A stretch of DNA of 64,000 bases from Cephalotus follicularis (taxonomy: Eukaryota; Streptophyta; Magnoliopsida; Oxalidales; Cephalotaceae), in NCBI GenBank assembly GCA_001972305.1, contig BDDD01000903.1, positions 216,501 to 280,500 on the forward strand. The letters run 5' to 3'. The notes beneath the pieces were generated by a model that saw nothing but the letters and a program-made list of their open reading frames with translations, was not told the origin of the DNA and ran no database searches. The position numbers were made by a program, and so were the translations under genes. Below, piece after piece: positions 1 to 64,000 of this stretch; position 1 is the first letter of the stretch, and each line of letters starts with the position of its first letter.

Positions 1-141
1 TCATAATCAATTTATAGACAGTCTAGAACAGGCAGTAAATAGTGCATATGCAATACATACAAATACTCTAATGCATCCTAAGCGAAATCGTGATCATCGG
101 GTATCAAAACCGTAGGAACTGTCCAAACAGGACTCTAAAGC

Positions 142-330
142 GTCGGCGTTTATTCCTTAGGCGTCGACGCTTATGTCCCTTAAGCGTCAACGTTCAGTCC
201 CATAGAGTCAGTGCTTTCAGTGTCTGGGCATCGATATCTCCTCCCATAGACATCGACGATTTAATCGCATTCAACATATAAAAAATAGTTCACAGTATTA
301 AGCGTCGAGGCTTACCCAAGGCGTCGACGG
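142..330. repeat. Phased GTCGAC palindrome array in RT-D LTR (1)
   Basis: GTCGAC-like cores start at 142, 163, 186, 230, 252, 304 and 323. Neighbour spacings of 19-23 bp dominate. The consensus is AAGCGTCGACGCTT, with variants such as GTCGGC, GTCAAC and ATCGAC. The bases between copies are not conserved. Confidence 0.75.
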
Positions 331-1113
331 TTTCAAGCAGCTATCGTCTTCTACCTCACGACATGAACAAACAGTGACATTCCCATGATAGTAACATGCA
401 ATCCAAAATGTATAAAGCCTAGAAAACTGGCATGCAATATCACATTATACATCCAATATAACATAGCAACATTTCATTTACAAAAATTAGTCCAACAAGC
501 CATGCAATCTATGCAAAACATTACTGAACAAACATCAATTATTGGAGCCAAAATACAATTATGGCTTCCCCTACCTCTGGCCTCAAGTTAGAAGCCGAAA
601 GTCCACCCCTTGTAGTATCCAATCAGTCACTTTGATTCCCCAGGTACGGCTTGGAGGCTCCCTGGTCTGCTCCACAGTCGTTGTCCAAGCTCCAAGTTTC
701 CCTTGCTCAACAATGGAGTTTAAGCTTTCTCTCTATGAATTCTCACTATGTCCCTCTTTTCTCATTTCCCAGATGTTCAAGCAAGAAGGAGGACAAAGTG
801 GGAGGTGTTTTATGTTGGTAACACACCTCTCACCCTTCTTTGATTCGTTGCATGCACCTCCCAGGCTCCTTTTCCCATCTTCCCCCTTTCCCAGGTTTTG
901 TTCTCTTCTTCTTAACTTTCTTTCATTGCAGGGGGAGTTGACACTAACCATTTGCACGTCAAAGGCTATGGACACGTTTTGGTGCATGCCTGAAGCCTTG
1001 CTGTATGGTTAACACATCTTGAAATACATGTGAGCGCCTAAAGAGTGGCTTGAACATTCCTTCGTGCGCCACGTCTTTCTGCTGTTTATTTTAAGCAGAA
1101 CACGCTATAAAGC

Positions 1114-1208
1114 ATCGATGTTTACATTGAGGCGTCGACGCTTATGTGCTTGAACAAAGCGCACGTTTTGATCACTTAGGCATCGACGCTCCACTGTAGG
1201 CGTCGGCG
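1114..1208. repeat. Phased GTCGAC palindrome array in RT-D LTR (2)
   Basis: Cores start at 1114, 1134, 1182 and 1202, as two pairs each 20 bp apart. They are of the GCGTCGACGC type. This second cluster is about 190-280 bp from the LTR start (1394, minus), close to where the first cluster sits in RT-A and RT-B. Confidence 0.7.
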
Positions 1209-1394
1209 CTTTAGTCTTAAAATTGTGCCGTTTTGATTGAAACTTACACTCTTACCATTTCTTTAGCATTCTTTCTCCAAATCAACATTACTAGAGTTTG
1301 GAAAACATCATCAAAGTCCATCACTTTATTAATCCCACAATAAAGGTACATTTACATTGTGAAATTACAACATCTGAAAATCCTGGGCATTACA

Positions 1395-1973
1395 CTTTAT
1401 GTACATTTAGGCTACTTTATTTGTTAAGATATATTATATTCAATTTTGACCCCCAAAAAAGCTTAAAAAGAACATTCGTTAAACAGGAAAAAATAAATTT
1501 ATTAAATTTATGATATATTAATAATAACATAATCTTGTCTTTACTATATTTGAAGCAAATAGGGGGAGTTTCATGTCCTTTTTGAACTCCTCGGCCGAAC
1601 CAAATTATATTTTTCCGTTTTCATGATAAGCCTTTAATTTTGAAAAATGTTAATAATTAATTCAACATATTGTAAAGGACAATATAGTCATTATATATTT
1701 AAAACCTAAAAAGACTCTCATGTAATGAAATTTTGTGATATAGAACTCCTCCTTTGTTTTAAAAACTGAACATAACTCATTCTTTGTTCGAAAAAGTAGC
1801 TACGGTTCTTCTATTGCTAATGACATTTCAAAAGAAAAGAAATAAAAGGAGACAGAAATCAAGAGGAAAACACAAATATTCATTGTCCATTTCGTATAAT
1901 AGATGTAATAATATACAGAACATGTCATAAATGTAAGTTGCATACTTGTGTCTGAATCTACTCTATTTTTTGT
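1395..1973 (+). other. CACTA 5' non-coding segment
   Basis: This AT-rich stretch lies between the RT-D LTR and the transposase. No CACTAC-type terminus or CCGACC repeat, as seen at the 3' end of the element, is visible, so the true 5' end must lie left of the window or have been lost. A plausible splice acceptor (tract ending TATGCAG) lies at about 1967-1979. The segment may therefore be 5' UTR or intron. Confidence 0.45.
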
Positions 1974-4900
1974 ATGCAGAGACGGGTTTTGAATCACAGA
2001 TTGAATCCTGAATTTGTAGAGGGTGTGAACGAGTTTATACAGTTTGCCTTTGCAAATGAGCAGCTTGTTTACGAAGGCAAAATAAAATGCCCTTGCAACA
2101 AATGCAAGCTATTGAAGTTTGGGACTAAGGAAGAAGTTAAGTACCATCTGTTCAGTAAAAGGTTTACCCTTGAATATACAAGGTGGGACCAACATGGAGA
2201 AATGTCTCATAATCATAGAGTAAATAGAAACGTCATGTATGAAAGGGCTGGTCTGAGTAATCCTTGGAGGGATTTTGTTACTGATGCAAGAGGTTTTCAA
2301 TATGATCTTAATCAAGAGGATACAAGGCCTGAAGATCCTAATCCTGCTGCACAGAAATTTAATAGTCTTCTACGGGAGGCAGATGAGTCATTAATTGGTG
2401 GTAGTGAAAAAATGACTAAGTTATCCACCATGATGCGAATATTGAATTTAAATTCCAGATTTATGATTCCAGAGGCAGGAACAACAGAGATTTTACGAAT
2501 AGTGAATAGTGTCTTACCAGAGGGTATGATGCTTCCCAAAAATTATTACCATTTGAAGCAACATATGAAGGCCTTGGGATTAGGTTATGAAAAAATTGAT
2601 GCATGTTTGAATGATTGTGTGTTATATTACGGGGAGCACAGGTCATTGCATGAATGTCCGACATGTAAACATCCAAGGTATAAATCATCACGAAAAAACC
2701 TTGTACCCTATAAGGTGTTGCGTTACTTTCCTCTTACACCGAGATTACAGAGACTATTTTACTCAAACAAAACTGCTGAATATATGCGTTGGCATGCAAG
2801 TAGAGTCCATAATGAGATGGAGGAGGAACCTGTGATGGTGCACCCTGCTGACGGTGTAGCTTGGAAGCACTTTGATCGTACCTTTCCAGAATTGGCTACG
2901 GAAGTTGGGAATGTCAGACTGGGTGTGGCTACATATGGGTTTAGTCCATTTGTGGTTAGCAGTAAGACCTACTCTTCTTGGCCAGTCTTTGTTTTTTCCA
3001 ACAATATCCCGCCTTGGATGTGTATGACGAAACCTTTCATGTTTTTAAGCTTGATCATAGAGGGCCCAAGAGGCCCTAGGAAGGATATTGATGTGTATTT
3101 ACGACCACTCATTGATGAGTTATAGATGTTATGGGAAAATGGGGTTGATACCTATGATGCATCACGTAAGGAAAACTTTAATATGAAGGCAGCATTACTG
3201 TGGCCAATTAACGACTTCTCGACATACGAGATGTTGTCTGGATGGAGCACACATGGTGGTTTTTCATGCCCTTGTTGAATGCAAGGCACGAAGGGTTTTT
3301 GGATGACTAATGGTGGAAAACATTCATGGTTTGACTGTCATCGTAAGTTCTTGCCTCTAGATCATCCATTCAGGGGTGACAATAAAGGGTTCTTGAAGGG
3401 GAGACGTGAAAGAAATGTTGGTGTGGAACGGTTGCAGGGTGATCAAATTGCATCCCAATTGTCACAGTTTCATGAAGTTCAATTTGGAAAAGGCGTAGAT
3501 TCTCAGAAGTTGCCTTGATATGGAACTCATCGCAACTGGACAAAACTCAGTATATTTTTTTAGTTTCCATATTGGAGTGCATTACTTATCCGAAAAAAAA
3601 TTGGATGTCATGCACATTGAGAAAAATGTCTTCAACAATTTGTTCAACACAATCATGGATGTGCCGTCAAAAACAAAAGACAATTTGAAATCTCGTGCAG
3701 ACCTGGTACAATTGGACATTAGACGTGATTTACACCGCGTTACCGTGGGTGACATGCTGAGAGTGCCTAAAGCAAAGTATTGTTTGACAGGACAAGAGAT
3801 TAAAAAAGTATGTGAGTGGATGGTAGACATCAAGTTCCCTGATGGCTATGTTTCAAACATTTCACGGTGTGTCAATGCTTCAAGCTGTAAAATATCGGGT
3901 TTCAAGAGTCATGATTGTCATGTCTTAATGCAAAGGTTGTTACCAGCAGATTTCTGTGAGTTATTACCTCAACATATTTCTCAAGTTATGGCTAAAGTCA
4001 GTCAATTTTTTAGAAGTATATGTTCAACCACAATAAGGGAATCAAATATGGCTACGCTACATAATGATATTGTCCAAACAGTTTGTAAGCTGGAGAAGAT
4101 ATTTCACCCATCTTTCTTTGATTCTATGGAACATCTTCTCATACACTTGCCATATGAAGTAATACTTTGTGGACCTGTACAACATGTATGGATGTATCCC
4201 ATTGAAAGGTACAAATTTATTTACGCTATCAATTTTGAACCAGTAATTTAACTCTAATATGTATTTGTAGTATGTTTCAAGCTTAAATATATGAGCTTTC
4301 TTTTTAATCAAGCCCGAGTCGAAGGATCAATGGCAGAAGCATACCTTATTGAGGAACATACGACATTTGCCGCACATTTTTTTGACCACGACACCCCATC
4401 GAAGATAAATCGAATTGTGCGGAACTTTGATGGGGGTGAAATTCGGTCACATGGGAGATTGGCTATATTTTGTCATCCAGGTACTCCACTTGGAGATATG
4501 TCAAAAGATTATATGACTCACGTGGACTACAAAGCTACTTACTTGTACATACTTCTGAATTGCGAAGAAGCTGGACAATTCATTACGTAAGTATCTTGCC
4601 CACTATGATAAGTTTTTATTTTTTATCCTACGAACTGTATAATGCCATGTAGTGAATACGAAGAAAGTCTACGGGGTTTGAATCCATACATCACAAATGA
4701 AGCAATTGAAAGAGAGAAAGAGAAAGACTTTGTACGATGGTTTCAATCAGGAGTAAGTATCTAGCTAGCATTGAGTGGGCATTATTTTTGTCAACTAGAA
4801 ATGTTTCAAGCATTTTGATCCTAATATAACCATGAATTCGCCATTTTCCTAGGTTGGCGGTGATATGACTGTGGATCGACGGTTACGGCAGCTAGCCTCG

Positions 4901-5653
4901 GGACCATATACATCAATTTGTAGTTGGTCTGGCTATGTGTGTAACGGATTTAAATTTCAGACTAGGTTTGCGTCTGATCACCAAGTAACCCAAAATTGTG
5001 GGGTGATGATCAGGGGAAGCATATGGGATGAAAGTTGTACTAGTGACTACTACGGTTTTTTGGTTGATGTTATTCGACTCGAATTCCATGGTAACAACAA
5101 TCGTCTTGTTTTGTTTCGATGTGACTGGATTGACCCTACAGAAAGAGGTACATGGGTGGATGAGTTTGGTATTTTCTGTGTCAATCCCTCACGGAAGCTT
5201 AAGACATATGAGCCGTTTGTGTTGGCAAGTCTAGCTGTGCAGGTCTTCTATGTCCCTAGCGTGACAAACAAAAAGAAATACAAGAATTGGCTGACGGTGG
5301 TCACGAATAAGGCTAGGAGAATTTACAATGTTAAGGAATATGTTGCAGCTAATGACACCACCCCTGGACTAGACGAGGTGTTGCAAGAAGATGATCTCAC
5401 GCATGCGTGATTACATGATATTGGTCCTAATGATGATGAAGGTTCTCTTTGTAAAGATGGGGATGAGGAGATAGTTCCCCTACCTCCAACCAGTGCTTTC
5501 CAACTACATGATGTTGAGGCTATCGAAGAAGGAGATGCAGACGAAGATCTTCTTGATGACAATGACTCAGAGACTGTGGATAAGGAGGGCATGGAATTTA
5601 ATTCGTCTGATGGATCTGATGATGAGAACATGAGTGATGATGATGATCTGTGA
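1974..5653 (+). pseudogene. CACTA (En/Spm-type) TNP2 transposase, degraded
   Basis: This is the transposase that would cut and paste the element by binding its ends. Domain order: an N-terminal transposase-associated domain (about 1980-2220, with a CPCNKC cysteine motif), the TNP2 core (about 2600-3750, including HECPTCKHPRY, the conserved ADGVAWKHFD segment and LDVMHIEKN), a DUF4218-like region (about 3850-4210), a DUF4216-like region (about 5000-5310) and an acidic tail to 5653. Introns are visible at about 4208-4269, 4588-4651 and 4756-4853. Damage includes in-frame stops at 3123, 3276 and 3516, a frameshift near the A-run at about 3591-3600, a further stop at 5408, and VATYGF where the family normally has an Asp before GF. 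The first exon is probably missing or further upstream. It is not functional as it stands. Confidence 0.9.
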
Positions 5654-5847
5654 TTTATTCTTTCATGTTAATTTTGAATTTTTGTTTTTGTTATTATAAT
5701 TGGGAATAATAAATATGTATTCGTTAGCTGTTAGCGAATGCGTAATTCTAAATTGGTAAATTACGTAATTGTATTTGGTAAATATTTGGTATGACGTTTC
5801 TATGACTTGTCATTTCATATTAACAATTACAGATATTTTACTGTGGC
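5654..5847 (+). other. Spacer between the two CACTA genes
   Basis: A 194-bp AT-rich gap separates the transposase stop from the second gene's first ATG (5848). The two genes are in tandem on the same strand, the usual CACTA arrangement. No motif can be assigned. Confidence 0.5.
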
Positions 5848-6184
5848 ATGGCTCGTGGAAATCGATCTTATCGTTCTACCTCTATGAGTGGACGTGGTAG
5901 AGGTATGTCTTCTCATGCTGATGATAGGGAGCATGGCTTCACAGGCACCACCAGTGGTACGTATGTTGTTGAATTCAATTCTTTATTACAAAATTAATGA
6001 CTCAGATTTATAAGTTTACAGATATGAATTATGTTCGTATTCTTTGATAATCCACGTACTTTATGATGTTATATAGGTCCTGAGCCAGATGGTGTTCCGA
6101 CCCAGGTGGCGGGGTCCTCAACTCATGCATCCAGTTCAGGCAGAGTTACGGGCCAGGACCATCCCTCCACATCCACTGCCAGTG
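5848..6184 (+). pseudogene. CACTA second gene, 5' exons (Transposase_24/Ptta-type)
   Basis: The first exon starts at ATG 5848 and reads MARGNRSYRS followed by an Arg/Gly/Ser-rich stretch, ending at a GTACGT donor at 5957. The second exon, 6078-6184, is Ser/Thr/Gly-rich and ends at a GTATGT donor. The following intron is interrupted by gypsy element RT-B at 6267, so this gene resumes at 26101, about 20 kb away. In CACTA elements such second genes encode TnpA-like accessory proteins thought to bind the subterminal repeats. That role is from the family, not shown by the sequence. Confidence 0.7.
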
Positions 6185-6266
6185 GTATGTTATTTTCCTT
6201 CAATATAAAAGGAAAACTTGTTAAACTTATGAACATAATGTTCAATCACTTCACTTGGTTCACAAT
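6185..6266 (+). other. CACTA intron, 5' part, with RT-B target duplication
   Basis: The intron begins GTATGT at 6185. The RT-B target duplication ACAAT occupies 6262-6266. The same five bases follow RT-B at 26087-26091, after which the intron continues to its acceptor (TTGTAG ending at 26100). Confidence 0.8.
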
Positions 6267-7069
6267 TGTAATAACTGCAATTTCAATTAATGTATATTGC
6301 TCCCAATTTTAAATAAAATATACATTTTAATTGAGATTATTTGTCCACTTATCATAATAATTGTGATTAGTGAATGCTTGGGTTGGATGGAGATACAATT
6401 GGTAAAAACAAACTTAAGGAACCCTAAATTCAGCTCAAACAGCCGACTGTCACAGGGTAACAGTCGACTGTCTGATGCATGGTGTGACAGTTGACTGCCT
6501 GTTAAAGACAGTTGACAGAACAGGTGTCTATGCATGCATGTGAGACAGAACTGTGGCATTGCATGAGGGACAGGTGTTATGCGAGTCTCCAGTTGCCATA
6601 ACATGCAAGAGGAGTGCCTTGCATGTCCTCTATTCCTTCTGCAAGATTTGCAGACCTGCAACCTGTAAAAACAGAAGAGAAAAGAGTGAGGAGAGGTGCA
6701 TGTGATAGAGAAACGGAAAAGAGGGCAGGTTGAATTAATGGGATCCTAACGAATTCTAAGACTCTAAAACCTTTATATCAGTTGTGAAGAGCTGATTTGT
6801 GTGTTAGGAAACATTGAGGAGAAGAAATCAAAGGAAAGATTATCTTGGAGCTTGCATGTAGGAAGTTGGAGTTCAAAGTAGTTTTAAAGCTTGAATCTTC
6901 CTGGTAAGTCACTAATCCGAATTCCTTAATGTTGTTATGGTTAATAGCTAGGAAAATAGACCAGGATTGGATATCCATATCTTCTGTTAACATGATTAAG
7001 ATTAATAATTTCTGGAATTGAGATAGAATGGGTAAATGGTTCAAAGAAGAGTTGAAATTATAAGCCTCT
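6267..7069 (+). repeat. RT-B 5' LTR, first part
   Basis: It starts TGTAATAACTGC at 6267 and aligns with the start of the 3' LTR at 23361. It stops at 7069, where RT-A begins after CCTCT. The uninterrupted sequence is preserved at 24161-24200 in the 3' LTR. Confidence 0.92.
6440..6518. repeat. Phased ACAGTCGACTGT array, RT-B 5' LTR (1)
   Basis: Ten-base motifs CAGTCGACTG or near variants start at 6440, 6461, 6488 and 6509 (spacings 21, 27, 21). Variants include CAGCCGACTG and CAGTTGACTG. The same array recurs at 23534-23612 in the 3' LTR. Confidence 0.85.
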
Positions 7070-7226
7070 TGTAATAACCACAATTTTGATTCATGTATTT
7101 TGTACCCAACGATGAATAAAATACACTTTTTGAGATGCTATGTTGGTTACCTGTTAATAGAATGAAGTTGGAATAAAATTCTTAAATGAAAAAAAAAACT
7201 AAAGAAATAATTTATGGTGCCAAACC

Positions 7227-7390
7227 GTCGACGCTTGACTCCTTACCATCGACGCTTTAAGCCCTGACACGTGCACAGAACGCACAGTTGAAGGCTAAGT
7301 TAAGGCGCCAAACCGTCGACCTTTAAACGCCCAGCATCGACGCTTAGAGGCTTATAAGCGTCGACTCCCACGATAGAACCGGCGATGCTT
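7227..7390. repeat. Phased GCGTCGACGC array, RT-A 5' LTR (1)
   Basis: Cores start at 7227, 7248, 7315, 7336, 7360 and 7381. Spacings are 21, 67, 21, 24 and 21 bp. The motif is of the GTCGACGCTT type, with ATCGAC and GGCGAT variants. The array begins about 160 bp into the LTR, roughly matching the first array of RT-B. Confidence 0.88.
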
Positions 7391-8330
7391 TAGACGTGTT
7401 CTGGCGCAAAGATATGTGTCAGTTGGAATGGAATGGCATAGTTGAAATGATGGTAACATGGGCATGTGTCCATAGACGTGTTGGCCATGCAAAAGAGGCC
7501 TTAGCAGCTGTTGATAGTGCCAGACCAAGGAGTCTTGCATGTCTCTTTTCACCTGTAACCTGCAAGACTTTGGGAAAGAAAGAAAAAGAAAGGGGAAGAG
7601 TGCATGCATGAGGGAGAGAGAAATGTGCATTGAGGGATGGAGAAATCTGGCGAAATGAACGACACACTGTTGACCTTTTTATACCAACTGTGAAGAGCTA
7701 TTTGAGTGTTAGAAAACACTGAGAGAATGAGAGACAACCTGGATAATTGTTGGAAGATTTCTAGAGGTTGAAGGAACTTGAAGTTCAAAGGGGGGAAAAC
7801 TTGGATCACCACCTGGAATTGGTAAGTAATCCAAAATTCCTTGATGCTTGTAAGGTCGTTAGTAGTGTAATACCCTGAAGTTAGCATCACATTGCCACTG
7901 TTAACATGGTTATGAAGGATAAAGCACGGAAGAGAAGATTGAATGTTGTATTAGTTAGGAATTAGAAAGTTGAACTTAGAAGTTAATTATTAAGCTTCTG
8001 ATCCATGATGTTGTCATGGTTAGATAACTAGCTTAACGTACTGGATTCGTATCTAAAACCTGTAAACATGCATTTATGTAGATTGATTATGCAATTTTGG
8101 AAGATAGAAGGAAAGTGAAGAACTTTGGACATAGAGAGAGAAATCAATTTGATTTGACTTCGGGACTGCTTTAAAGGTAGGGGATTTTGACATGTTTTTG
8201 AACATATAACATGTATAATGTGTAGTGATGGTTGAAACTTGATTGTATGTTAATTTGGACTATGATTTAAAGGATTTTATGCATGCTCTGTTTTGATGTT
8301 GCTCCTGGAATTCGAAAAAACGCCAGAAGC

Positions 8331-8467
8331 TCCTACGCTTCATTTCAGACAGTCGACGCTTTGGTGCGAAAATGGCATATTAAAGCTTAGAATGTCGACG
8401 TTTAAGTCGTGTAGTGTCGACACTTAGTCATAAACCGCCGACGCTCACACAGAAACTGTCGACGCTT
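8331..8467. repeat. Phased GCGTCGACGC array, RT-A 5' LTR (2)
   Basis: Cores start at 8331 (decayed), 8352, 8394, 8416, 8437 and 8458. Spacings are 21, 42, 22, 21 and 21 bp. The 3' LTR copy preserves a better first unit (GCGCCGACGCTT at about 15495). Confidence 0.88.
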
Positions 8468-9589
8468 CAGAACAGTAAATGTAGAAATGTGTAAACTAAT
8501 CGATTGAATTGTTTGTGGTTGTAATTATCCTTGATCTGCTATATTGTAAATATCATTACCGTTATTTAATGAAATTTCTACTGTTATGGATACATATTCA
8601 AGGATTTTACCGTCCTAATGTTTTAAGCATAAATAATGATTTTTAACGGTTTTCTTATGTAAAATCTTAATGTCATACAAACTGCTATTTTCCTCTTAAT
8701 AGAGGCATTGTTACTGTTTAGTTCTCACAAGAGAACCACTGATTGAACTGTTATGTTTCCCCAAAATGAAAACTATTATAATATTGCATATTATAGATAT
8801 ATGTAATATTACTAATGAATTGATTGAATTGTTTGTCTATGCTATTGCCGTTAGTCGAGTGATAGGAGGCATCATTGGCTATGGAGGTTGTCCTATGTGC
8901 TAGGAGTTGGCTAGAGTACCCACCCTAACTGTCTGCAATGCAGATCTTGATTGTTAAAATACCCGCTAATGCCGGTAGTAACTGACCTGATCTATCATCT
9001 TCGGAGTGAAGTGTGATATATAGGTGATGCACAGTCGTTGTTAGGAGTTAGCGACATGTGACACCCAAACAACCGTACTGATTGATTGTACCCTTGTGCG
9101 GTATTCTTGCATTGTACTGTCTTTGGCCACTTGGCATGATTGCGTACATATTGGAATAATATACATATATATGTTATTTCATTAAAACTGTCATGCATAT
9201 TTACATTTATAGATTAAATTACATGAGTTATCTTCCTACTTAGCCAAGTGAGGACAACGACTAACCCCCTACAATTTCAGATTAAGTGAAGACATTCGAG
9301 GAGTTGCTGCTATAGCGTGGAGAGTTTTTATCTACTTAAGGTTGTTATTTTTTTTTATGTACTAAATTTGTATTGAACGGTTCACACTCCGTGTTGTTGT
9401 TTTACCTTTCCTTGTGTATAAGGATAATTTTGATGGATTGTATACGCACGTAGTATGGGCTGCGTGCGAATGACTTTGTAATCCAGTTTTAAATGCTTCC
9501 GCTTATTTATGAAATGTTCGATTATTTACTTATTCCAGATATCACCACATATGTTGTCTAATGTAATGGAATAATGGGGTGTGACAGCG

Positions 9590-9601
9590 TGGTATCAGAG
9601 C
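9590..9601 (+). other. RT-A primer-binding site (initiator Met-tRNA)
   Basis: TGGTATCAGAGC lies three bases after the LTR end (9586). It is complementary to the 3' end of plant initiator methionyl tRNA, the usual primer for minus-strand DNA synthesis in this group. Confidence 0.93.
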
Positions 9602-9690
9602 ATATTCCATATATGCTAGCGGGGATAAGTTTCTCAGAAATTAAGTGAAATTGTTTCCTAATGATTATGTCATTCCATATAGGAAACTGA

Positions 9691-10850
9691 ATGGACCTAT
9701 GAAGAGGAAGACGGGGAAGGCGTAGAACCGACGAAGGAGGCAATGCGCCGCCTTTGCATGGAAATGATCCGCCAGCAAATGAAGGAGTGAATGTTCCTCC
9801 AGCGTATGACGAGAGGAGTAACTTTGAGCGCATGGATGACCTCTTTCAACAATAGATGCAAGCTAATACGGCAAACATGGAACAGTTCGTCAAATGTACG
9901 AGGCTAACCGGGCCTATCATCGGGCTACTGAAGCTTGTCATACCGGTGGATTTGGCCGAGATCTGGAGCGGTTCATGAGACAGAATCCTCTGGCTTTCAA
10001 TGGTGAGCTGAATGCTACTGTAGCTGAGTAGTGGATTAGAGATTTGGAGAAGATATTTGCTGCCCTGGAATGTACTGATGAGCAGAAACTCAACTTTGTT
10101 GTATACCGCTTATGGGGCGAGGCTACTTATTGGTGGGAAAGGACTGAAGCAAAATGGGAATCTCGTGGACTTGACAGGACTTGGGACAGATTCCAGTATG
10201 AGTTCCTTGAAACTTATGTGCCACAGATAGAACGTGAATGGAGGGAGACCAAACTGATGGAGTTACGTCAAGGGGACATGATGGTAGCTCAGTACCAGAC
10301 TAGATTTGTGGAGCTGGCAAGGCATACACCTTATCTAGTGGAGGGTGAATCACGGATGATCCGAAGGTTTCTAGAAGGCCTTCAACCTGAGATCAGATCT
10401 AAACTGTTGATGTTGTAGCTAACCTCTTTTGTAGATGTTACTGAGAGGGCGATGATTCTTGAAGCAGATGCGAATGAAAGGAGAGCAGAGTGGTCTCGTA
10501 CTAATCAATCGAGGGCCGCACAGTCACAGGGGCAGGGGAGTAATAATCCTGCTAAGTCAACAAAGTCTGACAATAGAGGTCGAGGAGGTTCTCGACGCAA
10601 AAATTCACGATCAAGGACTCCTAACCGAAGCGGTCAACAAAATGCAGGTGGATGTACTTTTTGTGGTCATCAGAACCATGATGAGACCGAGTGCTGGAAG
10701 AAGATGGGAAAGTGCTTGAGATGTGGTTCACAAGAACATATGCTGAACAGTTGTCCTATGATGAGGGATCAAGCCAACAGGGAGGTGCTGGTGCTAGTGG
10801 TAATGTTGCGATTGCTCAACCACGGAAGGATACCGGGGAAGGGATTGTGA
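9691..10850 (+). pseudogene. RT-A gag (capsid/nucleocapsid), degraded
   Basis: Gag would form the cytoplasmic virus-like particle. The homologous start (compare 18758 in RT-B) is ATG 9691, but the fourth codon is already TGA. A clear capsid-like segment spans 10044-10418 (EATYWWERTEAKW, LRQGDMMVAQYQ), ending in a TAG. Downstream, a zinc-knuckle region at about 10645-10755 has the pattern CTFCGHQNHDETEC followed by a second CLRCGSQEHML-type knuckle. The basic Arg/Ser-rich linker before it fits RNA binding. Reading continues in another frame towards the protease, so a frameshift lies near 10690-10750. Confidence 0.85.
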
Positions 10851-13800
10851 ATGGTAGGGTCTACACCTTATCTAAAGATGATGTGCCAGAATCTACTACT
10901 GTTGTGGGAGGTACTATTTATATATATGGCATACTAACTCATGTATTGATTGACCCTGGTGTGACACATTCATTTATTGCATCGGAACTTGCTCGCAATT
11001 TGCATGGTATTACTTCTAGATTACCTTATGTATTGGATGTGAGTACTCCTGCGAGTACTTGTCTTCTATCTGATACTATTTTGAAAGATTGTGAAATCAC
11101 GGTAGGTGGGATTCAGTTATCTGCTGACTTGATAGTGTTACCTATCCAAGATTTTGATGTAATCTTGGGGATGGACTTGTTGTATGCTCATCATGCTTGT
11201 GTTGATTGCTATAACAAGATGATGACATTTTATCTGCAAGATGGGATTGAGTGCAAGTTTATCGGGGAGAAGAATGTTTCTGCTCCGATCATTTCATATA
11301 CTCAAGCGCAGAAGTATCTCAAGCAAGGATGTGAAGGCTATTTGGCGTATGTGATTGATCATACAAAAGGTACGCCTAGTATTTAACAAGTGCCTGTTGT
11401 ATGTGAATTTCCTGATGTATTTCCAGATGAACTCACTTCGTTGCCACCGGAGAGAGATATAGAGTTCAGTATTGAACTATTGCCTAGGACTGCTCATATA
11501 TCTAAAGCTCCATACCGAATGGCTCCTGCTGAACCGAAGTAGTTGAGGATTCAATTACATGTTTACCTTGATAAGGGCTTTATCAGACCGAGTGTATCAC
11601 CTTGGGGAGCACCGGTTCTCTTTGTGAAAAAGAAGGATGGATCGATGCGGCTATGCATTAACTACCGGCTGCTAAATCAGGTGACTGTGAAGAACAAGTA
11701 TACTCTGCCACATATTGAGGAGTTCTTCGACCAATTGCAAGGCTCAACTGTATTCTCCAAACTTGACCTAAGAACAGGTTATCATCAGTTGAGGATCCGA
11801 GAAGGTGATGTGGGGAAGACTGCATTTCAAACCAGATATGGGCACTACGAATTTCTGATATTGCTATTTGGTTGGACAAATGCTCCTGCAGCCTTTATGT
11901 GTATGATGAACAAAGTGTTCCAACCCTATCTTGACCAGTTTGTCGCTATATTCCTAGAAGACATCCTGATTTATTCGAACAGCATTGAGGAACACATGCA
12001 ACACTTGAGAATTATACTGCAGACACTACGAAAGGAACAGCTATATGCCAGATTCAGCAAGTACGAATTTTGGCTGGATCATGTGAGTTTCCTAGGTCAC
12101 ATAGTGTGGAGTGAAGGATTGTCGGTGGATCCTTCGAAGATAGAAAGTATAGTTGATTGGCCCCAACCGAGGAACGTTACTAAGGTCCGTAGTTTCTTGG
12201 GATTGGCTGGTTACTACCGTAGGTTCATCAAAGGGTTTTCGAAGCTTGCTGCACCTTTGACACAGTTGACTAAGAAGAAGTCAAGTTTTGCGTGGGATGA
12301 TTCCTGTGAGGAAAGTTTCCAGGAGTTGAAGAGTCGGTTGATTTTGGCTCCAGTGTTGGCATTATCGGAGGGTAATGAGGGTTTCACTGTCTATACTGAT
12401 GCTTCTGGGAAAGGTTTGGGATGCGTACTTATGCAACATGGCAGGGTAATTGCATACGCGTCAAGGAAGTTAAAGCCGTACGAGGAAAATTATCCCGTAC
12501 ACGATCTTGAGTTGGCAGCCATAGTGTTTGCTTTACAGAAATGGAGGCATTACCTCTATGGTGCTCAGTTTGAGATCTTTACTGACCATAAAAGTTTAAA
12601 GTATTTGTTTTCCCAGAAGGAGCTCAACATGAGACATAGGCGATGGGTAGAATTGTTTAATGACTACAACTGTAACATCCAATACCACCCAGGAAAGGCG
12701 AATGTAGTGGCAGATGCGCTTAGTCGCAAGGATATGATTACTGGAGGAATGGTTTCATAGTGGAAGCTATTGGAGGAATTTCAGAGATGGAATCCGTTCA
12801 TGGTTTCCCATGGAGTTATAGTGGCAAGTCTGAGAGCACAACCGGAACTTCTGGAACGAATTCTGACTGCTCAGTACAGTGATTCTGAACTATGGAGCAT
12901 TCATGAGAACCTAGACACTGATTCTAAATTCTCCATTCATACTGATGCCATACTGAGGTTCCGAGGAAGGATATGTGTTCCGAATGACGAGAGCATCAGG
13001 AATGAGTTACTGCAACAAGCTAACAAGTTCAAATACAGTGTTCACCCGGGAAGTACCAAGATGTGGCACGACCTGAAAAAGAACTACTGGTGGAGTGGTA
13101 TGAAAAGAGAGATTGCCGAATACGTAGCAAGATGTTTGCCCTGTCAGAGAGTGAAGGCTGAACATCATAAACCTGCAGGACTGCTATAATCGCTATCAGA
13201 GGTTGAATGGAAATGGGAGCATGTGACCATGGACTTCGTATCGGGATTACCGAGCTCACGAAGCTAGCATGAAGCAGTGTGGGTAGTAGTGGACAGACTT
13301 ACCAAGTCTGCTCACTTTCTTCCGATGAATATGACGTATTCTATCGAGAAACTTGCTCGATTATATATCCGGGAGATAGTGAGATTGCATGGGGTGACGG
13401 TCAGTATTGTTTATGATTGAGATGCTAGATTCACTTCCAGGTTCTGGAAGAAGTTCCAAGCAGCTATGGGAACAACCTTGAACTTCAGCACTGCATTCCA
13501 CCCACAGACTGACGGACAGTCTGAGTGTACTATTCAGACTCTGGAGGATATGCTACGGGCTTGCATGATTGACTTTGCCGGGAGTTGGGAGGATCATCCG
13601 GCACTGATTGAGTTCTCCTACAACAACAGTTTCCACACCAGCATTGGAATGGCTCCCTATGAAGCTTTGTATGGAAGGAAGTGCAGATCACCTATTTGTT
13701 GGGACGAGGTAATTGAGAGACAAGTGCTGGGACCAGACTTGGTACAAAAGACGACTGATAAGGTGGAAATAATCAAGAAGAGACTGCTAGCTGCACAAAG

Positions 13801-14188
13801 TCGGCAGAAGAGTTACGCCGATAGCAAGAGAAGGAAGCTGGAATTCGAGAAGGGGGATCATGTTTTCCTGAAGATCTCGCCTTCGAAAGGGATACACCGT
13901 TTTTGCCTCAAAGGGAAGTTGGCACCGAGGTATATTGGACCTTACGAGATACTGGAAAGAGTGGGGGATGTAGCATCTCACATATTGAGCTACGACCCTG
14001 GATTCATCAGTCCTAGATTGTCTTATGAAGAGAGGCCGACAAGGATAGTGGATCGAACGGAGAAGGTGCTAAGGAATAAGGCTATTCATATGGTAAAAGT
14101 ACTGTGGCGTTTTCACGGAGCAAAGGAGGCTACGTGGGAGCATGAGGACGAAATGATGGAGACATTTCCCCACTTGTTCGGGATGTAA
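10691..14188 (+). pseudogene. RT-A pol (protease, RT, RNase H, integrase, chromodomain), degraded
   Basis: The protease lies at about 10890-11200 (active-site region LIDPGVTHSF, then DVILGMD). RT lies at about 11570-12080. Its catalytic segment reads FLEDILIYS where RT-B has FLDD, so one catalytic Asp is Glu. RNase H is at about 12300-12740, ending in the conserved ADALSRK. The integrase zinc motif and core lie at about 13010-13700. The C-terminal chromodomain-like stretch is about 14035-14180 (PTRIVDRTEKVLRNKAIHMV). Stops occur at 11384, 11540, 12758 and 13187, and further ones at about 13200-13430. Bases near 13970-13985 lack a segment present in RT-B at about 23020-23100, a probable deletion. 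It cannot make a full polyprotein. Confidence 0.9.
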
Positions 14189-14216
14189 AGGCTAAATTCG
14201 AGGGTGAATTTTCCTT

Positions 14217-14229
14217 AAGGATGGGGGAA
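14217..14229 (+). other. RT-A polypurine tract
   Basis: A purine run (AAGGATGGGGGA) lies directly before the 3' LTR at 14230, the standard position for plus-strand DNA priming. Confidence 0.85.
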
Positions 14230-14385
14230 TCTAATAATCGCAATTTCGATTCATGTATTTTGTACCCAACGATGAATAAAATACACTTTTTGAGATGTTA
14301 TGTTGGTTACCTTTTAATAGAATGAAGTTGGAATAAAATTCTTAAATGAAAAAAAAACTAAAGAAATAATTTCTGGTGCCAAACC

Positions 14386-14545
14386 GCCGACGCCTGACTC
14401 CTTACCGTCGATGCTTTAAGCCCTGACACGTGCACAGAACGCACAGTTGAAGGCTAAGTTATGGCGCCAAACCGTCGACCTTTAAACGCCCAGCATCGAC
14501 GCTTAACGACGTATAAGCGTCGACTCCCATGATAGAACCGGCGAT
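14386..14545. repeat. Phased GCGTCGACGC array, RT-A 3' LTR (1)
   Basis: Cores start at 14386, 14407, 14474, 14495, 14519 and 14540 (spacings 21, 67, 21, 24, 21), identical in layout to the 5' LTR copy. Confidence 0.88.
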
Positions 14546-15496
14546 GCTTTAGACGTATTCTGCCGCAAAGATATGTGTCAGTTGGAATGGAATGGCAGAG
14601 TTGAAATGATGGTAACATGGGCATGTGTCGATAGACGTGTTGGCCATGCAAAAGATGCCTTACCAGCTGTTGATAGTGCCAGACCAAGGAGTCTTGCATG
14701 TCTCTTTTCACCTGTAACCTGCAAGACTTTTGGAAAGAGACAAAAAGAAAGGGGAAGAGTGCATGCATGAGGGAGAGAGAAATGTGCAATGAAGGATGGA
14801 GAAATCTGGAGAAATGAAGGACACACTGTTGACCTTTTTATACCAACTATGAAGAGCTATTTGAGTGTTAGAAAACATTGAGAGATTGGGAGATGACCTG
14901 GATAATTGTTGGAAGATTGCTAGAGGTTGAAGGAACTTGAAGTTCAAAGGGGGGAAAACTTGGAGCGCCACCTGGAATTGGTAAGTGATCCGAAATTGCT
15001 TGATGTTGTTAAGGTCGTTAGTAGTGTAATAGCCTGATGTTAGCATCACATTGCCACTGTTAACATGGTTATGAAGGATAAAGCATGGAAGAGAAGATTC
15101 AATGTTGTATTAGTTAGGAATTAGAAAGTTGAACTTAGAAGTTAATTATTAAGCTTCTGATTCAATTCCGTGATGTTGTCATGGTTAGATAACCATCTTA
15201 ACGTCCTTGATTCGTATCTAAAACCTATAGACATGCATTTATGTAGATTAATTCTTCAATTTTGGAAGATAGAAGGAAAGTGAAGAACTTTGGACATAGA
15301 GAGAGAAATCAATTTGATTTGATTTTGGGACTGCTTTAAAGGTAGGGGATTTTGACATGTTTCTGAACTTATAACATGTATAATGTGTAGTGATGGTTGA
15401 AACTCGATTGCATGTTGATTTGGACTGTGATTGAAAGGATTTTATGCATGCTCTGTTTTGATGTTGCTCCTGGAATTCAAAAAAAACGCCAGAAGC

Positions 15497-15633
15497 GCCG
15501 ACGCTTCATTTCAGACAGTTGACGCTTTGGTGCGAAAATGGCATATTAAAGCTTAGAATGTCGACGCTTAAGTCGTGTAGTGTCGACACTTAGTCATAAA
15601 CCGCCTACGCTCACACAGAAACTGTCGACGCTT
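15497..15633. repeat. Phased GCGTCGACGC array, RT-A 3' LTR (2)
   Basis: Cores start at 15497, 15518, 15560, 15582, 15603 and 15624 (spacings 21, 42, 22, 21, 21), matching the 5' LTR. Confidence 0.88.
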
Positions 15634-16751
15634 TAGAACAGTAAATGTAGAAATGTGTAAACTAATCGATTGAATTGTTTGTGGTTGTAATTATCCTTGA
15701 TCTGCTATATTGTAAATATCATTACTGTTATTTAATGAAATTTCTACTGTTATGGATACATATTCAAGGATTTTACCATCCTAATGCTTTAAGCATAAAT
15801 AATGATTTTTGACAGTTTTCTTATGTAAAATCTTAATGTCATACAAACTGCTATTTTCCTCTTAATAGAGACACTGTTGCTGTTTAGTTCTCACAAGAGA
15901 ACCACTGACTGAACTGTTATGTTTCCTCAAAATGAAAACTATTATAATATTGCATATTATAGATATATGTAATATTACTACTGAATTGATTGAATTGTTT
16001 GTCTATGCTATTGCCGTTAGTCGACTGATAGGAGACATCACTGGCTACGGAGGTGGTCCTATGTGCCAGGAGTTGGCTAGAGTACCCACCCAAACTGTCT
16101 GCAATTCAGATCTTGATTGTTAAACTGCCCGCTAATGCTGGTAGTAACTAACCTGATCTATCATCTTCGGAGTGAAGGGTGATAAAAAGGTAGTGCACAG
16201 TCGGTGCTAGGAGTTAGTGACATGTGACACCCAAACCACAGTACTGATTGATTCTACCCTTGTGCGGTATTCTTGCATTGTACTGTCTTTGGCCACTTGG
16301 CATGATTGCGTACATATTGGAATACTATACACATATATGTTATTTCATTAAAACTGTCATGCATATTTACATTTATAGATTCAATTACATGCGTTATCTT
16401 CCTACTTAGCCAAGTGAGGACAACGGCTAACCCCCTACAATTTCAGATTAAGTGAAGACATTTGGGGAGTTGCTGCTAAAGCGTGGAGAGTTTTTATCTA
16501 CTTATGGTCGTTATTTTTTTTATGTACTGAATTTGTATTGAACGGTTCACACTCCGTGTTGTTGTTTTACCTTTCCTTATGTATAAGGATAATTTTGATG
16601 GATTGTATAGGCATGTAGTATGGGCTGCATGCGAATGACTTTGTAATCCAGTTTTAAATGCTTCTGCTTATTTATGAAATGTTAGATTATTTACTTATTC
16701 CTGATATCACCACATATGTTGTCTAATGTTATGGAATAACGGCGTGTGACA

Positions 16752-18654
16752 CCTATAATTCGAATCATGGCTGCTGTTATGGTTGTGAATAGGTATATGT
16801 ATGCTGCTAACCATCTATACATACCTTATGTAACATGCAAACATAGTACTTGCTGATATTGGAGTTGAATAGTGGAGAGATGTTGTTAAATGTAAAAATG
16901 GAGGCTTAATGAACTATTGATGAGCTACTATTGGAGTAGTAATTTGTAACTGGATAATTAGTTAAACTTACTGATTAAATGTCTAAACCTTCGAGCATGC
17001 ATTGTATAGATCAATTCTGCTGAGATTGGAAGGTTAAGTTGGTGAAAGAGCTTTGGACATTAAAGAGAGAAATCAATCCAAATTGATTTCGGGATAGCGT
17101 TTAAGGTAGGGGTAATGACATGTCTTCGAAGATATAATATGCATATCATGTATGGTTAATTTTCTGTTTGATTGCATGTGTTGATTGAGTTAGTATTTGG
17201 AAATTGAATATACATACCCTGCTGCTGCCTGCCAATTTCTGGGCAAAGCAATCGACTGTTCTTCATGGCAGTCGACTACTCAATCGAACCAGTCGACTGT
17301 TAAGATCAAACAGTCGACTACTAAATTAAAACAGCCGACTGTTCTTTGGGACAACCGACTGTCCTGGGATAAATTCTGATATAGGTTCTATTTAGGCCTT
17401 AAATTTAATGTAATTAACCTGGCCTCCATATGGGATGACTGTAACAGTCAATTCTGGCCTTATATAATTATATTCCATAAATTAAACAACGTATGCACAT
17501 CTTGTGGAAGTTGTGCAAGAATGACTATGGTATGCTAATGACTTTATTGAATCCTCGAATTATTATTGTGCCTTATTAATCTGACGTATATGCTACTGTT
17601 ACAAATTGTACATACTAGTTGAGTGTTCATAAACACTATTGTTCCATTACTTTCAAAGGATTGAACCAACTAAGTGCTATATGCACAATTAATGATTTCA
17701 ACTATCATTTTCTAATGAAACCTAATGATTACTGTTTTCCTCCAATGTGAGGTATTGTTACTGTACTGAATATCGTTTTCCTCCTACGAGATGTACGATT
17801 ACTGAACTGTAATTGTTTCAAAGAAAACAACTTATATTGCATACTATTGATATATGTAATATTACTACTGAATTGATTGAATTGATTGTCTATGTTATTG
17901 CCGTTAGTCGAGTGATAGGAGACATCACTGGCTATGGAAGTGGTCCTATGTACCAGGAGTTGGCTAGAGTATCCACCCAAACTGTCTGCAATGCATATCT
18001 TGATTGTTAAACTGCCCGCTAATGCCGGTAGTAACTGACCTGATCTATCATCTTCGGAGTGAAGGGTGATAGATAGGTGGTGCACAGTTGGTGTTAGGAG
18101 TTAGCGACACGTGACACCCAAACCACCGTATTGATTGATTGTACCCTTGTGCGGTATTCTTGCATTGTACTGTCTGTGGCCACTTGGCATGATTGCTTAT
18201 ATATTGGAATATTTAAAAATGCTATTTTATATAAAATGTCATACATGTTGCATCTATGGATTCAATTATCATGCATTATTCCTACTTAGCCAAGTGAGGA
18301 CAACGGCTAACCCCTACAACTTCAGATTAAGCGATGACGCACGAGAGGTGCTGTTGGAGCTTTTGGAGAGTTGCTATTTCTGTTAAGGTTGTTACTCTTA
18401 TGTTGTCTTTTGTTTTGTAATGAACGATTCGCACTCCATTGTTGTTGTTGTACTTTCCTTATGTATAAGGATATTGTTGGATTGTACGAGCACGTAGTAT
18501 GGGCTGCGTGCGGATGACTTTTATTTTATAATCTGGTTTATGGAATGCTTTCGCTTATATATTTGAATTGTTATTTGGAATGCTGCATTATTTTTTACTT
18601 ATTCCTGATAACACCACATATGTTGTCTATGTAATGGAGTAACGGGGTGTGACA
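16752..18654 (+). repeat. RT-B 5' LTR, second part
   Basis: It resumes RT-B LTR sequence after the RT-A duplication (CCTAT 16752-16756). It aligns with 24175-26086 and ends GGGGTGTGACA at 18654. Confidence 0.92.
17249..17361. repeat. Phased ACAGTCGACTGT array, RT-B 5' LTR (2), six units
   Basis: Motifs start at 17249, 17269, 17290, 17311, 17332 and 17352 (spacings 20, 21, 21, 21, 20). Units read CAGTCGACTG or CAGTCGACTA, with CAGCCGACTG and CAACCGACTG variants. The 3' LTR has seven units here. Confidence 0.9.
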
Positions 18655-18657
18655 ACG

Positions 18658-18669
18658 TCGTATCAGAGC
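18658..18669 (+). other. RT-B primer-binding site (initiator Met-tRNA, one mismatch)
   Basis: TCGTATCAGAGC follows the LTR end after three bases. The second base is C where the tRNA-complementary sequence has G, so priming would be weakened. Confidence 0.88.
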
Positions 18670-18757
18670 ATATTCCATATATGCCAGCTGGGATAAGTTT
18701 CTCAGAAATTAAGTGAATTCTATCCTAATGATTATTTCATTCCATATAGGAAACCGA

Positions 18758-20040
18758 ATGGACCTACGAAGCGGTAGAAGAGGAAGGCGTACGGCCGACG
18801 AAGGAGTCAATGCACCGCCAGTGCACGAACATGATCCGCCAGCGAATGAAGGAGTGAATGTTCCTCCAGCGCATGACGAGAGGAGTAACTTTGACCGCAT
18901 GGCTTACCTCTTTCAACAACAGATGCAAGCTAATGCGGCGAACATGGAACAGATTCGGCAAATGTACGAGGCTAACTGGGCCTATCATCAGGCTCCTGAA
19001 GCTTGTCATACTGGTGGATTTGGCTGAGATCTGGAGAAGTTCATGAGACAGAATCCTCCGACATTCAATGGTGAGCTGAATGCTACTGTGGACGAGAAGT
19101 GGATTAAAGATTTGGAGACAATATTTGCTGGCCTGGAAGGTACTGATGAGCAAAAACTCAACTTTGTTGTATACCGCTTATGAGGTGAGGCTACCTATTG
19201 GTGGGAAAGGACTGAAGCAAAGTGGGAATCTCGTGGACGTGACAGGACTTGGGATAGATTTCAGTCTGAGTTCCTTACAGCTTATGTGCCACAGATAGAA
19301 CGTGACCGGAGGGAGACCTAACTGATGGAGTTACGTCAAGGGGATATGATGGTAGCTCAGTACCAGTCTAGATTTGTGGAGCTGGCAAGTCATACATCTT
19401 ATCTTGTGGAGGGTGAATCACGGATGATCCGAAGGTTCCTAAAAGGCCTTCAACCTGACATCAGATCTAAACTATTGATGTTGCAGCTAACCTCTTTTGT
19501 AGATATTGCTGAGAGGGCGATGATTCTGGAAGCAGATGCGAATGAAATGAGAGCAGAGCGGTCTCGTACTAATCAATCAAGGGCCGCACAGTCACTCGGG
19601 CATAGGAGTAATAATCCTGCTAAGTCAAAAAAGTTTGACAACAAAGGTCAAGGAGGTTCTCGACGCTGAAATTCACGATCAAGGACTCCTAACCGAAGTG
19701 GTCAACAGAATTCAGGTGGATGTACTTTTTATGGTCGCCAGAACCATGATGAGACCGAGTGCTGGAAAAAGCTGGGGAAATGCTTGAGGTGTGGTTCACA
19801 AGAACATATGAATCAAGCACGCGGCCAACAAGGAAGTGCTAGATCAAGTGGTAGTGTTGCGACTGCTCAACCACGGAAGGATACCGGGAAGGGGATTGTG
19901 AAAGGTAGGGTCTACACCTTATCTAAAGATGATGTGCCAGAATCTACTACTGTTGTGGGAGGTACTATTTATATATCTGGCATACTAGCTGATGTACTGA
20001 TTGACCCTGTTGCGACACATTCATTGCATCTGAATTTGCT
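18758..20040 (+). pseudogene. RT-B gag and start of protease, degraded
   Basis: It begins at ATG 18758 (MDLRSGRRGRR), 104 codons before a TGA at 19025 where RT-A has Arg (CGA). Further stops interrupt the capsid at about 19182 (TGA, Trp in RT-A), 19319 (TAA) and 19667 (TGA). The capsid core has LRQGDMMVAQYQ at about 19330. The zinc-knuckle region (about 19715-19815) has CTFYGRQNHDETEC, with the second zinc Cys replaced by Tyr. The second knuckle has lost about ten codons compared with RT-A. The protease active-site region reads IDPVATHS, with Val where the family has Gly, followed by a frameshift near 20030. Confidence 0.87.
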
Positions 20041-20046
20041 CGTAAT

Positions 20047-23000
20047 TTGCATGGTATTACTTCTAGATTACCATATGTATTGGAGGTGAGTACTCCTGCG
20101 GGTACTTGTCTTCTATCTGACAGTATAATGAATGATTATGAGATCACGGTAGCAGGGATTCAGTTATCTGCTGACTTGATAGTATTACCTATCCGGGATT
20201 TTGATGTAATCTTGGGGATGGACTGGCTATATACTCATCATACTTGTGTTGATTGCTACAATAAGATGATGACTTTTTACCTTCAAGATGGGACTGAATG
20301 CAAGTTTATCGGGGAGAAGAATGTTTCTGCTTCGATCATTTCATATACTCGAGCACAGAAGTATCTCGAGCAAGGATGCGAAGGCTATTTGGCGTATGTG
20401 ATTGATCATACGAAAGGTACGCCTAGTATTGAACAAGTGCCTGTTGTATGTAAATTTCCTGATGAATTTCTAGATGAACTCACTTCGTTGCCACCAGAGA
20501 GAGATATAGAGTTCAGTATTGAACTATTTCCTGGAACTGCTCCTATATCCAAAGCACCGTACCGAATGGCTCCTGCCGAACTGAAGGAGTTGAAGATTCA
20601 ATTGCAGGATTACCTTGATAAGGGCTTCATCAGGCCGAGTGTATCACTGTGGGGAGCACCGGTTCTGTTTGTGAAAAAGAAGGATGGATCGATGCGGTTA
20701 TGCATTGATTACAGGCTGCTAAATCAAGTAACGGTGAAGAACAAGTATCCTCTGCCACATATTGAGGAGTTGTTCGACCAATTGCAAGGCTCAACTGTAT
20801 TCTCCAAACTTGACCTAAGAATAGGTTATCATCAGTTGAGGATCAGAGAGGGCGATGTGGAGAAGACCGCATTTCGAACTAGATATGGGCATTACGAAAT
20901 CCTGATACTGCCGTTTGGTTTGACAAATGCTCCTGCAGCCTTTATGTGTCTGATGAACAAAGTGTTCCAAGCCTATCTTGACCAGTTTGTCGCTATATTC
21001 CTAGATGACATCCTGATTTATTCAAAGAGCATTGAGGAACACATGCAACACTTGAGAATTGTACTGCAGACACTACGGAAAGAACAACTATACGCCAAAT
21101 TCAGCAAGTGTGAATTTTGTCTGGATCATGTGACTTTCCTATGTCACATAGTATCGAGTGAAGGATTGTCGGAGGATCCTTCGAAGATAGAAAGTATTGT
21201 TGATTGGCCCCAACCGAGGAACGTTATCGAGGTTCGTAGTTTCTTGGGATTGGCTGGCTACTACCGAAGGTTCATGAAAGGGTTTTCGAAGCTTGTTGCA
21301 CCTTTGACACAGTTGACTCAGAAGAAGTCAAGTTTTGTATGGGATGATTCTTCTGAGGCAAGTTTCCAAGAGTTGAAGAGTCGGTTGATTTCGGCTCCAG
21401 TGTTGGCATTACCGAAAGGTAATGAGGGTTTCACCTTCTGTACTGATGCTTCTGGGAAAGGATTGGGATGCGTTCTTATGCAACATGGTAGAGTTATTGC
21501 ATACGCATCAAGGAAATTAAAGCCGTACGAAGAAAATTATCCCGTACACGATCTTGAGTTGGCAGCCATAATGTTTGCTTTGCAGAAATGGAGGCACTAC
21601 CTCTATGGTGCTCAATTTGAGATTTTTACTGACCACAAAAGTTTAAAGTATTTGCTTTCCCAGAAGGAGCTCAACATGAGACAGAGACGATGGGTGGACT
21701 TCTTTAATGATTACAACTGTAACATCCAATACCACCCAGGAAAGGCGAATGTAGTGGCAGATGCGCTGAGTCGCAAGGCAATGATTGCCGGAGCAATGGT
21801 TTTACAGTGGAGGCTATTGGGGGAATTTCAGAGATGGAATCCGTTCGTAGTTTCCCGATGGGTTATTGTGGCAAGTCTGAGGGCACAACCAGAACTTCTG
21901 GAGCGTATTCTGACTGGTCAATATAGTGATTCTGAGTTATGGAATATTCGTGAGAACCTAGACACTAATTCTGAGTTCTCCATTCATACTGATGGCATAT
22001 TAAGGTTCCGAGGAAGGATAAGTGTTCCGGATGACGAGAGCATCAAGAATGAACTACTGCAACAAGCCCACAAGTCAAAATACAGTGTTCACCCAGGGAG
22101 TTCCAAGATGTGGCACGACCTGACAAGAGACTACTGGTGGAATGGCTTGAAAAGAGAGATTGTTGAATACTTAGCAAGATGTTTGACCTGTCAGAGAGTG
22201 AAAGCTAAACATCAAAGACATGCAGGACTGCTACAATCATTACCAGTGGTTGAGTGGAAATGGGAGCATGTGACCACGGACTTTGTGTCAGGATTACCGA
22301 GGTCACGGAATCAGAATGAAGCAGTGTGGGTAGTAGTGGATAGACTCACTAAGTCTCCTCACTTCCTTCCGATGAACATGACGTATTCTATCGAGAAGCT
22401 TGCTCGATTGTATATCTGGGAGATAGTGAGATTGCAAGGGGTGCCTGTCAGTATTGTTTGTGACCGAGATGCTAGATTTACTTCAAGGTTCTGGAAGAAG
22501 TTCCAAGCAGCAATGGGAAAAACCTTGAAATTTAGCACTGCATTCCACCTACAGACCTACGGATAGTCCGAGCGTACCATTCAGACTCTAGAGGATATGC
22601 TACGGGCTTGCATGATTGATTTTGCTGGAAGTTGTGAGGATCATCTGGCACTGATTGAGTTCTCCTACAACAATAGTATTCACACCAGCATTGGAATGGC
22701 TCCTTATGAAGCTTTGTATGGGAGAAAGTACAGATCACCTATTTGTTGGGACGAGGTAGGTGAGAGACAAGTGATAGGACCAGACTTGGTACAAGAGACT
22801 ACTGCTAAAGTGGAAATAATCAAGAAGAGACTGCTAGCTGCACAAAGTCGACAGAAGAGTTACGCCGATAGTAAGAGGAGAAAGCTCGAGTTCGAGAAGG
22901 GGGATCATGTTTTCCTGAAGATCTCGCCTTCGAATGGGATAATCCGTTTTGGCATCAAGGGAAAGTTGGCTCCAAGGTATATTGGACCTTACGAGATACT

Positions 23001-23319
23001 GGAAAGAGTGGGGGATGTAGCATATCAGATTGCACTACCGCCTAGTTTATCGGATGTGCATAACTTATTTCATGTCTCCATGTTACAGAAATACATACCT
23101 GACCCATCTCATATATTGAGCTACGACCCTGGATTCAGCAGTCCTAGATTGTCCTATGAAGAGAGGCCGACGAGGATCGTGGATCGAATGGAAAAGGTGC
23201 TAAGCAATAAGACTATTCCTATGGTGAAAGTGTTGTGGCATTTTCACGGAGCAAAGGAAGCCACGTGGGAGCGTGAGGACGAAATGATGGAGGCATTTCC
23301 CCACTTGTTCGGAATGTAA
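20047..23319 (+). pseudogene. RT-B pol (protease end, RT, RNase H, integrase, chromodomain), nearly intact
   Basis: This is the best-preserved coding stretch of the window. The first 839 codons (20047-22566) are open. They cover the protease tail ([10 protein letters not shown]), RT (about 20590-21190, with the intact catalytic FLDDILIYS), RNase H (about 21420-21770, with TDASGKGLG and ending ADALSRK), the integrase HHCC zinc region (about 22040-22210) and the start of the integrase core (TDFVSGLP and CDRDARFTS, giving two catalytic Asp). A single TAG at 22564, where RT-A has CAG, ends the frame. Reading resumes in the same frame to 23319 with the third catalytic Glu segment and a chromodomain-like tail (from about 23160, RPTRIVDRMEKVL). 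Confidence 0.92.
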
Positions 23320-23345
23320 GGGCTAAATTCGAGGACGAATTCTCT

Positions 23346-23360
23346 TTAAGGAGGGGGGAA
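23346..23360 (+). other. RT-B polypurine tract
   Basis: A purine-rich run (TTAAGGAGGGGGGAA) directly abuts the 3' LTR start at 23361. Confidence 0.9.
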
Positions 23361-23533
23361 TGTAATAACCGCAATTTCAATTACTGTATATTGCTCCAAA
23401 TTTTAAATAAAATATACATTTTAATTGAGATTATTTGTCCAATTATCATAATAATTGTGATTAGTGAATGTTTGGGTTGGATGGAGATACAATTGGTAAA
23501 AACAAACTTAAGGAACCCCGAAATCAGCTCAAA

Positions 23534-23612
23534 CAGCCCACTGTCACAGGGTAACAGTCGACTGTCTGATGGGTGGTGTGACAGTCGACTACCTATTAAA
23601 GACAGTCGACTG
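23534..23612. repeat. Phased ACAGTCGACTGT array, RT-B 3' LTR (1)
   Basis: Motifs start at 23534, 23555, 23582 and 23603 (spacings 21, 27, 21), the same layout as at 6440-6518. Two units here keep CG where the 5' copy has decayed to TG. Confidence 0.87.
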
Positions 23613-24666
23613 GAATGGTACAGAACAGGTGTCTGTGCATGCATGTGAGACAGAACTATGGCATTGCATGAGGGACAAGTGTTATGCGAGTCACCAGTTG
23701 CCATAACATGCAAGAGGAGTGCCTTGGATGTCCTCTATTCCTTCTGCAAGATTTGCAGACCTACAACCTGCAAAAACAGAAGAGAAAAGAGTGAGGAGAG
23801 GTGCATGTGAGAGAGAGAAGGAAAAGAGGGAAGGTTGAATTAATGGGATCCTAATGAATTCTAAGACTCTAAAACCTTTATATCAGCTGTGAAGAGCTGA
23901 TTTGTGTGTTAGGAAACATTGAGGAGAAGAAATCAAAGGAAAGATTATCTTGGAGCTTGCATGTAGGAAGTTGGAGTTCAAAGTAGTTTTAAGGCTTGAA
24001 TCTTCCTGGTAAGTCACTAATCCGAATTCCTTAATGTTGTTATGGTTAATAGCTAGGAAAACAGACTAGGATTAGATATCCATATCTTCTGTTAACATGA
24101 TTAAGATTAATAATTTCTTGAATTGAGATAGAATGGGTAAACGGTTCAAAGAGGAGTTGAAATTATAAGCCTCTAATTTGAATCATGGCTGCTGTTATGG
24201 TTGTCAATAGGTATATGTATGTTGATCACCATCTATACATACCTTCTGTAACGTGAAAACATAGTACTTGTTGATATTGGAGTTGAATAGTGGACAGATG
24301 TTGTGAAATGTAAAAATGGAGGCTTAATGAACTATTGATGAGCTACTATTGGAGTAGTAATTTGTAACTGGATAATTAGTTAAACTTACTGACTAAATGT
24401 CTGAACCTTCGAGCATGCATTGTATAGATAAATTTTGCTGAGATTGGAAGGTTAAGTTGGTGAAAGAGCTTTGGACATTAAAGAGAGAAATCAATCCAAA
24501 TTGATTTCGGGATAGCGTTTAAGGTAGGGGTAATGACATGTCTTTGAAGATATAATATGCATATCATGTTTGGTTAATTTTCTGTTTGATTGCATCTACT
24601 GATTGCTTTAGTATTTGGAAATTGAATATGCAAACCCTGCTGCTGCCTGCCAATTCCTGGGCAAAG

Positions 24667-24799
24667 CAGTCGACTGTTCTTCATGGCAGTCGACTACTCA
24701 ATCGAACCGGTCGACTGTTAAGATCCAATAGTCGACTACTAAATCAAAATAGCCGACTGTTCTTGGGGACAACCGACTGTTATTGGGGACAGTCGACTG
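24667..24799. repeat. Phased ACAGTCGACTGT array, RT-B 3' LTR (2), seven units
   Basis: Motifs start at 24667, 24687, 24708, 24729, 24750, 24770 and 24790. All spacings are 20 or 21 bp. The last or second-last unit is absent from the 5' LTR. Confidence 0.9.
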
Positions 24800-26086
24800 T
24801 CCTGGGATAAATTCTGATATACGTTCTATTTAGGGCTTAAATTTAATGTAATTAACCTGGCCTCCATATGGGATGACTGTAACAGTCAATCCTGGCCTTA
24901 TATAATTACATTCCAGAAATTAAACAACGTATGCACTTCTTGTGGAAGTTGTGCAAGAATGACTATGGTATGCTAATGACTTTATTGAATCCTCGAATTG
25001 TTATTGTGCCTTATTAATCTGCTGTATATGCTACTGTTACAAATTGTACATACTAGTTGAGTGTTCATAAACACTACTGTTCCATTACTTTCAAGGGATT
25101 GAACCAACTAAGTGCTATATGCACAATTAATGATTTCAACTATCATTTTCTAATGAAACCTAATGATTACTGTTTTCCTCCAATGTGAGGTATTGTTACT
25201 ATACTGAATATCATTTTCCTCCTACGAGATGTACGATTACTGAACCGTAATTGTTTCAAAGAAAACAACTTATATTGCATAATATTGATATATGTAATAT
25301 TACTACTGAATTGATTGAATTTATTGTTTATGTTATTGCCGTTAGTCGAGTGATAGGAGACATCACTGGCTACGGAGGTGGTCCTATGTGCCAGGAATTG
25401 GATAGAGTATCCACCCAAACTGTCTGCAATGCATATCTTGATTGTTAAACTGCCCGCTAATGCCGGTAGTAACTTACCTGATCTATCATCTTCGGAGTGA
25501 AGGGTGATAGATAGGTGGTTAACAGTTGGTGCTAGGAGTTAGCGACATGTGACACCTAAACCACTGTATTGATTGATTGTTCCCTTGTACGGTATTCTTG
25601 CATTGTACTGTCTATTCCCACTTGGCCTGATTGCTTATATATTGGAATATTTAAAAATGCTAGTTTATATAAAATGTCATACATGTTGCATGTATAGATT
25701 CAATTATCATGCATTATTCCTACTTAGCCAAGTGAGGACAACGGCTAACCCCTACAATTTCAGATTAAGCGAAGACGCACAGGAGGTGCTGTTGGAGCTT
25801 TTGGAGAGTTGCTATTCCTGTTAAGGTTGTTACTCTTATGTTGTATTTTGTTTTGTAATGAACGATTCGCACTCCGTTGTTGTTGTTGTTGTTGTACTTT
25901 CCTTATGTATAAGGATATTGTTGGATTGTACGAGCACGTAGTATGGGCTGCGTGCGGATGACTTTTATTTTATAATCCGGTTTATGGAATGCTTCCGCTT
26001 ATATATTTGAATTGTTATTTGGAATGCTGCATTATTTTCTACTTATTCCTAATATCACCACACATGTTGTCTAACGGGGTGTGACA

Positions 26087-26100
26087 ACAATATCTTGTAG
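26087..26100 (+). other. CACTA intron end with RT-B target duplication
   Basis: ACAAT (26087-26091) is the second copy of the RT-B target duplication. The intron acceptor TTGTAG ends at 26100. Confidence 0.85.
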
Positions 26101-27829
26101 GTTCTCAGTCCCATACTAGAGGACCCACTGTAGGTATTGATCTTCCGGCACAGCCGGAGGATCGGGTGTATGTATCGATCGTTGGAGAGAGGTAGGTATA
26201 CATATGGATTTAAAATTATTCTAACGATGATGAATCTCATGTGTATATAATCACCATAATTTTTTGATTTGGTTTTGTAGTGACTTTCCAGTCCCTGAAG
26301 TTAAATCTAATATCGGTGCGTTGTTTAGAAGTAGGTTACTACAACCCTGGCACAAACACAGTTTGTGGCCTCAGGAAGAGCGTGATCAGCTGTGGGAGAA
26401 GTTATGTGTAAGTCAATTGTTTAACATTTCATTTTGCTACAACCCGCATTCATAGTTTGCTAACAACTTTAAATGATTTTTTATTTGTAGGAGTTTTTTT
26501 TATTTTGATTCGTCAGGCAAAGCTTGAGCAATGTTTGACCAGTACTGCAAAATTAATTACAAAAAGTGGATGTGCGATTTGAGGAATGAGTCGAAAATGC
26601 TTGCAAAAGTAAATGACCTCACAGAGGCCTGCAGGCAGTTCCCCCCAAGAATCTTTCCCCCACCAGTTTGGGAGCAACTGATGGATATATGGCTGGATCC
26701 TGGTTGGCAGGTTACCTCTTCAAGGCAACAGAACAATAGGTCTAGTGTAAGTCATCTTCCCTACACTGGAGGAAATCGCAGAATGAGCCAACTGCTGAAG
26801 GAGGCGGTATATAACCGAGAACTTAATCTTTATTAACCATTTATTTCTTACTTGTTGTCCATTAACTTGTATTGTTTTTTTATTTTTGTATTTAGGAGAA
26901 AAATAATGAAGACTTGGCAGATCTTTTTAATAAATTTCACACTCCCAAAGGTGCTACTGAGCCTCGTGAAGAAGTTGCTGCTTGCTTTGTAAGTTATACT
27001 TACAGTGAATTTAGTATCAAGTGAATATGATTTTATTTGTGATGCAAATCTTGAGGAATAACATACGTAATTTTTTTTTATTGTTTCTTTGCAGAATACG
27101 TACAAAAAACTGAAGGCGGATGTTACAATGAGAGGAAGAGGAGAAGGGGTGGCGGGGGCATCATCACAACCACCTGCGAAGGTGGTTGACTTGGACATGC
27201 GGTTGGAGACAGTGGGAAAGCCGAAGAAGGGGATAATTCGTGGCCTTGGAAATTTTATAAATGCTAAAAAGGCAAAGAAGAAGTATCAATCGAGCTCATC
27301 ATCATGTAATGATCATTGTGTAGAAAGCAGAGCTTCAGTTCATTGTGGTCCTGATCATACTCCTAGTGTTCCTGATGCGAGCATGGAGGAGGTGGTTCAA
27401 CGACATATTAGAGGACTGCGTGAGGAACTTATGGCAGCCATGATCGCGCAGATTGCAACTATTCAGGACATGTTTGCAAAGCATATGAGAGGGTCATATC
27501 CTTGAGCGTCGCACAATACCCCAAATGCGACTACACACTTTGATCCTGGTGTTGGTCCTCACTCGGCTGCTTGTCCTGTTGTTTCGTCATCGCAGCAGAC
27601 TTCATACGGTCCTTAGTTTGCTCCTCCGCATCGGATTACTCACCAAGCAGCTCCACCAGCGCAATTTGGTCAGCCTACCCCTTCTCGGCACCGTGCTTAT
27701 CATGACCCGCCTTCTCCGTACCCAGATGTTCGTATGTATCGGTCACAACATGATGATGATGATGATGATGATAATGAGGACGATGATGATTAGGATCGCG
27801 ATGATGCGCACTATTGTGCTGATGATTAG
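26101..27829 (+). pseudogene. CACTA second gene, 3' exons (Transposase_24 domain)
   Basis: It continues the gene begun at 5848. Exons appear at 26101-26191, 26281-26407, 26491-26806, 26896-26988 and 27095 onward, each with GT/AG borders. The exon near 26520-26800 carries the diagnostic Transposase_24 (Ptta/En/Spm) features: W-rich KINYKKWMCDLR, PPPVWEQLMDIWL and YTGGNRRMSQL. The last exon is basic, then ends in a helical segment (MEEVVQRHIRGLREELM) and an Asp-rich tail at about 27750-27829. Damage includes a stop and frame disruption at about 26500-26530, a TGA at 27503 and stops near 27790. By family it would bind element ends. Its introns and order fit CACTA elements of plants. Confidence 0.85.
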
Positions 27830-28003
27830 ATGTGAACATTCGTCAAAGTTTTTTTGCTGTTAAATTGCAGGGACATTGAATAAGATACTGTTTTCATGCT
27901 ATTCTTTTCTTGTGACAACATTTATGAATTTTGATATTGGAATTTCATATTTGTTCTTATTGTTTGGTTGCCTTTTTGCTATGTTTTCTTCTGCTTCTTG
28001 CAG
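27830..28003 (+). other. Junction between CACTA gene and captured host fragments
   Basis: AT-rich sequence ends in a T-rich tract and an AG acceptor at about 28003. The last part looks like host intron brought in with the AGO exon. No clear breakpoint is visible. Confidence 0.4.
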
Positions 28004-28212
28004 GTTACAATAACTCCTGAGGTGACATCAACAACAGTAAACAGAAATATTATGGCAGAGTTAGTGAGGCTACACAAAGAATCTGACCTGGGAAGGAGAC
28101 TGCCTGCCTATGATGGCAGGAAGAGTCTGTACACAGCGGGTGAGCTTCCCTTTGCTTGGAAGGAGTTCACCGTTAAGCTCCAAAATGAAGAGAATGGAGT
28201 CAATGGTCCCAA
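28004..28212 (+). pseudogene. Captured ARGONAUTE10-like exon
   Basis: A single open exon (209 bp) is flanked by an AG acceptor and a GTAAGT donor. Its translation has TITPEVTS, then [20 protein letters not shown] and [13 protein letters not shown], the linker region before the PAZ domain of plant ARGONAUTE proteins. GELPF.WKEF and GVNGPK point to the AGO10 (PINHEAD/ZWILLE) branch rather than AGO1. Adjacent AGO exons are absent on both sides, so this is a captured gene piece inside the CACTA, not a gene. The exon has no stop, hinting at recent capture or simple chance over 70 codons. Confidence 0.85.
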
Positions 28213-29753
28213 GTAAGTTGTTACTTGTTCTTCTTATCTTCTTATACGAACATGTTCTTGTACTCTCTATCTCTATCTAAGTTCATTTATTTCATCTTAT
28301 ATCAACAATGTACACCTCCATAGTAGTGTGGAAGAGAGAGAATGTTTGGTAATGTAGTGCGAAAACTATTTTGTTGTGCTATAGTTTAAAATGTGTTGTA
28401 AAATAATATCAGAAGTGTCGTGAGTGACCAAATATAGTAATTTGTTTGGTAATCAGAAGGTCTATTTCCTGTGTTGGGTACGTTGTATATGACAAGTTAC
28501 ACACTTGACATGTTATTCCATACCTAATTTAAGACCCTTTGCTGGCAATATGTGGTTTTAGCCATTTTGTGACCAAGTCTTGAAAGATGGACCTCTAAAT
28601 ATAGCTTCTCAACTGTGTTGGTGTCGTTGCTTCACTGAACTAGTTTCTTTTTATTTTCTGATTTTTCAGAACTTTGTAGGTTATTCAGTTCTGCAAAAGG
28701 AACTATATCGGAGCATGATGGTGGTATTGAGCATTGAAAACCTTCAAGGAAAGAAAGGAAAAAGTCACTTACTGCGTATGCTAGTATCCTTTTTTTCTCC
28801 TAGTTATAAGACTTCAATTTATGTTTGTTCTACTTCCCAATATTTTCCTTGGAAGCGTAAATTGTTTCTTTATTCTTAGTCAAGTTTCATACCTAGAATG
28901 GAGAGAAATAGCTTTGGCATCTGTTCTTATAATCAACATTCATTGAAGATATTTTTGTTTTGGTTTAATTACAGGCTACTCATATTTGATCAATGGTTGA
29001 TCCTATAGTAGTTCTTAACTTCTCTTAGACAAGGCTACCCCAACTGCGGAGCAAGTAAGATCTGAAACAGCAGATGCAGATGATACTGCTGCATCAGAAT
29101 CTCAATTGGATGGGCAAATAGGGATGACCTCTTCCTTCTTCATGGATGCGAAAAGTGAGTTCATTTCACCCTTAATTTTTGTCTTTGTCACCCTTAAAAA
29201 GGAAGAACCATTTTATTTGAAGGCCCACATGGCTAGCATTTGAATGTGGGGACTGGTTGGTAAGAGTAAATATTTGCATGAGAATGATTGCATTTTGAAA
29301 ATTTTATATTCAAATTAAGAATGATCATGTGAGAAGTAAAGATGGCTATGTCAAATTGTGCATTCCTTCATTCTTCTTCTGCTTCTCCTTTTATTTTCCT
29401 GCTTCCTATCTGTTGTACGTCTTTAAATTGATTTTACTATCTATATTTCAAGGTTTATTTTCTATTTGCATCAATATTGTATAGTTTACTATCCAATTGG
29501 CTTGATTTTTTTGGTTCTCTGCCTCCTTTTGTAGGAAATTCTACTTGTGTGGATACAACATCTATAGTGGATGTTTTGGGAGTTGGTTCTGAGATCCTGC
29601 AATAAGATGATCTTACTGCGTAATCAAATACTTACTTAAATCTCCATTCAATTATCTTACTGTACATTGGCAATGTTGGGTACTTTATAATTTTACAATA
29701 GAAGAAAAAAACGATCATCTTGCTGGATAAGACGTGTCCTTATTTTGGAAGCA
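28213..29753 (+). other. Captured intron/exon-like sequence, source not recognised
   Basis: Mostly T-rich intron-like sequence. Three short segments look like exons: about 28671-28785 (after an AG, translating as NFVGYSVLQKELYRSMM), about 29030-29155 (TPTAEQVRSETADADD, ending at a GTGAGT donor) and about 29535-29605 (after GTAG, NSTCVDTTSIVDVLG). They may belong to one or more host genes. I could not identify the donor. Confidence 0.4.
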
Positions 29754-30231
29754 GGTGAAGGAGCTTAAGGTTGCAATCGGTCAACTATCTGGATGAAGTG
29801 CACAGTATTCCTCTGATGCATGTTTGAGGAGATATTTGGAAGCTCAAAGCTGGAATATAGACAGATCAAAGAAAATGTTGGAAGAGACACTTAAAATGAG
29901 ATCCACCTATAAGCCTGACGAAATTCATTGGGTAAGTTAAATTTTTATATTCTTGCATGTTTACTTACAACAACAAATTTCTAATAAAACGATGCTCTAA
30001 ATAGTCCTTCCTTCAGTAGTTAGTTGAATGACAGGCCCTTCTCAATCTGTCAGATTGGTGATCTATTTTCTTGTTGATCTGGGTGAATATGACTTTCATT
30101 GACCATTTAAATGATCTTTTTTTTACACTGTCAAGTCGCTGTTGAAGGTGAGACTGGAAAAGTATACCGAGTGGGTTTTCATGACCGATATGGTAGAACT
30201 GTTCTTATTCTGAGACCTGGAATGGAGATAG
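29754..30231 (+). pseudogene. Captured SEC14-like (CRAL-TRIO) gene fragment
   Basis: Two exons are visible. The first (about 29755-29931) encodes the CRAL-TRIO N-terminal helix region: ACLRRYLEAQSWNIDRSK, KMLEETLKMRSTYKPDE. It contains a TGA at about 29796 where relatives have Arg. The second (about 30138-30231) encodes VEGETGKVYRVGFHDRYG and RTVLILRPGM, the start of the lipid-binding domain of plant Sec14p-like phosphatidylinositol transfer proteins. Only these N-terminal exons are present. The fragment is on the same strand as the transposase genes and keeps its introns, so it was copied at DNA level. Confidence 0.85.
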
Positions 30232-30684
30232 GGAATGTATTGGGAATCAGTATTTTACCTATATAAAAAATATGTTTGGTTATCACCAGTTCTGAAAATT
30301 GACACAAACGTCTCAGAACACAACTTCATTGGACAATCAGAATTCATCATTAATTGAGATTAGAATTATATGATTTAGATTTAGGTGTGGTCTGCTGAGG
30401 GCTGAGCCAAAATATACCAACTGTGTTTTTCTTTACAGGGGGCGTAGTCCGATAAACGAATACATCATGCCCGATTTTTGGGAGAATTTAAGAGTTAGAA
30501 TTTATTTTTGTTGATCTTTCTGCTTGCTTGACTTTGATTTAAATGTTTATATTTATAACACTTCTTGGGAGAATTTGAGTTGATACTTCACGCATTTTGT
30601 TATTTTTCTTTTGTGAAATAGGTATTTGTTTTGGAGTGTTAAGCTTTCCTTTCTAATGACTTTTTCTTGTCTTCTTGATGCTAG
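30232..30684 (+). other. Non-coding junction between captured fragments
   Basis: AT-rich sequence with no open exon that I can assign. Its right end is the intron upstream of the kinesin exon (acceptor TAG ending at 30684). Confidence 0.4.
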
Positions 30685-31390
30685 ATCAATCGCGATCATG
30701 AGGCAACTCAGATGCAAAGAATGCAGAGCCAAATAGAGCAATTGCAAGCGAAGCTTGTTTTTTATCGTGGTAATGCTGGAGCACCATTCGAAGAACTTCA
30801 GGTATATCAATTGTGAGAAGTTGAGCATATGCTTATTAGTTATTGAATTTTGTTGCTTACTTAGCCTTGGTTTTGTAGATCCTCAAACACAAAGTATCTT
30901 TACTGTAAGCATGCAATGCAGAGTTACTGCGAGAGTTCCAAGGACACAGAGTCACTTGTGATGGTTTCTCACAGCGTGCTCTTGATGTTGAGGTTCCGTT
31001 TGCTGTTAGTGTTGAGTCAGATGATATTTCAAGTAAGATAGGAGAAGAATTACTCTATTATTGCTTGAGATTGGTTATTTAGATCAGTAAAATTGTGAAA
31101 CCAACACCCTCATCTTTTATTTGCTAGTGCATTAAGTTTCTATATTAGTATTCAATAATGATAGATCTACTCTTGTGATTGTTTAATTGCCCAACATTGT
31201 GATGTTTGCTAAAGATCTTGGAATCTATTTGTGTTTTATGAGCTAGATATGTAAATGTATGCATGTTTAATTTTTTCAGTTTATATGCAGATGATATTGA
31301 AGATGAGAAAAGGGAGCTAGAACAATCTTCTCTTCAAGAAACATTGGATATGTAGCTCAAAGATCTGGATAAGAGACTTGAACAAAAGGA
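30685..31390 (+). pseudogene. Captured KIN-4A/FRA1-type kinesin coiled-coil fragment
   Basis: Three exons are recognisable. Exon 30685-30801 is exactly 39 codons: INRDHEATQMQRMQSQIE followed by LVFYRGNAGAPFEELQ. Exon 30879-about 30992 has ILKHKVSLL, a TAA stop, then RVTCDGFSQRALD. Exon about 31291-31390 has SSLQETLDM, a TAG stop, then LKDLDKRLEQKE. This is the coiled-coil just after the motor domain of plant kinesin-4 (FRA1/KIN-4A), which guides cell-wall deposition. The motor domain is absent. Exons between the second and third in the source gene are missing or reduced to a short piece near 31007-31030. Confidence 0.85.
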
Positions 31391-31798
31391 GGTTAATTAC
31401 TGTCTAGATTGCAACTGCTGGTGTCATGTATATATTGCAGCATAATTGTACACAAATTGCTATAAATCTGTTGACATATTGTAGATTTTAGGATGTAAAT
31501 TTTGAGTGGATCATATTTCTTATAATTATATCATAAAATTGTATAACAAGTGGTATAAGCTTGTTGAAAAGACTCACTCCTGTAAATTTTTTTCTAATGA
31601 ATTGTCAATTTTTCTTTTATATTGTTGCTCACGTACTTGCAATCGTTGGATCAGTACATAGGAATCAAAGAAAATGTTAATTGCAAATCATCGTAGTGGT
31701 TGCTTGTCCACCAAACTATCTAACTTATAATTGACCAAAAGTGATTGGTCACAAAAACCGTGATAGCAAAAATTATATATTTCTCATAATCTAACTTA
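31391..31798 (+). other. CACTA 3' non-coding region
   Basis: AT-rich sequence between the captured kinesin exons and the subterminal repeat block. The start still looks like kinesin intron. No gene or motif stands out. Confidence 0.45.
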
Positions 31799-32490
31799 CC
31801 GACCGCTTCAAGCTTTCCCGACCGTCCATAGCGGTCGGGAAACCATTACAAAATTCATTTAATTTCAAAAATTATTGACAATTGCCGACCGCTCATATAT
31901 TCCCCGACCGCTATAGGGGTCGGTAAATCCTTATAAAATTCAATTAATTTCAAAGATTACTGATAATTGCCGACCGCTTAAAAATTCTCCGACCGCCAAA
32001 GCGGTCGGCTTATCCTCATGAAATTAATTTAATTTAAAATTTATTGTCAATTGCCGACCGCTTAAAGATTTTGCCGACCGCTAGTAGCGGTCGAGGACCA
32101 TTATAAAACTAATTTATTCTTAAAAGTTATGGTTAATTACCGACCGCTAATTTATTTCCCGACCTCTTATAGCCGTCGGCAAACCCTTATAAAATTATAT
32201 TACTTTCACAAATTTCTTTTTTTCCCGACCACTTTCAACAATCTCCAACCGCCGGAGCGGTCGGTAAACCCCCATAAAATTTATTTTTTGACACCGAACA
32301 ACAGCAACCGCTTCCCTTCCCAACCATTTTTGCGGTCGGTAAATGAAAAAGGCGGTCGGGGAACCGGTCGGGGTCTAATTGGTGACCCGATTATAAGCGA
32401 CCCCCATTGCGGTCGGCTAGGCGGTGGAGAAAACTTTTGCCGACCGCTTTCAAGGTTTTCCGGACCGCTATGGCGGCCGGGAAATGGTCT
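31799..32490. repeat. CACTA subterminal repeat block (~85-bp units)
   Basis: Units start with CCGACC(GC/AC) at 31799, 31885, 31970, 32054, 32140 and 32225 (spacings 84-86 bp). Each holds a direct CCGACCGC about 20 bp upstream of a CCGACCGC-N-GCGGTCGG inverted pair, then an AT-rich stretch resembling TTATAAAATT. After 32310 the units become shorter and closer. Subterminal repeats of this kind are the transposase or TnpA binding sites in CACTA elements. Confidence 0.85.
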
Positions 32491-32503
32491 TTTTCTAGTA
32501 GTG
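32489..32503 (-). repeat. CACTA terminal inverted repeat (3' end)
   Basis: The plus strand ends CTTTTTCTAGTAGTG, the reverse complement of a CACTACTAGAAAAAG terminus typical of plant CACTA elements. RT-C coding sequence starts immediately afterwards (32504). The partner terminus is not in the window. Confidence 0.85.
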
Positions 32504-34245
32504 AAACTCGTCCCCGAAATCTTAAGTCACCATCGGCATGTATCCGAAAATCAGACCCCAAGTCCAGATTCTCTCGAATCTTTTGTAATTCAGGATCGTG
32601 TGCTTGAGCGTTCTTTATTTCGTCAAGAAAAACAGGCTGTACTCTCATGCTAGCCACAAAGACTCCATGTGATTTATTAAATGGAAACCACTCTTGGAAA
32701 TCTTCTAACATCTTCCATTGCGACACCATTGCATTGGCAACCATAGCCTTGCGACTCAAGGCATCAACGACCACATTCGCTTTCTCCGGGTGGTACTGAA
32801 CACAGCAATCATAATCTTTAAAGAATTCTACCCATCTTCGTGGCCTCGTGTTCAGTTTATCTTGACAAAATAGGTAACTCAAACTCTTATGATCTGCAAA
32901 GATCTCAAACTGCACCCCATAAAGATAGTGCCTCCATTTCTGAAGGGCGAAGATAATAACTGCGAGTTCAAGGTCATGTGTCGGGTAGTTTTCCTCATAT
33001 GGCTTCAGCTTCATAGAAGCATAAGCGATCACTCTTCCTCGCTGCATCAGCATGCAGCCCAAGCCCTTACCCGATGCATCACTGTAGACTGCAAAGCCCT
33101 CATTACCATCAGGTAATGCCAAGATAGGAGCGGAAACTAACCGATCATTCAGTTCACGAAAACTAGCTTCACAATCTTCGTCCCAGACAAATAAGGTCTT
33201 CTTCTGGGTCAGTCTAGTCAAGGGCGCGGCTATCCTTGAAAAGTTCTGGATAAACCTCCTGTAATACCCCCCAATCCAAGGAAACTGCGTACCTCCGCCA
33301 CATTCTTCGGTTGTGGCCAGTCTCGTACCACTTCAGTGTTTGACGGATCCACCGTAAAGCCTTCCCCAGATACGATGTGACCGAGAAAGATAACATGATC
33401 AAGCCAGAATTCACACTTGCCGAACTTGGCGTACAATCGATGCTCTCTAAGAACCTGTAATAGCATCCTCAGATGATGAGTGTGTTCCTCCTCACTCCTT
33501 GAATATACCAGTATGTCATCAATAAACACCACAACAAACTGATCCAGGTATGGCCGAAATACATCGTTCATCAATGTCATGAAAGCTTCCAGTGCATTGG
33601 TAACACCAAACAACATCAGCAAGTACTCGTAGTGACCATACCGTGTCCGGAAGGCAGTCTTCTCAATGTCTCCTTCCCTTACTATCAGTTGGTGATAACC
33701 CGATCTCAAATTGAGCTTGGAAAACACCCTTGATCCTTGCAACTGGTCAAACAAATCCTCGATGTGTGGTAGAAGATACTTGTTCTTGATAGTTGCCTTG
33801 TTCAACATTCTGTAGTCCATACAGAGCCTCATCGAACCATCTTTCTTCTTGACGAATAACACAGGCGCACCCCACGGAGAAACACTGGGTCTAACAAAAC
33901 CCTTATCAATCAGGTCTTGTAACAACAACTTTAGCTCTCGCAACTCGGCAGGAGCCATCCGATAAGGTGATTTAGAGATAGGAGCCGTTACAGGAACAAG
34001 ATCAATAACGAACTCCATACTCCTCTTCGGTTGTAAGACCCCCCAAGTCATCAGGACACACTTCCGGAAATTCACACACAACAGGAATCTCCTCCATGCT
34101 CAAACCATTCTCTTTCCTTCGGTTAATTACATAAGCCAGGTATCCCTCGCATCCCTTCTCTGGATACCTCGATGCCCGAATAAAGGATATGATTGGTGTC
34201 GAGCACCCTTTGTCTCCCTTGAACTGAAATGTCGTTCTATCGGGT
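32504..34245 (-). pseudogene. RT-C pol: protease end, RT and RNase H, cut by CACTA
   Basis: Minus-strand gypsy pol. From the right: a protease-to-RT linker (34245-34000, with CEGYLAYVI and a frameshift near 34085), RT (about 33960-33400, with the catalytic FIDDILVYS intact), a frameshift at about 33225-33235, then RNase H (33221-about 32760, with [12 protein letters not shown]) and the beginning of the integrase linker ([10 protein letters not shown]). Coding ends at 32504 where the CACTA terminus begins. The rest of integrase should lie on the far left side of the CACTA, outside the window. Residue choices differ from RT-A and RT-B, so it is a separate family. Confidence 0.9.
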
Positions 34246-34633
34246 TGTCACACCCCGTTTCCACAGGACATAATGAACATAGAAAGTGGTACGGCAATCA
34301 ACATATAAATCCGGCTTATGCAAAATTACCATAAAATTTAAACTTTCAGAATCCTTCATCAAATTGCGGAAGCATACAAATATAAGCCGAAGCAAAACAC
34401 ATCACGCATCCCATACTACGTGATGCCCACAAATATAAATATCTCCAGGTACAACTGTCGATCGCCCAAAACGGAGCGTGAAACAATACGGTACAAGATA
34501 ACAAAATATCCAATGTTACAAAAACCAAATAACATGATAAATGTTCCATAACCCAAAATAAGAGAAAATGTTCAAGTGGCCAGAATGGCCGTCTGCAATG
34601 AACATCACAGTTCAACAATTTCCCAGAAAAGGA

Positions 34634-34669
34634 GTCGACGTCTTCTACAAAGACGTCGATGTCTTTGAC
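34634..34669. repeat. Paired AAGACGTCGACGTCTT motif, solo LTR E1 (left)
   Basis: Cores start at 34634 and 34655, 21 bp apart (GAGTCGACGTCTT and AAAGACGTCGATGTCTTT). Confidence 0.85.
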
Positions 34670-35425
34670 AGTACAGAACGGGGTTTTCACGGTTCCCGCA
34701 TACCAAGCCATTTCTAAATCAATCCTTTACACAACAGAATCACATATTCATGTAATCATACATGCAAGCTTAACTCAGTGTACCACAGTAACATTTCAAC
34801 AAGTACAGAATCTCAATCCATTCAACAACATGCAATTCACATGCTATACATTTACTTAGAACTTAAAAAGCACATATGAATCCATCACTTTCCCCTACCT
34901 TTGATTTCAAGTTAGAAATCGAAAGTCCACCTCTTTTAGTACTCCAACAGGTCACTTGAGTCCACAGGTACGCTTGGCAACTTCCTGCTTCGTCCTAGCA
35001 GTTGGTGTGCAAGCTCCAAGCTCCAACAATGGCACACACACACACTTTTTCCCTTTCTCTTTTCTCTCTTTCCTTCTGGTGTTATAAAACGAGAGAGATA
35101 TGTGGGGAGGAATATCCTTAAGCAGATAGCTTCCTCCTGCCCTTTTCCTTTTGTCAATACACAGACCAACCCGAGATCTCTCCCACTTTCTCTCTTTCTG
35201 CCTATTCTTTTGCATATACAAATCTTCCTTTGCAGGTGGCATATGGCAGGTGAGGATTCCTCTGCATGTTCCATGTGAGGACATGTTCTGGGAATTCCTA
35301 GCAACACACAGGCACGGTTAACACGTCGAATCGCACTCGAAAAGGCGGTAGATAAGGCCCTTAAATAATCCCCCTTGCATGTTATTTCTGCCGAAGAAGA
35401 ACGTGCTGGCCATTCTTACAAAGGC

Positions 35426-35576
35426 GTCGACGTCTTCCATTAGACGTCGATGTCTTTTCCAATTTGTAAGAAGGTATCGATGCTTTCTCCCAGGGTCGAC
35501 GTGCATGCCCATGCATTCACGTGAGCCCTAGCTTACAAAGGAGTCGACGTCTTTTCCAAAGACGTCGATGTATTTT
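35426..35576. repeat. Phased AAGACGTCGACGTCTT array, solo LTR E1 (right)
   Basis: Cores start at 35426, 35446, 35476, 35495, 35543 and 35564, forming three pairs spaced 20, 19 and 21 bp. Variants with ATCGAT and GTCGAT fit loss of CpG. Confidence 0.85.
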
Positions 35577-35743
35577 CCCCAGAACGCTGCCGTTCAAGCT
35601 TTAACATACACATTCCAATTCTATGACCATAAATAGGGTTTTAAGCATACTTTTGAGTCCAAAACTCAACATTCTCATTATTCCAATTTAAGAATTACAT
35701 CATAAATCAAAACATTACATTCAGGATAATACCGGGCGTTACA

Positions 35744-36092
35744 CGGGTAGACAAAAATCCACAGTTTTATGATAACAATCCATTCGAGCACGCTGTGCTG
35801 ATAGCCAATCCATCCCCAGTATAACATCGAAGTCACGATTAGGCAGTACTATCAAATCTGCATACACAGATATGCCTGCCATTGACATCTCACAACTCCT
35901 ATATATCGAGTTAGTGTACATAGAAGCCCCAGTCAGTGTACTCACATCAAGCATATATGACATGCAGTCAGGGGTGACATCTAAGTAAGATGCAAAACGT
36001 GTAGATATAAAAGAATGCGATGCCCCAGAATCCATCAACACTCTAGCAGAAAAACCATATATATACAGAGTACCTCCAACAACTGAAGTCAA
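35744..36092 (-). pseudogene. RT-C protease
   Basis: A pepsin-type retroviral aspartic protease segment with the intact active site VLMDSGASHSF, followed by DVILGMDWL. It would release mature gag and pol products. It is open from 36092 to the solo LTR junction at 35744, then continues beyond 34246. Upstream, gag reads in another frame. Confidence 0.88.
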
Positions 36093-37278
36093 CTCTGGAA
36101 CCTCTGTCTAAGCAAGTACAAAAACTCTACCTTTTGCGAAGCCCTTGCCGGTGTCTTTCCTCTGTGACGGTCCCGTCGCCGTACCACTACTACTTCCTGG
36201 CCCAGTAGGCGCTATAGCTGAACTCTTCGGACAGTCTTTCACTGAATGACCAGGTGCCCTACACCTCAAGCACTAGCCATTAAACCTCCAGCAATATTTC
36301 TGTTGGTGTCTCGTGCGACCACAATAGTAATAACCTCCAGATATAGCATTACTCCCTTGGCTGGGAGAACCCTGTGAAGCTGTCTGCTAAGATTTGTTCT
36401 TGGATGACTTTTTCGGAGAACCGCCATCTTTCCATTTCGACAATGCTGGTCTGGATTATGTAGGACTCTGTTTATTCTGCTGTGCGCGAGGTCTCTCAGC
36501 CCGGTCTTCACTGGATATGGTCTCCAGTAATCTTTCTTTCTGAGCAACCTCTACAAAGGTCCCCAGTTCCATAGCTCTAATTCTTGATCGAAGATCCGGC
36601 TGCAGACCTCTCAGGAATCTCCATATCGTCTTCCCTTCATCAGCTACAAGATAGGGTGAATGTCTAGCTAGCTCCATGAACCTTGCTTGATACACTGTCA
36701 CCGTCATCTCTCCCTGTCGCAACTCCAAGAGCTTCGTTCCCTGCTGCTCTTGTTCAATCTGTGGAACATAGGTCTCCAAGAATTCTGTCTGGAATTTGCC
36801 CCAAGTGCTGTCAAGCCTCTGAGATTCCCACTTGGCTTTGACCATTTTCCCAACAATGAGTGGCCTCACCCCACAGACGGTATACAGCAAACTTCAGTTT
36901 TTGATTGTCAGTACAGTCCATCACTTCAAATATTTTCTCCAAATCCTACAGCCATCCCTCAGCAATGGTAGCATCAAGTTACCCTAAAAAACTGGGTGGA
37001 ATCTGCTTCATGAACCTTTCAATGTCCCTCCCAAACTGGTTACCATCCTCTCTCGGGCAATGGTCAGGAGCTCTATGTTGCGGCCGAGCTTGCGTGTAGT
37101 ACAGGCGCATCTCCTCCGCATTAGCCATATTAAAGGCCATCTGTTGCTGAAAATAATCTATGATTCGGGTCATCAGATCTCTCTCATCCTGGGTGACATT
37201 CATCCTTTGCGGAACATTCGCTTCCTCAGAGGCATTGGCACCAACAGCTCTAGCCCTACGTGTTCCCCTTCGGTCCAT
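36093..37278 (-). pseudogene. RT-C gag, degraded
   Basis: It starts at 37278 (MDRRGTRRARAVGANASEEA). The N-terminal part runs to 36979, the capsid core occupies 36890-36456 in another frame (LRQGEMTVTVYQARFMELAR), and a zinc-knuckle segment lies near 36250-36320 (reduced and out of frame). Stops and shifts occur near 36980-36890 and 36456-36266. Layout matches gag of RT-A and RT-B but the sequence is only moderately similar. Confidence 0.85.
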
Positions 37279-37374
37279 TGGTTCCTATAAGAAGGATGAC
37301 GATTAGTCACGACATGTGGAAAAAAATTCATTAATTGCAAAGGAAAATATCCTAGATAAGTATATATGGAATAT

Positions 37375-37386
37375 GCACTGATACCA
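37375..37386 (-). other. RT-C primer-binding site
   Basis: On the minus strand this reads TGGTATCAGTGC, one mismatch from the initiator-Met tRNA complement. It lies between gag and the LTR boundary at 37391. Confidence 0.88.
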
Positions 37387-37390
37387 TGTC

Positions 37391-37799
37391 TGTCACGCCC
37401 CGGTTTCGGGTAAACACACATAAGGTGGTAAAGGCAATTAACATTAGATTCAGCTGATGTAAATACCATAAAAATTAAACTTTTCAAATGAAATATGAGT
37501 TGCGAAAGCATTAAATCTCATAAGCTGAAAAAAAAAATACGTAACGTGCATCCCATACTACACGCTGCTCAATACAAGTCTGTCATTGTTAAAAGCCCAT
37601 AAACGGAGCGCGATTCATAATACATTATTGAAACCCATCGTTGAACAAAACATAAAGTACAGTACATCCGTAGTCCTTAAAACAAAACCAGTTATTACAA
37701 TCCAGAACAATATAAAACCAACAACAATAACATAAAGGCTTGTTCTTCGTCTAAGCTAGTCCAACCGGTCCACTGCATCAATCTATAAAGTAGGGGGTT
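37391..37799 (-). repeat. RT-C 5' LTR, U5-side part
   Basis: In element orientation the LTR ends CGGGGCGTGACA at 37391. From here the LTR runs rightwards for about 410 bp, with the block near 37760-37799 resembling that of other LTRs. It is broken at 37800 by another LTR start (F). The remainder of this LTR was not located with confidence. Confidence 0.75.
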
Positions 37800-38384
37800 T
37801 GTGATGACCCGAATTTCCAGTAAAGATATTAATTATGGAAAAATGATTGCTATTGTGTAGTTGGCAGACATTTCAAGGGACCCATAGTATGACCCTACGC
37901 TCGGGGAGTACGGGGTTTCCGCTCCCCGGTGAGCGGACGGGGGGTCCCGCTGCTCGGTCAGCGGGCGAGGATTCAGGGGGCAGCGCCCCTAGAAGAAAAT
38001 TTTATTTGGCTATTTTTTTTGGATGAATTTCATGTTGAAAGCGTCGATCTAAAAGGTTAAGAGTTGACAAAACTGTCTAAAGCGCCGACGGTTTTATTTA
38101 AAGAGTCGACGCTTTGGGTAGCAGTCGATGTCCTAATTTTAAACGTCGACGCGTTGAATTTAAATGTGTAAGTTGACTTGGACGAAGACTTAAAGCATCG
38201 ATGCTTTGTAGGAAAGCGTCAGCGCTTTAGTCGGGATAGAGGTGAAAAATGCAGGAAAAAGGCTGTGACCGTCGATGCTTAGATATAAAGAGTCGACGCT
38301 TTGCCCTGTGTCAGGTGCAGAATTATAAGTTTTTACCCCATTTCGGAGGAATTAAATGGATTGTAGGACACGTGGCAAGCAAGG
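37800..38384 (+). mobile_element. LTR fragment F, plus orientation
   Basis: It starts TGTGATGACCCGAATTT, close to the start of the RT-K LTR (TGTGATGACACGAATT on its own strand). It contains a GC-rich block at about 37895-37995 with alternating GAGCGG and CAGCGG words, and a long GTCGAC array. At 38385 another LTR-like start follows, so F appears truncated or interrupted. Confidence 0.6.
38043..38299. repeat. Phased GCGTCGACGC array in LTR F
   Basis: Cores start at 38043, 38063, 38084, 38105, 38124, 38145, 38172, 38197, 38218, 38271 and 38292. Most steps are 19-21 bp. Motifs follow AAGCGTCGACGCTTT with CpG-loss variants. Confidence 0.88.
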
Positions 38385-38820
38385 TGTAATATCCCGTTTT
38401 TCGTATAGAATTTTTCTGGGCTTTTCGATATGTTTTGTATGGGCTTTTCGATATGTTTTGTGTGGGCTGCCGATTGTTTTTCGGTTTGTGGATTGCCCGT
38501 TTTTCGGTTTGTTTTGCTTTTGGCTTGGCTAAACGGGTTTTAGTCTTAGCCAATGGGTTTTGATTTTGTGTCCATGATTTGATAAAATAAATTTGTGGCT
38601 TTTTATTTTTTGTGTTAAAAACCATTTTTAGCATTTTTACAAAAAGAAAATCATTTTTGCATTTTTTTTAGAAGTCAAAAAGCCTACATTTTGTGTTAAA
38701 ACATTGTATCCCTCTCTCTCTCCCTCTCTCTCCCGACCATCTCTCTCTCTCCCGTTCTCTCTCACCTCTCACCTGCTGCCGCCACCATCGGGACCGATTC
38801 AGCGCCGGCGAAGGGTACCA
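38385..38820 (+). mobile_element. LTR-like fragment G, plus orientation
   Basis: It starts TGTAATATCCCGTTTTTCG, a common gypsy LTR start. It has short internal repeats around GGGCTTTTCGATATGTTTTGT (about 38427-38465) and a CT-rich microsatellite at 38706-38780. The right boundary is a guess. No coding sequence. Confidence 0.45.
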
Positions 38821-39448
38821 TTCCCCAATCATTTCGAAAATATATATATTCGTAAATTATACATTTTCGCAAATTTCATTTGGTTTCATATATGAACCCT
38901 TAAAACATTTTTCTGTCATTGGAAATACTTCCCCAAATAGTTCGAAAATATATAAATTCATGATTTGACAAATATACATTTTCGTACCCAAATAACCATA
39001 ACAATCATACAAGCTTTACAAAATGGTTTAAAACTTTTAGGAAAGCAACCATAATGCAATTCACAGTAACAATGCAATCATATGCTCAGAATGCATCTAG
39101 GTTCATTTCTAGAGTCGTTCCGGGTCTAACGGTTCTCATTCATGTGAAATTCTACTGTCCAGGAGGAAAGACGTCGATGTCTTTCCATAAGGTGTCGATG
39201 TCTTTTAGCCTAAAGCGCCAGATCAAAGCACAAATGTTCCCAGGCTTTTCTGGACCAAAGACGTCGATGTCTTTTACAAAGACGTCGATGTCTTTTTCAT
39301 ACCAGGGAGTATCAGTTGCAAGCCTTGATTCAAGAGGCTAAAATCCAACCCCTTAATCTCTCATATAAACGAATCTTATTCCATAAACGTATAGGGTATA
39401 CTACTGACTAACAGGTACACAATCATAACATCAATCCTAAATCAAACA
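38821..39448 (-). repeat. LTR-like sequence, minus orientation, unassigned
   Basis: AT-rich sequence with two similar CCC(C/A)AAT-TTTCGAAAATATATA stretches (about 38823 and 38933). It carries paired GTCGATGTCTTT motifs at 39173, 39193, 39263 and 39284 (pairs 20 and 21 bp apart). It resembles the interior of other minus-oriented LTRs here, but I cannot place its ends. Confidence 0.5.
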
Positions 39449-39517
39449 GGAAATTTCAAGTGGCCAGAATGGCCGTCTGCAATGAACATCACAGTTCAAC
39501 AATTTCCCAGAAAAGGA

Positions 39518-39553
39518 GTCGACGTCTTCTACAAAGACGTCGATGTCTTCGAC
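39518..39553. repeat. Paired AAGACGTCGACGTCTT motif, LTR E2 (left)
   Basis: Cores at 39518 and 39539, 21 bp apart, are the counterpart of 34634-34669. Confidence 0.85.
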
Positions 39554-39973
39554 AGTACAGAACGGGGTTTTCACGGTTCCCACATACCAAGCCATTTCTA
39601 AATCAATCCTTTACACAACAGAATCACATATTAATGTAATCATACATGCAGGCTTAACTCAGTGTACCACAGTAACATTTCAACGAGTACAGAATCTCAG
39701 TCCATTCAACAACATGCAATTCACATGCTATACATTAACTTAGAACTTAAAAAGCACATATGAATCCATCACTTTCCCCTACCTTTGATTTCAAGTTAGA
39801 AATCGAAAGTCCACCTCTTTTAGTACTCCAACAGGTCACTTGAGTCCACAGGTACGCTTGGCAACTACCTGATTCGTCCTAGCAGTAGGTGTGCAAGCTC
39901 CAAGCTCCAACAATGGCACACACACACACTTTTTCTCTTTCTCTCTTCTCTCTTTCCTTCTGGTGTTATAAAA

Positions 39974-40545
39974 CGAGAGAGATATGTGGGGAGGAATATC
40001 CTTAAGCAGATAGCTTCCTCCTTCCCTTTTCCTTTTGTCAATACACAGACCAACCCGAGATCTCTCCAACTTTCTCTCTTTCTGCCTATTCTTTTGCATA
40101 TACAAATCTTCCTTTGCAGGTGGCATATGGCAGGTGAGGATTCCTCTGCATGTTCCATGTGAGGACATGTTCTGGGCATTCCTGGCAACACACAGGCACG
40201 GTTAACACGTCGAATCGCACTCGAAAAGGCGGTAGGTAAGGCCCTTAAATAATCCCCCTCGAGAGAGATATGTGGGGAGGAATATCCTTAAGCAGATAGC
40301 TTCCTCCTACCCTTTTCCTTTTGTCAATACACAGACCAACCCGAGATCTCTCCCACTTTCTCTCTTTCTGCCTATTCTTTTGCATATACAAATCTTCCTT
40401 TGCAGGTGGCATATGGCAGGTGAGGATTCCTCTGCATGTTCCATGTGAGGACATGTTCTGGGCATTCCTGGCAACACACAGGCACGGTTAACACGTCGAA
40501 TCGCACTCGAAAAGGCGGTAGGTAAGGCCCTTAAATAATCCCCCT
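39974..40545. repeat. 286-bp tandem duplication in LTR E2
   Basis: 39974-40259 is repeated at 40260-40545 with few differences. Both copies begin CGAGAGAGATATG and end in the AATCCCCCT tract. E1 has one copy (from about 35088). No other sequence lies between the two copies. Confidence 0.9.
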
Positions 40546-40595
40546 TGCATGTTATTTCTGCCGACGAAGAACGTGCTGGCCATTCTTACAAAGGC

Positions 40596-40746
40596 GTCGA
40601 CGTCTTCCATTAGACGTCGATGTCTTTTCCAGTTTGTAAGAAGGTATCGATGCTTTCTCCCAGGGTCGACGTGCATGCCCATGCATTCACGTGAGCCTAA
40701 GCTTAAAAAGGAGTCGACATCTTTTCCAAAGACGTCGATGTCTTTT
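40596..40746. repeat. Phased AAGACGTCGACGTCTT array, LTR E2 (right)
   Basis: Cores start at 40596, 40616, 40646, 40665, 40713 and 40734, the same layout as 35426-35576 in E1. Confidence 0.85.
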
Positions 40747-40914
40747 CCCCAGAACGCTGCCGTTCAAGCTTTAACATACACATTCCAATTCTATGACCAT
40801 AAATAGGGTTTTAAGCATACTTTTGAGTCCAAAACTCAACATTCTCATTATTCCAATTTAAGAATTACATCATAAATCAAAACATTACATTCAAGAAAAT
40901 ACCGGGCTTTACAC

Positions 40915-42038
40915 ACTAGGTGCTACCCTTGTGCTTGTAGTAAATTGCATTATGAGCGTTTCCCAAGTCAAGGATTACAATTCGGAGGTGGTTTGAGTAA
41001 GTTATGGCATTTTTAAAGTTGTTTGTTGAAAAGCATGGTTGTGCCTAAATTTCTGCATATGGAATTACTGCGAGTTTGTTCTTGTTGTCCATGCACAAAC
41101 AACACTTTTTCTCCATTCTGCTGATTGTAGGATATCCTTCATGTAAGCCCCATGCTTTGGAAAACAACTTCCTATAGCTCAATGTGATACTCTTATATGT
41201 TCCGTCAATGAAATGAGCATTTTAAACATGTTATGGTAACAGACTTTCTTGACACTTTTGGACATATATATAATCTATCCTAGACTTGGGTTTGGAACCT
41301 AAAATTAAATAACTTAGAGGTCATTGATCTTTGCTTGATTTAGTGAGAGTTAAGGCACTAAAGTAGCTCATAATTTATTTTTTGAAATGGGCCATTACGG
41401 TAATGCGCAAAGAGTGTTAAATTAAATTTTATATTGCATATCTTCTTTAGTTTTCTTATGTGTGATGGATGGTTAAGGGACTGGACCTAGCTTTTTGTTT
41501 CTTTTGTGGATGATTTATTCTTTTCAAAACTTTATGGCTAAATTGGCTTGTAATAAGGTGCTTGTATGCACCGTATGAATTCTCTTCTTACATCCTCTTT
41601 ATAATAGGATTTCTTCTTCCGTAAACCTTATATTCTCTTCTTTAATTATTGAATTGTAATTTAACTTGGTCAATTTCTATTAAAGTTTTAATTCTTTAAG
41701 AAGGTTTGACAAAAGAGCATGGTGAGAAGAAACAAGAGAAGTTACAAAACTTTATGGCTAAATTGGTTTGTGATTAGGTGCTTATATGCACCATACTAAT
41801 TCTCTTCTTACATCCTCTTTATAATAGGATTTCTTCTCCCGTAAACCCTATAGTCTCTTCTTTAATATGGAATTGTAATTCAACTTGGTGTATTTCTATT
41901 AAAGTTTTAATTCTTAAAGAAGGTTTGACAAAAGAGAATGGTGAGAAGAAACAAGAGCAATTACAAGACAGTTGAATGTAATGTATGAATGGTGCATATT
42001 GTAATAATTAGAGTTTAATCTTACACCTAGATAGACCA
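40915..42038. other. Unassigned sequence with 220-bp direct repeat
   Basis: No transposon domain was seen. 40915-40990 can be read as a Cys-rich exon-like segment (RCYPCACSKLHYERFPSQG) before a GTAAGT, but nothing continues it. The remainder is AT-rich and includes a direct repeat (41526-41967). Confidence 0.4.
41526..41967. repeat. 220-bp direct tandem repeat
   Basis: The segment starting AAAACTTTATGGCTAAATTGG at 41526 recurs at 41746 with about a dozen differences and a few small indels, up to the AAACAAGAG word. The copies are adjacent. Confidence 0.88.
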
Positions 42039-43607
42039 TGAAACAACCCGTCCCGCGAGCCCGTAACCACGCCTCAACAAACCGTGTCCCACCTATAAAC
42101 CTATTTTCATAATCCTTCCTACACATCTTTCCTTATGAGACCAATTTATCAAATCTAAGATTCATATCTAACATTATACTTGTAAACTTCATATGATCAA
42201 GATTACACATATTTTTAGTTCATACCTAATTGGTACTATTCCTTATCCTCATAATACAATTTCTCATCATCCATTTATTTCCTTAGTAACATATGTTCAT
42301 AACCAAATCAATTTCTATCATTTATCCATTATTTTAGACTTAAAAAGGGTGGACATTTGTACAGAAAAACTGCAAGAGTTCCCCCTAAAATTGGACCCAT
42401 CCCAAATTTTCCTGTAAGAGAAAACACAGTTTAATAATTCCCACACTCCCGTAGGAGGAATCAGAGTGCACACGCATATACCTACTTTTTCCGTCACAAA
42501 TTTGATCATCACCACAAATATGCAACTACATATATAAAATCATCTAATTATCTAATTCATATCAAAATTATTACACACATATAAAGAATAAAACCTTCCA
42601 TGCCCCTCATGGATGCATGCAAAATCTGGCGTAGTCTGCCAGAGAATGATGCTTGTGCCTATGGTCTACCTTTTGCAAGAACTAACTGCTACTAAGCTGG
42701 TGAATCCAATATGCTACAAAATTTCTGCTTCAGCCCAAAAATAAAGTAAGAGGGGGTAAGTCCAAGTGACTAAGTGAGTAGGAATAAAACATCCCCCAAT
42801 ACATCCCTCAATAAATGGGATGCGCTGAATAAAAAGAGCATCATAAAAAAATTAGAAACATAGACCATGAAATAAGATAATATAAATCCAAAGGAACAAA
42901 GCTCGAATCTCAACAATGAAAACAAGGAGCCATAATACAAACAAGGTTACAAGTACAAGGTAAAAAAAAATATATGTATATCATGGAAAATAAACTCAAT
43001 GATTCAAGAAGGAGCTCCACAATATAAACGAGATCCACCATGAAGTCATTGAATATAATCAAGATGAATGTGCCCATATATGAATAATATTTCAAGGGAT
43101 GCTGGTTGACATGCACAATGTCAGAAATCATCAAATAATATCCACATGGCCTAAGGCTACAGTATTTGTGCATCATACGTCATACACCGGTGGGGAGTGC
43201 CTTTAGGCTAAGTATCATATACAGCACCCATCCCGCCCGATAGGCCTGCCTTAGCATGTAAGCCTATGTGCAAAACATATATATGACATCGGGTACCCAA
43301 CATCAGAGTACAAAAACACATATCTCAAAATAAAGCATACAGTAAATGAAATACGTAAGCCTACGTGCAGAGTGGAAGTCAACACTAAAACTATCACCCA
43401 TAACCAAAAAGAATCATCACCATATCCACATTGCAAATATCTCAACAATGAGGAGGAGAATATCACAAGAAATTAACGTATCAATGCGGAAGATAATACA
43501 AATCAACAAGTCCGGCTATTCAAGAGTCGTTTCCAAATAAAACAACAAAACGACACAAATATCATCGAAGGATAACAAACCAAAGGAAAACAAGAGAAGG
43601 TAATGTC
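42039..43607 (-). repeat. LTR-like sequence N, minus orientation (left part)
   Basis: On the minus strand it would end GGGACGGGTTGTTTCA at 42039, a familiar plant LTR terminus. It has the block GGGGGTAAGTCCAAGTGAC-type at about 42750-42775 that many long gypsy LTRs carry near R/U5. There is no coding sequence. It is broken at 43608 by LTR H. Its continuation may be 46.6-47.9 kb. Confidence 0.45.
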
Positions 43608-44839
43608 TGTCACACCCCGTTTCACAAACAACATAAAAGTGGTGGCAATCAACATATAAATCCGGCTTATGCAATTTACCATAAATTTAAAACTTTCCAA
43701 TGCCATAAACAACTTGCGGAAGCATTTAAATATAAGCTGAATTAAAACGTAACATGCATCCCATACTACATGCTACAACAATAAATATCATCAAAGTTAA
43801 CTGCCCTCAAACGGAGCGTGAACAATATTCATCATTACATCGATTCATTTATTACAAAGATCCATTAACGTTTCTCAAAAGTAGAAACAACCTAAACTCC
43901 ACTTGCTCCACGGAACTCAACGGTAGCAATCCGCTGCATCAACCTGAAAACAATATAAAACTGTAGGGGGGTTAGCCTTTGTCCTCACTCGGCTAAGTTA
44001 TAAACATGATTCGGGGTCAACGATAAAAAATGCTATGTGATGAATGCAACATGATGCAATACATACTATATCCCGATGCATATATATACGTATATATATA
44101 CCCAACCACGATGTCACAGTTCACGATGTCACAATAATCACGGTATCACAATGTCATAATTCACGGTCTCAAACAAGTCCAAAGGACTACACATTACTCA
44201 GTTCACGGTTCACGGTACACGGTGGGTACGAAGAGCGTCGCCAACTCCTGGCCCCGACGTCGTACATCCCGACATCGGCCCCGTCTCCGGACGGCACGAA
44301 GCAGGTCACAATACAGTAAGTCACCCAGCCAACTCCTAGCCCCTGAGTCGACCAGACCACTAGTCATCGCTGGCATCTCCGCCACGCAACTAGTACGACC
44401 ACAATCACAATCACAATCAACAATCACAGTCAACTCAATCACAATCACAATCATCTCGATGCTCAAAACAATTTTCCAAGTAAATTTATAAAACAAAGAT
44501 AATTGAAAACAAACTCATTTTCACGATGTCACGGTTCTCGATTCAAGATGTTACAAAACTCAGTTCACAATGTTTACAAAACTCATTTCACGATGTTTGG
44601 AAGCCATTTTCACAGCCCTTCGAAAATATATATTTGCTTGAACAAACATTTTCGTGTAAAATAATGATTTATAATGATCATGAATGCACTTCCAAAAGAA
44701 TGATACAACAGTTCACAATCAGTTATCACGATGCATAATCAGTTCACCACAGTTCACAATCAACAATACTCAGTCACAAATCACAGTTCATCACAGTACA
44801 AGATGCATAGACATGCCCACAATGCAAGACAGACACAAA

Positions 44840-45148
44840 CAAACGGTTGTCCCTCACTAACAGTCGGTTGTTTTCCTTCAATAGTCGGTTGTCCTAAACT
44901 GGCAGTCGGCTGCCCACACTCGACAGTCGGCTGTCATCCTTGACAGTCGGCTGTTTATACCTAACAGTCGGCCGCTGGCCTACAACAGTCGGCTACTCAA
45001 GCCTCTGCAGGCATTTCTTAGTAACACACATTGAAAGTCGACTGGCTCCCAAGCACAATCGGCTGGATCCATTGAGTAGTCGGCTGCTCGTACCGAACAG
45101 TCGTCTGGCGCACTCGAGCAGTCGGTTGTCCTCTTGGACAGTCGGCTG
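44840..45148. repeat. 14-unit array of CAGTCGGCTG phased at 21 bp
   Basis: Motifs start at 44840, 44861, 44882, 44903, 44924, 44944, 44965, 44986, 45035, 45056, 45077, 45098, 45119 and 45139. Twelve of thirteen steps are 20 or 21 bp. Ten bases are conserved and the eleven between are not. One unit (45035) keeps the full GTCGACTG. Confidence 0.92.
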
Positions 45149-45232
45149 GATTCTGCAGAGAGTGCAGAAAAACAGCAGCAAAATAAAGCCATAACTCACA
45201 ACGATCCATTCTAACACACAACGAATCATAGC

Positions 45233-45333
45233 ATCGACGTTATCTCTAAGCGTCGACGTTTATCGCGAAGCAGGACTCATTGTCCGTATAACAATCTATA
45301 GCGTCGACGCTTCTTTCCTAAGCGTTGACGGTT
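45233..45333. repeat. GCGTCGACGC array in LTR H
   Basis: Cores at 45233, 45252, 45303 and 45324 (pairs 19 and 21 bp apart) have GCGTCGACG(C/T)T flanks, unlike the CAGTCGGCTG array only 90 bp away. Confidence 0.8.
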
Positions 45334-46610
45334 AAGCGAACCAAAACATGGTTCCTTCAACACGTCTCAAAACCGATCGAGTTCAAGGCATGCAACACTT
45401 GCGATCCGATCTACAATCATCGTAAAACACGATATGCATAGCGGGTAAACTATTCATAGCAACCCTAACACAGTCACACAATTCACAATTCATAATCCAC
45501 AACCCACAATCATTCAAAGACACGATATGCACCCATTTCATCAAGGAAAATTTATTATAATTGAACTCAAACCACATTTATAAAGTCCCCTACCTGCTAC
45601 AGCAGTAACAACCATACAGTCGAGCTGCACGTTCAATTGCCGAATCTTTTCGATGACCGTTGAACCGAAGCTGGTTCTCGCCAATCGATCAAGTCCTCAC
45701 TGCCAAATCCAATTGTCACTCGCACACTGCACATACAACACATTTCCGTTACGATCAACACACAAAACATTTCCATCGCCGAAACGCCGACCGGATTCCG
45801 ACCGACACAACCAGGCGACGAAACACCCATCAACGGGTTCCACATTGAACGGTCTACTCAAAACCGGTCAAGACTTGCCGGGAATCGGCGCCGAACACCG
45901 CGCCACGGCCGGCAGTGAGTCGTGACTCACTGAGTCAACTCGCCGGACCTCCACAGGTCCGATCACCACCCAAAAATGCCACACATTCACCAGTTATACA
46001 CACCCATGCCTGTGACTCGCCAAGACTCGGCGCCAAACGCCGTGTCTCAGGCGGCCGTGAGTCGACTCGCTGAGTCGACTCGGTCCACTGATTCCGGCCG
46101 ATTCCGGCTGAATCACGCCTCACCGGTGTTGGAAATGGGTAGAGCGGACCTTCTACACCAAAACCCACCCCACCCGTGACGCCAACGGCGCCGGGAAACG
46201 CCGGGAGGAGGCGCGACACAGTGGCGGGGAGAAGAAGAAAAATGAAGAAAAAGAGAAGAAGGGGGAGGAGGTTACCGTCAGTTCGAGGCCCTGGGTTGAC
46301 TGGCGTGCTCTCCCGGCCCGGTAGCTGCCTCCGGCGTCCTCTCCCGTTCTCCCTGCCGATCTCTCTCCCACACTCTCTCGCCATCTCTCCCTGCAGGCGC
46401 ACATAGCGCCTGCGTTCTTTTCTTGCACGGGAGCGTGATGCGCCCGTGTGTGGTCTTTCTCTCCCTTTATTCATTTGTTATTTTGCTTTCTCTTTAGTAT
46501 TTTCTGGTAAAATACTAAGGTACGGGTCCCGATTTTTCCGTAAATCGTGACATAAATTTTCCAAACAACCACCAAAATAATCGCAATAATATTGCGAGCA
46601 TTCGGGCTTT

Positions 46611-47888
46611 ATTATCGCGCATTATAAAATCATTTTCATTAACCTCTATACATCACTATATCTTCATAGAAATCGTACAATGTGAACATCTATAAATTTC
46701 TTAGCCTAGCCGAACTTCACCATAATTTATCATCACATAACAAACCTTTACTTATTCCATAACTTAGTTACCTACAGTATATGTAAAGCCAAAATCTCCT
46801 TCACAAGGATTTGATTAGTTCATATAACCTTAGTTCCTTATGGGCAACAATATAAATATCAAATATGCATCAATTCACTAACACCATCTCATCTTTCAGA
46901 CACTTAAACATCATAGAAATGTTATTTCTCCCCCTAACTCACAACAGCCGAAATTCGAGAGGATGAAAATCAAAATTGAACTATGCTAATATGCTCTAAT
47001 TTCGATGAACAAAAAGATGATAATATGAAGATGATTCTCCAACCTCCTATACAAATTTTTACAACCAAAACTTCAAGAAATCAAAACTGGTTTTTGTTCA
47101 TCTTTAACAAGACGGTTAGAATAACTTACTAATTCTTTAGAAGGGTGGAGAAGGATGTAGTTATAAGCTAGAACTTTGAAGAAAAATGGTAGAAATCTTG
47201 AGCTGTTAGTGGAGGAGGCGTCATGGCATTTCAAGAGAAGAAGAGAGGATAAGACTGAATTCACTATGATGTCCTCACATGTATCCAACGGGTAGAAGTC
47301 TCTAGAGTGTGGGAGAATCTTACTATGGGCCCGAATTTTGACATGGAGAAAACAATTAATTTGGGCTTTAATTGGATCATTATTTTGGCACCATGAGGAT
47401 AAAAGAAGACCAAAGGTTCCATCATGTATTCATATATGCATATATGAGTAAAGAAATTCTAGAATAATGAAGACTTGAAGAATAATGGACCAGGCTTTGT
47501 TAATTGAATTTGGGCCAAAAATTATAAGAGAAAAATTAAAAGATTGGGTGAGCAATTATAGGTGAACTCCATACCCTAATCACTAAGGTCCATAAAAATA
47601 ATAAAAGTCATATATACTTGAAAGGATAATATAAAAATTTTATGAAATCATATTGCCATACTCCAAATTATGACATGGGATGTGAAAGACCAAGTGAAGA
47701 CTTTGGCTCAAGTGCATCACTTATAGAAAACTCCTTAACCATGCCATATTGATTATGTTGGACATAGGTTGCATAAGTGTTGGTTTAAGTTAGACTAGCA
47801 TGAAGTTAATAAAAAGCCATTAACAATATAATCATACAAAGAGAAAGAGCATGCTCTTCGAGTTCATTTGCCTAAACCAAAGTCCTAA
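46611..47888 (-). other. AT-rich sequence, possible right part of LTR N
   Basis: No open frame with recognisable product and no GTCGAC motif. It is probably the remainder of the sequence broken by LTR H, but I found no matching target duplication to prove it. Confidence 0.35.
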
Positions 47889-48591
47889 TGTAAACCCCGG
47901 ATTTTATAAGCATTTTTTGTAATATATGTAATGTTCTATGACGTCACAAAGGCTAGAATTGTTGACTAAGTCAATAACAATTCTTGTCTCTTATGAGACA
48001 TAAACTTAGTTGACATTTGCATAAAGGTGGGGTCCGGCCATTGTGAGACCATGGGCTGTCTCTAGATACTTCGCCCAAGAAATGCTTAGATATAATCTTT
48101 CCAGCCCTTTGATTCACACATTCATTCAAGCTTCCAGTTCAAGAGACAATAAGAAAGTGAGGGAGAGAAAGAAAGACGGAGCTTGATCCAGTAGTGGAAC
48201 GTCGGAGAAATCAATACTCTAGGTGTCAGACCGAGAGGTGAAGGAAAGTTCAGATCGAAGTTTTAGCAGCGAAATTATTCCAGATATGTAACTAGACATC
48301 TATCGATGTAGGCGTTACTTATATGTTTGAACTCTTGTGTATTTCTTCCTTGAATGATGAATACTGTTATGAATTGATGAGTTGTGCTGCTGTGAACAAC
48401 TAGATCAGGATTTCTTTAAGTTGTTTATGTTATAATCAACCACTGGGCTTATGGCTCCCTTGGTTCGAGTGTTAGATTGCCTGATCTAGACTTGAGCTGC
48501 TGATGAAATGATAATAGCCATATGTTGTCGTTCTGCTATGTCCGTGAAGCATTGGTGCTTTTCTTAAGAAATGATAGTTGGTGTCAAGAGT
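47889..48591 (+). mobile_element. LTR fragment I, plus orientation, broken by RT-K
   Basis: It starts TGTAAACCCCGGATTTT. It looks like the start of a plus-oriented LTR and is cut at 48592 by the RT-K LTR. The last five bases AGAGT (48587-48591) would be the RT-K target duplication. Its partner is outside the window. Confidence 0.5.
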
Positions 48592-50744
48592 TGTAACACC
48601 CCGCGCCCGCAGGGCGGACACGTGGTATTACTCTCAATCCAATACACAATACAATGGTTGGGACTAGCAATATAAAAATGTGAAAAAACTTAAAACTTTG
48701 CAATACTTATCATATGCAGAAGCTACAATACAATAAACCATCCATACAAGTACAAATCCTTTACAATACCACTCTTTTTCAATACAATACAGTTCAATCT
48801 TTCACTACAATATCTCACAACCAGCTCCATGATACCCAAGCAGTCGTGCGATAAAAAATAGTCTTCAGTCCTTCTGTCCGCTGCTACCTGCTGCCCTACC
48901 TATGCCGCACACAAAAGTACAACACAGCCCACCCCGAAGGATGGGGTTAGCCACACTTGCTAAGCAGGAACCTCATGCAGCATGTATGCATGTACAATGT
49001 GCGATATCTGTGACAATCTATGCAATATCAATGTGCGGTGTACAATATCAATGCATGACATGGCAAATGCATATGTACAGTTGGCGATCAGACTACCTGT
49101 ATGACAATGGCCCATAACAGAGCATACGGATAGGATCTATAACAATCAATCAATGGCAGACACTCAATGGTGGTGTATAAAACACCCAACCAATCAATCA
49201 ATATCCTATAGAGCATACGACCTCGGGTCAATACAATGTTAATCAGTTAGCAGTGATCAATCCCACAGAAGGTAGTCCTTCAAAAAAGGTGGGAGATCTA
49301 TCTAAGGTCCTCAGATTGATCAGGTCTGGGACTCATAGATCTTCCAGCCTATGGTTGGGTCATTACAATCTCGATGAGCTACAACCGATGGAGCTACTGA
49401 TACCATTAGGGAGCTAGGGCCTCAAGGGAGCATCAATCGATAATCAATTGGTACCGCTCGTCAGCGGGTCAATACAATACAGTGAATGAAACGATCGACG
49501 AAATAGGTGGATAGCGTGAACAACCTTACATGCTAACACATATCATAAGGTCACTCTATAGGATCCATACAATACAATTAATCATGTCAGTACAATATCA
49601 TTACAATGTCAATAGGCAAAGTCAATGAGTGACGGTATCTAATGGAGGGTCGGGAATGTGTGTCCAACTTACCGACTTAGACTCACATCACTCATGACAC
49701 AAGTAATCAATCGCTTAGTACAATCATTAAAACCGTTTTCAAACACTTGAACACCTCAAGTTAGGCTCCAGTCAAGTGGCAATGTGAAAAGAAGTTGAAA
49801 ACCAGCTTTAAAGTAGTTAAAAACTCCTTTCAGTCCATTCGGCGTCGATGTCCTTGGTGAAAGACGTCGTCGCATTTGTAAAATGGTGGAAAGACATCGA
49901 TGTCTTTCTCTATTTGTGTAGAGATCTGGCCGAAAGAAGTCGATGTCCTTGGAGAAAGACGTCGACGCGTTTCAATAAAAATAGCCTGGGAATGTGCATC
50001 GATGTCTTTTCTGGGGAAAGACATCTCGAGGCAAAGACGTCGGTGTCTTTGCTGCGGAATCATAGATACAACACTCTGAAGCGAAAGACATCGACGCCCA
50101 CGGGCTAGGGGTCGATGTCTTTGCTGGACAGGGTCAAGTTTTGCGTAGAAAACGCTGCCTATCTTATACCAAAATACAATTTAAAGCCATTCTTTGAAAA
50201 CCAAGGTTTAAAACCAATCATTTGAGGTTAGTAAAACTTGTTACAACCTTCAAAATTCAGTTTCAATCCCCCTAGATCAGTTAGATCAAGGAAATCAATA
50301 AAACCCTTGTTTTTCAATTCAATGCAATACAATTACTCAATTCAATCAACATTCAATCAACTATGCAATTAAGCAATAGGCAATCAAGTAGGGATGTCCT
50401 ACCTTTAATGAAGCTTCAATAGTGGAGCTAACGATCGATCAAGGCTAGAAACACTCAAGAAGTGGCTGCTATGTCACTCAATCGGCAACCCACACTTGCA
50501 ATCGGTATCCTTGTTGAAAGATATGCAATCCGGCTGCTATAGAGATGGAGGGAGGCTGCCAGCAAGAGAGTGAGAGGGAGAAGAATGAAAGAATGAGAGT
50601 GAGAAACTGAATTATATAGTCAATTCGACCAACTCTTCGAAACTCAACCCAAAATCCTGACTGTACATGCATATACACATAAATACGGTCTAATACGGTA
50701 CAATGTATTCATGAACAGTACAAAAGGGAATTCGTGTCATCACA
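48592..50744 (-). repeat. RT-K 3' LTR
   Basis: It is 2153 bp. On the minus strand it starts TGTGATGACACG at 50744 and ends GCGGGGTGTTACA at 48592. A polypurine tract lies directly upstream in element orientation (50745-50760). It carries a GTCGAC array of the AAAGACGTCGATGTCTTT type. Confidence 0.88.
49844..50130. repeat. AAGACGTCGACGTCTT array in RT-K LTR
   Basis: Cores start at 49844, 49866, 49896, 49938, 49960 and 49998, followed by about four more to 50125. Steps of 22, 30, 42, 22 and 38 make this array less regular than others. Palindromic copies such as AAAGACATCGATGTCTTT are present. Confidence 0.8.
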
Positions 50745-50760
50745 TTCTCCCCTCCTTAAA
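50745..50760 (-). other. RT-K polypurine tract
   Basis: On the minus strand this is TTTAAGGAGGGGAGAA, ending directly at the 3' LTR. Confidence 0.88.
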
Positions 50761-50785
50761 TGAATGTAGTCCCCAGATTGATCGG

Positions 50786-53700
50786 TCAATCAATTAGGAA
50801 GGGATATGTCTCTCTCATATCGTCCTCGTGCTCCCAGGTGCGCTCCATAGAACCATGATACTGCCATAGAACACTGACCAAAGGAATGGTCTTGTTCCTC
50901 AATACTCTGATCTGTCTGTCAACAATCTGTGTAGGAGTCTCGATAAATGATAAGTCAGGTTCTAGCTGAATCTGACCATACTCAATGATGTGTGAAGGAT
51001 CTCAAACATATCTCCTCAACTGAGAAACATGGAACACATCATAAACTCCCGACAATGCTGGAGGCGAGGCAAGCCTGTAAGCAAGTCGTCCAATCCGATC
51101 CAATACCTCAAAAGGTCCAATAAAACGAGGATAAAGCTTCCCTTTCTTCCCGAATCTCATGACTCCTTTAGTGGGCGACACTTTGAGGAAAACATGATCA
51201 CCAACACCAAACTCCAAGCCTCCGTGATGAACAACAGCATAGCTTTTCTGTCTCCTCTGTGCAATAATCAATTGGTCTTTAATCAATTTCACTTTCTCTG
51301 AGGTAATCTGTACAATCTTTTGCCGCAAAATGCTCTTTTCACCGACCTAATCCCAACAAACTGGCGATCGGCACTTTCTACCATGTAGGGCTTCATAAGG
51401 AGCCATCTGTATGCTCTCATGATAACTATTGTTATACGAGAACTCAATCAAATGCAAGTAGTCATCACAATTACTTCCAAAGTCGAGAACGCATGCACAA
51501 AGGAGGTCCTCCAATGTCTGAATGGTCCTTTCGGACAAACCATCTGTTTGGGGATGAAAAGCAGTGCTGAAACTCAATTCGGTACCCATAGCTACCTGTA
51601 ACTTCCTCCAAAACCCCAGAAGTGAAGCGAGAGTCTCGGTCTGAAATAATGCTGATAGGAGCTCCATATGCTTTAACAATCTCTTTCAAGAACAATCTGG
51701 ACAACTTTTCTCTAGAATAAGTCATCTGAATCGGTAGAAAGTGGGCCGACTTCGTGAGCCGATCAACAATAACCCATATACCATCGTGTTTGTCACCAGT
51801 CAGAGGAAACCTGAACACGAAATCCATGCTAATGTGCTCCCATTTCCACTCAGGAATGAGTAAATTCTGAAGCAAGCCTGCCGGTCTCTGGGGCTCTGCC
51901 TTTACTTGTTGACAAGTGAGGCATCTTGATACAAATTCCGCAATTTCTCTATTCATGCCATTTCACCAATACCTAAGTTTCAGGTCATGATACATCTTTG
52001 TACTCCCTGGATGGATAGAGAGACGAGAATTATGAGCTTGAGAAAGAAGCTCCTCCTTCAACTCGCTATCTGTTGGAAACAAATCGTGTTCCAGTATCTC
52101 AATAACCCATCTGTAGATAGAGAGAAATCGGGTGTCAATGCCTCATCAATAGCAGTAGCCACTTTTTGCAATTCAATATCCACTATCTGAGCATCTCTAA
52201 TCCGGTCAAGTAATGCAGGTTGCACACGAATATGGGAAAGAGTCATACAAGACATCTTGCGACTCAATGCATATGCAACATTGTTTGCTTTTCCCGGATG
52301 GTATGCAATGTCACAATAATAATCAGTAAGAAGCTCAAACCACCTTCTCTGTCTCATGTTCAATTCCTTCTGTGAAAAAGAGATATCTCAAACTCTCATG
52401 GTCCGTGAAAACTGTGAACTTGGTCCCATAAAGGTAGTGGCGCTATTCTCCAAGAGCAATGACAATGGCTGCCAACTCCAAGTCATGCACTGGGTAACTT
52501 TCTTCGTGTGGTTTGATCTTCCTCGATGCATATGCAATCACTTTGCCGTATTGCATAAGAACGCAACCAAGTCCCTTCCCAGAAGAATCGGTGTATACAA
52601 CAAAGTCTTCGTTCCTGTCTGGCAAGGCTAGGACAGGAGCGAGAATCAATCTGTCTTTCAACTCTTGAAAACTTCTTTCACAATCACTATCCCCTACAAA
52701 GGCAACGTTCTTCTGTATCAATCTGGTCAATGGTGTAGCAATACGGGAAAATCCCTCAACAAACCAACGATAATACCCTGCTAAACCCATGAAGCAGCGA
52801 ACTTCGGAAGAATTCGTAGGTCGTTTCCAATCTTTCATTGCCTCTACATTCGATGGATCCACTGATAAACCATCACTAGAAACAATATGCCCAATAAAAG
52901 CAACCTCTGATAAGCAAAACTCCCACTTGTTGAATTTGGCAGACAATCGATGATCCCTCAATGTCTTAATACAATGTGGAGGTGTCGGGCATGCTCCTAA
53001 TCGGTCCTGGAATAGACCAAGAGGTCGTCAACGAACACTACAATGAACTAATCCATATACGATCTAAACACTCAGCTCATTAGGCCCATGAAATCTGTGG
53101 GAGCATTAGTCACACCGAAAGGCATAAGCAAGAACTCATAATGGCCATATCTCGACCTGAAAGACGTCTTCGAAACATCCTCTAGTCTGACATTCAACTG
53201 GTGGTAGTCCGATCTCAAATCGAGCTTAGAAAACACTGCCGCTCCTCTAAGCTGTTCGAACAGCTCATCAATGTGCGGTAGAGGGTACTTATTCTTCACT
53301 GTAACTTTATTGAGCTGTCGATAGTCAATACACATACGAAGCGATCCATCTTTCTTTTAGACAAAAGAACAAGTGCTCCCAAGGGTGAAGCACTAGGTCT
53401 TATAAAACCTTTGTCTAGAAGATTTCGTAACTGCATCTTTAACTCTTTCAATTCTATTGGTCCCTTTTGGTACGGTGCTCGAGAAATTGGTGCAGTCCCT
53501 GGAATCAAATCAATCATGAAATCTATCTCTCTGTCAGGCGGTAAAGAAGTCAAATCCCGGGGAAAAACATCTCTGAACTCGCAAACCACTGGAATATCTT
53601 CCAGTGCCGGCCACCATCTATCTGTATCGAGCACATTTTCCAGAGACCCCTGGTATCCCTGTCGTAACAATCTGTCATCAGCAACGCCAACATTATCAGA

Positions 53701-53994
53701 ACAAACAATGGCTCTAAGGTGCCGAGAAACCGAAAAGGTGGTCGTCCCAGAGGCATCAAAACCACTACTTTTCGATGACAATCCAACTGAGCAAAGCCAA
53801 TCCATGCCAAGAATCACATCTAGGCCATCCATCGATAAAACCATAAGATCGGCTAGCAAGCAACAATCATCAATCTCTACAATACAATCTTTGCACACTT
53901 GATCGGTGGTCGCTGACTCACTGAGAGGTGTGGATACCTCCATCAAGAAAGGAAGGTACTCGGGTCTCAAACCAACATGGGAGACAAAATTCAA
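50786..53994 (-). pseudogene. RT-K pol (protease end to chromodomain), degraded
   Basis: From right to left: the protease end with DVILGMDWL (about 53810), RT (about 53480-52950, with WGAPVLF-like SPLGALVLL and [10 protein letters not shown]; the segment carrying the catalytic YxDD lies in a broken stretch near 53000-53060), RNase H (about 52720-52260, [17 protein letters not shown]), the integrase zinc region and core (51956-51347, with DFVFRFP and SDRDSRF) and a C-terminal domain with SH3-like DHVFLKVSPTKG and a chromodomain tail (to the stop at 50786). Frames change at about 53330, 52960, 52440, 51960, 51480 and 51340. Confidence 0.88.
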
Positions 53995-55116
53995 TGCAAT
54001 GAATTAATGGGGTGAACCCGGATCAATAAGAACCCGTGGTGGAAGATGAAAGAGTCGAATAATAGTACCTCCAATCAAAACATCGGACCCTGCCGTAGCA
54101 CTCGGTTCCATAGCAAACACTCTAGCCTGAACTGTCGGAGCAGAACTCGTAGGTTGTTTCCCTCTACAGTGCGAATTCCCACGGAAAGAAGACGGTACAC
54201 TAGCTGTTGGTCCCGGTGGGGGTGGTGACCGCTGTGTCTGATCAAATCCACTAGGATGAGAACTCCAAGGACAATCTCTAGCAATGTGGTTGGAACCAAC
54301 ACAAACCAATCAATGGCTCAAGAACCATCTATAATTCTCAAAAGTATAGTTGGTCTTCTGACAATGCACACAAGGAACCGTAGCACTCTGATTACAACTC
54401 CCAGAGAGTCTGGAGGGTGTACCCTGACTAGGTGCTGAAGAATGATCACCTCGACATGCGTTCCTCGATCTGCCTCTCCTCTGAGAATGGGACGGGTTTC
54501 TGTTATCCAGATTGCTACCACAAGAACCAGGTGAGGGGCTACTATCAGTCTTCAGCGATTTAGCACTGCCACTTTCACTACCACTCTGCCAAGAAGAAGG
54601 GTTAGGCCTGGTACGAGCAATATCTCTCGTCAGTTTAGCCTCAACTGCAATATCCTAAAGTTGCATAGCTCGAGAAGAAATATTCGATATGGAGGTCAAA
54701 CCCAAGGGAGTCAGTTGCCTCCCCAAATCTAGTCTCAGTCCCCAAAGGAACTTCTTTGCTCTACGCTCTTGGCCTTCAACTAAGTATGGGGCAGATCGGG
54801 ATAACTACATGAATCTTGCCTCATACTCAGCACCTGTCATGGTTCCTTGTATCAAGTTAGCAAATTCAATCCCTCTTCTGTCTGTCTCTACTTGAGGGTA
54901 GTACCTTGCATTGAGTTCTGTTTTGAAGGCATCCCAAGAGCGGACTATACCATTCCTTGTCCAATCTATGTTAACCATAGCCCACCATTGCTCAGCTTCT
55001 CCTTGGAGCATATACACTGCAAATACAAATTATGTTCATCATCACATCCCATGACCTGAAAGATCGTCTCCAATTGAGTTAGCCAAGACTCAGCAAAGGT
55101 AGGATCAGGGAGTCCT
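53995..55116 (-). pseudogene. RT-K gag and start of protease, truncated by RT-L
   Basis: The capsid part at about 55116-54800 has EAEQWWAMVNIDW and NARYYPQVETDRRG. A zinc-knuckle remnant at about 54290-54380 includes CVGSNHIARDCP. A Ser/Pro-rich linker leads to the protease active-site region LIDPGSPHSF-like near 54000-54040, where TAA breaks the frame. The N-terminal half of gag is on the other side of RT-L, outside the window. Confidence 0.82.
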
Positions 55117-56866
55117 TGATAAGCATAAAAATGTGTGATTTTAATGATTTATTTATTATATTTTTATGCTTGGAATAGACTACTGTGGTGGTGTTTAATT
55201 GATTTTCAGGTATTATTTCATTATTGCGGATTAAGAGAAAATGGAGTTAAAACGTTACTTTTCGAGTTAAAGTGGTTTGAAGTCAACGATCGGTTAAAGA
55301 GTGCACCCACTTAAGCGAGATAAGTCAAAATTTAAGACTCAGAAGATATTGAATATTGGGCTCATTTTGTTCATAAAATTATTTGGGGTACTTTTAGTTC
55401 TTGGGCCGACTCATTTTGAAGCTCCGATGAAGAGATATTACAAGAAAACAAGTGTTGAAGCATGTGAAGCCCAATGCTTATATCACAATGATGTCACCGT
55501 GCGCCCACCAATCAGAAATGTCCAACATGCAATCCAATTCTGCCAGATTCTTCAGCCTTGCCTCCATGCATACAAGCCCATGCAATACACACCATCCGCA
55601 TACATGCAATCCCCAAAGCCTAGTCCATGCAACGCATCCATGTGCATCAACGCCAGCAAACCCATGCGCCTCACGAATGTAGCCTGCCAATCAATACATA
55701 CACAATGCATGCATGCAAGGAACCAACCCATACATCTCCAACCAATCACCAATCCATGACTCCATGCATAAGACGGCCATGCATCAAATCTCCTACATCC
55801 AGCAAATCAACGAATCAAGCAGCCCATGCAAGCGCCTCACGAGCGTTTTATTTTATATTTTAGGGCATAAGTTGGCTACATGTACATATATATATATATA
55901 TATATGTATTGCAAAGGCAGACAATTGAGAAAAAATAAAAGACGTAATGAGGGAGTACGCAGCCGGCAGTAGGGAGGTGCAATGGAGAGGAAGAATTTAT
56001 TGAAGATTATTGCAGCTTCCATCGTCATGTCCGGCTAAGTATTTTAATCCCTAGATGTAGATGAACTCATGTTATATATATATATATTTCAGTTTTGGTT
56101 TCAAGTTTAATTGCATGTTTGTGAGACACTTTTTCTTGTTAATGTAGTGACAACATTAATGATAATAATTTTTAATATAAAATCTGTGTTGATGACATGT
56201 AATATTTTTATATGTGATTGAACCAATGACAGCCTTTAACAAATCAACATTTTGAGAGTATCAAGGTGTGACAGGATAGGTTGTACCAGGTTAAATCACT
56301 AGTTTGCTGTATTAATCAAAGACAGTCTTTAACCAATCAACCTTTTGAGAGTATCAAGGTTTGACAGGATAGGTTGTACCTAGGCAAAATCACTAGTTTG
56401 CTTTGTTAATCAAAGATAGTCTTTAACCAATCAACCTTTTGAGAGTATCAAGGTTTGACAGGATAGGTTGTACCTAGGTTAATTCGGTAAATTTCTGCGC
56501 TAAACTGAAACTTGTGCCATGAATTTGAATATATATATACATGCGGGGATTCTCACATCTACGGGATTGCTGTTTCATATTACTTTTCTTATTTATTTAT
56601 TTTGTTAGTTTACGTTAGATATTTAATTTGAATTGTTTAGTTTTTCATTAAATCAGTTTAATTCAAAACCAATCCTCTTTTCAATTTATTTTATTTGCAT
56701 TGTTAGCTTAGATTAAATTAATTTCGTATTCGTTATTTTTGTTTAGTTGCATCCTAAGTTTATTTTTATAGCATCTCCTTTCAGCTCTTCGTGGGAACGA
56801 TCCCTACTTCCACTTGCTAAATTGTTAGATTAGGGTAATTTTGATTCGGCCTAACGACACCCATCA
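55117..56866 (+). repeat. RT-L 5' LTR
   Basis: It is 1750 bp, TGATAAGCATAAAA to CACCCATCA. It contains a Cys/His-rich reading frame by chance in a CATGCA-rich zone (55.5-55.85 kb), a TA microsatellite (55883-55905) and three ~93-bp tandem repeats (56225-56480). No GTCGAC array is present, in contrast to the chromovirus LTRs. Confidence 0.85.
56225..56480. repeat. Three ~93-bp tandem repeats in RT-L LTR
   Basis: The word A(G)TCTTTAAC starts at 56231 (as AGCC), 56324 and 56418, steps of 93 and 94 bp. Each unit contains TTTTGAGAGTATCAAGGT, GACAGGATAGGTTGTACC and, in the first two, ATCACTAGTTTGCT. The second and third units are the most alike. Confidence 0.92.
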
Positions 56867-56872
56867 AAATTT

Positions 56873-56890
56873 TGGCGCCGTTGCCGGGGA
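56873..56890 (+). other. RT-L primer-binding site (probably Asp-tRNA)
   Basis: TGGCGCCGTTGCCGGGGA lies six bases after the LTR end. This primer site is characteristic of Athila/Tat elements and complements the 3' end of a tRNA, probably tRNA-Asp. Confidence 0.88.
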
Positions 56891-56933
56891 GCGAAGTGAG
56901 TGTCATAAAAATAACTTAGGGAGTTTAGTAAGT

Positions 56934-56955
56934 CAAAAAAACAAAACAAAAAAAC

Positions 56956-56986
<31 letters not shown>

Positions 56987-56988
56987 CC
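56934..56988 (+). repeat. A-rich (CAAAA)n simple repeat in RT-L leader
   Basis: A run of A with regularly placed C in the leader between PBS and gag. It is simple sequence. Confidence 0.9.
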
Positions 56989-57042
56989 TTAGGAAAATTT
57001 CTTCTATTTAGTTTAGTTAGATGCATTCTAGGTCGCTGATCG

Positions 57043-58767
57043 TTGGATTCCGAAATACTTACTTGCGACCTAGAAATTGAAAGAACCCTTGCTGGAATTA
57101 GAGCGAATAACAGAATGGGTGAAAATTATGACGCACCCCAAAGACGGCCCTTAAGTGAACATTTTACCCCACGTGCATATACCACAGCTTCATGTATTAG
57201 GGTGCCTGCTGTCCAAGCTGCTCAATATGAGATCAAGTCTAGCATTATTCAGATGTTACCATCCTTTTATGGACTTGCCAATGAGGAACCGTACAAGCAT
57301 TTAGATGAATTCATCGAGATTTGCTCCACGTTTAAAATTCAGATTTTGTCGGAGGATGTCCTTAAGTTGATCTTATTTCCATTCTCATTGAAAGATAGAG
57401 CTAAACGATGGTTACATTCCTTCGACTCCGTAATCATCACAACGTGGGCACAATTACAACAAGAGTTCCTCAAGAAATATTTTCCCATAGGCCGAACTAA
57501 CCAGATAAGATGAGCCCTCACTAGCTTTTCGCAACAAGATGGTGAGCGGTTCCATGAGTCATGGGAAAGATTAAAGGATCTCATCCGAAAATGTCCCCAT
57601 CATGTCGTTCCTAAATGGCAGTTAGTCCAATGCTTCTATGATGGACTGACCGCACAAAATAGACAGATGGTGGATGCTTCTTGTGGAGGTACATCCATGC
57701 ATAAAAATGAGGACGAGGCTTGGCAATTATTTGAGTCCCTCAGCGAGAACTATTTGCATCATTTATCATCCAGAGTAGAGTCCTCCGCAATGGTGCTCAA
57801 AAGAAGGGAGGTATTTATGAGGTGAGCCAATTTGAGACCATCAAGGCTAAGGTAGACATCCTATCACAAAAGTTAGATAAAGTGCTGACCATAGGGACGC
57901 TTCCGACGCAATCTACTCAGAATTCCATTGCACAAGAGGCTTGTGCTTTGTACGCTAGCCCAACACATTATATGAGTGATTTCCCGCTTGCTGTGCATTA
58001 TCCAGATTTTATTCAAGAACAAGCACAAGCAATACAAGGATTCCAACGACCGGGAAATGATCCATATTCCAACACGTATAACCCGGGATGAAGGAATCAC
58101 CCCAACTTTTCATGGAAGCAGCCCAATACTAGCCAAAATCCCCCGTATAGGCAAGATAATTCCTTTCCTCATCAAAATGCCTATAGGGATGTGCAACAAT
58201 CGAATTTTCCACCACCTCAAATGGCTACGACAAATGAAGATAAATTGGATAAGGTACTATTTGCGTTAGATGGGATCAACAAGAAAAGCCAGAAATATGA
58301 TCAGATCATTCACTCCCATACCCAATCCATCTCTAAATTGGAAACGCAAATAGGACAGCTAGCTGATATGATGAGAAAGAGAGAAGAAAGCCACCTACCC
58401 AGTCAAGTGGTAAGAAATCCGAGAAATCAAGCTGGACAGTGTTCCTACGTAGAACAAGCCCAAGCAATTACTACCTTGAGAAGTGGACGAGTAGTAGAAG
58501 GAACGCAAGAAACTTTCTCAAATCCTGATCCGATTCATGAAAAGAGTCCTAAAGAGAGTGTGTCCTCCAAGAGTGGTGAGAAAGAGACCGTTGGCCAATC
58601 TGAAACGGAAGTCACTAAACTATCCACGTCCACAGAAAATGAACAAAAGGGGAAGGAAAAAGACATTACCTTTGCCACACCTAAAGCACCTTTCCCTGAG
58701 TGTTTGCGATATCCGTCTTTAGTTCCTCCGTTTGGTAAAAAGTTAGCAAGAATGGACGAGATGATGG
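57043..58767 (+). pseudogene. RT-L gag, first part, degraded
   Basis: It starts at ATG 57043. The capsid domain (57200-57780) has SSIIQMLPSFYGLANEEPY, FPFSLKDRAKRWLHSF and KYFPIGRTNQIR, then a TGA at 57511 (probably from CGA), after which the same frame continues (DGERFHESWERLKDL). A frameshift near 57790-57820 leads into YEVSQFETIKAK. The region with CALYASPTHYMSDFP (about 57950) has Tyr and Phe where relatives have knuckle Cys residues. Another shift follows near 58090. The long Ser/Glu/Lys-rich linker ends with RMDEMM at 58767, where RT-M inserts, and gag resumes at 63787. Confidence 0.85.
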
Positions 58768-59513
58768 TGACGAAATCGGATATACCGAGTCCAGTGCCAA
58801 AATGGACTTAAGTGTTAAGGGTGTAGAATAAAACTTTAAACATACAATCATACAGCGGAAGAACACCCAATAAAACATAAACAAGTCCGTAATGGCACGT
58901 CCACAGACCACATGGATCACCACAACATCTACTAAATTGAATTGGTATCACCATTGCATCCAATGGTGACACACAAACATGGTATAAGGAAGAAGGAACA
59001 AGAGTTTATACCAGCGGGTGTTGGCTCCTTCGTTCTTTGCCGCTACAAGCTTGAAGCAGATTCCCTTTGATCTCCTCCAAGTCTCAGGAACAGCAAGTAA
59101 TTCAACCAACAAGATCAAAGTGCTTGAACTCACTCTCTCTCTCACTTAGCTTAGAAAAGGACCATTGATTATGACCAATGAAGTCAATAATCAATCCACC
59201 CTAGATAAGCCTTGCTTAGTGTATATCAAATGAAGGAACACTCGCTTGCAGAGAAGAATTCGAGGTTAATTGCCCAGCAAAAATTGTCTCTCATTTTAAT
59301 TTTCATTTTCTACAGAAATACTTATAACCAGCCTTCAATTCTCTCTCCCAATCTCCCATTAATTCAGGATCATGGCCTTCACTCCTTGGGAGTCTGATGC
59401 CATAATTCCACGTTTCTCGAACGTGTAGAATCGAGAGAAACCGGCTAAGGATGTGAGAGGAGTAGTGCCCACGATTTGCGGTTGTGCATAGGTTGCACGT
59501 TCTGCTCAAAGAT

Positions 59514-59640
59514 GTCGACGTCTTCCGAAAGACGTCGACTCCTATGCAACGTGGCACTAAAGCACATCGATGATTTCTAAAAGACATCGACGTCTTTATC
59601 AGGGAAACGCATCGATGCCTTTCTAAAAGACGTCGACGCC
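59514..59640. repeat. AAGACGTCGACGTCTT array, RT-M left LTR
   Basis: Cores start at 59514, 59534, 59566, 59586, 59611 and 59632 (spacings 20, 32, 20, 25, 21). Confidence 0.87.
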
Positions 59641-60037
59641 TTCTGGCTAGTAAAACATAAAAAGTCTAACTCCTTTAGTGTTTTCATGTCCCTTCGAATA
59701 TTGGTTAAGTAAGATCAAACATAAGTGTTTCCACAAAATGTAAGATCCACATAACCGATATTTGACAGCAAGACTTAATATGTCCAACATATTAAAGACC
59801 TAGTCATTATAAGGCAGGGACCCTTTAAAATATTGGTTATCAGAGAGGTGTTCATAAATTACCGAAATACCCCTCGGGTCCGGTTTAGCCATTCTAAAAG
59901 GTCCTCGACCAATTTAAATGCTGTTGGAATAATATCCAATATTATCCATATGGAAAAATCAATCTAATTAATTTTCCCAACACCTCAATAACCACAGATT
60001 TTCTAAGTTGTCGGTTCGCGTGCACTATAATCCCTTG

Positions 60038-61626
60038 TCATAAATGGGTAGGCTTTCTTGCCAATTTGTATCCAATACAAGATCCAATCATAGTATTTGG
60101 CCTTAGATTCAATATGGCCTCAGCTAGGGCATGACAAACCATCAGAATCTTGATAAGTCCAGTACCCACAATTTTCATTGGAATGCACTAGTTTTAACAC
60201 CCGCACGTAGGTGTGCCCAAGTGCTAAAACATAGCCACCCTTTGCGGTGCCCAACACCGACGTTGACATAATATCCCCAAGTCATCAGCCTCAGCTAGGG
60301 CATGACAAACCAATAACCCAGGAACACTACTCAACGAAAATTGTGGAAGGCCATGGGGATCCACTCCATGGGTTCCTACGTTACGACTTATTATTGTATT
60401 GAGGGAATTTGCGGTCTCAAGTTTTAATTACCAAACCATTAATTAATTCAATGGTTATATTAGCCAATTTCAATTAATTACGGCTCATCATGCAAGACGT
60501 GTATCTTATGCACCTTGGACATATTTCTAAAATATGTCAATGGATCTTGGCCAGGACATTATTAGTAGTGACTTGAGCCCAAAGTTATTACAAGGTCTTC
60601 CTAGGTGTAAGGATATAAATCTATTTATTACAACATTAACCATCCATACATGGCCTTCAAAAGTCTTGTACTTCATATCTCCTTGACTCCATCTCTCCTT
60701 GCATAGTCTTCTTTTACAAAAGGAACAGTACATTTTTGAAAAGAAATTTTACATTTAAAACAAGGAGAAATTAAAAAGGTAAGGAAAATAAATGGTGCAC
60801 GCAGGCACCTTATTACAGACCTTTAAAGATAATAAATAAATTAAAATCCATCCACACTTAGAAAACAATAAACTAGGTCAAAGTCCTTTTCGGGCCATCC
60901 ATTGTGCATAAGATCTACATTATATCCAATATAATGAAACCACAAGATAAAACAAATGCCATAAATGATAACCAATTACACAATTTAATTCAATGATTGT
61001 TAATTGATCAAACTCCCACTAAATCAAGCAATGATTTTAATCTTCCAGGTGCCAAAATGTATAAAATCCAATTTTATACAAAAACAGTTTTTTTTATTTA
61101 TAAAAGACGTCGACGCCTTACCAAAAGCATCGACGTGTTTTCTGGAAAAACAAGGCGTCGATGCCAAAAACAGAGCATCAACGCATTTGACAAGAACATT
61201 TAAAAAAAGGCGTCGACGTCCAAAAATAACATCGACGCGTTTCACAAAGTATGATCCAGACATCGATGTCTATGATGAACGTCGACGTCTTTACTGGGAA
61301 TTTGACATAACATCGACGTCTTACCAAAGTCGTTGACGTCTTTAGCCCCCTGGGCATTTTATGCATTTCAAAAATGCTGAATTCAATGGTTTAGACTATG
61401 GTATACCATTCTGGTATTCCAAAATGCACTATGTATGTTCCAAACTTAATTCTAAACACATTTAAACAACATTCCCAGCATTAAAACACAATGAAATCCA
61501 ATTTCATGCAATTTTCATTAAGGCACTTAGAAAATTTAGTTTGATCACAAAAACACATCCAATGATTAAACTATTAATCATTACATCATCCAAGGCATAC
61601 ATATTCAATTAAGGATGATGTGGGAC
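60038..61626 (-). other. RT-M interior, non-coding
   Basis: About 1.6 kb with no recognisable gene. The words CCTCAGCTAGGGCATGACAA appear twice (about 60118 and 60291). The right end holds a palindrome array (61109-61340) before an AT-rich stretch and the PBS. Confidence 0.7.
61109..61340. repeat. AAGACGTCGACGTCTT array in RT-M interior
   Basis: About eleven copies of GTCGAC, ATCGAC, GTCGAT or GTTGAC. The first are at 61109 and 61129, 20 bp apart. This is the only array here outside an LTR, in the leader just downstream of the PBS in element orientation. Confidence 0.83.
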
Positions 61627-61638
61627 GCTCTGATACCA
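61627..61638 (-). other. RT-M primer-binding site (initiator Met-tRNA)
   Basis: On the minus strand this is TGGTATCAGAGC, a perfect initiator-Met tRNA complement, four bases from the LTR end at 61643. It fixes the element's orientation. Confidence 0.92.
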
Positions 61639-61642
61639 CTTA

Positions 61643-63786
61643 TGAAATCGGATATACCGAGTCCGGTGCCAAAATGGACTTAAGTGTTAAGGGTGTAGAA
61701 TAAAACTTTAAACATACAATCATGCAACGGAAGAACACCCAATAAAACATAAACAAGTCCGTAATGGCACGTCCACAGACCACATGGATCACCACAACAT
61801 CTACTAAATTGAATTGGTATCACCATTGCATCCAATGGTGACACACAAACATGGTATAAGGAAGAAGGACCAAGAGTTTATACCAGCGGGTGTTGGCTCC
61901 TTTGTTCTTTGCCGCTACAAGCTTGAAGCAGATTCCCTTTGATCTCCTCCAAGCCTCAGGAACAGCAAGTAATCCAACCAACAAGATCAAAGTGCTTGAA
62001 CTCACTCTCTCTCTCTCACTTAGCTTAGAAAAAGGAGTATTGATTATGACCAATGAAGTCAATAATCAATCCACCCTAGATAAGCCTTTCTTGGTGTATA
62101 TCAAATGAGGAAACACTCACTTGCAAAGAAGAATTCGAGGTTAATTGCCCAGCAAAAATTGTCTCTTATTTTAATTTTCATTTTCTGCAGAAATACTTAT
62201 AACCAGCCTTCAATTCTCTCTCCCAATCTCCCATTCATTCAGGATCATGGCCTTCACTCCCTGCGAGTCTAATGCCATGATTCCACGTTTCTCAAATGTG
62301 TAGAATCGAGAGAAACCGGCTAAGGTTGTGAGAGGAGTAGTGCCCATGATTTGCGGTTATGCATAGGTTACACGTTCTGCTGAAAGACGTCGACGTCTTC
62401 CGAAAGACGTCGACGCCTATGCAACGTGGCACTAAAGCACATCGATGCTTTCTAAAAGGCATAGATGTCTTTATCAGGGATACGCATCGATGTCTTTCTA
62501 AAAGACGTCGATGCCTTCTGGCTAGTAAAGCATAAAAAGTCTAACTCCTTTAGTGTTTTCATGTCCCTTCGAATATTGGTTAAGTAAGATCAAACATAAG
62601 TGTTTCCATAAAATGTAAGATCCACATAACCGATATTTGACACCAAGACTTAATATGTCCAACATATTAAAGACCTAGTCATTATAAGGCAGGGACCCTT
62701 TAAAATCTTGGTTATCAGAGAGGTGTTCATAAATTACCGAAATACCCCTCGGGTCCGGTTTAGCCATTCTAAATGGTCCTCGACCAATTTAAATGCTATT
62801 GGAATAATATCCAATATTATCCAGATGGAAAAATCAATCTAATTAATTTTCCCAACACCTCAATAACCACAGATTTTCTAAGTTGTTGGTTCGCGTGCAC
62901 TATAATCCCTTGTCATACTTGGCCCCGATTGAGGTCTAGGGTAAGGATATGTGTCAACCCTAGATAGTACCTCAATGGCTAAATTATCTGATCATTACGA
63001 GGACCTTTGATAAACTCTCCAGAAATCTAATTTCCAGTCTACCTCAACCTTGGCCAAGGATTTCATAAGTCCAAAGTATAATCAGACAATAATAGGACCG
63101 ATCACCTTTGCTCAGCTGTGACAATCCCTTATTGCGCACTCACTTATATTTGTATAGATTCGATCATACCCAAAGACCACCCGATTGCCAGTCCTGCGCA
63201 AGGACTGGGTAAGGTGGAGATCAAAGCATCACCGTCTCCATACAATATAGAGTGGTCGCTCAGGTCTAAGGATCAGACGAGTTTAAGAACTCGCTAAGTG
63301 ATCATTACTTATACACAACCGCAACAAGTAGGAGTCACTACTGACACGAGAATAGCGACTATCCAAACAGTGTCTCTTACGCGGGTCCTGTTCAGTGTAC
63401 ACGCTCCCAGCGCATTGCCCTAGTGTCCAACACAGATGGTAGTGAGAGAATCCATCCCCCGATTCCATGAGCAGGCAACATACACGCAAGTCTATCCGGT
63501 TCACTAATGCCCAAAAAGTGAACCTATGACTTGTAACAAGTTTGACATAAGGAGTAAGGTAACCAGTCTCACAGCCTCCATGCCAGGCATCCAACCTTAT
63601 GTCGGGGCATCACTAGTATAAGTAGGTAATTAAATAAACTACTTCAATTATGTGATAAAATACAAGTGATATAGCCATAACAAATTTAGCACGCATCATA
63701 TATATAAAAGAATAAGATTGTTCCATACATGGTAAGATATAATATGACAACCCATATAATGGCTTGTCGGGTCACTATATCTAACA
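61643..63786 (-). repeat. RT-M 5' LTR (right copy, full length)
   Basis: It is 2144 bp. Positions 61643-62917 match the left LTR closely. Positions 62918-63786 have no counterpart on the left. Confidence 0.87.
62389..62520. repeat. AAGACGTCGACGTCTT array, RT-M right LTR
   Basis: Cores start at 62389, 62409, 62441, 62461, 62486 and 62507, the same layout as in the left LTR. One unit here has further decayed to ATAGAT. Confidence 0.87.
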
Positions 63787-64000
63787 GATGGAACTGTTCA
63801 AGCAAGTCCAAATCAACCTTCCTCTCTTAGATGCCATACGACAAGTTCCAGCTTATGCCAAGTTCTTAAATGACTTATGCACCATGAAGCGTAAGCTGAA
63901 AATGCATATTCCAAAAATGGTCCATCTCACAGAGCAGGTGAGCGCAGTGCTTTCTAACAAGTTTCCACCTAAACTAAAAGATCCTGGAGCTCCTCTAATA
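63787..64000 (+). pseudogene. RT-L gag/protease linker, continued
   Basis: After the GATGG duplication the RT-L frame resumes as ELFKQVQINLPLLDAIRQVP, then MKRKLKMHIPKMVHLTEQVS, typical of the stretch just before the protease in Athila/Tat elements. It is open to the window edge. Confidence 0.87.

Follow-up and report, generated by a model that had tools for sequence, protein, structure and literature searches.

The RM boxes of Sireviruses are a short motif present in high copy number, dyad-symmetric and rich in CpG, whose core is conserved while the arms vary (Bousios et al., 2010, PMC2829016). Clusters of these boxes begin 200-400 bp past the start of the long terminal repeat (LTR) and form CpG islands, and the boxes contain stress-factor sites according to PLACE (PMC2829016). 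The RM core is CGG-CCG with one exception, and no such boxes were reported from the classic copia elements examined (PMC2829016). Tnt1 box I and the copia leader activator are further examples of activator sites that are symmetric and repeated and lie in LTRs or leaders (cited in PMC2829016; discussed more generally in PMC10760457). A further point of comparison is provided by three PLACE entries, CRTDREHVCBF2 (GTCGAC), CBFHV (RYCGAC) and DRECRTCOREAT (RCCGAC) (PMC9138379), and stress-linked maize transposable elements (TEs) are reported to be enriched in CBF/DREB sites (PMC4287451).

In the 64-kb stretch of DNA analysed here (the window), the LTRs of several families share one short motif, repeated at about 21 bases, which looks like a putative docking site for a host protein. 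An earlier note on this DNA had claimed that GTCGAC cores are phased at 20-22 bp, and comparison with 200 dinucleotide shuffles, made in 500-bp blocks, revealed a strong excess: with at most one mismatch allowed, 50 pairs fell at 20-22 bp as compared to 1.4 ± 1.2 (maximum 5) in the shuffles. The window contains 55 exact GTCGAC cores (shuffles 6.2 ± 2.5, maximum 15) and 232 sites with at most one mismatch (shuffles 162 ± 13), and 20 pairs were spaced by 41-43 bp, where 1.5 were expected. Among the 64 palindromic hexamers, GTCGAC ranked first by density of 20-22 bp pairs, and it was fifth among all 4,096 hexamers, behind GCGTCG, CCGTCG, CGGCGG and CGTCGA, of which the first, second and fourth overlap the core and arm of GTCGAC units. 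A neighbour at 19-23 bp was found for 73 of the 85 units in the window (17.8 ± 5.0 under random placement). While the spacing of 20-22 bp was borne out, 42 bp was not the next most frequent distance, as proposed in the earlier note, since 48-52 bp was commoner among nearest-neighbour cases (eight versus two). Likewise, the units are phased, but they do not usually form open arrays: doublets accounted for 21 of the 28 runs of at least two units, with two triplets and three quadruplets, and were also the commonest form in a genome sample (55, 5 and 10 runs of two, three and four units). A second family of spacings was seen near 28, 49 and 70 bp.

The arrays lie almost entirely in LTR-type sequence, in line with the earlier note. 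LTR-type stretches, delimited to 26,168 bp including the whole of element M and generous ends of F and L, contain 151 of the 232 sites with at most one mismatch, 54 of the 55 exact cores and 49 of the 50 phased pairs; outside them lie one exact core, at 22847, and one phased pair, at 32053/32073. The positions of the elements and arrays are listed in the table. The ORFs of element B encode RVP_2, RVT_1, RT_RNaseH and Integrase_H2C2 domains in Ty3/gypsy order, those of element A RVP_2, RVT_1, RT_RNaseH and SH3_Tf2-1 domains, and two Ty3-type names were among the best 120 of 8,000 scored homologs of the B pol protein; the assignment to Ty3/gypsy rests on A and B, as D, E1, F, M and most of the sampled LTRs are without a coding region. 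In LTR F, whose start was not found, arrays of the ACA-GCCGAC-TGT and AAGC-GTCGAC-GCTT types adjoin. For the putative insertion in the LTR of K, a second end was not found.

Table. Retrotransposon features in the window and the positions of their GTCGAC-type arrays.
Feature	Positions	Strand	Details
LTR D	1..1394	-	start at 1394 with TGTAATGCCC, runs off the window; block 1 1134-1207, block 2 142-328
Element B 5' LTR, first part	6267..7069	+	block 1 6442-6516; interrupted by element A
Element A 5' LTR	7070..9586	+	nested in B, target duplication CCTCT/CCTAT; block 1 7227-7365, block 2 8352-8463
Element A 3' LTR	14230..16751	+	block 1 14386-14524, block 2 15497-15629
Element B 5' LTR, remainder	16752..18654	+	block 2 17251-17339
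Element B 3' LTR	23361..26086	+	target duplication ACAAT; block 1 23557-23610, block 2 24669-24797
Solo LTR E1	34246..35743	-	within element K, target duplication ACCCG; block 1 35426-35569, block 2 34634-34660
Element K 5' LTR	37391..40913	-	front ~97% like E1; block 1 40596-40739, block 2 39518-39544 and 39173-39289
Array in putative separate insertion in the LTR of K	38043..38297	+	edge at 37800 starts like the LTR of element L (TGTGATGACCCGAATT)
LTR F, 3' portion	43608..45600	-	GTAGGGG at 45594; arrays 44863-45329
Element L 3' LTR array	49844..50116	-	three doublets; LTR start 50744, after polypurine tract and pol at 54.0-51.3 kb
Element M 3' LTR	58772..60042	-	units 59514-59539, 59586-59637
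Element M internal array	61109..61337	-	just inside the element, downstream of tRNA-primer site at 61638
Element M 5' LTR	61644..62917	-	units 62389-62414, decayed ones up to 62512

Within the LTRs, the arrays form two blocks, one located around 150-320 bp from the LTR start and the other beginning approximately 140-360 bp past a conserved AGGTAGGGGA. Among the 12 LTRs with a found start, block 1 was present in 11 and block 2 in all 12 (search ranges 100-450 bp and 60-800 bp, respectively); four further LTRs without a start were admitted on the presence of block 2. The fronts of the 5' LTRs of A and B are only 38-69% alike per 100-bp window, as compared to 73-94% in the last nine windows, and despite these poorly alike fronts both LTRs keep the two blocks at matching places. 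In Sireviruses, a conserved TATA box follows closely after the RM cluster. Here, TATA-like boxes between the blocks were clear only in A and E, and none was found after block 1 in B or D.

The pattern is not restricted to this locus. Exact GTCGAC triplets spaced by 20-22 bp occur 41,157 times in the source genome (1.58 Gb), and a letter-reversed control gave 152. In 20 stretches of 10 kb, taken at random positions within contigs that had been picked for top RT hits, we counted 110 pairs at 20-22 bp as compared to 3.6 ± 1.9, with a modal spacing of 21 bp, as in the window (75 pairs at 21, 24 at 20 and 11 at 22 bp in the sample), and in this 200-kb sample GTCGAC again ranked first of the 64 palindromic hexamers by pair density. 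Phased pairs were present in 13 of these 20 stretches, which were analysed first from a list of 80 drawn (one, L133, with a single pair), and in two of three more from the same list. Pairs at 10-11 bp numbered only 0 and 2 in the sample, without a peak, and phasing by a single helical turn was rejected; a peak at 31-33 bp comparable with that at 20-22 bp was likewise missing from the sample (17 versus 110 pairs). Due to the absence of both peaks, we conclude that the units are phased by two helical turns, and the sharp mode at 21 bp fits the suggestion of the earlier note that units lie on the same face of the DNA, where proteins might bind cooperatively. In viral contigs, the triplet pattern was found in 118 stretches with a median GC content of 0.68, of which the 14 with the lowest GC content, the ones inspected, proved to be repeats of another kind or to resemble coding sequence; a search of viral contigs for doublets with AAGC arms gave no match.

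Arrays of this kind could have arisen by plain tandem duplication, with slippage producing 21-bp minisatellites in ancestral LTRs that were afterwards copied by retrotransposition, in which case core and spacing would have no function. Local duplication does contribute in places, as Tandem Repeats Finder calls some of the arrays, e.g. 39256-39296 at 100%. However, in a minisatellite the whole unit is kept and spacers are as alike as cores, and neither was observed. Core identity was 0.86 between adjacent units and 0.82 between units of different elements, whereas the outer bases were at 0.30 and 0.27, respectively (chance 0.25), and since the latter values are near chance while the core stays high, the spacers are not conserved. 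Neither of the two results that would have spoken against the earlier note, a lack of excess at 20-22 bp and spacers as well conserved as cores, was obtained. This agrees with the claim that core and spacing are conserved rather than the whole unit. Arm identity was 0.60 between adjacent units and 0.40 between different elements (chance 0.25), and arms are more alike within an array (0.55-0.60) than between elements, slightly more so between neighbours (0.595 versus 0.546 for non-adjacent units), as expected from duplication. In contrast, the spacers of adjacent units (0.303) are no more alike than those of non-adjacent ones (0.337) and are near chance (0.254). In addition, LTR fronts with poor or no alignment to one another share core, phase and two-block position, and doublets outnumber triplets and quadruplets. 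We therefore consider tandem duplication an unlikely origin of the pattern as a whole.

The arrays are also CpG-rich, with an observed/expected ratio of 1.55 as compared to 0.67 in the rest of the LTRs and 0.60 elsewhere. The ratio exceeded 1 in 13 of 15 arrays, the other two being F_b1 (0.82) and B_b1 (0.34), and by these observed/expected values the arrays resemble the CpG islands of Sirevirus RM boxes. Between the LTR copies compared, 61 of 318 CpG sites had changed, as compared to 237 of 6,702 non-CpG sites; for E, the comparison was between E1 and the LTR of K, i.e. two elements and not one LTR pair. Within the core, changes were found at 14 of 101 CpG sites and at 2 of 119 other sites. 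Selection after insertion left no sign, as core CpGs change at about the rate of other CpGs (14/101 versus 61/318). Because core CpGs decay along with other CpGs in inserted copies, we infer that any retention must act on active copies. One might also speculate that the arrays are targeted not by an activator but by a silencing factor of the host, which would recognise the sequence and recruit DNA methylation or heterochromatin. Their CpG richness, their presence in many families and the roughly five times faster decay of CpGs than of other sites in the host elements are in line with this idea. Silencing targets should, however, vanish from successful elements, yet arrays are present in all 12 anchored LTRs with a found start, and we regard silencing as improbable too.

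In contrast to the palindromes described in the earlier note, the motif is not strictly symmetric and has a direction at its second core position. RCCGAC, with a C at the second position, follows the sense strand of the element in 54 of 55 cases in 16 LTRs, which include LTR pairs of one element or near copies and are therefore not 16 independent cases. Genome-wide, 6,898 concordant cases were found versus 270; reversing the letters in the concordant search gave a control count almost as high (6,155), and the 6,898 are hence compared with the 270, whose own letter-reversed control was 109. A general R-Y direction was rejected at the first position and retained at the second: next to GCCGAC, ATCGAC and GTCGAT occurred 3,993 and 3,808 times genome-wide (letter-reversed controls 464 and 1,030), and thus without direction. 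No sense bias was seen in the arrays of the 38.0-38.3 kb insertion or of M, D was neutral, and a sign test on direction in the window alone gave p = 0.03. The sense-strand units of the 16 anchored LTRs comprise 69 GTCGAC, 46 GCCGAC, 19 ATCGAC and 8 ACCGAC, so that 142 of 157 conform to RYCGAC, partly by construction, as the search for units accepted anything similar to GTCGAC as well as RYCGAC in either orientation, and the palindromic GTCGAC counts in both directions.

Since the second-position direction tracks the sense strand, the motif might act at the RNA level, with transcripts of the arrays forming hairpins as a source of 21-nt small RNAs, or aiding packaging or splicing. Twenty-one is a small-RNA length, an alternative that had been raised before, and 14 array stretches folded as RNA gave z-scores of -1.3 to -6.8, as tandem dyads must. 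Moreover, palindrome clusters of Sireviruses attract small RNAs, according to PMC10760457. The kinds of core variant lend no support to this alternative: on the sense strand, 69 single core changes break RNA self-pairing (46 GCCGAC, 19 ATCGAC and 4 GTCAAC) as compared to 7 that leave a G-U pair (1 GTCGGC, 3 GTCGAT and 3 GTTGAC). The inner arms are complementary at the consensus level, and complementarity at the first four arm positions exceeded that obtained by global re-pairing (166 versus 103, 108 versus 80, 87 versus 67 and 100 versus 72 of 201). Random re-pairing of left and right arms within arrays, on the other hand, gave nearly the same complementarity at most arm positions (e.g. 60 versus 58.6 and 39 versus 40.0 of 80), with somewhat higher observed values at the third (51 versus 45.8 ± 2.0) and eighth (20 versus 14.2 ± 2.8) arm positions. 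Pairing within units is thus not clearly kept by compensation, and selection for a hairpin in each unit is unsupported by both the re-pairing within arrays and the core variants. Block 1, near the LTR start, is also probably upstream of transcription, and an RNA-level role appears quite improbable. VANC of VANDAL21 and TNPA of CACTA elements are proteins that target directional short motifs repeated in the non-coding ends of transposons, but it is very improbable that a comparable protein is encoded by the elements themselves, as the domains in the five A and B ORFs scanned (of at least 150 aa) are all of the protease, RT, RNase H and integrase types and arrays are also found in a solo LTR and in M, in which the interval between the LTRs is only 1.6 kb.

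Taken together, we propose that the arrays are probably cis-regulatory LTR sites, at which a host DNA-binding protein would bind in pairs spaced by two helical turns. Each unit is a CpG-rich, dyad-like site of roughly 18 bp whose core, G-Y-C-G-A-C, runs along the element sense strand, and most units occur in runs, commonly doublets, at 21 bp. This spacing of two helical turns would allow two protein complexes to land on the same face of the DNA. The binder is most likely a protein of the host that recognises a specific DNA sequence, or a few related proteins differing in their arm preferences, which would drive or boost transcription from the LTR rather than silence it. Active lineages would retain core, spacing and direction as the remaining LTR front turns over, and dead copies would drift. 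AP2 proteins of the CBF/DREB type are a lead as candidate binders, given that catalogues list GTCGAC, RYCGAC and RCCGAC among the CRT/DRE-type sites. We also speculate, more tentatively, that one host protein or a small set of paralogs could be the common transcriptional gateway of several Ty3/gypsy families, which keep or capture phased doublets at fixed LTR positions, and that the genome would thereby carry some 10^5-10^6 directional, helically phased sites, which could constitute a TE-borne regulatory network or a protein sink. If these are binding arrays, much of the retrotransposon load of a 1.6-Gb plant genome may be under the control of a single host factor, and separate LTR families would have arrived at one site, one spacing and one position. 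One could then test in what way retrotransposons capture host regulation, and why the site grammar stays while LTR fronts turn over, and the phased doublets across the genome would put the role of helical phasing in cooperative DNA binding to a strong natural test.

With regard to known systems, the CRT/DRE sites of CBF/DREB proteins agree with the core and with the variants it tolerates (G/A-T/C-CGAC), although the fit to RYCGAC is partly by construction; unlike in CRT/DRE sites, the R at the first position is non-directional genome-wide. To our knowledge, CBF/DREB proteins need neither dyad arms nor a 21-bp phase, and we know of no DRE sites with dyad arms or fixed 21-bp pairing. The arrays are, like Tnt1 box I and the copia leader activator, symmetric repeated sites in LTRs; these two are cited as single-family cases, and the passages citing them describe no genome-wide core shared across families, whereas several families share the core here. 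A close likeness exists to the Sirevirus RM boxes as described in PMC2829016: the GTCGAC units are likewise high-copy, dyad-symmetric, flank-divergent and CpG-rich, cluster near the LTR start and have a conserved core and variable arms, and the Vitis Sirevirus RM CGGTCGACCG contains GTCGAC itself (PMC2829016). RM boxes belong to Ty1/copia elements, whereas the arrays described here lie in Ty3/gypsy elements, typed by the coding domains of A and B. The core is GYCGAC instead of CGG-CCG (CGG-N0-9-CCG occurs twice in 15 arrays and 52 times in the whole window), is common to several families of one genome and is arranged in two LTR blocks with one directional position. The 21-bp phase with its frequent doublets is a feature of the present arrays, and the accessible text mentions no such phase for RM boxes (PMC2829016). 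These arrays are therefore best read as an analogue of the Sirevirus palindromic boxes, but in Ty3/gypsy elements.

Cores matching GTCGAC with at most one mismatch occur at 232 sites in the window, as against 162 ± 13 in shuffled sequence, and 50 pairs of them lie 20-22 bp apart, as against 1.4 ± 1.2; the phased recurrence of the motif, claimed in an earlier note, is thus borne out. LTR-type stretches, whose limits were drawn in the present analysis, contain 151 of the 232 sites and 49 of the 50 phased pairs. The phasing was also recovered in a scan of the source genome (1.577 Gb in 9,746 contigs, the window being C903:216501-280500), in which exact triplets at 20-22 bp occupy 41,157 places, compared with 152 for a letter-reversed control. 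A random sample of 20 genome stretches of 10 kb (200 kb, including 1,164 bases N) contains 662 cores that differ from GTCGAC at one position or none. Pairs of these at 20-22 bp number 110, more than in any of 40 shuffles (3.6 ± 1.9, maximum 8), as against 7, 10 and 17 at 15-17, 25-27 and 31-33 bp, respectively. GTCGAC tops the 64 palindromic hexamers in this sample, with a ratio to neighbouring spacings of 15.7 followed by 5.1 for the next, and 20-22 bp pairs were present in 13 of the 20 stretches and in two of three further ones. Scaled from 110 pairs per 200 kb, the genome would hold some 10^5-10^6 pairs, a figure that may be too high, the contigs having been picked by RT matches. Beside the 21-bp series, a second spacing family near 28, 49 and 70 bp (21n + 7) was seen in the random stretches (L127-L146).

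The units occur mostly with a partner: for 73 of the 85 deduplicated window units another unit lies 19-23 bp away, compared with 17.8 ± 5.0 when units are placed at random (maximum 35 in 2,000 trials), and there are 12 single units and 21, 2, 3, 1 and 1 runs of 2, 3, 4, 6 and 7 units. The corresponding numbers for runs of 2, 3, 4, 6, 7, 8 and 9 units in the random sample are 55, 5, 10, 2, 1, 1 and 1. We propose that the arrays are putative DNA sites for a host protein, which would be bound pairwise on one face of the DNA, two turns apart. Self-pairing of the transcribed units as RNA is disfavoured as their basis, because core variants mostly break such pairing (69 breaking versus 7 wobble-compatible). 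The arrays do not behave as a plain tandem repeat, since identity is high in the core (0.82-0.86), intermediate in the arms (0.40-0.60) and near chance (0.25) in the spacers (0.27-0.34), in agreement with the conserved core and unconserved spacers that had been reported before. The CpG observed/expected ratio is 1.55 in the arrays and 0.67 in the remaining LTR sequence. Between compared LTR copies, changes affect 61 of 318 CpGs, 237 of 6,702 other sites and 14 of 101 core CpGs; as inserted copies lose cores, we infer that core conservation between families must stem from active copies.

LTR elements and LTRs delimited in the window
Feature	Position	Strand	Description
Element A	7070-16751	+	nested in 5' LTR of element B; target duplication CCTCT/CCTAT
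Element B	6267-26086	+	target duplication ACAAT; 5' LTR hosts element A
E1	34246-35743	-	solo LTR, ACCCG duplications, inside element K
Element K	LTR 37391-40913, primer site 37386	-	host of E1
D, F, L		-	further LTRs
M		-	element; LTRs 1.3 kb long, separated by just 1.6 kb

Support for the nesting of A in B and for the limits of both comes from the target duplications, from the LTR edges (TGTAATAAC...GTGTGACA) and from a primer site of Met type, TGGTATCAGAGC, which has one mismatch in B. Both elements encode pol domains of Ty3/gypsy type, and they may be Tekay-like, going by LTR edges and domains; the pol of L is 42-65% alike to that of B at the protein level over five pieces. The LTRs of A (7070-9586) and B are 73-94% alike in the last windows and 38-69% in the front, and this sharp break in the alignment suggests that a module may have been exchanged. 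The 5' LTR of K carries a 286-bp direct duplication (39974-40545, copies 99% identical), of which E1 has one copy only. Next to LTR D, the stretch 1956-5410 holds remnants of a transposase of CACTA type (Transposase_21, Transpos_assoc, DUF4218, DUF4216), and a match to the plant C/D snoRNA R71 (57507-57608, minus strand; 47.5 bits, gathering 40) falls in a stretch that also carries a retrotransposon gag match (57040-57510). An array of 85-bp period at 31799-32286, built on another palindrome (CCGACCGC-tata-GCGGTCGG), is presumably a DNA-transposon end and is outside the GTCGAC finding.

In A, B, D, E1 and K, an array near the LTR start (block 1) is separated from a second one (block 2) by a conserved word, AGGTAGGGGA (at most one mismatch). 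In F this word precedes the arrays, and further copies lie beyond these LTRs, at 5485, 22754 and 48901. Among 12 LTRs with a start and this word, pooled from window and sample, block 1 is present in 11, 151-316 bp from the LTR start, and block 2 in all 12, its first phased unit 144-359 bp after the word; four extra LTRs without a found start were admitted solely for having block 2. Judged by its sequence, the word may resemble a splice donor. TATA-like boxes between the blocks are clear in A and E only. L has a single array with a TATA-like box ahead of it, and M has one array in the LTR and one past the primer site.

Three arm types recur, namely AAAGAC-GTCTTT (E/K, M, partly L), AGC-GCY (A, D, part of F, the insertion in K) and ACA-TGT (B, part of F), and 30 of the 85 window units fall outside all three by the rule set here. 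ACA-TGT is the commonest in the random sample, where CA|TG flanks 83 of 201 units. Arm type seems independent of LTR relationship, since A and B, though sister elements, differ in it, F combines two types, and a single type is common to E, L and M. Complementarity between arms resides chiefly in the consensus of an array rather than in its individual units. Asymmetric core variants within sample clusters agree in direction (151 concordant versus 4 discordant), unanimously so in 18 of 20 clusters with at least two asymmetric units (6.6 expected), and pairs of unlike variants share it in 31 cases and oppose it in 3. In 16 landmark-oriented LTRs, which include LTRs of one and the same element as well as close copies, 54 RCCGAC sites read along the sense strand and one along the antisense strand, and ATCGAC and GTCGAT number 19 and 3. 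Genome-wide, GCCGAC..ACCGAC (6,898) exceeds the opposed GCCGAC..GTCGGT (270), with letter-reversed controls of 6,155 and 109, and GCCGAC..ATCGAC (3,993) about equals GCCGAC..GTCGAT (3,808), with controls of 464 and 1,030; words like those of the 85-bp array were seen among the matches of the opposed-pair search. An element-level sign test on the window only gave p = 0.03, with the 38-kb insertion and M against and D neutral. We read the second core position as directional, the sense strand having T or C there, and the first and last as decaying symmetrically.

The CBF/DREB family is a doubtful candidate for the binder. Catalogue entries for CRT/DRE-type sites match the GTCGAC core and its variants (PMC9138379), and stress-linked maize transposable elements are described as enriched in DREB/CBF sites (PMC4287451). 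The likeness lies in core and variants, whereas the arms and the 21-bp phase are unexplained by that family. Among the titles and abstract openings that searches of an open-access library brought up, none describes GTCGAC-type LTR arrays. Small RNAs have been reported at Sirevirus palindromes (Bousios 2016, as cited in PMC10760457). The nearest described system is the Sirevirus RM box, which, according to PMC2829016, is likewise a CpG-forming dyad clustered in the LTR front, but has another core and a Ty1/copia host, whereas A and B are of Ty3/gypsy type.
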